Of a DNA stretch of 64,000 bases, positions 1 to 64,000 are shown in pieces. Location of the stretch: assembly GCF_964355755.1 (NCBI RefSeq), contig NC_092679.1, forward strand, positions 11,646,932 through 11,710,931. The letters run 5' to 3'. The notes below the pieces were generated by a model. It had not been told where the DNA came from and did no database searches. It worked only from the letters and a program-made list of their open reading frames with translations. Position 1 is the stretch's first letter. Each line of letters begins with the position of its first letter. The DNA comes from Antedon mediterranea (lineage: Eukaryota; Echinodermata; Crinoidea; Comatulida; Antedonidae). A program made the position numbers and the translations under genes.

Positions 1-589
1 GAGTCTTGCAGTCTGTCACGAACTCCCTTTACGTTTCCGAGCGGTTGAAAATACTTTAGGAACTCCCTTGTGACATAAAAGTATACACACAAAATCCACA
101 AAGTTGTAAAATAACTCAAAACAAAGCTTTAATTTCAGTCAACTTCAACCTTCGACAATCCAGTAAGCACTTTAAACAACAGCTTCACAATAACTTTTAC
201 AATCGAATATCCAACAACCTTACAATAGTTTTACACATCCCTTTATATACAAGATGTTCCTATCCTTCTAGATCGTTCTTTATACTTCTTATTCTAGGGA
301 TTATATCCCTTTATATACAAGATGTTCCTATCCTTCTAGATCGTTCTTTATACTTCTTATTCTATGGGATTACAGTTTCTATTAATAGCACTTCTGGAAT
401 GTTCCTGATTGTTCTTATATTAATTATACATGGTTTCTTAAATCTAAACATACTCTTATTCTAGAATATTTATGTAGATACTGTACTATGTTACTGAACA
501 TTTAGGAATGAATGGTAATTTATTACTCAGTCACAGTAGATAACATTCAGTAGTTAAGATAGTGCTGGAGATTTATCAGTATGATTGGG
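1..589. other. AT-rich flank without recognisable gene
   Basis: I see no coding signal or RNA gene here. The stretch is AT-rich and holds a short tandem duplication (annotated separately). Element A begins at its right edge. Confidence 0.5.
237..372. repeat. Tandem duplication, two ~68-bp units
   Basis: A unit starting ATCCCTTTATATACAAGATG occurs at 237 and again at 305, nearly identical, each ending near TTCTTATTCTA(T)GGGATTA. It is a simple local duplication with no coding content. Confidence 0.85.
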
Positions 590-3500
590 TAGAAGGGTAA
601 CTTAGCACTTTTTTTGTGCACTTTGTGACAAAAGCACCAAATTTGGCACAAACCTTCTTTAGGGTATATCTAACAATCCTAGAAGGGGTGCCCAAAAATC
701 GAAACAATTTAACGACGTCATTTGGACCACGCCCTTTTTTTAGTATTACGTAATTAGGTGAAAACTTAAATCTTCGTATATACATACCAAGTTTGGTATC
801 AAATTAAAACTCATGACATGTACATTGCAATACACACATAAAAAATATATGATTTCTTTTCAGACGGAATATATAGGTCAAATAATGTAATTTTCTGTCA
901 TATTGAAGGGTATTTCAATCAAAACGTGCCAATATTGTGCTGTGTTATGAACATTGTAGTTATAAGAACAACAACATTCATTTTTGTAATAGTACGAATA
1001 TATATTTATCCTGTACCAGTTACTTTCCTTTAAAATAATATTAGGAACCACTGAAAAAAAGTATATAAAACATATACTGTATCAAACTTGGGCTCAATAA
1101 CCACTGGACTATTAGTAAACCGACAAAAGACCATTTGACTGACAATTATGGCGTTAGCATCCATAACAATACATGGAGGTGATTATCAACTTTACTTTTA
1201 TGAAATTATTTATCTGGAAACAAACACTTATAATGGTACAGAGTTGCTAGATGACGAACAAGTTCCACGGCATGGGTAACAAGACCACTGCACTGCTGAA
1301 CGGCACTTGCAGTTCCCTGAGCAAAAAGGCAACTTTTTGCAGCCACACTTTAGCAATTCCCTGCATGCCTTGGATGCTTCAGGTAGTATTGTCCAGACTG
1401 GTGTCCATGTACTGCCGGTTTTAGTCCAACCAAAGTCTTCTGGTGATGGAGCATTCTGCTGTGGCTGTACACTGGTGGTCCAAATGCTTGCTTGGTATAT
1501 GGATCTGTTGGAATGCTGTAAAAGTGCATCCTGCAATAAACAATTTAAAGATTGGTGTTACCTTTTAATGAAAGAAAAACATGAACCTGATAATAAATTA
1601 TTAAACGACAATTGACAATTATATGGAAGCTCCCCTTACCTGTGTAGGAGGAATGTTGTCCATTGTCCGTGCCTTTCTTGAAAAAAGATCTTGTCTTAGC
1701 TTAGTAACACTTCTTAAAGTACTTGTCTTGTCGTATAGATGACATGTAAACTCCTCTAGCAACTGGAATTGAGATGAGTTGACTCCTAGAGATTTGAAAG
1801 GGTGATGTGCCATGAAAAGAAAGGCTTCTGTAACTGCTGGAAATGAGTTCCACGTCTCCCATGCGGAGTGTTTTGCTTTTCCGAAGAACTGGGATATAGT
1901 ATCGGACCCAGTAAATGCATGAAAAACTGGCAGCCCTCTTGACTTATCCTTTCCTAGGTTATGGCAGATGGTATTTATATTAAAATATTGGAAGTGCTTA
2001 CCCATGCCAAATGCGACCCAGATACACGTACCAGGATAACAGGCTATTAGATTGCAGAAAATACCAACCAGGATAACAATGACATCAGTATCAACTGTAC
2101 GCACCAAAATAACCCTGCTACCTTTCTTTAAGGCATCATCAATGTGAATGCACATCTTGGAGTCGGCCTCTTCATGGTCGCAGATTGACATAGGTTGAGT
2201 AGATGTCAACATACAAAAGACTCGCCTACAGGACATATATCAAGAATTACTTACTATTTAATATGCCTTTTTAATTAATTATTGGTATGAAACTGTATAA
2301 GTAAATTAATCGTTTGGTTACAAACAAAATAAATTAGTATGTATCATAATAAAACTTACCTGATGCAGTCAGAGTAATCATGGGTAGACACCTTTGTAGT
2401 TAAAAAGTTAAATAACTCCTCTTTATTTACTGAATCTTTCAGAAAGTCTGAAAAATTCCCTGGAATCTTTGTTTGTCCCCCAACTTTCCTCCTGACCCCT
2501 TTTCCTCTTTTTTCTCCTGTAGACTGCTTAAGACTATCTGTTCTGTAAGTGTCCCACACTATATCAATTCTGTTACTATTCTGCAGCTGCTGTCTGGTCC
2601 ACGGTAGAAAGACCTGTCATACAAATGATACAAGAATAACGATCCGCATATAGAAGTGACCAATTATATGGTGGTTAAACAATAGATACAATCCTGAATG
2701 CAAAGAAATGTACTCACCTTATCATCACCGTAGTCATCAAATGTAAATGCATGGTTGCTGGAAAGAGCATGGACAATAGCAGCTCCGTCAAACACCTTTA
2801 CATCAAAATATGTAGGAGGTTCAGGCTGGCCTTCAGTCTCCAAATGCTGTAGCAACTCAGACTTCTTAGTTGGTAGTCGAAGCTTTCCATTTACTGCCAA
2901 AGAGGGTGGCCATGGCTGGTTTTCGTGCATGAAGAAGTCTTCCAAATCTCCATCACGAGATTGACTTGCAATATACTCTTAACTTGTTGCTTTGTTTTGG
3001 ACACTGATTTTGACCATGGTGTTTGATGGCTTGTTGAATAATTGCAACACTTCTGTCGAGAATAACTTCCTTGAAATATTTTTGGTACTGGGTAGTACTT
3101 ACATCCTGAATTGTACGAACTGTCACTACTGCACTTTCATTGGCACAATCTCGAGCATCCAAGACCAGAAGTTCTGAACAATTATCGAGGAATTGGTTGC
3201 CTGCATTGCTCAGGGAACTGCAAGTAGGCCTACCCTTCAGCAGGTCTTTCTTGCACTGGTCTTTGTTATCCATGCCGTGGAACCTGTTCGTCATCTAGCA
3301 ACTCTGTACCATTATAAGTGTTTGTTTCCAGATAAATAATTTCATAAAAGTAAAGTTGATAATCACCTCCATGTATTGCTATGGATGCTAACGCCATAAT
3401 TGTCAGTCAAATGGTCTTTTGTCTGTTTACTTAGTCCAATGATTATTGAGCCAAGTTTGATACAGTATATGTTTTATATACTTTTTTTCAGTGGTTCCTA

Positions 3501-3965
3501 ATATTATGTTAAAGGAAAGTAACTGATACAGGATAAATAAATATTAGTAGTTGTATTACAAAAATGAATGTTGTTGTTCTTATAACTACAATGTTCATAA
3601 CATAGCCCAATATTGGCGCGTTTTGATTGAAATCCCTTTCAATATGACAGAAAATGACATTATTTGACCTATATATTCCGTCTGAAGAGAAATCATATGT
3701 TTTTTATGTGTGTATTGCAATGTACATGTCATGAGTTTTAATTTGATACCAAACTTGGTATGTATATACGAAGATTTAAGTTTTCACCTAATTACGTAAT
3801 ACTAAAAAAAGGGCGTGGTCCAAATGACGTCGTTAAATTGTTCCGATTTTTGGGCACCCCTTCTAGGATTGTTAGATATACCCTAAAGAAGGTTTGTGCC
3901 AAATTTGGTGCTTTTGTCACAAAATGCACAATCTTCATAAAAAATGGAAGTTAGCAACCCTGCTA
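590..3965 (-). mobile_element. Long-TIR DNA transposon A (3.4 kb)
   Basis: The outer ~700 bp on each side (about 590-1296 and 3243-3965) are reverse complements. Left begins TAGAAGGGTAAC; the right end read backwards begins TAGCAGGGTTGC. I found no clear target-site duplication. The internal gene runs on the minus strand, and its last exon reaches into the left arm, so the right arm carries an inverted copy of the gene's 3' end. The same design recurs in element G. The superfamily is not certain; Academ-like is one possibility, from memory, because I recall that superfamily as having short duplications and a large non-canonical protein. Ends may be off by some bases. Confidence 0.8.
1228..3294 (-). 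CDS. Transposon A protein, C-terminal half of the HAFTG-D-S family
   Basis: Four exons join in phase on the minus strand: about 2980-2718, 2613-2360, 2225-1640 and 1530-1228, all with GT/AG borders (donors GTGAGT, GTAAGT, GTAAGG). Upstream, 3294-2953 encodes a segment with LLVLDARDCAN in another frame, joined by an apparent single frameshift near 2980. Motifs in order: GDLEDFFMHENQPWPP, then IVWDTYRTDSLK with GKGVRRKVGG, then HEEADSKMCIH, VDTDVIVILVG, VFHAFTGSDTIS and AWETWNSFPAV, and finally a Cys-rich tail with CGCKKLPFCSGNCKC. I know this order from large multicopy proteins of cnidarians and other marine invertebrates that lack an assigned function. The repeated D motifs suggest a metal-dependent, nuclease or DDE-like core, which is inference. 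The N-terminal half is missing and the frameshift argues for a decaying copy. Confidence 0.72.
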
Positions 3966-5164
3966 ATAGGCCCGTTTCTCCTGGCTGCATATACTTCTTT
4001 CCATTGCATATTATCTGAAAAAAAGACACGAAGGCTGTGATAACCACCTGTAGAAGTTTGTAGCAATGTTTGAGGGTCCACATGGTACAGACGTAAGCCT
4101 ATGTTCCCTTGTAGAATTCTTTAGCCGGGTGTGTAGAAAGCGATGACCTCGAATTGGACGACACGACCCCAACGACTCTTGGCGTTCCATATCTGTTCGT
4201 TTGTTCGTGTCGACACATTCAGTATCAAATGGCGATATTTCTGTATTTTTTCAATCAATTGCTTGCTTGCCAGTATTATATAAGGTATGGTTTAAAGATC
4301 TTTGGCTATGTTCGGCTTCGGGATGTTATACCACACTTAGGCCTAGGCTAGGCTAGGCTATAGGGGTCGTCGGTTTCGTGTTATGGGTTGTCCAATTCTA
4401 GGTCGTCCAATTCGAGGTCGCCCGGGTCGTTGGGGTCGTCCAATTCGAGGTCATCGCTTTCTACTACACAGCCTACTGTAGGGCGTCTAATCGTTCTAAA
4501 TCCCAATCACATTGAACCCTTTGGTAAACATCCGGATCGGTTTATGGTAAATTGAGCATTGTTTTCAGGTATACATGAATATTTTGCATAACCAGACTAG
4601 AGAACTGTATGATCAGAAGCGAACTGTTTGGTGATGTAATCCCCAGTTTCTTGTTCGTTGAGGAAGTGTAATGCTTACTTTTTCACGTCTCGTGAATGAT
4701 AGCATAACAACAAATGATACGTAGGCCTACTAAATAACTCGTGTTACTATTACTATGCGGTAGCCATATTTATTCAGTAAAAGACATAGCGCCCTCAATC
4801 AGGGGCACGATATTGTGACATTTACTACTGTATATCCATGTTCTAACCAAAGTAGAGCTGTCTTGAATGTCATTTTTTACTTTAGATCATTAAGACATTG
4901 ACTGATCGTATTTATGTTTTCTGTCAAGTCGGTGGTTTGATTATAAACTATTGAAATGATCTCAACATTTCAAAAGTAAAACTTTGTCTAATCCCTCACT
5001 AGATGCTCGCAATTTAAGATATGTTATGATAAAATACAATAAAATATAAAAAATACAATTATTTATTTACAATCTCATTCAACAGCGGGAAACCCGCCAC
5101 TTACAGAATGGAATAATATTTACTTTCTGCTATATACATATATAGTTTGTTGTTTTGTAGAGCA
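3966..5164. other. Spacer between elements A and B
   Basis: Apart from a small inverted-repeat element at 4129-4472 I see no gene or RNA. The sequence is AT-rich with scattered TAGGCCTA words. Confidence 0.45.
4129..4472. mobile_element. Small inverted-repeat (MITE-like) element, ~340 bp
   Basis: The left end GTGTAGAAAGCGATGACC is the reverse complement of the right end (GGTCATCGCTTTCTAC), followed inward on both sides by copies of the word GTCCAATTCGAGG or its complement. The right part holds several such words in tandem. There is no coding capacity. It could equally be a folded-back tandem repeat. Confidence 0.65.
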
Positions 5165-5217
5165 CTCTTCTACGGTGGCTGATTTCCGCCAAAGAAAATT
5201 TTTTTTTATAATAATAC

Positions 5218-5540
5218 GGCGTTATAACGCCCTAATTTAGGGCGTTATAACGCCTTAATTTAGGGCGTTATAACGCCGTATTAGGGCGTTATAACGCCGT
5301 ATTAGGGCGTTATAACGCCGTATTAGGGCCTTATAACGCCGTATTAGAGCGTTATAACGCCCTAATTAGGGCGTTATAACGCCCTAATTAGGGCGTTATA
5401 ACGCCCTAATTAGGGCGTTATAACGCCGTATTAGGGCGTTATAACGCCGTATTAGGGCGTTATAACGCCGTATTAGGGCGTTATAACGCCCTAATTAGGG
5501 CGTTATAACGCCGTAAATACCGCGTTATAACGCCCTAATT
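5218..5540. repeat. Subterminal tandem palindromes, left arm of B
   Basis: About 15 copies of the perfect 14-bp palindrome GGCGTTATAACGCC (some with one change), separated by short linkers TAATTA or GTATTA. A matching array of about six copies lies in the right arm at 21356-21475. Subterminal arrays commonly bind transposase; that role is inferred here. Confidence 0.9.
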
Positions 5541-5966
5541 ATACAATCCGTTCACACGTACATGCGCATGCGTAGTACGCCTCCACAGCGTCACGTGTAA
5601 GAAGAAACACAGAAATCAAAAGTAAGTATAGGCCAAGTAGTTATTATTATTGTATTATAAGAAACATGTTTATACCTTGGACAATATAATTATTTGATTG
5701 AAAATTAGCCTTGTAAAATGTTACACTATAAGTGAAGTAGTGCAAGTGGCGACAGATAATGAGTCAATCAATGGGCCAGACTAGCCTACTGTAGGCCTCC
5801 TAATAATAAATATTTACACTAGGCTAGGGCCGGCCCTAGGCTTGCACTTAGCCTCCTACTGTACTGGGCCTAGGCCTATTTCTTTATGGTGGCCGCACAG
5901 AGGAGGAAGTGCGTGATTTCGTTAGACCTGCCGGCGGGCATAATAGCTATTATATACATTTACTTA

Positions 5967-6310
5967 AAGATGTATTGTCCCCCAAAATCATGAAAATTTT
6001 TAAAATCGGACTTTGAATAGGCCATTTTGCAGTTTTAATGAAGTTGTTCACTTCCATAAGAAAAAAAACGGGGAAAAAAAATTATTTGACCTATAAAAAG
6101 ACAAAATAAACAGTTAAATTACCCCAAAACTCATTGTCTTCCAGACAATTTGACAATTTTTTTGCTTTAAATTACATTTTTCTCAGGTAAATAAATTTTT
6201 GTCAGACCCAATTTTTTGTGAGAGTGAATAACTATTATGTGACATTAAAATAACATATTCAACACAAATTTTCTTAAAAAAACATCACTGATTTGTTTCT
6301 TTAGATAAAG
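5967..6310. mobile_element. Degraded MITE with AAGATGTATTGTCCC end
   Basis: The left end AAGATGTATTGTCCCC follows a TA and matches the MITE at 14639-15176. Internal words such as GAATAACTATTATGTGA also match that copy. The right end is not clear. Confidence 0.5.
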
Positions 6311-6451
6311 GCTAATACAATAAAGAAAATTTTGTTTACTACTTTTTATATATAAATTTAGTATTATTATAAGTGGTGTTTAATTATTTTGGGTGGGAAA
6401 TATGTTTTTATTTAAAAAGGAGAAATGTTTCACTTTGTTTTGGTTTTTCAG

Positions 6452-7087
6452 ATGTCGGATTCGTCAGATTCAAATGATTCGGAGTCAAAAAATGCAACAC
6501 TCTTAACAAGATTAAGAAAAAAATTCTTACGAGATGAAAGTGAAACAGAAACAAAGAAGAAAAAGTCCAAATCATTTTCACGCCCCGGAAATTCAAATGC
6601 AACGAAAACTCTAAGAAAGATCCAGATTGGACTTAAGGTGGATGGAAAACACATTAGAAAGGAATCCACTGGCGGAGGGCGAAGAGAAGCTAGAATGGAG
6701 AAGAGATCTTTGAAGAAAGATATAGTGGCAAAGGCTAAAGGATTCTTTTTTGCAACTGGAAATAAATTTGGACCAGTGGAACAATATACATTTGACCTTC
6801 AAAATTTTGAGGAAAAAGCAATGAGCGAAAGCGAAACAATAGGAGAGCTTTATGAATCAACAGGCCTCCCTCTATTAAGGTTCTACTTAATTGCTACTTC
6901 AAGAGGTTTGATTGGAATAGATAAACCATCAACCAGCCGTGCATGGATGGAAAGTGAAATGGGAGAAGATTTACTTCCGATAGATATGTCTGATATTACT
7001 TCAACTGATAGTGATGCTAATACTTTTGTGGATCTAGGCACACCAACTGTGCAAGCAAAAGTAGTAGCCAATAATCTTATCAAATGA
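6452..7087 (+). CDS. N-terminal part of transposon-borne HECT-family protein
   Basis: The ATG directly follows a strong splice acceptor (TTGGTTTTTCAG). The product has an acidic/Ser-rich start (MSDSSDSNDSESK), a Lys-rich stretch, then a module with GLKVDGKHIRKESTGGG, FFFATGNKFGPVEQYTFDL and LYESTGLPLLRFYLIAT. I recognise this order as the N-terminal module of multicopy HECT proteins of fish and invertebrates (often named G2/M-phase E3-ligase-like). The frame ends at TGA 7085-7087. The downstream HECT part is in the same frame, separated by a second TGA around 7109, so the two parts probably made one protein once. Whether the stops are mutations or mark an unrecognised intron is open. Confidence 0.65.
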   Translation: MSDSSDSNDSESKNATLLTRLRKKFLRDESETETKKKKSKSFSRPGNSNATKTLRKIQIGLKVDGKHIRKESTGGGRREARMEKRSLKKDIVAKAKGFFFATGNKFGPVEQYTFDLQNFEEKAMSESETIGELYESTGLPLLRFYLIATSRGLIGIDKPSTSRAWMESEMGEDLLPIDMSDITSTDSDANTFVDLGTPTVQAKVVANNLIK

Positions 7088-7123
7088 TTTATTGAATTAC
7101 GATACGAATGAGGTCTGTCTATA

Positions 7124-8995
7124 ATGAATGACTTGTTAAATTATGAGGTTGAGGTTGAGAGTGAAAATCCTGTCATTCCCAAGTATACTAAAGTAAGGCT
7201 GCACCGGGGTCATGTTTTGAAAGAACTTACAGATTTCTTTATCAATACTGACCTTGATTGTCCTATTGAGGTTGAAATGGTTATGCCTAATGGCCAACTT
7301 GAACTTGGTGAAGACTTTGGTGGTGTATTAAGAGATGTTCTTAGCGAATTTTGGGAGGATTTCTACAATTTGTATACTGTGGGAGAACATCTGAAGGTAC
7401 CCTGTATACGGGATAATATGAGCAAAGAAAAGTGGCAAGCCACAGCAAAAGTTCTGGTTATCAGATATAAACAGGAAAGTTTCTTCCCGTTCAAATTAGC
7501 AGTACCATTTTTACAATATGTGATGGCTGGAGATGACACCATTATCAATCAAAACCATCCATCAATGATACCCACTTTTTTAGAATTAGTTGCAGACAGT
7601 GAAAAAATTGTTTTAGAAACGGCACTGAACAACTTCTCAGATGTGGATGAAGAGGACCTATTTGATATCCTCGACAATTACAAGGTAAAAAGAAATGCTA
7701 CGAGTGAAAATATTAGAGCAATTCTACAGGATGCTGCCCACCGTACCTTGATACAGGGAACATCATACATATGTAGATGCTGGCACAGCGTGTTTGTAGA
7801 ACACTTAAAACCCGCCCTATATACGATGAACATTGAAGATATCTGTCAAACAGCTATACCAACAACCAAGCGCGTCATAGCTGCGTTAAATCTGCCACAA
7901 GATGCATCAGAAGAACAAAGAAATACTAATAAACTTCTTCTCAAATTTATAAAGAGTCTGTCTGTGGACAAGTTAATGACGTTTATGAGATACACTACAG
8001 GTAAGTTCATTTGAAAATAAGGTTTTTAACCGATGTTAAGGCTAGCCTCTATCCCTAGACATAAATACTTTTTTCTAAATTAGTGAAAAAAAAGATTTTT
8101 GTATATTTTAAAGGGTATTACTAACTGTGCAACAACAAAAAATTTTAACCAATTACTATTGATTAGATGACAACAACTAATAGTAATACTAATTAATATT
8201 ATTATTATTATTAATTAGTTGGAAGGAGGTTTCTCGAAGGTTTTTTTTAGATTATCTCCTTTTATAGCTCTATATGATCTGATTAATAATTGGTTTGAAT
8301 GATATTTATTTTTTAGGGATTTGCACTTTGAAACCAGTATTTTTGCCAGAAAAATTTATGTTTTTCAACCAAAAATTTTAATAATTTTGTTTTATATTGT
8401 CTTCTTTTTAGATCTAATCATGTTATTGTTATAATCAATATAATATAAGTGGTTTGCAGGAGGTTTGAGTTTTTTTTAGATTTGCGCTGTGAAATCTTTA
8501 ATGTAAAAATTATTTTTTTTACTCAAAAACTGGCAAACTTTACATCATTTCAATTTTTTTTCCGCATAAATTATCACCTTTTATAGTTCTAGTTGTGATC
8601 TAATCAATGATCACTTTAAATGAGGTTTGACCTCAAATAGGAAAAAAAAAATGTTTCACTATGATTGATAAAGATGAACCCTATCCCATATGTTTTCAGT
8701 TTTTTCACTCAGTACTACTAGTAGTAGAGGCTAGCCTTAAATTATTAATAATATTTTATTAAATATCATTATATGTATTTATCTTTTTATTTCTTTATTT
8801 AAAGGAGCTAATCAAATGTTGGGAAAGAAAATAACAGTGCGTTATGTTCAACAGTCTGACTTTGAGAGACGTCCAGTTGCGCATACATGTGGGTGCATCC
8901 TTGAATTGGCTTCCAGCTTCAAGGACTACATTGAATTTCGATCAGAGTTCAGTGCTGTGTTAGAAAATAACATTTGGGTAATGGACATTGTGTAG
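7124..8995 (+). CDS. HECT-type E3 ubiquitin ligase domain, two exons
   Basis: Exon 1 runs to 8000 (ACAG|GTAAGT) and exon 2 is 8805-8995 (TTTATTTAAAG|GAG), joining in phase. The ~355-residue product has VRLHRGHVLKELTDFF, LGEDFGGVLRDVLSEFWEDF, DKLMTFMRYTTG and, near the C-terminus, RRPVAHTCGCILELASS with the HTC triplet that in HECT ligases holds the catalytic cysteine, ending WVMDIV. HECT enzymes pass ubiquitin from an E2 to a substrate through that cysteine. The gene lies inside transposon B, opposite to and ~6.4 kb from the transposase. It looks like cargo rather than a host gene. Substrate unknown. Confidence 0.75.
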
Positions 8996-9065
8996 AAAAC
9001 TAAACAAGTAGCTAAAAAAATGATAATATGTGATTTTAGCATGATATAGACAATCACGATTATGC

Positions 9066-9640
9066 TTATTTTTTTTATTTGATATTATGTTCACAATATT
9101 GAGCAGCAAATGTCAATATTGTGATCACTGCAGTCGAGGTGTAAAGCTCGGAGATGTATCCAAGTGTTGTGATATACTGTAATACAGTATATGATAAATG
9201 AAACCTCTTCTTAAACATTTTAAATCTAAAATGATATATAAGGGAAGTTTTGTTTGTTGTTTTTTTTTTTTAATATGTTTCCATTTGTGATATTTTGAAA
9301 GTGTTGTTTGTAAATGATATTGACCACTTCTTTAAAAAGTAAATGATTTAAAATATTTGTTGTTTTATAATAATTATGGAATCATGTTTATTTACATGTA
9401 TTCATATATATATATATATATTCGAATCAAGTCAGTGTGCACTATGGAGTGAAAAAAATATTTTTCAAAAGAAAAGTTCAAATCGTTACCAAACAATAAT
9501 ACCATCATGATTATGTTATATTTTTATTTGATATTATGTTCACAATATTCAGCAGCAAATGTCAATATTGTGATCACTGTAGTCGAGGTGTAAACCTCTG
9601 AGATGTATCCAAGAGTTTTGATATACTATGATATGATAAA
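9066..9640. repeat. Direct duplication, spaced ~450 bp
   Basis: The segment TTTGATATTATGTTCACAAT...GTCAATATTGTGATCACTG...TCGAGGTGTAAA...GAGATGTATCCAAG occurs near 9080-9170 and again near 9525-9625. The following 60 bases (ATGATAAATGAAAC) are also alike. Confidence 0.75.
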
Positions 9641-11971
9641 TGAAACATCATTTTATTTTAAGTTATGTAAAAGGTAATTTTTGTTTATTGAAAAAAACAT
9701 TTGTGTTATTTTGAGAGTGGTAAATGATTACTTTAAAAGGTAATCATGTGTTCCAAGAATATAGTTCCATAGTTTTTGTATTGTACGAAACATCTTAGTG
9801 AAATAATGAAAAATTAAGTACAGTATTAGGCCTAACGATGTTATTGATAAGATTTCTTAAATCCGTTGCCATACATATTGTTTGTTTGTAAAAATAGATA
9901 AGTTGATTATAATATGTAAAAAACAGTTAACTGGAAGAATAATACTGTTTTATTCATAATTTACTTTGCACAAAATGCACTTTACTAAGCATATTCTAAC
10001 GCATAACATGGTTAGTGGTTTCTATAAATATTTCTTAAAAATGTATGCATTATGTAAAAACTTGCCGCATCCCCATATACATTCCAGGTAAAAGAAAATC
10101 TCATTCATAATGTAATACTGTAGTAAAAGTCTTAATTCACAACCTTATCTTGGCAGTTTTATGTGTTGGCGTTGAATTGTAACTAGTCTATTGAAGACAT
10201 TTATATATAATATAAGCATTTGAATAAAGAGTTTTATTATTCATGCAAAAACATGTTTCATTAGCTTATTCCAGGTATTAAGGTAACTTGAAAGTTCAGG
10301 GGAGCCATGGAGTATGAAAATAACTGAAATTTAAGGCTACTGAAATTTTAAAAACATCACAGAGGGGTTGTGTGTTGGAAATGACCATTGGATATCAACA
10401 TGACCGGAATTTGAACTTTGAAGGTTTTAAACTACTGGTGTGGGTATTTCTTCTATTACATAATGACAAATGCATATTAGCCAGCTGGGTATTCAGCATT
10501 CATACATGCATGTTTACGGCAACAAATATATCTGGCTCTTTTGTTTACATACATTATGTAACTGACAACTGGGACAGTGGCTTCCAAACGACACAATTCA
10601 TTTTAACCATAATACTGATTTGCAAATTCCATTACAAGGAGTGGATGCGTTACGAATGATTTCCAGTATGACTCGCCTTCCCATAACCAGCAAATGATGA
10701 TGTCTTACAACCTGCAAAGACACGAAAGGTGATTTGATTTTTCAGCCACTTTGTTGTTCACTATACCAGATATCGTTCTTTAGTATGTTTTTGCTATACG
10801 AGTTAAAAAGTGCACATCATTACACATCAACTGTCATGTTTTAGCACATAAGCTTCTTCGTGATTGCCATAGCAGATCATTTCTCATTGTTTACCTTGCA
10901 TCTTGAAAGTCTACTCACTGTTACCAACTCGTATCATTCTTGTACTGTTCTCTCTGTATTCATTATTTATAGGTAACTAAAATGCCTGACAGCAATGTTT
11001 ACTTAATCCTTAAACTGGTAGTGAATGACTATCATGTTTTTAAGTTTTCAGCTTCTGGAACATCTGTGAGTATGTCAACGCCATTCAATAAGATATGTAT
11101 AAAGTCAGATTTGGCTGAAGAAATTGAAATTGGTCTATGATCATGCTCTACTTTATGATATTCACCAACTTCAATGGTTGGTCAACAGATTTTCTGTCCG
11201 CTTTTTTTTCGTAAATTTTGTTTTGATATGCACTATTAGAAATGGTTGCCTTATAGAAATCCGCAAGATTTTGAGCAATGCTATCTCAGTGGCTTATAAA
11301 ATTCTACTTTTTTGCTCTTTCAATAAGTTGTTACTTTAAATGTGACCTCTTCCTCATCATCCGTCAGGTCGAAAAGATATTGTGTATTATGTTTATGTAC
11401 CATGTCATGCAGAACCTATCACTGAATGAATTGTTTCTTCTTGTACCATATAATTCTATTTTGAATCATAAATGATCCACTCAGTTTTTAAAATATTTGG
11501 TGCTGATTGCTTATGGAGTTTGATCTTTTATCACCGACGAGCATAAATAATATAGTCATAAAAGCAAAAACCAAGATAGCATAGATGCAAGTCTCAAGAT
11601 GGAGAACCTTCTAACTTTGATAGAGTCCAATTAATTCGGGTGTTCAAAAACAGAGAATCAATTGACACAGGTTTCTCTTTCAAGATTTTTCGAAACAGAA
11701 ACATCAGCAAAAACTTTTGTTATTGTATTGTATCATTCAAAGATTGAACAAAACAACTTCAATAATTATGTTATTTACCTTGAATTTACCTTGACCATCG
11801 TCATAACTGCAAACTCTTCAGTAACGTACGGGCGAAACTTGATGTGGTGGTCAGACTAATATTTAGCAATGCCCGATTTGAACTCATTGACCGATTGTGC
11901 CTACTACATGACTGGGTAATGAGTTCCAATCATCTACAACTCTTATCATCTACAACTCTTGTTATAGGGGC

Positions 11972-12011
11972 CAGGGTCTCTGTTTTTGACATTTCTCAAA
12001 AACAGAGACCC
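11972..12011. repeat. Near-perfect hairpin with GGGTCTCTGTTTTTGA arms
   Basis: GGGTCTCTGTTTTTGA is followed after 4-5 bases by TCTCAAAAACAGAGACCC, its complement. A weaker second copy (AGTCTCTGTTTTTTAGAG ... CTCGAAAACAT) follows at about 12045-12085. Function unknown. Confidence 0.7.
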
Positions 12012-12096
12012 CAACACAATTTTTCAACTTTAGGTCGTATAGGGAGTCTCTGTTTTTTAGAGATTTCTCGAAAACATAAACCCCCAAAAGCAAGGT

Positions 12097-12164
12097 CATA
12101 TACATGGCTGCAGTCGCGTGCTCAAGTTAGTGTTTATCGACCAACCAACCGACCGACATAGTGA
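12097..12164. repeat. Dispersed repeat (ATGGCTGCAGTCGCGTG type)
   Basis: The word CATATACATGGCTGCAGTCG with CGTGCTCAA, TTAGTGTTTA and CGACCGACATAGTGAG also occurs at 29703-29762. Its GTCGCGT and CGACCGACATAGTGA parts relate to the GTCTGTCG repeat at 33.2-33.9 kb. Confidence 0.65.
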
Positions 12165-12975
12165 GATGAACGTGACTAAAAAATTCTCAATATTACGTTA
12201 TATATAGGTAGTAATAATATTATAGTAGGCTATATGGCGTTTCATACCTATAATACTGTACCTATTTTCCGGACAAAAATCGAAACGCTTACTGGTGGAC
12301 AACATAAAAAAAGACAAATTACCAACAGACTGGGAAAAGTCTATAACAGTTTGTGTAATTAACCAATTTTCTATCTAAATTATGTTACAACACCTTTTTG
12401 AGAAAATGACACTTTTGTATTTAATTTCCTATGTTTTTATGTGTAGAATAAAATGTTTATCTGTATATAATTACTATAATATGATATGACTAGATGATCT
12501 TCAAAAATAGTTTTTTTTGTGTGAATAGATCTGTATAGGTAGATGATTTTCCATGAAAAAACGTAAAAATCCTATATTTTGACCTTGTTTGACCCTATAA
12601 ACTGACCTTAAACCCCAAAACTGAGGATTGCATCCACCCCTATCATTTTTGTCAACCCACAAAGGATCCATCCAACATGGTTGCCTGCTATTAACCAAAA
12701 AATCCTCCAAACATTTTTTCTAGAGGACTTTTGAGTATGCTCTATTTTTTTCCTCATAATTAAATTTCTGGTACAAAATCCGAATTGTTTATTCATTCAA
12801 TACTTTTTTATTTTGGATTTAGGAGTTCCAAATCTGGCCACGTTGGTACTTATTGACCTTCTATCGTTGATATATAAAGTTTTCGGTACACTACGTATAT
12901 TGTTCTAAAAAAAACTGTTGAGTTTGTCGACGTTTCGATCAATATGTTGTGTTTGTCCTTGTTCTTGTATAACTT

Positions 12976-13480
12976 TTCGGATTGACCGCTCAAACCTTCA
13001 GGTTAAGGAAGGGAAAACTATCTCTTCTGGAGAAGACTTATATTTGTATGTGTCCATCATATCAATTTTTCAGTACCTTTTCTAAGCGGTTTATATCTTT
13101 ACTTTTTGGATACCAAACAACCGATGCATGTTCTAAAATTTGTCTTATGATTGACTTGAAAAGAGTAATCAATTTTGCTTCAGAAATCCACTAAAACATC
13201 TTTTAATGATGCCTATCCTCTGATAAGCCTTCATGCAAACTTCTTTATGACGAGTAATTTCAAATCTTTCGATATTAAAACCAAGATCTTTCTGGTTAAC
13301 AACTTTTTTACATATTGAAGAGAAGCGTGGAACCTTAAAATTAGGAACCATTGCTTTGACCAGGATGACAACATACCTAAGTCCTACTGTAGCAGGTCAC
13401 AATCATCATATATAGCTTATAATTTCTTTTAATATTTTAATATCGTCCGCAAACATTTTGGCAGTTGCTTCCCGCCATTC
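12976..13480 (-). pseudogene. LINE reverse transcriptase fragment
   Basis: Read on the minus strand this encodes KMFADDIKILKE (the FADD catalytic motif of non-LTR RT), then broken frames with IGIIKRCFSGF, IIRQILEHASVVWYP and KDINRLEKVLK, the usual C-terminal RT block (R-ILEYAS-VW-P...L-KVQ). It has frame breaks and internal loss and is nested in transposon B. Confidence 0.75.
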
Positions 13481-13934
13481 TTTATTCTTATTCTCATTCT
13501 TTATTTCCTCTCTCTCTTTTTAAAAATGCCGTCACCATTTCATACCATTTATTGTGCAATGTATTAATAACGAATTGCAACACCTTAATAGATAGCATAT
13601 ACCCTAGGCCTATATTTCTTTGATTTTATGTTTGATATACAAACAAACGGTAAAAAGCGTCAATGAATGATATATATTGTATGTTTGTTATGACAGTGAT
13701 AAACCCAAAACAACAACTGCGATAACGTAAACTAGGTAATTTAAAAAAAGAAGATTAAAAAATGAAAACTCCACCTCCACTAAATGAACACACCAATTGA
13801 AGAATAAACACTCATTGTCGATAATCATTTGTACTTTTATTTTCTGTAGAGATCTTATATACTACCATTTGTTTTAATCTAATCAATACATCATACATAA
13901 CGGAAACAAAAAATATCGATTCTTTCATGTCACG

Positions 13935-14300
13935 ATTATTATGTATCCTTGGTTCTCTATTGTTCATCCTGTATATCAATGATATGCCGATGACACATCT
14001 ATGTTATTTTCAATAAAACATTTTAACTATCTGTATGAAGAACCTAAATTAATAAAATAGTAAATTAAATACGTTATTTTTCCGGCAATAAACTTTCTAA
14101 TAATTTCAATAAATCAAATGCTTTATGGATGAAACAATCTTATAAAATCTCCAAATCTTTAATGACATTGAGATTCAATTGGTAGACCTCGTTAAGTTTC
14201 TTGGTGTATTGACTCTTATTTAAGCTGGAAACATCAAATGCAAACAGGAAAAACAAAATAATCTTGACAGAGACTTCAATATCAACCTTTTAATTTGCAC
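13935..14300 (+). pseudogene. LINE reverse transcriptase fragment
   Basis: Plus-strand frames give GSLLFILYINDMP (RT motif B region), a small deletion, then ADDTSMLFSIK, and VDLVKFLGV followed by a YLSWKH-like stretch. Multiple frame breaks mark it as an old LINE remnant. It lies opposite in direction to the neighbouring remnant, so the two are separate insertions. Confidence 0.7.
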
Positions 14301-14638
14301 AGATAATTAAACAATTAATTACTACCAATAATTGAAATGTTTACTCTCTCTAGCAACTGAACCCATCAGAATAACAAATAAATAAGATACACATGAACAT
14401 TATTGCCAGGAAAGTGGATTAACTTTTTTGTAAGATTATTTTCTTAATTGCTATTGGTATCTACGAACAGCAGCATTTCTAAACTGGTGTCGGTGTCTTC
14501 TAGGCTTGCCAAACGCATTCGACACATTTCTACATAAACTATAAAATATGATATAATTATATAAAATATGCCTTTTCAACTTATTAAAGCTCTTTTTCTG
14601 ACCTCTAAAATGTACCATGATGTACGTTTTATTTATTA

Positions 14639-15176
14639 AAGATGTATTGTCCCTTGAAACACAAAAAATGAAGGTCAAAATATTCTAAATTTAAATTGGC
14701 CATATCAAAGTAATATTAAAGTTATTCACTTTAAGTTGAAAATTCGAGCCAAAAGCAAAAAGTTTACGTAATTAACAGGTAAATTAATTTGATTACATTT
14801 CGTCTGGAAAATCGTCGTGAGCGAAAGTAAACAAAGATTTCAAACAACGAGTATGCATTATGCATGATGCTAATTAGGATTCGTCACGGGTGAAGGTGTT
14901 CTCACACAGATCGCGAAAAAGTTTTATGATTATGCATACAGAGTAGCCAAACAAGCGCGTTGCATTATGGGATATGTTTTGATCGAAAACTTTGACTCGA
15001 AGTCAAAGTTATTTTTTGAAAAAAAAACGTCTATATTTCAGTTAAATTAATTTTTTTTTCGACTCATTTTCAGTGAAAGTTAATAACTATTCTATGATAC
15101 TTCAAAATCACCCACTTTTTTTCGAAATCTTTTTGTTTAACTTTTTTTTAAATTAGTCAAAGGGACAATACACCTT
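14639..15176. mobile_element. MITE, 538 bp, TA-flanked
   Basis: Starts AAGATGTATTGTCCCTT and ends with the reverse complement of AAGGTGTATTGTCCCTTTG, each end next to TA. Non-coding; Tc1/mariner-type target use is inferred from the TA. A second, worse copy lies at 5967. Confidence 0.8.
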
Positions 15177-15390
15177 TATCATTTTCATTGTATTATATTA
15201 TATTAAAATGTAATTTAAACCAAGGCAGCTATGCATAAAGAAACATACAATGTACAGTTACCTAATGTAGCCTCCTTTGCAAATGTTGTATCTATATTAC
15301 CATAAGTATTGTAATTTTTTTTTTTTGGTAGAAAATAAAATTTAACATTGAACTTGCGAACTCTGTATAATACAAGAATATTTCTTGTTG

Positions 15391-17090
15391 CTAAAAAAAT
15401 CCAATTTCTCTTCTAACACAATCCCTTAGGTTGATGTAAAAGAGCATAGAACCTTCTGGAGTAGTTGGGATCTCCCATTCGTTGAATATGATTGTATTCA
15501 AACAGTATTCAAATAGATCACGATCACATGGGTATTGGTCTTTGAATTTACTGGATTCTTTACAAAGGTCTATTCTCCTCTGATCTACCTGCTTGATGTG
15601 ATCCCTGCTGTGATAAACCTGTGGCAGCTGAAACATCACTAGAGGGCGTCTATTGGTAACATGGTCTTGCTTAGACCTTCTTATCAAATGAGTGTCCCAT
15701 AACTCCGCTGTTCTATCAAGATCATCCTGCATAAATGTAGACAATGATAATCATAAATACATAATTCATACTAATCTAAATCCAACGTATTACAAGCTTG
15801 AAAACGAATAAGCGAGTTTCGAGTGATTGTTTCTCAGAAATGGCATCCATGTATTTATAGCTAACATTATTTAAAAAATGCAATATCTTTTGAACCAGGA
15901 GCTGTACAGTAGGTATGGCATATGAAGATGTGTTGAAATTTGTGTTGTGATCATGAAATACTATGTACATTAGCTAGATTGACATTGAGGTAAAAAAAAT
16001 CTAATGTAGCCTATTTAATTAAACTACTGCATCTGTTAAAATTTGAAAGCGTTCCTTTATTAGGAAAAAAAACCCATAAATTAACAGACAACCAAAATTG
16101 ATATGCCTTCCATTTTAATGCTTATAATTGATATTCTACATTTACATGAAGATGCCAGATGATCAACAGGCATTATGAGTGGAATATGCCTTCCTTACAT
16201 TGGATACTGGTTGGTTAACGCACAAATTCATGACAGAAGTTACTAACCTGAATAAGCCTCATGAACACAAATCTAACAAGTTCTTTGTCCAATAAGTCAC
16301 CAGAGAAGTGGCCTTCATGAATAAGATATTTAAAAATCAAAATCCAAAACTCTGTGCACTGCTTCCTTAATTGTCCCCACCAAGATTCTATCCTTTGGTT
16401 TGCCGTACTTTGGCCACTCAAGTAACTCTTTTTGCCAGCAAACGTGTCATCATGATTTCTGAGAAACATCTGAAATGCCGCAATATGCCCATTTTCTGTT
16501 CCTTTGTCTGTTCTGACAAGAGTAGGACATCCTCCTATCCTTTCGACTGCTTTCAAGAAGAAACCTCCAATATAAGCTGGATCATTTGTTGTGCTGTTCG
16601 CCTCAAGCCAAATTAGTTTTCTTGAAAACCCATCAATGCATCCATTAATACCAATGCCATACGGTTTGAGTTTGTCCATTGAATCGACATGCCATACAAA
16701 ATTCGGCCCTCTGGCTGAATATCGTCGACGTACTAATCTTCGCCTTTTCCGAAGCTTCACCCCTTCTGGATCTAGTTCAAGTAGAATCTTTCTAACGTTT
16801 TCTCTACTAACAACCATACCTGCCTTTACCAACCTCAGATGCATCCAGCGATAACCATGTAACTCACCACCTCTTTGCAATAGATTTAGTATAAATCTTC
16901 TAACTTGATCAATGTCAGTTTGTTGTCTGTGACGGTACAGTTCTAGGCGCTGTAGTTCCCTTTGCAGCTGACAAATGCTTATGTTAACGTCATAACAGCA
17001 ACTCAATGTGGCTGCTATTTCAACATGTGTATACCCAGACTTGAAATAATACTTGATAAGTTCATCCGTTTCATTCAATGCCACTTCCAT
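15391..17090 (-). CDS. IS3-type DDE transposase of transposon B
   Basis: Exon 1 is 17090-16248 (donor CAG|GTTAGT) and exon 2 is 15726-15391 (acceptor TTTATGCAG|GAT), phase 0, giving about 392 residues. An N-terminal helix-turn-helix-like region (KSGYTHVEIAATLSC, ~18-32) precedes the conserved HGYRWMHLRLVKAGM (~78-92) and an rve integrase core. The DDE residues are visible: HVD136 in NFVWHVDSMDKLKPYGI, RTD195 in LVRTDKGTENG and E235 in NQRIESWWGQLRKQ. The enzyme would cut and join the element ends in the nucleus. I start at the ATG at 17088-17090, the first Met before the conserved block; an upstream in-frame Met at 17160 would add a hydrophobic stretch and is less likely. No stop breaks the core, so it could be active. 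Confidence 0.85.
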
Positions 17091-17963
17091 GAAGATTAAA
17101 TTATAAGAAAAAAAAAGTACAATTAACACCAAATTTACAAAGATATACTGAATATCTTTCACAAAAGACAGCTCACTGTTCCAACCTGTAGGCCTATGTC
17201 AGAACAACAACACATACAGTATAATGTTACAATGTCATAAAATTGTGAAATGCCACACTCACAATGATTTTCAACTAATGCCTATATTAATAATTCCAAA
17301 TAAACGTATGATCTCCATTGAAGAAGTCTAATTATGTTTGTCTCCGTTTATAATGGTTATACATTAAACCATGGAGGGCCTCCATCACGATTAGGCCTAG
17401 CCTTATAATAGGTATTAGCAACATTATTACTAAATAAGTACTATTTAAGCATGGACCTAATTTATAGGTCTATGATTTAAGTAAGCAATATGCACAGTTC
17501 TAGTGTTAATTATAGGTGGCGCTATTTCGTGTAACAGTATGCCTTGAGTTGAGAAACTATTTTCCAAATTTAAAAAAATTGCATAATAATACTATAACCG
17601 GTCCTAGTTCTGAGAGCGGGATCGATTAAATTCCTGATTGTGATAATTATACTTATAGGCATCTTTCAGCTATGTCCAGCGCTAACAGGAAGCATACATT
17701 TTGATAACATAACAATTAACATGAAGCGCATCACACACGCACGCAACCCCTTCGGCCCACCATTTATTATAGAATACTGTAGGCCTACAGGCCTAGCTAG
17801 TAACTATTATTAATAATTATTATTAGGCTCAGCCTACCAGCCCATTAATTTAATTCATTATCTGTCGTCACTTGCACTTATAGTGTAAAATTTTACAAGG
17901 CCAATTTTCAATCAAATAATTATATTGTCCAAGGTATAAACATGTTTCTTATAATAATACTAT

Positions 17964-18887
17964 TATATAAATGATATTATACCACCTGGAGTTGCCTCAA
18001 ATTTAACGTATACGATCAATTCAAATAAAAATGAAACAATTAACTATCAACATAACTGTTCGCTAAATGAACATAATAATTTAACTGAAAATTGTAAAGT
18101 ATTTTTAAATAATGGTCTAAGTATCCTAGGATTGAATATAGTTTCTCTACCAAGCAAATTTGATGAATTTAAGTATCTAATCAACAACAATTCTATTGTT
18201 GATATCATAGCACTCAATGAAACACGTTTAGATAATGTAATTAAAGATGAATCAATACACATTGATGGCTATGATATTTATAGAAATGACAGAAATAAGG
18301 AAGGGGGAGGGGTTGCAGTTTATGTAAATAGAGGAGGATGTTTTACTTGTAAACTAAGAAATGATTTCATGAAAATGGAGCTTGAGATAGTAGTAATCGA
18401 ACTTTGTAAACCAAAAACTAAACCAATCATTTTAATAGCATGGTACCGCCCACCAAACTCAAAAATTCAACTTTTAGATATTTTTGAACAAATTTTAGAA
18501 GAAAACGAATGTCTAAACAAAGAAATAATAATAATAGGAGATGTCAATTGTGACACACTTTCACAAAACCCTACTTGCTATACACAAAAATTAATGGATA
18601 TAACTAATAACCATTTTCTAACACAAATTATAACTGAACCGACAAGGATAACAAACCAAAGTAAAACTCTGATTGATCATTTTTATACATCCTTTCCAAA
18701 CAGAATTTCTTCCTCGGGTGTACTTAACACAGGAATTAGTGATCATTCAGCTATTTACGCTGTCATTGGTAAAGAAGAAAAACCAAAACATAACCATAAA
18801 TATAAAACAAAAAGGAACTATAATAACCTTGATGAGGAAAAACTACAAATTGATATGTTAAATGTAAATTGGCATGAAATAACTTAA
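17964..18887 (+). pseudogene. LINE endonuclease (APE type) domain
   Basis: The open frame enters from the LINE's left end at about 17964 with no ATG, so an N-terminal part is probably missing. Motifs: LGLNIVSLPSKFDEF, IIALNETRLDN (catalytic E), GGGVAVYVNRGG, ILIAWYRPPNS, IIIGDVNCDT and GISDHSAIYAV (the SDH motif). These are APE endonuclease motifs that nick target DNA to prime reverse transcription. A TAA at 18885-18887 separates it from the RT in the same frame, so the original product was probably one polyprotein. Confidence 0.8.
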
Positions 18888-21068
18888 TATACAAATGTGA
18901 ATGACGCTCTGCAGTTTTTTGAAGACAAGTTTTTACAAATTGTTAATAAACATGTACCTTTAAAGAAAAAACGGGTTCGAAATAAAGATAGTCCATGGCT
19001 CACAAAAAATGTAATATTACAAATGCGAAAACGTGACTCAATGAAAAAAAGAGCGAGTAAAGAAAATTGTCCTCAATTATGGAACGAATACCGTGAATTA
19101 AAAAACAAAGTAAATTACGATATCAGGAGATCAAAAAAAGATTATTTCTCTGAACAATTAAATACAAAAGATTCCAAAATAATCTGGAAAAACATAAGAT
19201 ATATTGTACCATCTAAGAATAAAAAAAGTGTTATAAGTAGTATAAATACAATAAATGGCCTTGAAACAGATTCTTACAAGATAGCTAATACTTTAAATGA
19301 GTTTTTTGCAAACATAGGACCTAACCTAGCTAAACAAATTCCTCAATTTGAAAATAACCATGTAAATTATGAATACCCAAATCAAGGTGAAGACAAAATA
19401 AATTTCACACTTGTTGACGAGGAATATGTATATAAACAAATTTTATCATTATCTGACAAAAAGGCTACAGGAACTGATGAAATTCCTGCTAAACTAATAA
19501 AATTAGCAATCAACTCAATTGCACAACCCATTACATTTTTAATTAATTTATCTCTAAGAACCAGCGACTTCCCAAGTAAATGGAAAAATGCACGAATATG
19601 CCCAATTTTTAAAAATGGCGACCGAAGTGAACCATCTAACTACAGGCCAATTTCTGTACTACCAATTTTATCGAAAATTATTGAACGCGCTGTCTTTGAC
19701 CAACTCTATCCACAAATCAACCCTAAATTATACAATCAACAGTTTTGTGAACCACTTTGTGATATACTCAACTGTTCTTTTTCTGAAGGCATTGTCCCTT
19801 CTCAGTGGAAAAAGGCAGTTGTAGTCCCTGTGCCCAAGGTTCAGCCTCCTACTATTGACAAACTCAGACCTATCTCCATTACTTCTGTGTTTGCCAAAGT
19901 AGCTGAGGAGTTTATCACTGACTGGATCTTACAAGATATAAGTTCAAAAATCGATGTTAACCAGTTTGGAAATGTTAAGGGTTTGTCTACTGCTCATTAC
20001 CTGACCCACTTGGTGCATTATCTCTGTCAAGGTGCTGAGAATAAGCACAATGTTGGTACCATGGTTCTTACTGATTTCTCCAAGGCCTTTGATCTTATCG
20101 ACCATACCATCCTTGTTAATAAGATCATTGATATTGGTGTCAGGGGGGCTTTGGTACCATGGTTGTGTGATTTTCTTTTTATGCGTATGCAGTGTGTTAA
20201 ATATAATGGTACCTTATCTAATTACTCTTACTTAAAAGCTGGTGTCCCACAGGGAACCAAGTTAGGCCCTTTATGTTTCCAGATCATGATCAATGATGCT
20301 GGTACAAATGCTAAAACTAAGTATCTGAAATATGTAGATGATCTTACATTTTGTGAAAATCGTAAGCTCTCATTGCCTGGTTTTTTACAAGATGATCTTA
20401 ATTCTTTTTTCCGCTGGTGTAACGACAACTGTTTAGTGCTTAACCCCAAAAAATGTCAAGCCCTTAAGGTGTGTTTCAGTTCTACCCAACCTTCACACGT
20501 TGACATACACTTGGGAACTGATAAGCTCCAATATGTTAATAAAGCCAAGATCCTGGGAGTTTTTTTTCAAGACAACCTTAAATGGGACTGTCATATTGAT
20601 TTCATCATCACTAAAGCTTCCAGGAAACTTTTCTTTTTACGATCACTAAAACGATTTGGTTTTAACATTGAAGAGCTTAAATTGACCTTTTGTGGTTACA
20701 TTAGACCAGTGGTTGAGTATGCTGATGTTGTTTGGCATTCTGGCCTGTCTAGTAGATTAAGCGATTGTATTGAAAATGTTCAAAAGCGGGCTTGCCGTAT
20801 AATGTTAGGCAATGATTACTTTTCTTACTCTGGTGCCCTTGAATTTCTTAAATTAGAGACTTTGGCTCAAAGAAGGGTGGAGCATTGTCGCAAGTTCGCT
20901 GAGTATCTCCCCAAAATTAAACAAACAGCTGATTTAATCCCACCGACCAGACATTGCTGTCATGGTAGGAATTTAAGAAATAAAAACAAAATTACCCAAC
21001 TAGCGTCTAAAACATCCAGATTTACCAATAGCCCTATACCCTACTTCATCAAATTACTGAATTCTTAA
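18888..21068 (+). CDS. LINE reverse transcriptase, fusion of two families
   Basis: About 720 codons without a stop. The first ~285 follow one family: HVPLKKKRVRNKDSPWLT, KKATGTDEIPAKLIK, EPSNYRPISVLPILSKIIE. Near 19747 the frame passes without a stop into another family that starts before the same region again: EPLCDILNCSFSEGIVP, KLRPISITSVFAKVAEE, then GLSTAHYLTHL, VLTDFSKAFDLIDH (motif A), AGVPQGTKLGPLCF (motif B), KYVDDLTF (motif C) and a C-terminal block with YIRPVVEYADVVWH. The finger region is thus present twice and the palm once. Codon choice shifts at the join, from very AT-rich to more mixed. Catalytic residues look intact but the duplicated N-part makes function doubtful. Confidence 0.82.
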   Translation, partial: YTNVNDALQFFEDKFLQIVNKHVPLKKKRVRNKDSPWLTKNVILQMRKRDSMKKRASKENCPQLWNEYRELKNKVNYDIRRSKKDYFSEQLNTKDSKIIWKNIRYIVPSKNKKSVISSINTINGLETDSYKIANTLNEFFANIGPNLAKQIPQFENNHVNYEYPNQGEDKINFTLVDEEYVYKQILSLSDKKATGTDEIPAKLIKLAINSIAQPITFLINLSLRTSDFPSKWKNARICPIFKNGDRSEPSNYRPISVLPILSKIIERAVFDQLYPQINPKLYNQQFCEPLCDILNCSFSEGIVPSQWKKAVVVPVPKVQPPTIDKLRPISITSVFAKVAEEFITDWILQDISSKIDVNQFGNVKGLSTAHYLTHLVHYLCQGAENKHNVGTMVLTDFSKAFDLIDHTILVNKIIDIGVRGALVPWLCDFLFMRMQCVKYNGTLSNYSYLKAGVPQGTKLGPLCFQIMINDAGTNAKTKYLKYVDDLTFCENRKLSLPGFLQDDLNSFFRWCNDNCLVLNPKKCQALKVCFSSTQPSHVDIHLGTDKLQYVNKAKILGVFFQDNLKWDCHIDFIITKASRKLFFLRSLKRFGFNIEELKLTFCGYIRPVVEYADVVWHSGLSSRLSDCIENVQKRACRIMLGNDYFSYSGALEFLKLETLAQRRVEHCRKFAEYLPKIKQTADLIPPTRHCCHGRNLRNKNKITQLASKTSRFTNSPIPYFIKLLNS

Positions 21069-21355
21069 TTTTCTCCCCTGCTAGTTTGCGACTGCTCTCC
21101 CCTTCTTTGTTGTTTTTTTTTTTTTTTTCATTTTTTTTATATATATTTATATTTTTGATATGACATGTATTTTACACGCAATTTGGCTTTTAGCCACGAG
21201 TTGTAATTTTGGTCAATTTTTTGATATTTGAAATAAAAGTGAATAAATAAATACTTGGCCTATACTTACTTTTGATTTCTGTGTTTCTTCTTACACGTGA
21301 CGCTGTGGAGGCGTACTACGCATGCGCATGTACGTGTGAACGGATTGTATAATTA

Positions 21356-21475
21356 GGGCGTTATAACGCCCTAATACGGCGTTATAACGCCCTAATACGG
21401 CGTTATAACGCCCTAATACGGCGTTATAACGCCCTAATACGGCGTTATAACGCCCTATTAGGGCGTTATAACGCC
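21356..21475. repeat. Subterminal tandem palindromes, right arm of B
   Basis: About six copies of GGCGTTATAACGCC with CTAATAC linkers, mirror image of the left array and shorter. The length difference suggests expansion or loss of units after insertion. Confidence 0.9.
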
Positions 21476-21621
21476 GTATTATTATAAAAAAAAATTTTCT
21501 TTGGCGGAAATCAGCCACCGTACTCTTCAGTTCGAAACGGTGCATTTTTGTTGTGAATACTATTAGTATTTTGCAAAGCACGCTCGTTGAGCTTGTGCAC
21601 TCCTTGTGTTCATAATCAGTG

Positions 21622-22558
21622 TACCATGTCCCGCATGCGATTTTTTTTTCGTACATAAGTTGGGGACCCCCTCATGAAACTTCACAAAATAGACATGAAT
21701 AATTCATCAGTTAAATTTTCTTGTTCCGTGTGCACCCAAGCGTATAGCAACAAGAAGTGATTACACAAGTGTGGTACGATTCTAGGCCTATCTCCGCTGT
21801 TGTTGCGGCGTGCAATTTCATAGAAGAATAGCGGCGTTTTGTGTGGATTGTCGAAATAATCAGCCTTTAGTTTATGGTGTTTTTAATATAATTTATTACT
21901 AAAGAAGTACGTGTTAAAATTATAGTTTCTATATTAATACTATTAGGCCTAATTATTAGTCTCTAAATCTAAACCCATGTCTATTCTAGTAGTAGCTGTG
22001 TGGGTGTGTGTGACGTGTGTGTGTGTTAGGTATGACACAATCCGAGTACAGTACTATAAGTCAGCAAAATTAAACAATAAACATTACACAAAAATACATT
22101 TTTTATTCTCGTGGGTCTAATCTTCCCATCTCATGTCATGTGTTCATATACGCGCATTTTTAAAGTTCCTTTGAGTACATGCATATTGTTTGATAATAAA
22201 ATAGCAGAATTAAAAAAATACAGTACACAAATTATACACATTCTTTATTCTTGTGGGTCTAAGCTTTCTTTGGGCTATGTCCAATGACGCCTAGCTGTCG
22301 ATTAGCCTCGACTCGACACATTTTGTGTGAAGAAGAGTGCCCGAAGGCAATCACGTGAATTGACTTAGAATCCTAGGCCTACTGTAGAAAGTATCGTATC
22401 GCAGTTGTGTAATCACTTCTTGTTGCTATACGCTTGGGTGCACACGGAACAACAAATTTAACTGATGAATTATTCATGTTTATTTTGTGACGTTTCATGA
22501 GGGGTCATGAGGTTTCATGTACGAAAAAAAAAATCGCGTCCCGCATACCTGGCTCAGT
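21622..22558. mobile_element. Non-autonomous inverted-repeat element, ~0.93 kb
   Basis: Arms of about 165 bp (21622-21790 and 22375-22558) are reverse complements, sharing GCGATTTTTTTTTCGTACAT, ACATGAATAATTCATCAG and GCACCCAAGCGTATAGCAAC. Between them lie a GT-rich microsatellite (~22000-22027) and a duplicated word TTTATTCTYGTGGGTCTAA. No coding content. Confidence 0.75.
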
Positions 22559-22889
22559 CTATATATTGTGCCAGTTGTGCGGTACATTTTATTTCGAAAC
22601 CTTAGCTGCACTGACGAGATCTAATAAGATCGAAACAGTAAACATTATCAGTTCCACGTTCCTTCAGCAGACACCAGGCGCCGCAGAGAATATGTACATA
22701 ATACAGTACTGTAACTGGTATTTGTTCCGTATATAAAAATGTGTGTATGGATTTCGACAGAAATATATGGCAACAAATATTTCAATTAAAAACAGTAAAT
22801 AAAACATACATCAATCCCACATAAAAATACTATGTTATATTTAGGTTAAAAATTATATTCCCATTTATAAACTGTAAGTCGCTATTATG

Positions 22890-23130
22890 ATCTAACAATC
22901 TTTGAATTAAACATATGGGATTTGGTACAAATCGGTTTCTTGACGTTTTCAAATTAAAGTAAAATAAAGAAATCTACACGCCTGTGAAAACAGTACTTAA
23001 ATTACATTTAATTCATTATAAAACAAAATTTATATATTTTCCAACTGAAATTAATGGGCTATCCTTGCATCTCTCTGTCTGTTTGTCCATTGTCCGTTTC
23101 TCGTATTTATTTGAACTGTTTAAAGTACGA
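22890..23130 (+). pseudogene. Duplicate fragment of METTL27-like 3' end
   Basis: A frame ending GFGTNRFLDVFKLK-stop corresponds to the end of the METTL27-like gene (KYFTNDVAEVFVFKVK-stop at 32502), and the bases after the stop (AATAAAGAAATCTACA, AATTTATATAT, ATGGGCTATC, ATCTCTCTGTCTG, ACTGTTTAAAGTA) match that gene's 3' UTR. Only the last exon end and 3' UTR are seen. It is probably a remnant of a segmental duplication; a second shared patch lies at 22650-22710 and 35060-35095. Confidence 0.55.
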
Positions 23131-23960
23131 TATATAAATTAAAGATATAAAACACAATCCTAGCATTTTTGTAATGGTTTTTTTATTATTTTTTTGTTAC
23201 AGAAGTGAATAACTTTTGTATTTCTAGTAAAATACAACAAGAATTCATACTTTGATATGTCATAATTGTGTAATTGAAATTGAAAAGTATAAAATACTGA
23301 ATCTGTAAAAGATTATGTGCTTATTAAATAATTTAAATAAAAAATTATGTCTAAATAATATTACTTGATTATATTAAACAGACTCAATTTCTGTCACTTT
23401 AGTTTATTTTATTGCTAAGTTCAAGTCTGGTCTAGATTGACAGTCAAATGGGACCCATTGTAAATACAAGAAACAATGTTTGATTTTTTGACAGTGAATT
23501 ATTATAATACTTTCCTAGGTTGACAGCAAGAACAAAGTCATTATTTATTGAACAAGATGTTATAGATTTCTGTCTACATGTATTTATGTAATACTGTATT
23601 ATCAGCAATTTTTTTCATAGACTCTCTTCTCCCAGACGTGCTTTGGGTTTGTAATTTTAGCACCCGTCCTAGTTTACAAATTATCAAAAACGTCAGCCTC
23701 TAGAAAAATAACTGCTGCTTGCTTATAGCTTCTGAATGAGTAGTCCTCTTGGGACGTAGCTGGCTAAAGCAGCAGCGTGAAAAACTACACTAGCACACCC
23801 GTGCCTACAGTACATAAATTTTTATTCATAATAAACTATACAAACTATACTTCTCAAATGTATATGTTGTAGTGTTGTAGTTGGGCTAGTACAGGCCATA
23901 TCGCCCTGTTAAACAACATTGAGAAAATGAAAGTTACTTTCTGGCAACAGTTACTTTTTA
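23131..23960. other. AT-rich spacer
   Basis: No coding frame, RNA gene or clear repeat is visible. Confidence 0.4.
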
Positions 23961-23964
23961 TGTA

Positions 23965-24250
23965 GGCAGTATTTAACACCTTCTGACACCCATCTTAGTT
24001 TTCGCCGCATTCGTTTGACTGTTGATAACGAAAACTAAATGTTGAGAATAAATTTAAAACATTAGTAGATATTTATATACGAGAGAGATATCATTGTAAG
24101 ATTGGGCTGACTAACGCACAGATTTCACCGTTTTGTTTCCTTGCCTTATTTTGTATTACTATCCACGTATGTCATATGTACTGCACTAATAATATTTCAT
24201 CTTATTTAACATCATAAAACGTAATAACAATAATATATTCAACAATATTT
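23965..24250 (-). pseudogene. Decayed tandem copy of the HTH-BEN gene lacking the HTH exon
   Basis: GGCAGTATTTAACACC through GACTGTTGATAACGAAA matches the intron just after the HTH exon (25335-25409), then passes directly to sequence matching the upstream flank (25727-25985: AATAAATTTAAAAC, TTAGTAGATA, TTGGGCTGACTAACGC). The ~318 bp between, which hold the HTH exon, are missing. Confidence 0.65.
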
Positions 24251-24308
24251 TTGACTTTATTACAAAATTATCTGTCTTAAATATCAGTAACAGAACTATA
24301 TAGTTTAT

Positions 24309-25711
24309 TTACAATACTGGAACATCTTTTAATTTTGCTTTTAAGTGTCGCCTATGTGCGTCTATTGATTTAATACATTCTTTCCAAAGTCTTTCTTCTT
24401 CACTGGGAGGAGCTGGAGCAATCTTAAATGTTTCTTTCTTAACTACATCCATTCGCTTAACATCTAATTTTAACGCCCCGTTTCTGCCAGACACATTTCT
24501 GCTTAACCTTTCCTCGTAAGTAAACAAATTCTCTACAAGTAGCCTAGCTACTTTCCTTCTATCATCATTGAATGCCAAAATTCTATTTCTAACTGATTCG
24601 GGTAACAATGAGTCTTCAGTATTTACATTTACCGGGACATTTACAATATTAGTAGGTGTGCTTATAATTTGATTAGGCGTAGGTTTATTTTCTAACACAT
24701 TCATTCGTTGATGTAGTTGAATCATTACTCTTTGTGTGCTTTTTAGGTTAATCTCTAACTCATGGTTCTTTTTGACTAAGGCTGTGTTCGCCTCTTCTAG
24801 TTGTCGCATTTGGTGCTCAATTTTATTTATCCATGCTCTGGGGTTTTCTGCTGGCCACTGGGATGTTGCTAAAACTGTCTTTGTGTCTTCTTGCAGCGTA
24901 TCCATTAGTTGTTGCCTTTCGTCGTTGGCTAAAGGCCGGTATGTGAAAACACGATCTTCTTCGCCATCTACAATACCATTTGATGATATAGTAGTCGTTG
25001 CTGCCTAAACACAAAATATATTATAAGATAGAAATTAAAATAATAAATACAAAAATGTAATTTAGGTTATCGTTCCTATTAAACCGTTTATCATTATGCA
25101 CCGTAAAACTCACGTTACACGAGTTTCATGGCACATATGATAACAGTAAAGATAGAACGATAAAGAACGAAATGAAAATAAGTATCAATAATAAATACAG
25201 AAGTTGGGCTATTTGCAGTATTTGAGATACATTTTAGCATCTAAATATGTAGGCCTATTTAATTTTTTTTTAGAATGGTAATTCAATATTCACATTCCAT
25301 GTTGGGCTATATTTAATTTATGTTAGTAGCAACCCCAACTAGTTGGCAGTATTTAACACCTGACACCCATCTCAGTTTTCGTCGCATTCGTTTGACTGTT
25401 GATAACGAAAGAAATTATCCAGTTCTTCTGAATATAATATCACTAACCTTTTCGGCATGTGCCTTATCATCACGATCCATCACCTCGTCGAGAATATCCA
25501 TATGTTTAATTTCAATTTTGGAAGCTCGTCCGGAACAGCTACTGTCTGCAATGCTTGAAGTACGTTTGTACCTTTGAATTATACGTCTGATTGTAGAATG
25601 GTCTGGTACATGGCCATCGGTTCCTAGTACACTTTGTATACGGTTAACCGTGTAACCGGCAGCGTTGAGTCTGATTATTTTCGATCTGATAGTATACGAT
25701 GTTCGTCCCAT
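24309..25711 (-). CDS. HTH-BEN domain protein, two exons
   Basis: Exon 1 is 25711-25448 (ATG; donor AAG|GTTAGT) and exon 2 is 25004-24309 (acceptor TTTTGTGTTTAG), both in phase 0, giving ~319 residues. Residues ~5-65 (YTIRSKIIRLNAAGYTVNRI, DHSTIRRIIQRYKRTSS, SGRASK) resemble the N-terminal helix-turn-helix of Tc1-type transposases. Residues ~150-192 are heptad-like (coiled coil). Residues ~222-312 (ESVRNRILAFNDDRRKVARL, LSRNVSGRNG, LWKECIKSIDAHRRHLKAK) fit a BEN domain, a DNA/chromatin-binding fold often in repressors. A nuclear DNA-binding role is inferred. A polyadenylation signal (AATAAA on the minus strand) lies near 24255. If the donor is not used, exon 1 would end at a stop by 25415, leaving an HTH-only protein. 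Confidence 0.7.
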
Positions 25712-25726
25712 TGCAAAATAAATTTC

Positions 25727-26295
25727 GATAATAAATTTAAAACGTTAGTAGATACTAATTATATACCAGACGGGTATATCGTTGTTGTAAGGTTGGGCTG
25801 ACTAACGCCCAGAATTTACCCTTTTGTTTCATTGTCTTTTTTTAGGCCTATTGTTATCTCTTTTATTTTGCATTATTGCACAGGGTGTTATCACACATAG
25901 TAAATAAAACAAATAGCCAGGCATGTAATAATGTAATAATATTGTTTCATCTTTATTTAATATCGAAGTAAAAAGGTATCAACATAACAATATTTTGACC
26001 ACATCAAATCTTAAATATCAACATTAACATAAATGCATTTAAGGATCAACTAAACAAAGACAGAGCAATGGGAGATAAATTTTGCTACCAATTCTAGATA
26101 AATACAGAAGAAATGGAGGGCGTTTAAAAGGCATTTGCCTTAATCAAGAGCCCGAAGATTCAAGTAAGATTCAAGTAAGATCAATATTGCCAGAACTATT
26201 TATTTAAATCCTGAAACATATTTTAATTTTGCTTTTAAGTGTCGCACATTCTTTCTAAAGTTCTTCTTCTTCCTCGCTAGGTAGATTTACTTGAA
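25727..26295 (-). pseudogene. Upstream flank and remnant of another HTH-BEN copy
   Basis: 25727-25985 is the flank shared with 24035-24250. At 26222-26285 the words TTTTAATTTTGCTTTTAAGT and GTCGC, then ATTCTTTCYAAAGT with TTCTTCTTC, match the 3' end of the BEN exon (24326-24406) with internal loss. This marks a third unit of a former tandem array. Confidence 0.6.
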
Positions 26296-27539
26296 AACTC
26301 CTTTCTATGATTTACATTTATTGATACGCAAATGATTGTAAGTTTAATCTAACATAAACCTATGGTAGGCTAAATGTAATCTTTTAGTAAATTATTTTTT
26401 AAAAGATAAAACCTATTAAACAAGAAAGAAAATATTTTAAAAGTGATTAAATTTTGTAGACAAGTGCCTTTAGTTAAAATTAAATTTAGATTGTACGTAC
26501 TTGGCATCCAAATGAGGCCCATTTCCTTAGTAGATTCTATAACCAACATTTACACACGCCTATTTAGCCAAAATACAGTATATACTAATAACACGTTATT
26601 CTTTCATTTCCGTTTAACAATCTTTTTGGCTAGTGGCCCATCATATAAAGAAACAATAATGAGGGACTTGGGGTAATAGTGACCAATCTTTCGATGAGTT
26701 AAAACCTTCTTTAGCTGACGAGGTGTTTCATCATCATAAGTAAGGTATGGTTTACATCGTTATATTTATTTTGTACTGACATTTTATTGTTTGTGAGTCT
26801 CGTATACGACCTGTTGGAAACATTTCAGGAGATTGGTTACGGTGGGAGAGAGAAAATCGACTATGACAGTGACAGTTTAACAAAGTATTTTAATACTTTA
26901 AAAATCGCAAATGTTTTACTGTATTTAGTGGTATATTATTTATAGGCATATAAAACATGAACAAAATATTTCGTTACTGAGTGGTTAAAGAATATATTTA
27001 AAATTGTTCTTCTTGTACCCATCCTCTTCCCTAATGTTAGGCCTACATACAAAACACAAATTGGGTTTGTTTCAATGAGTCCAAATCAAAATATGGACTC
27101 ACTCAAGTTTCACTTTCGGAAGTAATTCCTAGGGTGCTAAGTTTAGTTGGCTACATAAATCATCGTGTCTATAATGTATTATAGTCCTGCCGTACGTACA
27201 ATTGAAATCGCCAGTTTTTTTTTACCCTGAAATTACTGTGTATTCGAGAACCATCTAGTACATTATAATTCATAATGAGTGTGCATAAGTACAAATATGT
27301 AAAATGTCCATGAACTACCGGTACTACGGTGACTACAAAGTTGGACTATCTCTTTAAATTACATTTGTTTTACGGTTATTTGTTTATCTTAAGAAACTTT
27401 GCGTATCCTGTAAATGTACAGAAGAAACAATATTAACAGAATAGCCAAATAAGAAGCTACTGACGATATTTGGACCCAACGCATGCTCTCACAACACAGT
27501 ATAGTGGGTAAGTTAGATCTCACTAAACGACTTTATGAA
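26296..27539. other. AT-rich spacer
   Basis: I see no supported gene. A 77-codon frame near 26443-26676 has no family resemblance. Confidence 0.4.
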
Positions 27540-27990
27540 ACATAGTTATCTACATAGTCATAATACACGCAATTCAAATGATTATCTTTTACCTAAATGT
27601 ACCAACAATTTGATCAAGAAATCTATTAGGCCTAAATACCAAGGAGCTAAATTATGGAATTTAATCCATGTAGATATTAAAAAAATGCATCTACAACTTC
27701 TAAATTTAAATTAATATTCAAGAACTATTTACTGTCTAGATGAACATTAAATATATTTTATAAGACCAGTTAAGATCGAATAATATGGTTAAAATAGAAA
27801 TTGTAGCTTTGTTTTCTTTTGCTTATTTTTAGTTTTTTCTTTTTCGTATTCGTATTTAATGTTATATCTTGGGGTGGGTCAAACTTAAAGTCTTTCTGAC
27901 TTATATGACTCTCTCCCACATATACTTCATTGCATTTATTATGTATGTATTTATATTGTGGAAATAAATTAAATTGAAATTAGAATAAAA
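27540..27990 (+). mobile_element. 5'-truncated LINE: ORF2 end and 3' UTR
   Basis: The start reads HSHNTRNSNDYLLP and KYQGAKLWNLIHVDIKK, matching the usual LINE ORF2 end (H-YNTR...G-KLWN-LP--I), then frame breaks, a stop, and a ~230-bp 3' UTR ending GGAAATAAATTAAATTGAAA. Only the 3' end was inserted or survived. Confidence 0.75.
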
Positions 27991-28221
27991 TGTATCCATT
28001 AATCGACATTTATTATTTTGTTTATCTTTATCGTTTCTATATTTATATCCATAAACCTATATAAATAATTAAAGCAGCATTGTGCTGGTTATAATAAGCA
28101 CTGTATCTACATATACATGTGCACACAAACACTTTCATATAATTTATTTATAAAACTATTTATTTTTCAATGTTTAGGGGCTGAACCTGTTTAAAGTTTA
28201 AACTATTTTAAACCCATCACT

Positions 28222-28480
28222 GTTTTGTTTTGTTTTTGTTTTTTTTTAAACCATATTTAATGAGGGTGATCCATCCAGCTATTGCTGATCATTAGGAACA
28301 CTCAGAGGTTCACAAGACAAACATTATTATACACAAGATGCTCTACATAAACAAAGTCTTATGACAAGTCTTTGGGAGTGGAGAATTTGGTCCTTAGAAA
28401 AAATCCTGACATGTGACAGGACTTGAACCCAGGACCCTTGGAGTGGTAGCCAAGCATCATAACCACCAAGCCACAACTCC
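28222..28480 (-). mobile_element. tRNA-derived SINE, copy 1
   Basis: On the minus strand the head has a tRNA-like A box (TGGCTTGGTGGTTATGATGC) and B box (GGGTTCAAGTCC); the tail at low coordinates is AAAC/A-rich (TTTTGTTTTGTTTTTG on the plus strand). A second copy (60421-60660) shares ~90% by eye. Confidence 0.8.
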
Positions 28481-30028
28481 ACTCCACTTGTTTATATCTG
28501 TGGGTAAATAAAAGAAAGAATACAACAATAACTCAGTGACGTTACAGAAAGATACATTCTAAATCTTGGTCATTGATGATAAGTTTATGATAAAGTTAGT
28601 AACATAATAAAGAAGAGGCCCATCGACTAGTAATTATCTGGAAGGCGATTGAGGACTGCTCGAGCTAGAAAAAAAGGGGGGCCTTCTTTTGTTCCACATT
28701 TAGTTACTGGCTTTTTAATAAATATATTGTTCGATAAATATTGGGACAATAAGGCTGGTTGCCCATTGTTGTGGAAATTGGCTTGTATTATAAATTGTAT
28801 TATATCATTTTGTTAATAAATAGATTACATTTTGAGTGTATACATAGTGCTGGTAACTAAAAGTCATTCGTAACAGTCTTAATATCAATAATCAATAAAT
28901 ATGTTGATTTTTGGCACTCTGCCTTTTAATTTCAACTCATTTCTACTTTTCTATATATAAATTATGGTTAATTCTGACATAGGCGAGCACAATGGAAAAA
29001 CTTCGGGACAAATCTCCGCTTTGGATACCTACCTGATCTATCTCAGATGTACCGCGAAACGTAGAGTTTACATTATTTTTCACTATTACGATATTATTCT
29101 ATATTTCTATCTTAGGAAGGTATTATACCCGGGTTTTAAAACAAAATTTCTGATTCCATCGGTAGATTTTCAACTGTACGCGGTCGAACTAATTTCCGGG
29201 TTTATGGTGAGTTCACGGGTTCACCTTCTTGGAACTTCCTCTGGTTTCAACTAAGTTAGTCGTTGGTGGCGATAGCAATTTTAGTGTTTTGTTTATTTTC
29301 GGACCGCGCGTGTGAAGGTCCAGTAGTTAGCAAAATAAAAATTATATTGCAAATTAATAAAGATCAAATTGATAAGCTTATTTCAATAACTATGGTACTT
29401 CTGCCCATGTTGCAAGCCGTCTAGAACGTCTTCGTTCTTGAGCCGGAACGGCCCACTCTCTGTCGCGGAAGTTAGTGTCAAAAGATATTTAAACTAAATA
29501 ATGTATTAATTGGGCCCTATACCAATTCGGATGTTGTTTATTTAAATAAACGCTCAACACCTCCCCAATAAAACATGACTTAGAATAACAATCGAACTAT
29601 TATATACATTTTACCAAGCATTTGTTATTCTTTTTTACCACCTTTCATATTAGTGGATTTTATTTGATTATAAATGTTACCATATTATTAAAACTAAACA
29701 TGGCCATATACATGGCTGCAGTCGCGTGCTCAAATTAGTGTTTACTGACCGACATAGTGAGGTTTAGACGTATCCCTCGAATAAGCTCTACCAAACAATA
29801 AACACTATACTTTAAAAAGACACTGTGAAACAGAGTAGGTTTAGTTTTCCGAATATCAATCATTTCAATAATAGTAACCGACCGAAAACGTCAGAAGTCA
29901 GAACGTCATTCTAAAACCGTTCTACACGTCACGAGTCATTATCATTCCGACATCCATTGTCTACACTTCCTAGAAAGGGAGCGAGCGAAGCGAGCTCACC
30001 CTCTAGTACTAATAATTGTTTGTATAGG
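28481..30028. other. Intergenic, includes likely METTL27-like promoter
   Basis: No supported gene; a 96-codon frame at 28964-29254 has no recognisable motif. 29703-29762 repeats the word at 12097. About 29880-30000 is richer in CG dinucleotides than its surroundings and lies just upstream of the methyltransferase, so it may hold the promoter. Confidence 0.4.
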
Positions 30029-32502
30029 ATGAAATCTGAGGATGCGCCATATGGGCAGTATGGAGATATCAACGCAGACAATAGACTGTCTCGCTTCAAT
30101 AAGTGTTTGACAGATAGCATCAGTACGACTGAACGGATTGCACACTACGATAAGTGGTCAAACACTTATGATGAGGTATTGTTTTGTGAATTAAAAATTT
30201 AAATAAAAGGGTCGGGAAGATAATAAAAAAACATACTAACATTTTATTAAGCACTTGAATATGCACAGGTCAAATGTTTCGACCAAAGATTTTATATAGC
30301 TGGTGTGTCGACATGCATGTTGTTAGACACGGTACGCACTCAGTATGTTGCCATACCAGGAGGTGAATGGTGATACCTAAATACGCGCGCAAATAAACTG
30401 TGCGAAACTTGATTCCCACACTAGGACGTAACACAAGGACGCAACGCAAGCGTGTTTACCAATGACAAACGACAGAATTGGTAAAATTAATGTTGTTGCG
30501 CTGACGATGTTGTTGCGTTGCGTCCTAGTGGAAAACAAGCATGCCAGTACATATCATAGTCATGCTTTTACTGGTTGAGCCACGTCCTTATTGGCCCAGC
30601 TTGCATCCAATAAGACATCATAAATTCATCATTATTGTGATTTTGATTTGAATGGTTTTTTTTTTCATGCTAAAACATTAAAATAAACAAGATAATTTAG
30701 CAATAATACTGAAGTGATACTTTAGTGACACGAAACCAACAGAAATATCAACATTAACATCGTCTGCTCACGACGTCTATATAAAATGTGGTGCTAAAAG
30801 CCTTTCGTATTCCATTTTCACGAATTACACATTTTGTTTATAAGGACATGAGGTCATATGGTTTTACTGGACTGGAGATAACTTTTGAATATATGAAGAG
30901 GTATTTTACAGACATACATGCAAAATACCTGGATTGTGGATCTGGTACTGGTCTTTTAGGTGTGCATGTAAGTGTTTGTTATCTCAACGATTAAAACAAT
31001 TTTCACATATCACTGATAATCTATCTGCATTGGATTTCAAAATGGCGCCTATTTTGAGATATTTGTAACAATTTTATTTTGCTAACATGATTGGTACTTG
31101 TCTGGTCATCCACACATATTTATTGTTTATACTGTATGTTATTTTTTTGTTTAATGTATGAAACAAACAAAAAAGTATGAAACAAACAAACAAAATCAGC
31201 CTCACGATAATCTACTGCAGCCAATATCATGTAACTCTGACGCTAGAGCTGTGCAAACTTGGATTTATTAAAGAAATCATGAAAATCGCATCGTTTAGTC
31301 CAGGCGTAGCAAAAGTTATAATAATCTTATTTTAAGTTCACCCAGATTACTGTGTATTTTATCTTAATGTAAATTGTTAATGTTGAAACACGCCTTCAGG
31401 CCTGGCTAAAGTACAAGATTCATCATCTACGTCAATTTTTGTTCTTTTTTTCTATTCTATTCTATGTTGACTAGATTAAGGAGTTAGGGTACACAGACTT
31501 CCACGCAATCGATGCATCGAGTGTGTCACTCGAGAAGGCAAAATCTCGACAAGCATATTCTAAACTTATTCAAGAATTGATTACTGCAGAAGAAAAGCTC
31601 AGCATGGAGGCAGGTAAAAAAGTGTTAGAAAGGCGATGGGGTAGAAGCATTATAAAGTCAATGACAAATTGTATGAAAATGTTCTACTTTTTTTGTCTTA
31701 AAGATACATATGATGGTTTGGTAAGTCTCGCATGTTTTGCATCCGGGCATTTAGAACCAGACTGTGTTGAAGATTGGTGTCGTATTGTTAAAAAAGGTAG
31801 GCCTACTACGTAGACAATGATTCGCATTTATTATTTTGTAACAATATCTGAGCAGTTGAATCTGAGCAGTTTTAACCCAGTTTCTCCTTCTTGTCCTCCT
31901 TCTTTTAACCGTCTTTCTAAGACATTCAGTATCATTGACTTGTTGTTGACATTCATAATAATATAGTGCAACGACTTCTACTTTTTTACTTTAGGAGATC
32001 ACCATCAAAATGTAATTTTAAACTAATATGTATTTTAATAATTTATAGTTTTATACCAATGGTATGAAATATTAACATTATGGAAACATAAAACAACTAA
32101 CTCCCAACTGAAGTTTCGGTGAAATGATTTTTTCTCCGCGTCTGATCGACGTTTTTGTTGAATCGTCGGCGCGTACTTTCGGCTAACTGCATCTTCAATA
32201 GCAGCCTATTCATTATCAAATTAAATGAAATAAGATGTTTTATAATGTTTGTATTGTAATTTATATTATTTTTCTGAATAATTGATTTAACAATTGTTTT
32301 ATTATCCTATTTAGGTGGCATTGTGTTAATTGTAATGAATCAACGATGGCTATTTCATGAGCCATCTTACAACGAAGGGAAGCTTGAAGCTGCCTTCCAG
32401 AAACGTGTCAATGAAGGCAAATGGGAGTTAGTTGTTAGAGAACAGAGAGATAAATATTTTACAAATGATGTAGCAGAAGTGTTTGTTTTCAAAGTGAAAT
32501 AA
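30029..32502 (+). CDS. METTL27: METTL27-like (WBSCR27) methyltransferase, five exons
   Basis: Exons 30029-30175, 30845-30967, 31475-31613, 31704-31796 and 32315-32502 join in phase (690 nt, 229 residues, close to family size). All introns are GT-AG; intron 3 is only 90 bp with a strong pyrimidine tract. Residues ~40-48 (HYDKWSNTYDE) match the YDRWA-YD start of this family. The class I S-adenosylmethionine site is at ~78-88 (LDCGSGTGLLG) with the acidic strand-2 residue in HAID103. DTYDGLVSLACF (~137-148) and GGIVLIVMNQRW (~168) are later strands. The substrate is not known for the family, as far as I recall; location probably cytosolic, as no signal peptide is seen. I start at ATG 30029, in frame and at usual distance from HYDKW. 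AATAAA near 32610 is a likely poly(A) signal. Confidence 0.88.
30405..30542. mobile_element. MITE in METTL27-like intron 1
   Basis: Ends TTGATTCCCACACTAGGACG and, inverted, TTGTTTTCCACTAGGACGC, with GCGTTGCGTCC words inside both arms. Related to the MITE at 53656-53835. About 138 bp, non-coding. Confidence 0.65.
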
Positions 32503-33160
32503 AGAAATCTACATACACAAAAAACGAAATTTATATATCTTCCAAATGACTTTCATGGGCTATTTATCTCTCTGTCTGGTTTTTACTGTTTAAAGTATAT
32601 TGAGATGCAAATAAATAAAAGCCAATCGATCTAAATCTATTTTTAGCCAGTAAAGTTCTTTAAATAAATGATACACATGATCAAACAATTAATTTAAAAA
32701 ACAAAGCTTGGCTGCTTTATTTTGCAAAACTTGAAGACGTTTGATTTATTTTTATGATGAATGTCCCTCTTCTTTGTGAATTGAAATGAATAATTAATGC
32801 ATTAACATGCAGCACTGGTTAAAAGTACAAATAATGTTGATATTATTCTGTATATCGGTATTTCGAACTTAAAAAGGTTGCCTATTAGGCTAAGTCCTTA
32901 TCGTTTTAACATCGGTATAGATGTAAATGGATATCAATTGCCTGATACAAATTATCCAAATAAGTAATTACTTACTTAATTAAAAAAATATTGTTATAGC
33001 TACACAGATGACAAGACTTTATTTTTTGGTAACAACGCTTTAATTTTAAATGTTTTTAAAATCACTAACATCATTATCATCATCATGTGCACTTTAAAAA
33101 AAGAAACACATCCATCACTTTCTAGTTTCGGTTCTATAATTAAGCCCCATAGAGTTTTTA
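32503..33160. other. 3' UTR of METTL27-like gene and AT-rich spacer
   Basis: The first ~120 bp are the 3' UTR up to the AATAAA near 32610. No gene beyond that. Confidence 0.45.
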
Positions 33161-33955
33161 GTCGCGTGGAAGCGACTCTATAGTTCACTATGTCGGTCGG
33201 TTGGTCGGTCTGTCTGTCTGTCTGTCGGTCCGGTATCACTATGCGTTTTATCGCTTTCTGACCTTATCTTGATATCAGTTTAATCTAGCTAGGTAAATTT
33301 TTCACAGTATATTCCTTATGGCCAGGAATCAATGTGGTTAAGTTTTCACGGTGCGCAATAAAAAATTACGCGGTCTACGCACGATTTAACGAAATCACGT
33401 TTGTAATCATATCTTCACAACCATGAATCACAATTAAATAAAATTTGGTACTCATAAATTTCAGGGCATAAATCATCATACGGCAATACAATTACGTGCG
33501 TAGCGCATGTAACGCATGCGTACGCGCGCTTAAAATTTTCAAAATTTATTTTCGATGAAATAAGAGTACGTTTCAGGCAATTTTAAGCGTTTACAAAATT
33601 GCCATGAGTGCGCATATTTTTGCGCGCGCACTGCGCGTTAAATGTTATTGCGCACTCTTTTTGCCCGATTTCTGTTTTCTTGACTTACTTTTCAACTCGA
33701 AATTACGTTATACGAGCACGTCAAAAGTGACAGGCTACACACGTGTAAATTAAAAAAATATAGGCCTAAATGTTTTTAAACATTTCAACATTTTTAAACA
33801 TGTTCAGTAATTTCGGTCAGTATAGTTCACTATGTCGGTCGGTCGGTCTGTCTGTCTGTCGGTCTGTCGGTCTGTCTGTCGGTCTGTCGGTCTGTCTGTT
33901 GGTCCGGTATCACTATGCATTGTAACACGCGACTTAATGGCTGTTGGCCTTGTTT
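33160..33955. repeat. GTCTGTCG microsatellite-bearing dispersed repeat
   Basis: Two arrays of GTCGGTCGGT/GTCTGTCTG (33190-33232 and 33832-33905) each sit between TATAGTTCACTATGTCGG and GGTCCGGTATCACTATGC. Between them (33340-33660) the DNA is rich in GCGC/ACGCG words. The outer edges read GTCGCGTGGAAGCGACT and ACACGCGACTTAA. It looks like two related repeats in direct order. Confidence 0.7.
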
Positions 33956-35769
33956 TTAAATAGCCTCTGCATTTGAAATCCTGGATATGCTATTGATTTT
34001 GCTCATTTTCCATGATGAAAAGAAAACTCACTACACTTCTGCACATGGTCACATTATGTTCTGCTGCCCCGATACCCACGTACGATTATTCCAACATAAT
34101 AAACTGATATTATTTTACCCAAGTGACAGAATTAGACTTTCAAACGATGGACAGCAGTGGTTAAATTATTATTTGGTTTGATCATTACTGTAGACCTAGA
34201 GCCATTGTTAAATACGTGCACAAAAGACCTTCTTAGAATAATAATGTCTGGCGCACTTTCCATCACCGCTGTAATCAGTATGCTATCGCATTGAACCACT
34301 AGATCGTGGTTGATAACGTATCGTTCATTAACATAATTATTCAATCTATTATGCATCAGAGCGTACGTTCATAACAAGAATTCATATTAAGTACTTTCAA
34401 CAATGATTCGGATAGCAAGCATAAGCGGTAAGTATGTATCTCTATTGTAAAGCTTATTAGACATATCTAAAACTGAAAGTATAGCCTACTAGTTGGGGCC
34501 TGGTAATAAAGGTAAATTCAACATTTCATTTATCCTTCCAGAGTTGAGGTTATGGTTTCGCATGGGTTTTTCGTCTTATAAATTCGGTTTAAAAACAACA
34601 TATTGCGTGTCCAATTCAATAGCGTGTTATATTTATGAAGATACGTAAAAAAAACCATATGTTGTTTTTGAGAGATCCATTCGTTCATACAAGCTCTGTT
34701 AAGAGTTTCTTTTATATTGTAGGAATATCATTTATAGGTTTCATGAATATTATCACCATTTACACAAATTTTTTATCGCGCTAGCATATGGACGCCAGAG
34801 GGGTATTTATCGTACAAGTTCAAATGTTTCTGATAATTCACAGGCTGATATAAATTTGATACACACAAAAACGTAATTCAGGAAACCAGAAGCGGATTTT
34901 AATATCTTATATTTATTTCTATTGTTGAAAGATTTAGTACTCTCTGTTATTTTAAAACAAAAGCAGTGATGAATTTCCTGTGTTTGTCACCATGGCAATC
35001 CAACCACAAAATACAGAGCTTCGTAAATGAAAGAATTTATCTGTGGCTGCGACACGATCAGTTCCACGCGCCGCAGAGAATATGTACATATAGTAGCCTG
35101 CCTGACTTGTTCTTATAACATCTCACATGTAATGGATGTTCTTCTACAATGTTACTTAATTTACTTGGGACCTGTTTTCATAAAGATATCTTAAATCAAT
35201 AACAGTACAACCAATTATATTTGAATCTTAGTAATTTTAACGAGACCTTTCTCTATAGTGTGTGTGTTTCATTTAAATTTTTATAAATTAGACTATTTAA
35301 AGTATATGCAACCCAAATTTCAAATTTCGTTGGGTTGACAATAAATAATGATATGATATGTATATATATACATTTCGCTGGTTACTACAAAGTCATTTCG
35401 ACTAGCATAGAGCCGGCCCGTATCAAAGTACAAACAATTAGGCCTACTTTTGATTATTAATTTGTTAGGCGTGTGAGATAAACCACATGGCTACCAAATA
35501 ATATCAATTAAGGCCCAACCTTATTTTTTATAATATTATTGATAAAATAGCAAATTGTCAACGATGCGGGCGATTTTTTAAAGAGTCCAGAGTAATGTAA
35601 CATTAGCGCACATTTATATTATGATAAACGCATAATCACTTTACATATTGGTTAAAATATTATTACTACTAATAAAGATAATGAAGGTAAATCCAACTAA
35701 AATAACAACCTCTACCGACATCATTTTTGTTTTGCATTTGTTTTTAAAATAGGTATATTGCGTTTAAAG
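33956..35769. other. Intergenic, possible first exon of MCFD2-like gene
   Basis: At 34403 an ATG opens MIRIASIS and meets a donor (AAGCG|GTAAGTATG, ~34428). An acceptor at ~35752 (TTTTTAAAATAG) would join it in frame to the MCFD2-like Met at 35770. So this may be a 5' exon, coding or not. Nothing else is supported. Confidence 0.4.
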
Positions 35770-38002
35770 ATGCCATTTCACATTGTAATGCTGACGTTTT
35801 TAGTTTTGATTGGTGGAGATTATTGTCGATTATCGTCAGCGGAAGAGCACTCTAGGTTTCACGATAAAGACATTGTTAGAGACGAAGAGTAAGTTTTCTT
35901 TGTTATTTTAAAACTGTTTATTTTATGAGATAAAATTGAAACATTATTTATCCGAAATTTATTAATTCATTCCGAATTCATTAATTAATTCCGAAATTCA
36001 CCACGTCTCAAACAGGTTCAAAACTAACAAACTCTCATTAAATATTGATAAAACTAACTTTATTCACTTCTCAAATCTAAAGAAACCCCTATCGAAATCT
36101 TCATGTTTTAATTAGGCAAGTTGATCATACTCAAATGGAAGCTGACAAAAAACTGAACTAGAAGCGTCACATTAATACAATCTCTCGATCTATAGGTATA
36201 ATAACAACAATAACAAACTCAAATTTATTTTCCCTCAAAACATCTTACTTTCCCTTTATAATACCCTTATTGGTACATAGCTTTTTATCCCACCGTCTAA
36301 ACTTTAATAACATATTCGCAAACATATTTTCCTTCTATTTCATATTGATTTTTAAAAAAAACAAATCATGTATTTACAAACACATTATTTTTTACTTTAA
36401 CATGATTTTGGTTTTAAATTATTCATCAAACATATGATTATTTCATTATCATCATTACTAGCAAACAAAGTTATTGTATTTTCATTCATTGTTATAAACA
36501 ATATACAGAGTATACTCTATACTACTATATCAGTCGGCTTAAGCCCTTCATTTTAAAATTGAGAAAATAGAACATCGCCTAATCAAAATCCAGAAGTTTA
36601 CACACACTTTATCACATAACGCAGTTTTAACGCTTACACGGCTATGTTGGTATTATTTGGTATGGTTTTACCATTTGCAACCGTTTTAGACCATTTTGAG
36701 CATTTTGATTAAACTTTCCACACACAAATATGTGTAGTACTACATAATCAATTTTCAGACTTCACTAATTAATATTCTTCTATATTCTTATGTAAAAAAG
36801 TGCATTACCAACCATAACAATTTACTAAATTCATAACAATTGCGTAAACCTTTTTTATAGTCATATCAAGGAGCATCTTCAACAAGAAATGGACATTGAC
36901 ATTGAAGAGAAGATGTCGGATGAAGAGCTAGAGTTTCATTATTTTAAGTAATATAACGTTTGAATTATTACCTCCGCTTAATTATTCTTTACTCACAGAT
37001 TTATGCTCTTGTCTTAATTCTTCACCTCCTATATTTCTTTATTCTTACCAATAATATTAAATTGTTGAATGGTGTTTTTCACCAACAATTACTATTTTGT
37101 ACATTGCTAGTCAAATATTTCATAATGGTATGAGAAAAAAAATAGATAACGTATAATACTGTAATTATACGTAATACACAACGATAACAACTTTCCTTTT
37201 ACAGATTACACGATTTTGATAATAATACCAAACTAGATGGCCTAGAAATACTCAATGCGATCTCTCATGTATTGCCGTTTGAACCAAAATCACCAGAAAC
37301 AAAAACTGAACAGCAGATATTAGACGAAAAAATGGAATATTTTGCAGGTTGGTTAGCTATTCTGTTACATAGATATTGGCATATATCAGAAGGAAATCTG
37401 TTTTTAGGGAAGGTCACAGAAGCTTGAAATATTTATTTAGATACCGTAAAACCTAAAAAAAAAGCCCAATGAGCTGCTTTTCGAAAAGAAGCCCTTCTTG
37501 CAAAGAAGTCCCCTCTTTGATCTGCAAAAGTAATCTTGAAACGAAGCCCATCCCGAAATCCACTGGGCTTCTTTTCAAGATACTATGGCTTCTTTTCGAG
37601 TACGGTATCAAAGGAACAAGATGAATTAATGCCAGATACAGATATAATAACGAGTATCGTACATTCATTTAACAATTAAAATGGTATTTTGATCATAAAT
37701 ATGTAAAATTGACATGTAATGTCTAAGAAAACCCTATTATTGTAGAGAGATTCACAAACTTTCATATCAAAAAGTCCTCTTTTCGAGCTTTTACTGTATG
37801 TTGCATCATAAAGATAACTCACACTTGTTCCGTGATAGCTTTGAGTCTAAATAATTCAAACAATTAGTTTATATTTCTTTATTTTGCAGAAGTTATTGAG
37901 CAAGTTCTTCAGGAAGATGACTACAACAATGATGGTTATTTAACTTATTTAGAATACGTTTTATCAAGACGTAGAACGGATCGCCAAGATAGAAATAATT
38001 GA
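35770..38002 (+). CDS. MCFD2: MCFD2-like secreted EF-hand protein, four exons
   Basis: Exons 35770-35888, 36861-36947, 37205-37347 and 37890-38002 join in phase to 153 residues (human MCFD2 has 146). Residues 1-~25 (MPFHIVMLTFLVLIGGDYCR) form a signal peptide. DKDIVRDEDHIKEHLQ and MSDEELEFHYFKLHD match the family. Two EF-hand loops are complete: D72-E83 (DFDNNTKLDGLE) and D127-E138 (DYNNDGYLTYLE). In mammals MCFD2 binds LMAN1 in a calcium-dependent way and carries coagulation factors V and VIII from the endoplasmic reticulum; here a general ER cargo-receptor role is inferred. The related CGREF1 is an alternative, but the short length favours MCFD2. Poly(A) signal AATAAA near 38118. An upstream in-frame start at 34403 is possible. 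Confidence 0.87.
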
Positions 38003-39177
38003 GTTCAATCTTGACTTATGCTTTATAGTCCACCAGTATGAAAGTATATGTACGTTTTTATCAGGCAGTATTTGCCATATATATCCGGACTGTATCATCT
38101 TTATTTCAGTTTCATAAAATAAAAACACAATATTTTAAGCATTAAAATCTTGCATATTAAATCGGTTTACAAAATAGTGAATTATATTGTTCAATAGACG
38201 TTTTTAAACTTCATCATTAAAATCCTGCTGTGGTTAATAATTTTGTTTAAATAATTTTTTAATACAAACAATCCCGGAATTGCAAAAAAATAACCTTTCT
38301 AAAATCAAGATTGACCAGAATAATGGTCGAGGAGTGTCTTGAAGCTGTGCCGATTTGCGGTGCCCCTGCCAGTCGACTAATATTTTGGTCCATGTCAAAG
38401 AATATGTTCATGTTAAAATAATACAGAGTGTGCTATTTAATATATCGATGGAAGATAAGCTTTTGTGACATGACCAATATATCAATTTTCATTAAAATCA
38501 ATAGGCATGTTCTGACAGTAAGTATATACCTATGGACAGAATGAAATAAAAAAATGACTAAAAAACTAATTATCAACTAACAATAGTCTCATTTGACTAA
38601 CAATGGAACATCAACGCGAAAAACAAAAGGGTGGATTTTAAAAGAAATAGCTTTTTTAAACTACTCGTATTAAAAAGGTGGTACATTAAATCAAGTTATG
38701 TTTTGAAATTACAAATCACAAATTATAACCTTTGCCTCTTGTCCAAAAATAAGGTTTTTTGGACAAGTAGTTCTCGAGAAAATGCAATTTCAGTTTACTT
38801 GTTACTTTAAGACTGCTCACCGGCTTTTGAAAATAATTGTCTCCTATCTTTTAACACTAGCCGGTCAGACAATAATATCATTTTTGTTATTTGTGAAGTT
38901 ATTAATAAACCAATTTTGTTGATTTTCAATAGGCATGGTCTGAAAGTATATACCTATCTACACCCAAATTCAGAACGATAACTTGAAAAGTGTAGGCGCT
39001 ATCGTGCTAACATACATACAAACATACATACAAACATACATACAAACAAAGTAAATACTATACTTGGCAAAATTCTTTTTGCCAAGTAACAAAGTGAATA
39101 CTATACTTGGCAAAATGAATTTTGCCAAGTAACAAACACACACACACACACACGCACCAACGCACCCAATCCCCCAC
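38003..39177. other. Spacer with microsatellite
   Basis: No gene. 39010-39050 is a CATACATACAAA microsatellite; 39060-39150 has a duplicated word CTATACTTGGCAAAAT and a CA run next to element C. Confidence 0.5.
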
Positions 39178-41232
39178 GGGATCCAGTCAAGTCGCCCCAT
39201 CGCAAAGTCGCCCCATACAAAGTCGCCCAATACAAAGTCGCCCCATCGCAAAGTCGCCCCAAAACAAAGTCGCCCCGGCACAGTCGCCCCATCTCAAAGT
39301 CGCCCCATTACAAAGTCGCCCCATCGCAAATTCGCCCCATCGCAAAGTCGCCCCAACGCAAAGTCGCCCAATCGCAAAGTCGCCCACGGTTTTAATCATA
39401 TCGGTTGCGTTTGATATCGATTGCGTTGTTACTTTGGTCGCGCTAAATGTCGTATACATTAATGTTTATCCTATTATATACATAATATGTGTTTTAATTT
39501 GTATTTTACAGGTTTTAATGGAGTGATGTGCTTTTTAAAAATCATTAAAAAAATAGTCCCTTGTTTGAAAGTTTTAAAAAGATTATCCCTGATTTATAGT
39601 TTCGAAAATGTTAATTTAATATGATTTTAAAATTAGTTACCAGAGCCACAATTACAATTTCTTCAACCTACGCGATACCAGCTCATTTTTTAGGATAATA
39701 GCCTATAATAAATGTATAAATGTGTAGAAGGCCTTCGTATAGATTTACAGTAGTTAAAACAATAACAGTGTTGTAAGACGAGTGTTATAGGCTACTTATT
39801 GATCATTTTGCATTTATTGACAAGTTATGTGTCTTAATTTTATAATGACTTTTCAAAATGAATATGATTGTTTTACATGCAAGTATTAGTAAAATTAAAA
39901 CGCGACATTTTGACCATGGAAAAACCATCGTACAGTATCGTGTGCGTGTTTTTTAAAAAGGTGAATCCCCGACGGTCAGCAGAAAGACGTAGCAGCTATG
40001 AGGAAACAGATACCAGAAGGCGCAGCTCCGATTGGATTCAGAGAATGTTTCAGATGGCGAGTCGCCTTTTATTCAACAGCACAATGATCATTTTACTAAA
40101 GAAATTTTTTTCAATCCTTTTGGTTATAGAACATTCTAATTATAATGCCTAATAAATATCCTCATATCAGGTGTTTATTTAATTTTAAATTAAACAAGAC
40201 AGTGAAGAGGCACGGAATAATACGTACACGGACGTACGACAAATACACACACGCACGTTATCATTTACGACATATAGTGGCGATATGATGCAATTTTATA
40301 ATGGGATATAATGATGGGATTGCCTTTCCAGGAGTCTTACAATCAATGTTCACTGTAATACTATGTATATAATAGTAAACTGAATGTTTATAAATAAATT
40401 GTTTTACGTAATTTGTTGCATATAAAATAAAAGACACAGACGTAGCCTACGTTTCCTATAAAATATTTCACGTTTAAATAATTATGTACTGTTAAATGAC
40501 ATTATGCTGGATAATACTATATCTTAAACTATGTTTATAAATTGTAATTTTTTAAGCCACACATCTTTCTCATCATAGGCCTACTGACCTGTAAAATAAA
40601 AACAAAAATCAATTATTAATATAGGCCTAATAATAATAATAAATATTCATCGACCAAAGTAAAAATAATCTAGATCGTATAACATCATTTTATCGCGACC
40701 GATTTCGAACGCGACTGATGATATCATCGTAAAACTCTGGCGGGGTTTCCCCATCTTCAGATGGTGCGTTGTAGAGTGCGACAACGGCAACGGCGGAGTA
40801 ATTACGGGGGTTTCCCTCTGGTAAGCTAGCACGTTAGAGTGTGCGACCGCGGAGTGCGACCGAGTGATTAGTCGGGGGCTTCCTCTCTGATATGGGGGTG
40901 CGTGCCGATCGTGTGACCTGAGACTACATGGCGGGGCTTCCCCTTTTATGCCTACACGTTCTGTGTTATTTTGTGTATCATTGCAACATTTTACGCACTT
41001 GTAAACTATTTTTTAACGTTTTGGGGCGACTTTGCGATAGGGCGACTTTGTGATGGGGCGACTTTGCGATGGAGCGACTTTGTGTTGGGGCGACTTTGCG
41101 ATGGGGCGACTTTGCGATAGGGCGACTGTGTCGGGGCGACTTTGTTTTGGGGCGACTTTGCGATGGGGGCGACTGTGTAAGGGGCGACTTTGTATGGGGC
41201 GACTTTGCGATGGGGCGACTTGACTAGCATCC
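39178..41232. mobile_element. Non-autonomous TIR element C, GTCGCCCC repeats (2.06 kb)
   Basis: Left GGGATCCAGTCAAGTCGCCCC-type end and right GGGGCGACTTGACTAGCATCC end are inverted. Subterminal arrays of ~13-17 bp (GTCGCCCCATCGCAAA) lie at 39188-39388 and, inverted, 41020-41224. It is a copy of element F but has lost ~300 bp of the left arm. I see no clean duplication at its ends. Contains a 94-codon frame shared with F. Confidence 0.85.
39868..40152 (+). CDS. 94-codon frame shared by elements C and F, unknown
   Basis: The frame encodes MEKPSYSIVCVFFKK and then an Arg/Ser-rich stretch (RRSAERRSSYEETDTRRRS) and a hydrophobic C-terminal half. The product from F differs at two residues (V to G, Y to C). 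I do not recognise it, and shared descent of the elements alone explains the similarity. The real start may be the internal Met at about residue 17. Confidence 0.25.
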   Translation: MFYMQVLVKLKRDILTMEKPSYSIVCVFFKKVNPRRSAERRSSYEETDTRRRSSDWIQRMFQMASRLLFNSTMIILLKKFFSILLVIEHSNYNA

Positions 41233-41301
41233 GCAGCCACCCACCCACACCAACACGCGATCGATTACACATACCTCCTTGGCGGAGGTAAACAATACCA
41301 A

Positions 41302-41374
41302 GAGAGCCCTTGGTCTGGTTAGAACATCTGCATATCAAGCAGAAGGTTCCGGGTTCGAGTCTCGGTCCGGTCTC
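41302..41374 (+). tRNA. tRNA-like sequence (probably SINE-derived)
   Basis: AGAGCCCTTGGTCTGGTTAG, an anticodon-like arm TCTGC-ATATCAA-GCAGA and a B box in CCGGGTTCGAGTCTCGG suggest a tRNA fold with anticodon ATC in the loop. The acceptor stem pairs imperfectly. It lies next to the end of element C. A tRNA-derived SINE head is more likely than a working tRNA gene. Confidence 0.4.
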
Positions 41375-41846
41375 TTTATAAATAAGGTTAAGTTCAGCTT
41401 AGGCAAAAATAATATTTTTATATTATAAGCAAATATTGATAATGCCAAACCTTATTTTTAGCACAATTCGCTGATTTCACAACAGATGCTATAATGCCGT
41501 TTTGGCGTGCCATGAACTTGTTGTTTGTTGTTGTGTTTTATAGAAACATCCGGGATGTCGAAATGGGCGTGTGACGTCGCGTTTAAATGCCAAGAGAGAG
41601 ATGATGCTGTGGGATTTTCCCTAGGCCTAGTCGTAAGATTAAAAATAATTATAAGGTTTCTCTAGATAAATGACTATCTATGTAGAATGGAAATTGTGGT
41701 GAGTTTTTTGGTTTTCCAAAGACGCCTATGCCTAATTAATACTTAATAATAAGCTAGGCCTAGCAAGGTCAGGTATAGCTTGGTAGGCCGCCTAAGTTAA
41801 GGGCCTACTAGCCTAGCCCCCTAGCTAGTAGCTAGCTAGGGGTGCT

Positions 41847-44800
41847 GGTCAACCCGTACCCAAACCAACCCGTACCCATGCCAACTCGTACCTAAATATT
41901 TGGCTTACTCGTACCCATTATTTGGCTTACTCGTACCCACTTTGGCTAACCCGTACCCAAACCAACTCGTACCCATGCCAACTCATACCTAAATATTTGG
42001 CTTACTCGTACCCATTATTTGGCTTACTCGTACCCATTATTTGGCTTACTCGTACCCATTATTTGGACTACTCGTACCCAATTTGAATAATTAGGCCTAC
42101 TTGTAATGATTTGATCGGCGCAAAACTAGTGGTATGCTTTTGACGTATGAATATTTTTATATTTAAATTGTTTTTTTTTATTTTACAGGTCTCGGTGAAA
42201 TGTGTGCTAATAAAAATGACCATTGATTTGATTGTAAACTTCGTTTAATTAGGCATATATTTGTTAACATTTATTTAAATGTAGTATTATAGTTTTATAA
42301 ACGTATGTTTGATGTGTCTTTTTATTTATTTACGTAAGAACATTAATTAATAAAAAAATATTTTTACTGTTGTATAGTATTACAATTCAATTAAGCCCAG
42401 GTAAAGTACCAACAACGTATCATTTTTATACTTATCAATTTTTATTCTTATCACCTTATCTTCCCTGATTACATTCGATCATGGAGGTATACCTCCATGA
42501 TTCGATCAAGTAATTATTGTTTCTATTGTATTGGTATATTTAAAATTGGTTGAATTAACGACGCCCTGTTTTAATCAAAAAGCCCACAGGGCTATGGAGT
42601 CGAATTACTCATAGATTTCGTGTTACGTGTTTTTGCTGACCGGGATTAACCTTTTATTATAAAAAAAAAATGACGTATGATCGTTTTCCATAATTTATTT
42701 ATTAATAATTCAGTGAAATGATCATGTACACTTACTGTAAAGTCTGCAGGGCTATGGGCGTAGATTTCGTGTTACGTGTTTTTGCTGACCGGGATTAACC
42801 TTTTATTATAAAAAAAACACGCATTTATAGGGCGTCAAAGAGATGACTCATTAATGACGTATATGATCGTTTTCCATATAATTTTATTTATTAATAATTC
42901 AGTGAAATGATCATATACACGTACTGTAAGGCCTGCAGGGCTATGGGGCGTAGATTTCGTGTTACGTGTTTTTGCTGACCGGGATTAACCTTTTATTACA
43001 AAAAAACACGCATTTATAGGGTGTCAAAGAGACGACTTAGTAATGGCGTATGATCGTTTTCCATATATTTTATTTATTAATAATTCAGTGAAATGATCAT
43101 ATACACGTACTGTAAGGCCTGCAGGGCTATGGGGCGTAGATTTCGTGTTACGTGTTTTTGCTGACCGGGACTAACATTTTATTACAAAAAAACACGCATT
43201 TATAGGGTGTCAAAGAGACGACTTAGTAATGGCGTATGATCGTTTTCCATATATTTTATTTATTAATAATTCAGTGAAATGATCATATACACGTACTGTA
43301 AGGCCTGCAGGGCTATGGGGCGTAGATTTCGTGTTACGTGTTTTTGCTGACCGGGATTAACCTTTTATTACAAACAAACACGCATTTATATGGTGTCAAA
43401 GAGACGACTTAGTAATGGCGTATGATCGTTTTCCATATATTTTATTTATTAATAATTCAGTGAAATGATCATATACACGTACTGTAAGGCCTGCGGGGCT
43501 ATGGGGCGTAGATTTCGTGTTACGTGTTTTTGCTGACCGGGATTAACCTTTTATTACAAAAAAACACGCATTTATAGGGCGTCAAAGAGACGACTCAGTA
43601 ATGACGTATGATCGTTTTCCATATATTTTATTTATCAATAATTCAGTGAAATGATCATATACACGTACTTTAAGGCAATTAAACATTTTTGGCAGATTTT
43701 CTTCTATAACAGCTACAGTGTGTAAAAAAAAAATAGACAACGCAATGTGGCGTACGATCGTTTTCTATTTTTTTTTTTCTTAAATAATTCAGTAAAATTA
43801 TCTGTTTGTTTACAGCAATTAAACATTTTTGGTAGATGTTTCCTCAATAACAGCTACGTGTTTTTGCTGACAAGGGATTCCCTTTTAAAAAAAAAAACGC
43901 ATTCTATAATATTCTACAAATAAATGACCCACACTCGTTTTTCCATGGCAATTCAACGGATGTCGTCTTATTTACTAAAATAATATAAACGTTCTGAAGG
44001 CCTACCTACACGTGTCTGTACATACGTATCTGTCAGCGATAAGATGATTTTTTTTTTAGTTTTAGTAGTATTTTATTTCGGTTTTTAGTCATAATAATAC
44101 AGTAATAATCATTATAAAATGAAAACGTAATAACAGCAAATGTCGTCGTTAGTAATTAAATGTTAAATTATTGGAGGTTACCTTTTATTATTATTCTCAC
44201 ATCCATCATGTCCTAGGGAATTTGTTTTAAAAACGGCAATAATCTACTTAGATTCATTATTCTAAAATGGTCCTTAGCAGCAAAAATGAGGCTGGTATCC
44301 ACTTAAATAGTTTCGTGATTTTAAAAATACGAGTGACTACTTAAAAATGTTTTCGAAATGTTAAAACAAAACTTGCAAAACAAAACAACAAAAACCATTT
44401 TTAAAACGATTTTCAAAAAGCACATTACTTCATTATCTGTAAAATAAAATGAAAAGTGTGTACAGGCTATTCGTAGTAAATAATAGATCAATAACTATTC
44501 AAAAATGAAAAAAAAAATAGAATGCAGCACAGCCGACCACTGACATCTTCCATGTAAAACAACGCCCTCAAGTATTAATTTAACTACGACCCAAATACGA
44601 TGAAAGCTGTGCTTTTTTCGTACGAGTCTGTACATAAATTATACTTAGGTAAATAGTTTTTGCCATTATAATATCGAACATATGATCTAAAAATGTAATA
44701 AAACTGGGTTTAACTGTAATAGGCCTATATAAATATACTTTAAATAGCATTAAACTTGGGTACGGGCCAGCCAATGATGGGTACGGGTTAGCCAATGATG

Positions 44801-44889
44801 GGTACGGGTGAGCCAAAATTTTGGGTACGAGTAAGCCAAAATTTGGGTACGAGTTGGTGGGTACGAGTTGGCATGGGTACGGGTTGACC
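41847..44889. mobile_element. TIR element D with CCGTACCC repeats and satellite core (3.04 kb)
   Basis: Left end GGTCAACCCGTACCC, right end its reverse complement. Subterminal arrays of TTTGGCTTACTCGTACCCA-type units (~22 bp) lie at 41850-42080 and, inverted, 44757-44889. The core holds a ~186-bp tandem satellite (42585-43680). No coding gene and no clear target duplication; both flanks are CTAG-rich low-complexity DNA. Confidence 0.8.
42585..43680. repeat. Satellite-like tandem array, ~186-bp unit, about 6 copies
   Basis: The word CAGGGCTATGGGGCGTAGAT recurs near 42590 (partial), 42749, 42938, 43123, 43308 and 43495. Each unit goes on with TTTCGTGTTACGTGTTTTTG, CTGACCGGGATTAACC and CGTATGATCGTTTTCC. 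Inner units are nearly identical; the outer ones diverge, and 43680-43930 holds weaker relatives. Confidence 0.9.
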
Positions 44890-45682
44890 TGTATTCGCTA
44901 GCTAGTAGTAGTAGAGGCCTACTAGACTAGCCTTACTTTACTAGCTATAGTTATTAGTAACGGCGGGTCCGACTGATAGAGCGACTAGCTTAGCCCATAG
45001 TAGGTAGGTCAGCAGCTGCTACTACTATGTAGGGTGTCCAGCATAGCCTACTACTATGTGGAAACATCTTGTCACATCTTGTTATAGTAATACATTTTTT
45101 TTATTGGATATTGTTTCATAAAGAGTACATTTTTGTTTATGGAGGAATTTCCTTCCTTCCACATAAAGAAGTGCACTTGCTGACTAAGTTTTTATTGTTG
45201 GTGGAAGGTTTAAACAACCTAAGTTTAAATTAAGAGCTTCTCTACTCGAACACAAACTCGAACACAAATAGGATCACAAATAAGATAGTTTAACAAGACA
45301 ATTTTAATCATGTATTTTACCGCCATTTTTCATTTCTACATTTTAATTAACATCGTATCTAAAATTTTAAATGAGAAAATATATGGTTAATAATGAATTC
45401 TGGCATCTTATTATGTAAATATACCGGTATTTTAACTACTCTAAACACTTACTTTTAATTGTCACAAATGTACTTATATGTATATAATATATTCATCAAT
45501 GAGAATTTAAATAAACGTGAGAAGAACTCACACAAGACAAAAAAAGAGCTTATTGTAGGAAACAATTTAAAAAAAATTATTATTCAGCCATGATACTTAC
45601 TGTTATACTTTTATTTTGAAATAGGCAAACTATCATTTACAATATTCTTTCAATTTTAGATTTGTGGTTGTTTTATTCAATA
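44890..45682. other. Spacer upstream of FBXO48-like gene
   Basis: No gene. A splice acceptor (TCTTTCAATTTTAG, ending ~45660) 23 bases before the F-box ATG suggests an unseen 5' UTR exon upstream. Confidence 0.45.
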
Positions 45683-48600
45683 ATGGATTTCATAGATGTG
45701 CTTCCTCCTGAAATGATTTGCAATATACTACTGAACCTGGACTCAAGAAGCATGTGCAGCATGTCTGAATCCTGTAAGATATTGCATGACATGGTTGAGA
45801 CTGATTGGCTCTGGATGAAGTTGTGTAGCAACCATTGTGATACATCTAATCAACTGTTTCTCAGTGACCGAAGTCAAGGTTTGTCTTGGAAAGTAAGGGA
45901 ATGATTTTTGAAATTGTCATAATATACAAAATAATGAATGTTTATGAGTTTATGCTGAGAATATTTCATGAGTTGAAAAATTGACTGCTCTATATTTAAT
46001 GAGGCGGAGCGAGTAAAGAACTCAGACAATTTTTCATATATAAAATATTCTCTCCACACAACGAATACAAGACATTCATTATTTTTGTTTTATAACAAAC
46101 CTAATTTGTTTCACTTTATTCATCGTAAATTATTGACAAATGATAGGTTGGGAAACTAGGCTAAAATAGGCAGTACTCTAACTTCTGATGCTGGGAAGAA
46201 CAGTTATAGGGGGTAATATTTTAGGGGGTGGTGTCAGGATACTATGGATAATGGTTAGCCATGCATACAGTGTATAGAGCAGGAGCCCAGAGGGGTCAAC
46301 CTAGCTGGAAAGTTAACCAATTTCTATGCATGTGGCAATTATCTACGTACATACCAATGTATGGAAATGACAGTCTGGCGCGTTTCTTTTGGTGGGTGTG
46401 GCTAGGAGGGACATTGTAAAGGGTAAAAAAAATGAGCTAGATCAGCTGAAAAGTTAACCCCATGAAATATTTTGCAAATTGTTTGACATAGAGTGAAATA
46501 TAAGGAATGGCCATTGCCAGACGATTTTAGTGGTGGGGGGTGCCTGCCAGACCCCTATTTCTGGGGGGTCAAAAATGAGCTAGACAGCTTAAAAGTTAAC
46601 CCTCTAAAACTGGTGGGAAAATGTTCAATAAACTCATAATTATCATGAATGACCATTGCCAGACATTTTCAGTGGTGGATTGTGCCCGCCAGACCCCGTC
46701 AAACACCCAACCCCCCAAAAATTGAGCTAGATCAGCTGAAAATTTAACCCCATGAAATATTTTGCAAATTGTTTGACATAGAGTGAAATATAAGGAATGG
46801 CCATTGCCAGACGATTTTAGTGGTGGGGGGTGCCTGCCAGACCCCTATTTCTGGGGGGTCAAAAATGAGCTAGATCAGCTTAAAAGTTAACCCTCTAAAA
46901 CTGGTGGGAAAATGTTCAATAAACTTATAATTATCATGAATGACCATTGCCAGACATTTTCAGTGGTGGATTGTGCCCGTCAAACACCCAACCCCCCAAA
47001 AATTGAGCTAGATCAGCTGAAAAGTTAACCCCATGAAATATTTTGCAAATTGTTTGACATAGAGTGAAATATAATGAATGAATATCGCCAGACGATTTTA
47101 GTGGTGGGGGTGCCTGCCAGACCCCCATTTCTGGGGGGCCAAAAATGAGCTAGATCAGCTTAAAAGTTAACCCTCTGAAACTGGTGGGAAAATGTTCAAT
47201 AAACTCATAACTATCATGAATGACCATTGCCAGACATTTTCAGTGGTGGATTGTGCCCGCCAGACCCCGTCAAACACCCCACCCCCAAAAAATTGAGCTA
47301 GATCAGCTGAAAAGTTAACCCCGTGAAATATTTTGCAAATTGTTTGACATAGAGTGAAATATAATGAATGGACATTGCCAGACGATTTTAGTGGTGGGGG
47401 GTGCCTGCCAGACCCCCATTTCTGGAGGGCCAAAAATGAACTAGATCAGCTTAAAAGTTAACCCTCTAAAACTGGTGGGAGAATGTTCAATGTACTCATA
47501 ACTATTATGAATGACCATTGCCAGACATTTTCAGTGGTGTGTGGTGCCCGCCAGACCCCGTCAAACACCCCCACTCCCAAAAATGAGCTAGATCAGCTGA
47601 AAAGCTAACCTTTTAAAACATGCTGTAAAATGTTCAGCATGATCCCTAGTATAATAAATGACCATTGCTAGACATTTAAAGTGGTGGGTTGTGTCCGCCA
47701 GCCCATTAAACACCCACCCACCCCCCCCCCTCCCCCCCAAAAAAAAACATGAACTAGATCAACTCAAAACCTAAACTTATAAAACAAAATATATGGAGCA
47801 ATTAAGTACACTAAAAAACAGCATGAATGACTAAAATGAGAACTACACCAAATATCAAACACCCGACATTTTAGCATATGATACTTTATATAGTACCTTA
47901 TTCTATCTACAGTAGTTTTCATTAGTTACAACAAAAAACAGTCTTATTTAATAAGCTATGACTTTTCTGCACAAATTATTTTAAATTAATCCATATATTC
48001 CTCTTCACTCCATGCATCGCCATAAGAATCACTTGATTCTTCAATCTCTGTTTCTTCCGTTTCACTGTCAATTTGTCCTTTTTTATTCTTGATGGACGGC
48101 ATTGAGCTGTTGCAGTTTCCCCCAATTCAAGACCAGCAAATGTTCTCAGCTCCGTGACTGCCATGGCTCGTTGACTCATAGTCAATGACCACTGGCGCAT
48201 TGCATTTTCTGAATTAGGAAAGGCAACAATCCCTCTCATACTTGAAGAAGAATCACGATTGACCGTCTGTTCTAAGGAAAGGTCAACAGCTGATCTACTG
48301 TAGTGCTTATTTGTACGTCTGATGGAAAATGCTCATTTTTCCAGTACTTTAGGTCAACGTTTTTCAGTTTCTGTATGAATAGAGTTCCCCATCTGGCGTA
48401 GTTAGGTCGGTTCAGGGCAAAGTAAACAGATAATATGGTTGGAAATACATTAATGTAGCCAGTGACATCATTTGCTTTCACACATCTCTGAAGTTCTCTA
48501 TGGAGTCGATTAATAAGAAAAATGTAAATAGCCCAGAATTGTGCTGTTGAACCTATATTTCCAGTAAGCACTGACTGGAAGTAATTCTCGTACTTCTGCA

Positions 48601-51600
48601 GGTGATTAATTATAACAGGATCCGATATATGTTCTTCAATCAATGATGGGTCCAAAGGTGCAGTTGACATTATTTCTTGAAATGTGTGATGATCTTCTGC
48701 ATTTATTTCTTGAAGAAAGCGTTTACACAACTTTTGCTCCAAGACATTGGCAAGCAATTGGTGAATTCTAGTGCACCTGTTGTAAAACTTTCCTTTGATG
48801 AAACCCATCATTGACCCCTCAGCCAAGATATCTGCTTCTTGGAGAATATATTCGATACCGCTGTCGTTAATGTACGTTCCAACTGCTCCGTAGAACGCCA
48901 ACTCTGTGAAAATTGCCCTGTAATACTAAAAGCTTATCAAATAGGGGGGATTGTATTGTTTGTATGGAGTAAGCTTTTAATGCTACTGCCAAATCATATG
49001 TCACAACTGCATAGTCTTGTCTGCATAGTGTTGGCCAGTTTCCTTGGCAATAGCCATAGTCTGGATCATTTTCTCTCTCTAACCACATCATTGTTTTGAT
49101 ATAGGATCCATGTAGCAAATGCACTGAACTGGTAAATGATTATTGATATACTTGCTCATGAATCCGACATGTAGGGGTGTATCTCCATCATTCAGTTTCC
49201 AAAACCAATACATATCCAATGCCTTCAGTGGTATTTGGTATTCCATTGGTTTGTCAGTGATTGTACTACATTCTCTAACATTTGTAGTTGATGTGGCATT
49301 GGAACTTATAAATAAAGCTTTATTTATACCTATCCTAAAAGGTGGTATTTCTCTCCAACAAATTTCCGCCTGTTTCTACCATCCCGAAATCCAATAGTAT
49401 TCCTATTGAGCAGTTGGTCGTCATGCAATATATTCTGATATGTATGTCCAACTGTAGCGTGTAGAGTTTCTTTACCATCAAGTGTTTCTACATTTGTATC
49501 ATTATTCTCCCATACACATGCAGTTGCCAAGGTTGGGTCAAGCCGGATACCATCTGGGGCGTCGCGTTCATCATCTTGAACTGAATAGGCAAACTCAGTC
49601 TCAAGGCCTTTGCTTTCACTACTAATACAATGTCAAAATTTGCATAGCCAGTTTTGATCCTGTCAGAGATGTAAAACATAAACCAACGACAGTGTGTTTC
49701 CATGGTTTCACAGTTCCACGAGATACATTATAGATGGCATCAGATGCAATGGAAATAACCTTTTTATCAAACTTGTCTTTGTTTGCATCATTGGAATTTT
49801 GGTCGATGCCACCAAGAAGACTCCTAAAGAATAATTCTAACTGTGATGGTATCTTGGGAGCACACTCTTTTAAGTTTTGAACTGTAGCAGGTCTTTGTCT
49901 GTGGGAGCTGCATGATTATAGATCTAAGATGAAGAGCAGCCCATTTTATTTTATTATCCTGTACATATTGTTCAGAATTATCATAAAGTCGAGCAGTGGC
50001 TTCTTCTCCTATAAGAAGTGATCTATAAATGAAGTTACCTCTTCGTCTGTCTGCAGGTTTTACTTTGATTTCATCTTTAAATTTTTATTGAATTTTCCTT
50101 GTAAGATTTTGGGACGAATATGAGTTGATATCACTTTGATTTCCTCCATTATTGACAAATTCGATTTTGTAAAAGCTTAGCAAATCAGAGACAAGTATAG
50201 CTCGTTGTTTTCCCAATACTTAATAATAATTCAATATGTTTCAGTAGGGATGAAAATGCCCTTTTGTGACTTCCATAAGATGTGTTACTTCAATAAGATG
50301 AATGCTCTTCTGTTGAACCATCATGTTTATCAGTTTCTAGAAGAACTGAACTCGGCAAATCAACGCCACACCGAATTAGACTATTGATACGTTGGTTTTT
50401 TGAAAATTTTACCCGCTGGGAAAGTGACTTGCACCCAGAAACCGTTGCTATCTTAAGCCTTTTCTCTTCTTTCCCATTTTTTCGGCCTTTTCCACAAAAT
50501 ATGCAAGTTCCCTTTAACATGCCACACTCATCTGATTTCTGAAGGACACTACTTTGTTTTGTTTCACGGCAGTGTAATACCTATGACATACAGTAAAGGG
50601 TGATAGCTGATTGAATTTTTAGGTTGTTTCATAAGAAAAACCTTGTTTGTTGTATCAGCATGTTTGTCAGACTTCATTTTCTTACGTAATGCAGCAGCAT
50701 TCTTTACAGTTGACCATATCATTTCACTGAACGCTCTTAACATACAATCGTTGTCCGCCGTTACCGTTTGGCAGATGTAGCACTTTGAAATATGATGTAC
50801 CACTCTCTATCATAATCAAAATGCATTTAATAAAATAAACCTTTGTTTTGAAATGTTGATGATAATCAACAACATTATTCTCTAGGGAACCATTATAGAA
50901 GATAAGTCAGTTTCTAAATATGTCCTTTAACTGCATAAACCAATTGACTAATTGATTTACTTTTTTCCACACCACAAAAAGACAAAGAAGTCTTGTTCTG
51001 AATACCTATTTTACACTATGTTGAACTTATATACCATAGTAGCACATTTGGGAATTAGGTAAGGGGTTGGATGGATGGGGTGGTTCTATAATGAGCAAAT
51101 AAAAATGTCTGGTAATGACAATTCATATCCTTGACAGTATACTACACATTTTCCCACCAGTTTTACAGTGGTTAACCCTTGGCCTAATCTGGGTCATTTT
51201 TGGGGGTTGGGTGTTTGAGGGGGCCTGGTGGACACAACCCACCACTTAAAATATCTGGCAATGGTCATTTATTATACTAGGGATCATGCTGAACATTCTA
51301 CAGCATGTTTTAAAGGGTTAGCTTTTCAGCTGATCTAGCTCATTTTTGGGAGTGGGGGTGTTTGACGGGGTCTGGCGGGCACAATCCACCACTGAAAATG
51401 TCTGGCAATGGTCATTCATAATAGTTATGAGTACATTGAACATTCTCCCACCAGTTTTAGAGGGTTAACTTTTAAGCTGATCTAGTTCATTTTTGGCCCT
51501 CCAGAAAGGGGGGTCTGGCAGGCACCCCCCACCACTAAAATCGTCTGGCAATGTCCATTCATTATATTTCACTCTATGTCAAACAATTTGCAAAATATTT

Positions 51601-52337
51601 CATGGGGTTAACTTTTCAGCTGATCTAGCTCAATTTTTTGTGGGTGGGGTGTTTGACGGGGTCTGGCGGGCACAATCCACCACTGAAAATGTCTGGCAAT
51701 GGTCATTCATGATAGTTATGAGTTTATTGAACATTTTCCCACCAGTTTCAGAGGGTTAACTTTTAAGCTGATCTAGCTCATTTTTGGCCCTCCAGAAATG
51801 GGGGTCTGGCTATTTCACTCTATGTCAAACAATTTGCAAAATATTTCATGGGGTTAACTTTTCAGCTGATCTAGCTCATTTTTTTTACCCTTTACAGTGT
51901 CCCTCCTAGCCACACCCACCAAAAGAAACGCGCCAGACTGTCATTTCCATACATTGATATGTACGTAGATAATTGCCACATGCATAGAAATTGGTTAACT
52001 TTTCAGCTAGGTTGACCCCTCTGGGCTCCTGCTCTAGTAGCTACATCCTACTAATATTAAAGTTATATCTAATAGTCATGATCACCACCACTAGAGGGAA
52101 GTACAACAAACAGTGCACTGCATATCTAAAATGAGTTAATTTCAACCATAATAATTTTCATTTTTATTTTTTCAGGAAACTTATATACGCAATGTTGGCT
52201 GTAATCTGATAAAGAGGAAATGGAAACATGGACTTTTCAGCAATATTACTTGCTATGAAGATCTTCCATCGCAAGTGTTCTGTCAAATGGACCGAGAAAC
52301 ATGGGGGGAAATACTAGAATTAGAGTTAACAAGATAG
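45683..52337 (+). CDS. FBXO48: FBXO48-like F-box protein, two exons
   Basis: Exon 1 is 45683-45892 (donor AAA|GTAAGG), exon 2 is 52176-52337 (acceptor TTTATTTTTTCAG), phase 0; 123 residues against ~155 in human. An F-box spans residues ~3-48 (DVLPPEMICNILLNLDSRSM, DWLWMKLC). The second exon has RNVGCNLIKRKWKHG and ends MDRETWGEILELELTR, which closely resembles my recollection of the vertebrate FBXO48 end. F-box proteins link SKP1-CUL1 ubiquitin ligases to substrates; the substrate here is unknown. The ~6.3-kb intron holds transposon E in the opposite direction. The ATG chosen is the one just before DFIDVLPPE. Confidence 0.82.
46275..52036 (-). mobile_element. Long-TIR DNA transposon E (5.76 kb) in FBXO48 intron
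   Basis: Ends are TAGAGCAGGAGCCCAGAGGGG-type at left and the reverse complement at right, flanked by GTA on both sides (46272-46274, 52037-52039). The arms (46275 to ~47700 and ~51060 to 52036) are built of ~290-bp tandem units containing GAGCTAGATCAGCTGAAAAG and GACCATTGCCAGACATTTTC; the left arm has about one more unit or two than the right. The interior holds a decayed minus-strand gene. A 3-bp duplication and TAG end resemble element G. Confidence 0.85.
47976..50803 (-). pseudogene. Transposon E protein, N-terminal and middle part, frameshifted
   Basis: Minus-strand pieces in order: a possible N-terminus at 50803-50564; a Cys motif at 50520-50290 (GTCIFCGKGRKNGKEEKRLK); WAALHLRSIIMQLP near 49.9 kb; TLATACVWENNDTNVETLDG with DGRNRRKFVGEK (49.5-49.3 kb); RQDYAVVTYDLAVALKAYSI (49.1-48.9 kb); AFYGAVGTYINDSGIEYIL, GSMMGFIKGKFYNRC and NRLHRELQRCVKANDV (48901-48272); and GIVAFPNSENAMRQWSLTMS with GLELGETATAQCRPSR (48239-47976). 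I know these as the front and middle of the same large protein whose C-terminal part is in A. Several frameshifts and stops make it non-functional; the C-terminal HAFTG part is absent. Confidence 0.75.
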
Positions 52338-53654
52338 AGATGCAAATTGTTGGCATAGTGTTTCATACTGAAGTTCACTAAAATGTGTAAAAAATGAATG
52401 AAAACAAGATGACTGGATTTTATCAAAGATATGATTTGATTTGATTTGATTTGATTTATTTCGGCATCAGTACATAAAATATCACAGACATACAATTACA
52501 TACAATATGAAGTGCTTGGTGGTTTTGGATGTTTTGCTACTATGTTCTGGGTTCAAAGCCTGTCAAATTTATTTTGTTATTTTTAACTGCAATCCAAAAA
52601 ACTTCAAGACGTTGTTTGTGTAGGACATGTTATGTCCTGTAAAACAGATTGCTGCTTCTCTTGAAGACAGACAGCGTAATGCAACATAAAATACATTTCA
52701 TCGGTTGCAATATTCTTCTATATTTATATATAAATCCAAAGGCAAATTACTGAAAAAATGACAATGCTGTGGGTATCAATCAGTGGCTGGATCTCAATGG
52801 AGATACTAAATAAAAGCGAAAAGCTAAATCCAAACGAGAAGTAAAACAGCCAGAAAAGTTAGCAGAGCTTTCGGGCAACACTAGCCCTTCACCATTGCAA
52901 GTGATTATTTATATATATATCTATACTTCAATATTTCATTATATTCTTCAATTGCACATTTTAAATTTTGCTATACTGTTGCTAATAGTATTTTTAAATC
53001 AAGGAATTATAATAGTTTAGAAAAATGTATAAGAAAATGTATATTATTTAACTCATTTAGAAAAATAAGGATTTAAAATAGCTCTTAAATTTACCACTAA
53101 ATTGTTAATGTAAAAACATATATTTATATATTATTATATTGTAAATATAAATAGTTTTGAGATGCAATATGCAATGATGCATATGGTTTTATAAAATATG
53201 ATTTTTAATATAATAGAACTTTTAAAAATGTTTACATACTAAAATTAGTAATACAAGAGTGCATATATTATCAGAGAATTTTAATAGTTAAATCTGTCAA
53301 TATCTAATGTTATTGACTATTATAAATTATCATTTCTTATTTTATATATTTATTTTTCTAATTTATTTTATCAAATTTACAAAATTGATCTCCAAATTTT
53401 CGTTTATAGTGAAGGACAAATTTGGTTTCAAATATTATTTTATCAAGTTTTAATTACAAACATAGTATTTCCTCTTAATCAAGGCAATCTAACAACTTGT
53501 GTTGTAGTCATAATGCATAAATAATACTGTATTTTAATTGGCATTTTATTATTTGGTTAAAATTTAATTATAAACAGATATACCCGAGTCGACTCTTACG
53601 ACTCTTTGTGTGTGTGTGCTCGTGGTAAACCGTTTACAATAGCGCATCTCTACT
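52338..53654. other. AT-rich spacer with a small LINE tail
   Basis: 52428-52500 reads, on the minus strand, ATGTACTGATGCCGAAATAA followed by an (AATCA)n tail, the typical 3' end of a LINE. Beyond that I see only very AT-rich DNA with no gene. Confidence 0.5.
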
Positions 53655-53655
53655 A

Positions 53656-53835
53656 AAGCATGGTTCCCACTAGCGACGCAACGCAAGGACGTAACGCAAC
53701 GCAAGTGAATTGACCAATCACAAGCGATGGCTTATTCGCTTGTGATTGCTAACTGTCTATAACTTCGCTTGCCATTGGTTAAACGCTTGCGTTGCGTTTA
53801 CGTCCTTGCGTTACGTTCTAGTGGCAACCAAGCTT
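53656..53835. mobile_element. MITE, ~180 bp, TA-flanked
   Basis: Arms AAGCATGGTTCCCACTAGCG and, inverted, AAGCTTGGTTGCCACTAGAA, both with ACGCAACGCAAG words inside and a central pair AATCACAAGCGA / TTCGCTTGTGATT. Flanked by TA on both sides. Related to the MITE at 30405. Confidence 0.75.
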
Positions 53836-53836
53836 T

Positions 53837-55425
53837 AACGACCACCATCTCTCTTAAGGGACCAATTCTCATAATCGACCACCTCTCTTAAAAACGACCA
53901 AAATATCTTGCACGGGACCACCTCTCAATATCGACCATATTTCATAACGACACCTCTGGTAAGCGACCACCTTTTTTAAAGGACCATCTCCTCTCATAAG
54001 GCACCGCTTCTAATAATCGACCGCGTCTTGTAAGCGAGAACCTAGCTCTCTCCGATCCTAACAACCATTAGCCCTACCTCTCGTAAGCGACCAACTTTTT
54101 AAAAGTACCACCACCTCTCGTAAAGCCACCACCTCTTGTAAGGGTCAAACTCTAATAGACCACCTCGTAATCATATCTTAATAATAACCACCAAACGACC
54201 ACCTTCTCTCATAATTGACCACCTCACCTCCACCACATCTGATGATACCATCTATTTTATATTTATATTATATTTATATTTTATTAATTTCAGCAAACAC
54301 AGTTATACAGACATAAATACAAACAATTAGCTAGATTGCGACAAGGAGTGGCAAAAGAGGCCAATAGCTTCTGTGGCCAACAAAAAAGCTAAAACGAACA
54401 GTAGCCTAATCAATATGAATATATAATAAAACAAATTATATTGTTCTACAGAATATCTTTAAAATGTGTCCAACTTTTGCGTAGAAATGAATTTCTGATA
54501 GCAGCCGGTAGCCCATTCCACATACGAATAAATCGATTTGGAATAGGCCTACAATATTTGTTTGCTGTCGGTTTGAGATATTAGATGTTTGAAAGTTAAA
54601 ACATTCATTCAATGCCTGCTATCAATAATCAGCGTATTTAAAATCAAACAGTTTTGTGTAGCTTTTATAAAATATTTAAAACAAAAATAAAAGTGAAATA
54701 ATTGCTTTTATTGATTCAATAGTGTATAATTTAAGTGCAAGTAATCTGTTTGCATAAGACTGTTCCAAAATTCGCTGGTGAAGTAAATCTGCTAGCTCTT
54801 CTTTGAATCTTCTCTATCTTATCTATCTGACATTGTCGGTAAGGATACCAGAGATTGGAGAACAGTATTGGACATGAGGCAAAACAAGAGATTTAAAGTT
54901 GCAGCAGGACTGAAGTAGAACATCCGGTTGCAATGGAATAAAACCCAGCATCTTATTGCATTTTAATGTAACCTTGTGCACTTAATGTGACCAAGACAAA
55001 TCATGAGATATTACAACTCCAAGTAAAGTAAAATCCTTAACATCTGAAAGCAAATTTCAATCAAGTAAATATGTTGGAGTAGAAGGAACGTCTTGCCTTC
55101 TCGACAATGTTAGCACTTGGCCATCACTTCTCCTCGTAAGCGCCCACCTCTTTTAACAAGCACCATAACCCCTTTATTTGTTTTAGTGACCACCTCTACG
55201 TTAAAGAAGCACCTCTCGTAAGACCATCTTCTAAAGGATCACCTCAGTCGCTTTTAGAGTGGTTGTCGATTATGAAGCGGTCCGTTATGAGAGGAGGCGG
55301 TCATTTACTAGATGTGGTCCCCGAGAGGTGTCGTCGTTTATAGGTAATCGATTATAAGAAGTGGTCCGTTTAAGGGAGGTGGCCGCTTTTGAAAGTCGGT
55401 CACTTTCGAGAGGTGGATGTAAGAT
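53837..55425. mobile_element. Inverted element with CGACCACC repeats, split by a LINE
   Basis: 53837-54240 is a degenerate array of ~17-bp units (CTCTCGTAAGCGACCACC); 55140-55415 holds the same units, first direct and then inverted (GGTGGTC.., GAGAGGTGG). Between them lies a minus-strand LINE remnant. Exact ends are unclear. Confidence 0.6.
54255..55140 (-). pseudogene. LINE 3' remnant (RT C-terminus and tail)
   Basis: Minus-strand frames, read across breaks, give a short LGVVISHDLSW-like stretch, then KVTLKCNKMLGF, VLLQSCCNFKSLVLPHVQYC and later YANRLLALKLYTIES, the usual C-terminal part of a LINE RT. The tail at 54255-54290 is an AATAT-type repeat. Many frame breaks; old. Confidence 0.65.
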
Positions 55426-55552
55426 TTGCACATGATTACACTATAAAATATACTACTGTATAGGCCTAACATTCTACATTTGCTGGTAATCTATATCATA
55501 AACATTATCTTGGGGAAATTTCCGTTAACTACATTTTAGCCGTTGACTGTTC

Positions 55553-57899
55553 GGGATCCAGTCAAGTCGCCCCATCGCAAAGTCGCCCCATACAAAGTCG
55601 CCCCTTACACAGTCGCCCCATCGCAAAGTCGCCCCAAAACAAAGTCGCCCCGGCACAGTCGCCCCATCGCAAAGTCGCCCCATTACAAAGTCGCCCCATC
55701 GCAAAGTCGCCCCATCGCAAAGTCGCCCCAACGCAAAGTCGCCCCATTGCAAAGTCGCCCCAAAACGTTAAAAAATAGTTTACAAGTGCGTAAAATGTTG
55801 CAATGATACACAAAATAACACAGAACGTGTAGGCATAGGGGAAGCCCCGCCATGTAGTCTCAGGTCACACGATCGGCACGCACCCCCATCAGAGAGGAAG
55901 CCCCCGACTAATCACTCCGCGGTCGCACTCCGCGGTCGCACTAACGTGCTAGCTCACCATGAGAGGGAAACCCCCGTAATTACTCCGCCGTTGCCGTTGT
56001 CGCGCTCTACAACGCACCATCTGAAGATGGGGAAACCCCGCCGGAGTTTTTATCGGTTTTAATCATATTGGGTGCGTTTGATATCGATTGCGTTGTTACT
56101 TTGGTCGCGCTAAATGTCGTATACATTATAATGTTTATCCTATTATATACATAATTTGTGTTTAAATTTTTATTTTACAGGTTTTAATGGAGTGATGTGC
56201 TTTTTAAAAATCATTTAAAAAAATAGTCCCTAAAAAGATTATCCCTGATTTATAGTTTCGAAAATGTTAATTTAATATGATTTTAAAATTAGTTACCACA
56301 GCCACAATTACGAATCTTTCTTCAACCTACGCGTGGATACCAGCTAATTTTTTAGGATAATATAATAAATGTATAAATGTGTAGTAGGCCTTCGTATAGA
56401 TTTACAGTAGTTAAAACAATAACAGTGTTGTAAGACAATAAGTGTTATAGGCTACTTATTGATCATTTTGCATTTATTGACAAGTTATGTGTCTTAATTT
56501 TATAATGACTTTTCAAAATGAAGAAAAAAAAGGGGATTTCATCGCCGATGTGATTGTTTTACATGCAGGTATTAGTAAAATTAAAACGCGACATTTTGAC
56601 CATGGAAAAACCATCGTACAGTATCGTGTGCGTGTTTTTTAAAAAGGGGAATCCCCGACGGTCAGCAGAAAGACGTAGCAGCTGTGAGGAAACAGATACC
56701 AGAAGGCGCAGCTCCGATTGGATTCAGAGAATGTTTCAGATGGCGAGTCGCCTTTTATTCAACAGCACAATGATCATTTTACTGAAGAAATTCTTTTCAA
56801 TCCTTTTGGTTATAGAACATTCTAATTATAATGCCTAATAAATATCCTCTTATATCGGGTGTTTATTTAATTTTAAATTAAACAAGACAGTGAAGAGGCA
56901 CGGAATAATACGTACACGGACGTACGACAAATACACACACGCACGTTATCATTTACGACATATAGTGGTGATATGATCCAATTTTATAATGGATATAATG
57001 ATGGGATTGCCTTTCCAGGAGTCTTACAATCAATGTTCACTGTAATACTATGTATATAATAGTAAACTGAATGTTTATAAATAAATTGTTTTACGTAATT
57101 TGTTGCATATAAAATAAAAGACACAGACGTAGCCTACGTTTCCTATAAAATATTTCACATTTAAATAAGTACGTATGTACTGTTAAATGACATTATGCTG
57201 GATAATACTATATCTTAAACTATGTTTACAAATTGTCATTTTTTAAGCCACACATCTTTCTCATAATACTGACCTGTAAAATAAAATAAAAAATCAATTA
57301 TTAATATAGGCCTAATAATAATAATAAATATTCATCGACCAAAGTAAAAATAATCTAGATCGTATAACATCATTTTATCGCGACCGATTTCGAACGCGAC
57401 TGATATCATCGTAAAACTCCGGCGGGGTTTCCCCATCTTCAGATGGTGCGTTGTAGAGTGCGACAACGGCAACGGCGGAGTAATTACGGGGGTTTCCCTC
57501 TGGTAAGCTAGCACGTTAGAGTGTGCGACCGCGGAGTGCGGGGCTTCCTCTCTGATATGGGGGTGCGTGCCGATCGTGTGACCACCTGAGACTACATGGC
57601 GGGGCTTCCCCTTTTATGCCTACACGTTCTGTGTTATTTTGTGTATCATTGCAACATTTTACGCACTTGTAAACTATTTTTTAACGTTTTGGGGCGACTT
57701 TGCGATAGGGCGACTTTGTGATGGGGCGACTTTGCGATGGAGCGACTTTGCGTTGGGGCGACTTTGCGATGGGGCGACTTTGCGATAGGGCGACTATGTC
57801 GGGGCGACTTTGTTTTGGGGCGACTTTGCGATGGGGCGACTGTGTAAGGGGCGACTTTGTATGGGGCGACTTTGCGATGGGGCGACTTGACTAGCATCC
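55553..57899. mobile_element. Non-autonomous TIR element F, GTCGCCCC repeats (2.35 kb)
   Basis: Flanked by GACTGTTC at 55545-55552 and 57900-57907 (8 bp, as in hAT elements). TIRs are ~480 bp: subterminal arrays (55562-55765, 57690-57890) and then shared sequence with ACACAGAACGTGTAGGCATA, GAAGCCCCGCCATGTAGTCT and CACGATCGGCACGCACCCCC. Same family as C and more complete. Confidence 0.88.
56554..56838 (+). CDS. 94-codon frame of element F, unknown
   Basis: Counterpart of 39868-40152, with two changed residues (FFKKGNPRR; RRSSCEETD). The few base differences are both silent and not, so there is no sign of selection. Probably not a gene, but it is the only long frame both copies keep. Confidence 0.25.
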   Translation: MFYMQVLVKLKRDILTMEKPSYSIVCVFFKKGNPRRSAERRSSCEETDTRRRSSDWIQRMFQMASRLLFNSTMIILLKKFFSILLVIEHSNYNA

Positions 57900-57907
57900 G
57901 ACTGTTC

Positions 57908-58846
57908 TACATTACTGATGTTGATTTTACTACATAAGCTGTTGGTGTTTCTACATTTGCTGGCCATACTATAATCCGAATTACCTTGAGGAAATTTCCG
58001 TAACTATAACTGTACTTAGCCGTTGACTGTTCTACATAGTAAGTTTGTACAGGCCCTCTAGAACGTTGTTCTAGGAAGGAAGAGAATTATATGATACCCC
58101 ATTTTGGCTACCATCTAATACCCGATTATTCTGAAACCTTATGCAGGTTTAAGCTGCAGTACATCAACACATTCAACGTAAGCTAAGTATGTTTTAGATC
58201 AATGATATAGCATTCCGTGACACACTAGGTAATTCAGTAATTGTACATTCGTATTCAATAGAACATTTGAAGGATTGCTACTGAGGTAATTGTTGTTCGG
58301 GTGATTCAGCGGTGTGTACAACGGCAACGGCTGCTGACCGATCGCCCTGGTAAACAATGCCTCGTCTGTTATTTTGTTCGATATTTATTATGATAAATAC
58401 ATGAGGAGTAGGCCTACATAAAGAAAAATTCCGACTCATAGATAGCTGGCCTACTTGCCTTAGTGATTAATAGTGGTACGTTCACATAGCTCCATGTTCA
58501 CATCTATAGATATATATTTATTTGTTCGATTGTAGGTCTAGCCTGTGTGTGTGAAGGTCATTTAGGCCTAGCCTAGAGTTGTTTTGATCCTTAAGGATCG
58601 TTAAGCAGTATACTAGTATACGAAAGAAGAAGAAGAAGGTTAAAATACATAACACCTCGTACGATTGATATGTAAATATGATCTGCCACTGCTACCCTTA
58701 AGTCTTACCCTTCCCTCATTAAATATAAAAGTGAACGCTGTTCATAATTTTTAGTTAAAAATGCCTCCGGAAAATGGTACCGTATAGGCCATGCGTAGGG
58801 GTAATGAAATATGAAAAATCAGCTCTGTTTTTCAAAATTTTCTTAT
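57908..58846. other. Spacer with repeated flank of element F
   Basis: CCGTTGACTGTTCTACAT-like words and the stretch GGAAATTTCCGT..AACTA..TTAGCCGTTGACTGTTC recur at 55510-55552 and 57985-58035. No gene seen. Confidence 0.5.
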
Positions 58847-59559
58847 TAGTAGAGTAGAAATAAGGTTTCACCTCAAAAAAATTGCAACAAAAGGTATTTC
58901 AACGGATTTTGGTAGTATTAGGTGTACTAAACAACAGAAAAAAAGTCTCAAGAATTTCGACCCCCGGAAAGTGGTTTTTTTCAAGATGGCCGCCAAAATA
59001 GATAAAAAGTGAAAATGGCCATACCTCCTAAACTACTTGGTCTATTGATATAATTTTGGTACCAACATACTCAGAACATACATATTTATATTCGCTATAA
59101 TAGAACATTTTGGCCAAAATTAACCGGAAATACCATTTCTGACAATTTGACCTTTGACCTTGATATGTTGTATCTTGGTAACCACTGACCGTAGGGAAAC
59201 AAATGATGGCTCAAATTGTTCAGAATGTACATATTTACATTTATTGTAATGAGACATTTTGTCAAAAAATGGTTAGAAGTAAAGGTTATTGACCTTTAAC
59301 CTTTATCTATGTAGAATTTCCATATCTCGGCAACTATGTGTGGTAGAGATTTAAAATTGGGCTTTAAATACTGAGAATATACTTATTTATATTTACTCTA
59401 ATGAAACAGTTTGACAGAAAATGACCAGAAACGACATGTTTGACCATTGACCTTGATATGCTATATTTCGATAATGACTGACTGAGATACACCATTTATG
59501 GCTCAATTTGTTCAGAATATAATTATAACTTTTAAATTTCTAATTACGGTATAGCAGCA

Positions 59560-60840
59560 ATTGATTAGATATTGTGCATGTATTTAGTACGGCATCTTAA
59601 ACAACTATTCCAACTTCGTCTTCATCATCGTCATCAATCTTTCTATCTACGTTGTCCCATTCTTCTAGTTGACACACTCCACAAACTGAAGTACATGCCA
59701 ATCCATAGCGTCTACAACTGCAACATACATCCAGTAGTTACAAAGGATGATTTTCAAAGTTCTTCTGGAGCAGCAGTTTCCATTGTCATTATTGGCACAA
59801 ATGTTTTATTACAAACTTTCCATCCCCACTTGGTAGCATCCATGGTATTATCTTTCTATAGCCATTGCATGATTTGACTGACATTCTGTAGCAGATGACG
59901 TTGGTGGTAGTTGTTGAGGCTAGGTTTGATAAATGATTTACCCTCAACAACTTTTTTATTAAATAGCTTGCATCTGTAGCTATTCAGGGAATCCAGTGAC
60001 TTCGCTCCAAAAAGAATAGACATGTCCTTCAGTCCAAACTCCTCGATAGTTTAAAGTTTCTGATGCGGTTGAGTGAAAATATCGGCACACATGTCATATT
60101 CTGGGTTACTTTCAATCAATTTATTAAATGCCGCTTTCTTGCCGATTCCGAAAATCCTAGACGTCGAATCACAACCAGTGAATGCATGCACTATGGGTAA
60201 TGCATTTCACATTTTATATCCTAAAACAGATTTCAATCTGGTTACATTAATCACTCTGGTAGGCCCATCTTTTCCTTTGTCTAATCTGAAGTACACTTCT
60301 TGGTTTGTTGTATTTACATGATACAGTAAAAGTACCAGTAAGTCCGTGTCTTCTCCAATCAAAGTTACTGTATTATGTTCAGAGACTTCAACTGTTGCCA
60401 GAGCAATGTCAACATCGGCATTGTTTTGTTTTGTTTTTTTAAACCATATTTAATGAGGGTGATCCACGCAGCTATTGCTGATCATTAGGGACCCTCAGAG
60501 GTTCACAAGACAAACATATACACAAGATGCTCTACAAAACAAAGTCTTATTACAAGTCTTTGGGAGTGGAGTAATTTGGTCGTTAGAAAAAATCCTGACA
60601 TGTGACGGGACTTGAACTCAGGACCATTGGAGTGGTAGCCAAGCATCATAACCATAACTCGTTGGCTGCATGTCGTACAGGACATTCTTTTTTCTGTAGC
60701 TCATATGAAAGCATGTTGATAAATTTGTGTTTGTTCTCATGCCTTGACAGGAATTCTTCTTTCTTTCCATCAAATTCAGTTAGGACAAATCTCTCTAGAC
60801 GATGTAATGAAATATGAACTAAGTCCGTTTCCACCCTCAC
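59560..60840 (-). pseudogene. Transposon G protein, C-terminal part of HAFTG-D-S family, SINE-interrupted
   Basis: From 60840 down: FLSRHENKHKFINMLSYELQ and VRHAANE; a SINE (60421-60660); then DVDIALATVE, LIGEDTDLLVLLLYHV, TRVINVTRLKSVLG, IVHAFTGCDSTSRIFGIGKK and NPEYDMCADIFTQPHQ; a stop; then LFGAKSLDSLNSYRCKLFNK, QLPPTSSAT and EELLKII in shifted frames. The TDLLVLL and HAFTGCD blocks are the counterparts of VDTDVIVILVG and HAFTGSD in element A. Stops, shifts and the SINE make it dead. Confidence 0.75.
60421..60660 (-). mobile_element. tRNA-derived SINE, copy 2, inside transposon G gene
   Basis: Matches 28222-28480 almost throughout, in the same orientation; the tRNA head is at the right and slightly shorter. 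It splits the coding region between VRHAANE and ADVDIAL. Confidence 0.8.
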
Positions 60841-60914
60841 TCTTCGAAGCCAAAGACATCTTTAGGAAGGCAAATAAACCAATAAATTGATAGAAAGTAA
60901 CCTAGAATATGACA

Positions 60915-61440
60915 CTGATGTGTGCCGATATTTTCACTCAACCGCATCAGAAACTTCAAACTATCGAGGAGTTTGGATTAAAGGCCATGTCTTTTCTTTT
61001 TGGAGCCAAGTCACTGGATTTCCTTAATAGCTACAGATGCAAGCTGTTTAATAAGAAAGTTGCTGAGGGTAAATAATTTATCAAACCTCAACAACTACTA
61101 CCACCAACCTCATCTGCTACAAAATGTCACAGTCTTAGAGTATACTATCAAATCATGCAATGGATAAAGAAAGATAATACCATGGATGCTGCCAAGTCGG
61201 GGAAGTTTTTAATAAAACATTTGTGCCAATAATGACGATTGAAACTGCTGCTTCAGAAGAACTTTTGAAAATCATCCATTGTAACTGTACTACTGGATGT
61301 AAAACTGTATGTTGCAGTTGTAGATGATATGGATTGGCATGTGCTTCAGTTTGTTGAGTGAGTCAACTAGAAGAATGGAACAACGTAGATAGAGAGATTG
61401 ATGACGATGATGAAGACGAAGTTGGAACAGTTGTTTAGGA
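60915..61440 (+). pseudogene. Inverted copy of the gene 3' end in the right arm of G
   Basis: Plus-strand frames read CADIFTQPHQKLQTIEEFGL, SFLFGAKSLDFLNSYRCKLF, ETAASEELLKIIHCNCTTGC and KTVCCSC, i.e. the C-terminus of the same protein with its Cys-rich tail, better kept than in the left arm. It lacks the front of the gene and is therefore a TIR-borne fragment. Confidence 0.7.
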
Positions 61441-62404
61441 TGCCGTACTAAATACATGCACAATGTCCAATCAACTGCTGCTATACCGTAATTAGAAATT
61501 TAAAATTATTATTATATTCGTTTTTGTTTACTTTTCCGGTTTTTTATTCACTATTATTATTAAGAATGTATACAGTATGTTCTGAACAATTTGAACTTGA
61601 ACTCATATTCTAAATATAATATAATAAATGTAAAATATTACAGTTACTTGATTCCCAGGTAATTCCATGGGTAGATTAGACCATTACGAAATAAAAATAA
61701 TTATATTCTGAACAAATTGAGCCATAAATAGTGTATCTCAGTCAGTCATTATGGAAATATAGCATGTCAAGGTCAATGGTAAAAAAAATGTCGTTTCTGG
61801 TCATTTTTTTGTCAAACTGTTTCATTAGAGTAAATATAAATAAGTATATTCTCAGTATTTAGAGCCCAATTTAAAATCTCTACCACACATAGTTGCCGAG
61901 ATATGGAAATTCTACATAGATAAAGGTTAAAGGTCAATAACCTTTACTTCCAACCATTTTTTGACAAAATGTCTCATTACAATAAATGTAAATATGTACA
62001 TTCTGAACAATTTGAGCCATCATTTGTTTCCCTACGGTCAGTTATTACCAAGATACAACATATCAAGGTCAGAGGTCAAATTGTCAGAAATGGTATTTCC
62101 GGTCAATTTTGGCCAAAATGTTCTATTATAGCGAATATAAATATGCATGTTCTGAGTATGTTGGTACCAAAATTATATCAATAGACCAAGTAGTTTAGGA
62201 GGTATGGTCATTTTCACTTTTTATCTATTTTGGCGGCCATCTTGAAAAAAACCACTTTCCGGGGGTCGAAATTCTTGAGACTTTTTTTCTGTTGTTTAGT
62301 ACACCTAATACTACCAAAATCCGTTGAAAAACCTTTTGTTGCAATTTTTTTGAGGTTGGCCCCTTTTTTTCATTAGTTCTACTCTACTATATAGCTTAAC
62401 CCCA

Positions 62405-62770
62405 ACCATGGGAAAATGTGCCGTGAAATGTGCAAAAAGTCACATCTGTACAAACATGGCACCCTCAAATGTGCAAATCTGTAAAAATGTATAATCCATT
62501 AATGTGCAGACATACCGCCGTCAGTTTTGACGTCAAATGTGCAAATAAAATTCTACAAAATAAAATGTCCAAATCATTTTTTTCAACCAAAATCGTTTAT
62601 TAAAAATGATAGCCTTAATTCAAATGTGCAAAAAACTACATTGTGCAAACATGGCACCCTCAAATCAATGTGCAAACCTGTAAAAAGGTATAATCAGTTA
62701 AATATAAAAATAATCAATCTTGACGTTAAATGTGCAAACGAAATTCTACAAGATTCAGAATACGGTCATC
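62405..62770. repeat. Imperfect duplication around AAATGTGCAAA words
   Basis: ACATGGCACCCTCAAATGTG, TGTAAAAATGTATAATC and GACGTCAAATGTGCAAA recur at about 62452-62560 and 62645-62755. No coding content. Confidence 0.65.
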
Positions 62771-62820
62771 GGGCCCTAGGATATCATGGGTCACATCCCC
62801 TTCTGAGACTTCAGCTGTAA

Positions 62821-63317
62821 GCTAACAACTTATGTTACTTACCAGCAATAATAGTAATAATAGCTTTGATTGATTAATAATTCTATAATAAAATATGATT
62901 ATATCAACGTAAGATGAAGCGGCTGACTTGCATGGACGACTTACTACCGTATTGAACTTAACTGTAGGCTTATGTCCGGAATCCCCATAAGGCTAAAGCT
63001 AATGGGCGTAAGGCTAATCACCTTGCACCTGACAGCTGTTGCAACAAGCTGGAAGGGCATGTCAGTCTACGAAGTGTAGATCCTGACCAGTTGCTGCGCC
63101 CGTGACTATCCCCTATACGTCAGACAGCTAGACATACTGAATGTAAATGGAGGATACAGCACTTCCATGCGCGACAATTCCATGCCCAGACCGGAATATA
63201 AGAGCAATTATATTATGTTGGACCTCCTCTGTCTGTCTGTGCCACATTCTGATAAGTTAGTTATCACATCGTTACATAATCACGGAATAGGGAAGAAAAA
63301 ACGTTCCTGTTGACCCT
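62821..63317. other. Spacer, partly GC-richer, unidentified
   Basis: 62920-63240 is less AT-rich than its surroundings (CTGACCAGTTGCTGCGCCCG, ATGCGCGACAATTCCATGCC). I could not assign it; a retroelement 5' region is possible. Confidence 0.3.
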
Positions 63318-63990
63318 CTGTGCGGAGAGACAACTGGTATTACTAACACATTGTACAACCTGGAGTCATCTCCGTTGGCAACAAGTAGATTTTGTCATCA
63401 TCAGACAACGCGATTTTCATGTCAACCATCAACTTGCCATTCAGACTAGCATACGTTAAAATATTAACATACTTTAAAATTTAAACGCCAAAAATGATTA
63501 TACCATCCTATGACAAAGTAAATGTTTAGAGTTATGAATTGTCTAATCTAATTTTTAACATGATGATGTCATCAAAATGAAACATGAAGGTAACAATTTC
63601 AAAGCATAATTATCTGAATAATTACATTCTTAAAAAGTAAGATGCGCGCTCTTTTAAACGCGACAAACATTTACGAACTGTGCGGAGAGACAACTGATAA
63701 TTACTAACACATTGTACAACCTGGAGTCATCTCCGTTGGCAACAAGTAGATTTTGTCATCATCATCAGACAACGCGATTTTCATGTCAAGCATCAAATTG
63801 CCATTCAGACTAGAATACGTTAAAATTTGAACGCCAAAAATGATTATACCATCCTATGAAGGTAACAATTTTAAAGCATAATTATCTGAATAATTACATT
63901 CTTAAAAAAGTAAGATGCGCGCTCTTTTAAACTCGACAAACATTTACGAACGAGATAAAAAATCCGACTTGTTTAATTCAAATGGCCATA
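63318..63990. repeat. Tandem duplication, unit ~360 bp
   Basis: TGTGCGGAGAGACAACTG at 63318 recurs at 63678; the following 150 bases (AACCTGGAGTCATCTCCGTT, GACAACGCGATTTTCATGTC, GCCAAAAATGATTATACC) are nearly the same and the unit end (TAAGATGCGCGCTCTTTTAA) recurs too. The second unit has a short internal deletion. Confidence 0.85.
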
Positions 63991-64000
63991 TGATGACATC

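Follow-up and report, generated by a model that had tools for sequence, protein, structure and literature searches.

The nuclease of Academ transposons is of the XPG type. Academ is placed among the DDD/E superfamilies (PMC9587614), and 100 curated Academ elements from bivalves have a mean length of 5,565 bp (PMC10294476). According to the part of PMC10045372 that cites Kojima 2020, target-site duplications are 3 or 4 bp long in AcademX and 9 or 10 bp long in AcademH, and these lengths are related to what the two lineages encode, a nuclease in AcademX and a helicase in AcademH.

We analyzed a stretch of 64,000 nucleotides (hereafter the window, C10:11646932-11710931) from the 354-Mb genome of the crinoid Antedon mediterranea, which comprises 18 contigs, 11 of them chromosome-sized. 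By eye, several open reading frames of the window resemble other known proteins. Adjoining long ORFs at 17958-21068 (+) are similar to a LINE endonuclease and reverse transcriptase, a 327-aa ORF at 16215-17198 (-) has an integrase-like core (WHVDSMDKLKPYG..DGFSRK) and is possibly transposon-derived, and a 300-aa ORF at 7112-8014 (+) is like the C-terminal part of a HECT-type ubiquitin ligase.

The window also contains three elements with terminal inverted repeats (TIRs), named A, E and G. These are very probably defective members of several Academ-type families of the AcademX lineage that are active in this genome and whose intact members encode a protein with both a DDE transposase domain and a nuclease domain.

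Ends, inverted repeats and insertion sites

All ends of A, E and G read 5'-TAG...CTA-3'. The initial annotation had proposed TIRs beginning with TAG at the three elements and 3-bp flanking repeats for E and G only. Inverted repeats were found at all three, the boundaries are exactly where it had placed them, and both flanking repeats were confirmed: E is flanked by GTA/GTA and G by TAT/TAT. The window copy of A is without a 3-bp duplication (flanks GGG vs ATA). The terminal sequences are TAGAAGGG and TAGCAGGG for A, TAGAGCAGG on both sides of E and TAGTAGAGTAGAA on both sides of G. The elements and their ends are as follows.

590..3965, minus strand: element A, 3.4 kb, TAG-ended, nuclease half (TIRs, ends, shared copy boundary, profile match)
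590..1282, plus strand: left TIR of A, overlapping the nuclease gene at its 3' end
3263..3965, minus strand: right TIR of A, in which the final codons of the nuclease gene recur inverted
46272..46274, no strand: left target-site duplication of E, GTA (flank sequence)
46275..52036, minus strand: element E, front and middle (DDE-like) half with a broken frame (TIRs, ends, profile)
46275..47704, plus strand: left TIR arm of E, including a 290-bp tandem unit x4.1
51197..52036, minus strand: right TIR arm of E (inverted-repeat and tandem-repeat evidence)
52037..52039, no strand: right target-site duplication of E, GTA (flank sequence)
58844..58846, no strand: left target-site duplication of G, TAT (flank sequence)
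58847..62389, minus strand: element G, nuclease half with stops (TIRs, ends, profile)
62390..62392, no strand: right target-site duplication of G, TAT (flank sequence)

The paired segments are nearly identical. In A, 614-1000 pairs with 3545-3931 (96%) and 1114-1282 with 3263-3431 (98%); in E, 46275-46500 pairs with 51811-52036 (99%) and 47116-47704 with 51222-51810 (98%); in G, 58870-59421 pairs with 61805-62356 (98%), and more pairs lie inward. The TIR arms of E are themselves tandem repeats, with 4.1 copies of a 290-bp unit at 46426-47610 and 147-bp half-units at 51146-51787. The window has further inverted repeats, not related to A, E or G, which are formed by dispersed copies of a short-unit minisatellite in both orientations (39185-39385, 40947-41168, 55551-55837 and 57615-57901; frames KSPHRKVAP/QSRPIAKSP).

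Searching the whole genome with segments of A, E and G returned many copies. The boundary at position 590 is common to more than 25 A copies, mostly 93-99% identical, and all three families have recent copies, many of them 95-99% identical. Three A copies (C2:2379163, C3:17176247 and C11:2777341) have equal match scores and share a stop; they may have been copied from one another very recently.

For copies outside the window in the same genome, we sampled the flanks of eight A, eight E and 10 G copies. Exact 3-bp duplications flank all eight A copies, all eight E copies and eight of the 10 G copies (24/26 together), and one of the two remaining G copies has a 4-bp match, TATA. Adding the three window elements and five full-length ones to these 26 gave a set of 34 insertions. 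A 3-bp match was present in 30 of them, compared with a mean of 2.98 and a maximum of 10 in 5,000 random pairings of left and right flanks. The same shuffling of the 34 insertions gave no excess of flank matches at 1, 2, 4 or 5 bp. The duplicated bases are A+T-rich and varied, the commonest being TAT (7 of 30). Because 3-bp duplications are so far above the shuffled expectation, there is strong evidence that the elements were inserted by a transposase that cuts with a 3-nt stagger.

Full-length relatives and the predicted domains of their protein

We picked seven long-ORF loci (L059-L065) by ORF length alone, regardless of repeats. These copies encode the protein in full, with ORFs of up to 1,555 aa. 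Had most copies lain outside inverted repeats, this would have spoken against the reading of the initial annotation; instead, six of the seven lie inside TAG-ended TIRs, five of these six with 3-bp duplications. Long TIRs with TAG ends were detected directly in L059, L060, L061, L063 and L065, and L060 is without a 3-bp duplication in the flanks at its resolved TAG ends. A first reading of L062 (961-8705) as TIR-less was overturned by the exact boundary common to its copies, where a TAG-ended repeat of ~16 bp (TAGGCCATCGGGTGAA) is flanked by the duplication CCA, a 35th insertion scored by eye and outside the 34. Although the TIR of L062 is this short, the element has both the TAG end and the 3-bp duplication, and long TIRs are thus not essential to the group. 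The seventh copy, L064, has a degenerate inverted repeat and is outside the six. L059 is a close relative of E, and its 1,031-aa frame includes the E segment at 95% identity. In genome searches inspected by eye, a DDE-like match and a nuclease match share a strand and keep a constant order, ~2 kb apart, at ~14 loci.

The alignment of the full-length proteins has N-terminal Cys/His motifs, which are probably zinc-binding, followed by a middle block and a C-terminal block. The middle block is conserved at W-D-N-x-D, T-F-D and D-x-T-I-E-Q-T-x-N-R and includes AFYGAVG. Its predicted model is of moderate confidence (mean pLDDT 65.1). Compared using VIA-align, the model matches the P element transposase with Z 11.9 over 361 residues, followed by Hermes (10.0), ISCth4 (9.7), RAG1 (7.9) and Transib (7.2), and the top 14 chains are all transposases or RAG1. 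Foldseek alone gave no significant match for the model, and a PDB sequence search with the middle-domain profile gave no match, so the DDE assignment rests on VIA-align. The evidence is good but not final that the middle block adopts the fold of a DDE-type, RNase H-like transposase domain with a large helical insertion. Its three catalytic residues D, D and E are candidates assigned from conservation.

The C-terminal block contains the conserved run I/V-D-G, V-F-D-x-Y, (E/D)-A-D, D-T-D and G-C-D, an acidic motif series of the kind expected of FEN1/XPG nucleases. When its profile was compared with the PDB, it matched human Exonuclease 1 at two colinear segments (E 5e-4). The model predicted for this block (mean pLDDT 70.2, pTM 0.70) has EXO1 as its best match, with Z 12.5 over 230 aligned residues, and the best 50 structures listed are all EXO1, FEN1, GEN1, XPG, XRN or plastid exonuclease. 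Pfam searches of the nuclease parts reported no nuclease family at E 0.001; they gave weak single matches, including the 5'-3' exonuclease N-terminal domain at E 0.0034. A nuclease motif scan of viral contigs returned no match. By predicted fold and acidic residues, the domain containing the HAFTG motif is a PIN-like (FEN1/EXO1/XPG-like) nuclease and not a DDE core. The initial annotation had left the HAFTG core as either DDE or PIN-like; the second option stands and the first does not, the DDE-like fold being that of the middle block.

The kind of transposon is a known one. What becomes clear here is that blocks hitherto labelled uncharacterized appear, from these models, to be DDE-like transposase and FEN1/XPG-like nuclease domains. 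Pfam DUF6589, of unknown function, covers the middle block in five of 10 members and exceeds the cut-off in L062. The middle domain thus matches a family other than the named transposases, and its likeness to AcademX is drawn from descriptions rather than from Repbase Academ protein sequences. Both points would suit a separate, unnamed DDE superfamily that independently gained a FEN1/XPG-like nuclease and shares the 3-bp duplication with Academ by chance. We consider such an origin quite unlikely, as a DDE domain, a nuclease and 3-4 bp duplications are the very combination ascribed to AcademX in the cited part of PMC10045372, and we retain the assignment to AcademX.

What the three elements carry and how they probably moved

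We mapped A, E and G on a profile of 1351 positions that was built only from full-length copies outside the window. A spans positions 756-1325, G 865-1343 and E 155-761, in agreement with the earlier view that A and G encode the C-terminal part and E the front and middle. The same profile found no nuclease match in E, and a Pfam search of the window ORFs gave no usable match. The coding remains are as follows.

2718..2978, minus strand: exon of A with the first acidic motif VFDGAAIV; donor AAG/GTGAGT
2360..2613, minus strand: exon of A with the VWDTY..SLK motif; acceptor ACAG, donor CAG/GTAAG
1640..2225, minus strand: exon of A with the HEEAD, DTDVIVIL and HAFTGSD motifs (sequence search, splice reading)
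1228..1530, minus strand: last exon of A with the Cys-rich tail; stop codon 1228-1230
50293..50580, minus strand: N-terminal Cys motif CIFCGKGRK of E (sequence)
48272..48925, minus strand: open piece of the DDE-like domain of E, AFYGAVG to NYARW (profile 476-651)
60054..60449, minus strand: nuclease core of G, EDTDLLVLLL and HAFTGCDSTSRIFGIGKK, with a stop between both pieces
60906..61324, plus strand: C-terminal coding stretch of G, repeated in inverted orientation (profile 1185-1313)

The four exons of A join at canonical GT/AG sites into an open frame of 467 aa with every acidic motif present. Among nine other A copies, the frame is open throughout in just one, and selection on the A nuclease gene was therefore dropped as an explanation. 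Within one exon of the nuclease frame, singletons gave a pN/pS of 0.70 and five shared changes one of 0.19; over all exons, it exceeded 1 in five equal-length copies, a value likely to reflect alignment problems.

Both arms of G carry the C-terminal coding stretch, one in each orientation (profile 1185-1313 on the plus strand, 1197-1343 on the minus strand), and the right arm of A repeats the last codons of its gene. The simplest reading is that the front of the element in A and G was replaced by an inverted copy of the 3' end and its TIR, which would account for the long TIRs as well as the missing half. Because all three families have recent copies, A, E and G most likely moved in trans. We attach very little probability to the further idea that a functional FEN1-like nuclease is still produced by A and other nuclease-only elements and works in trans alongside the DDE protein of other families. 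If true, the two activities of the superfamily would be split between separate elements.

It is very unlikely that the nuclease-like protein represents cargo from a host gene family, with mobility supplied from elsewhere: only the nuclease half is left in A and G and A keeps its spliced open frame, but in full-length copies the nuclease is fused to the DDE-like domain in one ORF, the pair recurs across the genome at the ~14 loci, and the scarcity of open frames among other A copies indicates no clear constraint.

Proposed mechanism and comparison with described superfamilies

On the AcademX assignment, intact families would encode one protein of ~1,200-1,550 aa that combines Cys/His motifs, a DDE domain and a FEN1/EXO1/XPG-like nuclease, with a Cys-rich tail after the nuclease in some families. 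The N-terminal Cys/His motifs and the tail may bind the TAG-ended TIRs, and the DDE domain would cleave the ends and join them to target sites opened by 3-nt staggered cuts. During excision or integration, the nuclease may trim flaps or branched ends. A and G would have lost the front of the gene and gained the inverted copy of its 3' end, and E would have lost the nuclease half.

The initial guess of a transposase of one DNA transposon superfamily, Academ-like, is supported by the TIRs, the 3-bp duplications (30/34) and the predicted folds of an XPG/FEN1-type nuclease domain and a DDE-like domain in the same protein, features by which AcademX is described. An Academ-like identity fits every feature tested and is supported as such, AcademX being compared through its published description.

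Other superfamilies were rejected on their ends, duplications or coding content. Kolobok duplications are TTAA, and those found here are varied 3-bp sequences with TAT the commonest. Zisupton, hAT and P make duplications of ~8 bp; the flanks here have no excess of matches beyond 3 bp. EnSpm/CACTA elements have 3-bp duplications and CACT(A/G) termini, and the termini here are TAG in every family with located ends. Pfam found no helicase family in the long ORFs, and AcademH was rejected on this ground and on the 3-bp duplications.

These results assign a function and a mobile setting to a protein family left unnamed in Pfam, where DUF6589 is its middle, and the insertion sites show that elements bearing the nuclease generate 3-bp duplications. 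With several distinct full-length families, a single animal provides material on why a transposase of the cut-and-paste kind has a flap-type nuclease. Where genome annotations list these ORFs among host genes, they should be masked.

The C-terminal domain shares its predicted fold and acidic motif series with FEN1/EXO1/XPG nucleases, but in these elements it is a single domain within a transposon protein, with the Cys-rich tail following it in some families. The predicted middle domain is similar to those of hAT (Hermes) and the P element, RNase H-like with a large helical insertion; unlike the elements studied here, both are without a FEN1-like nuclease. AcademH belongs to the Academ superfamily and has a DDE transposase, but in the cited part of PMC10045372 it encodes a helicase and makes 9-10 bp duplications, whereas the elements here make 3-bp duplications. 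AcademX, known here by its description in the same source, is alike in its DDE transposase and nuclease, its 3-4 bp duplications and its TIRs.
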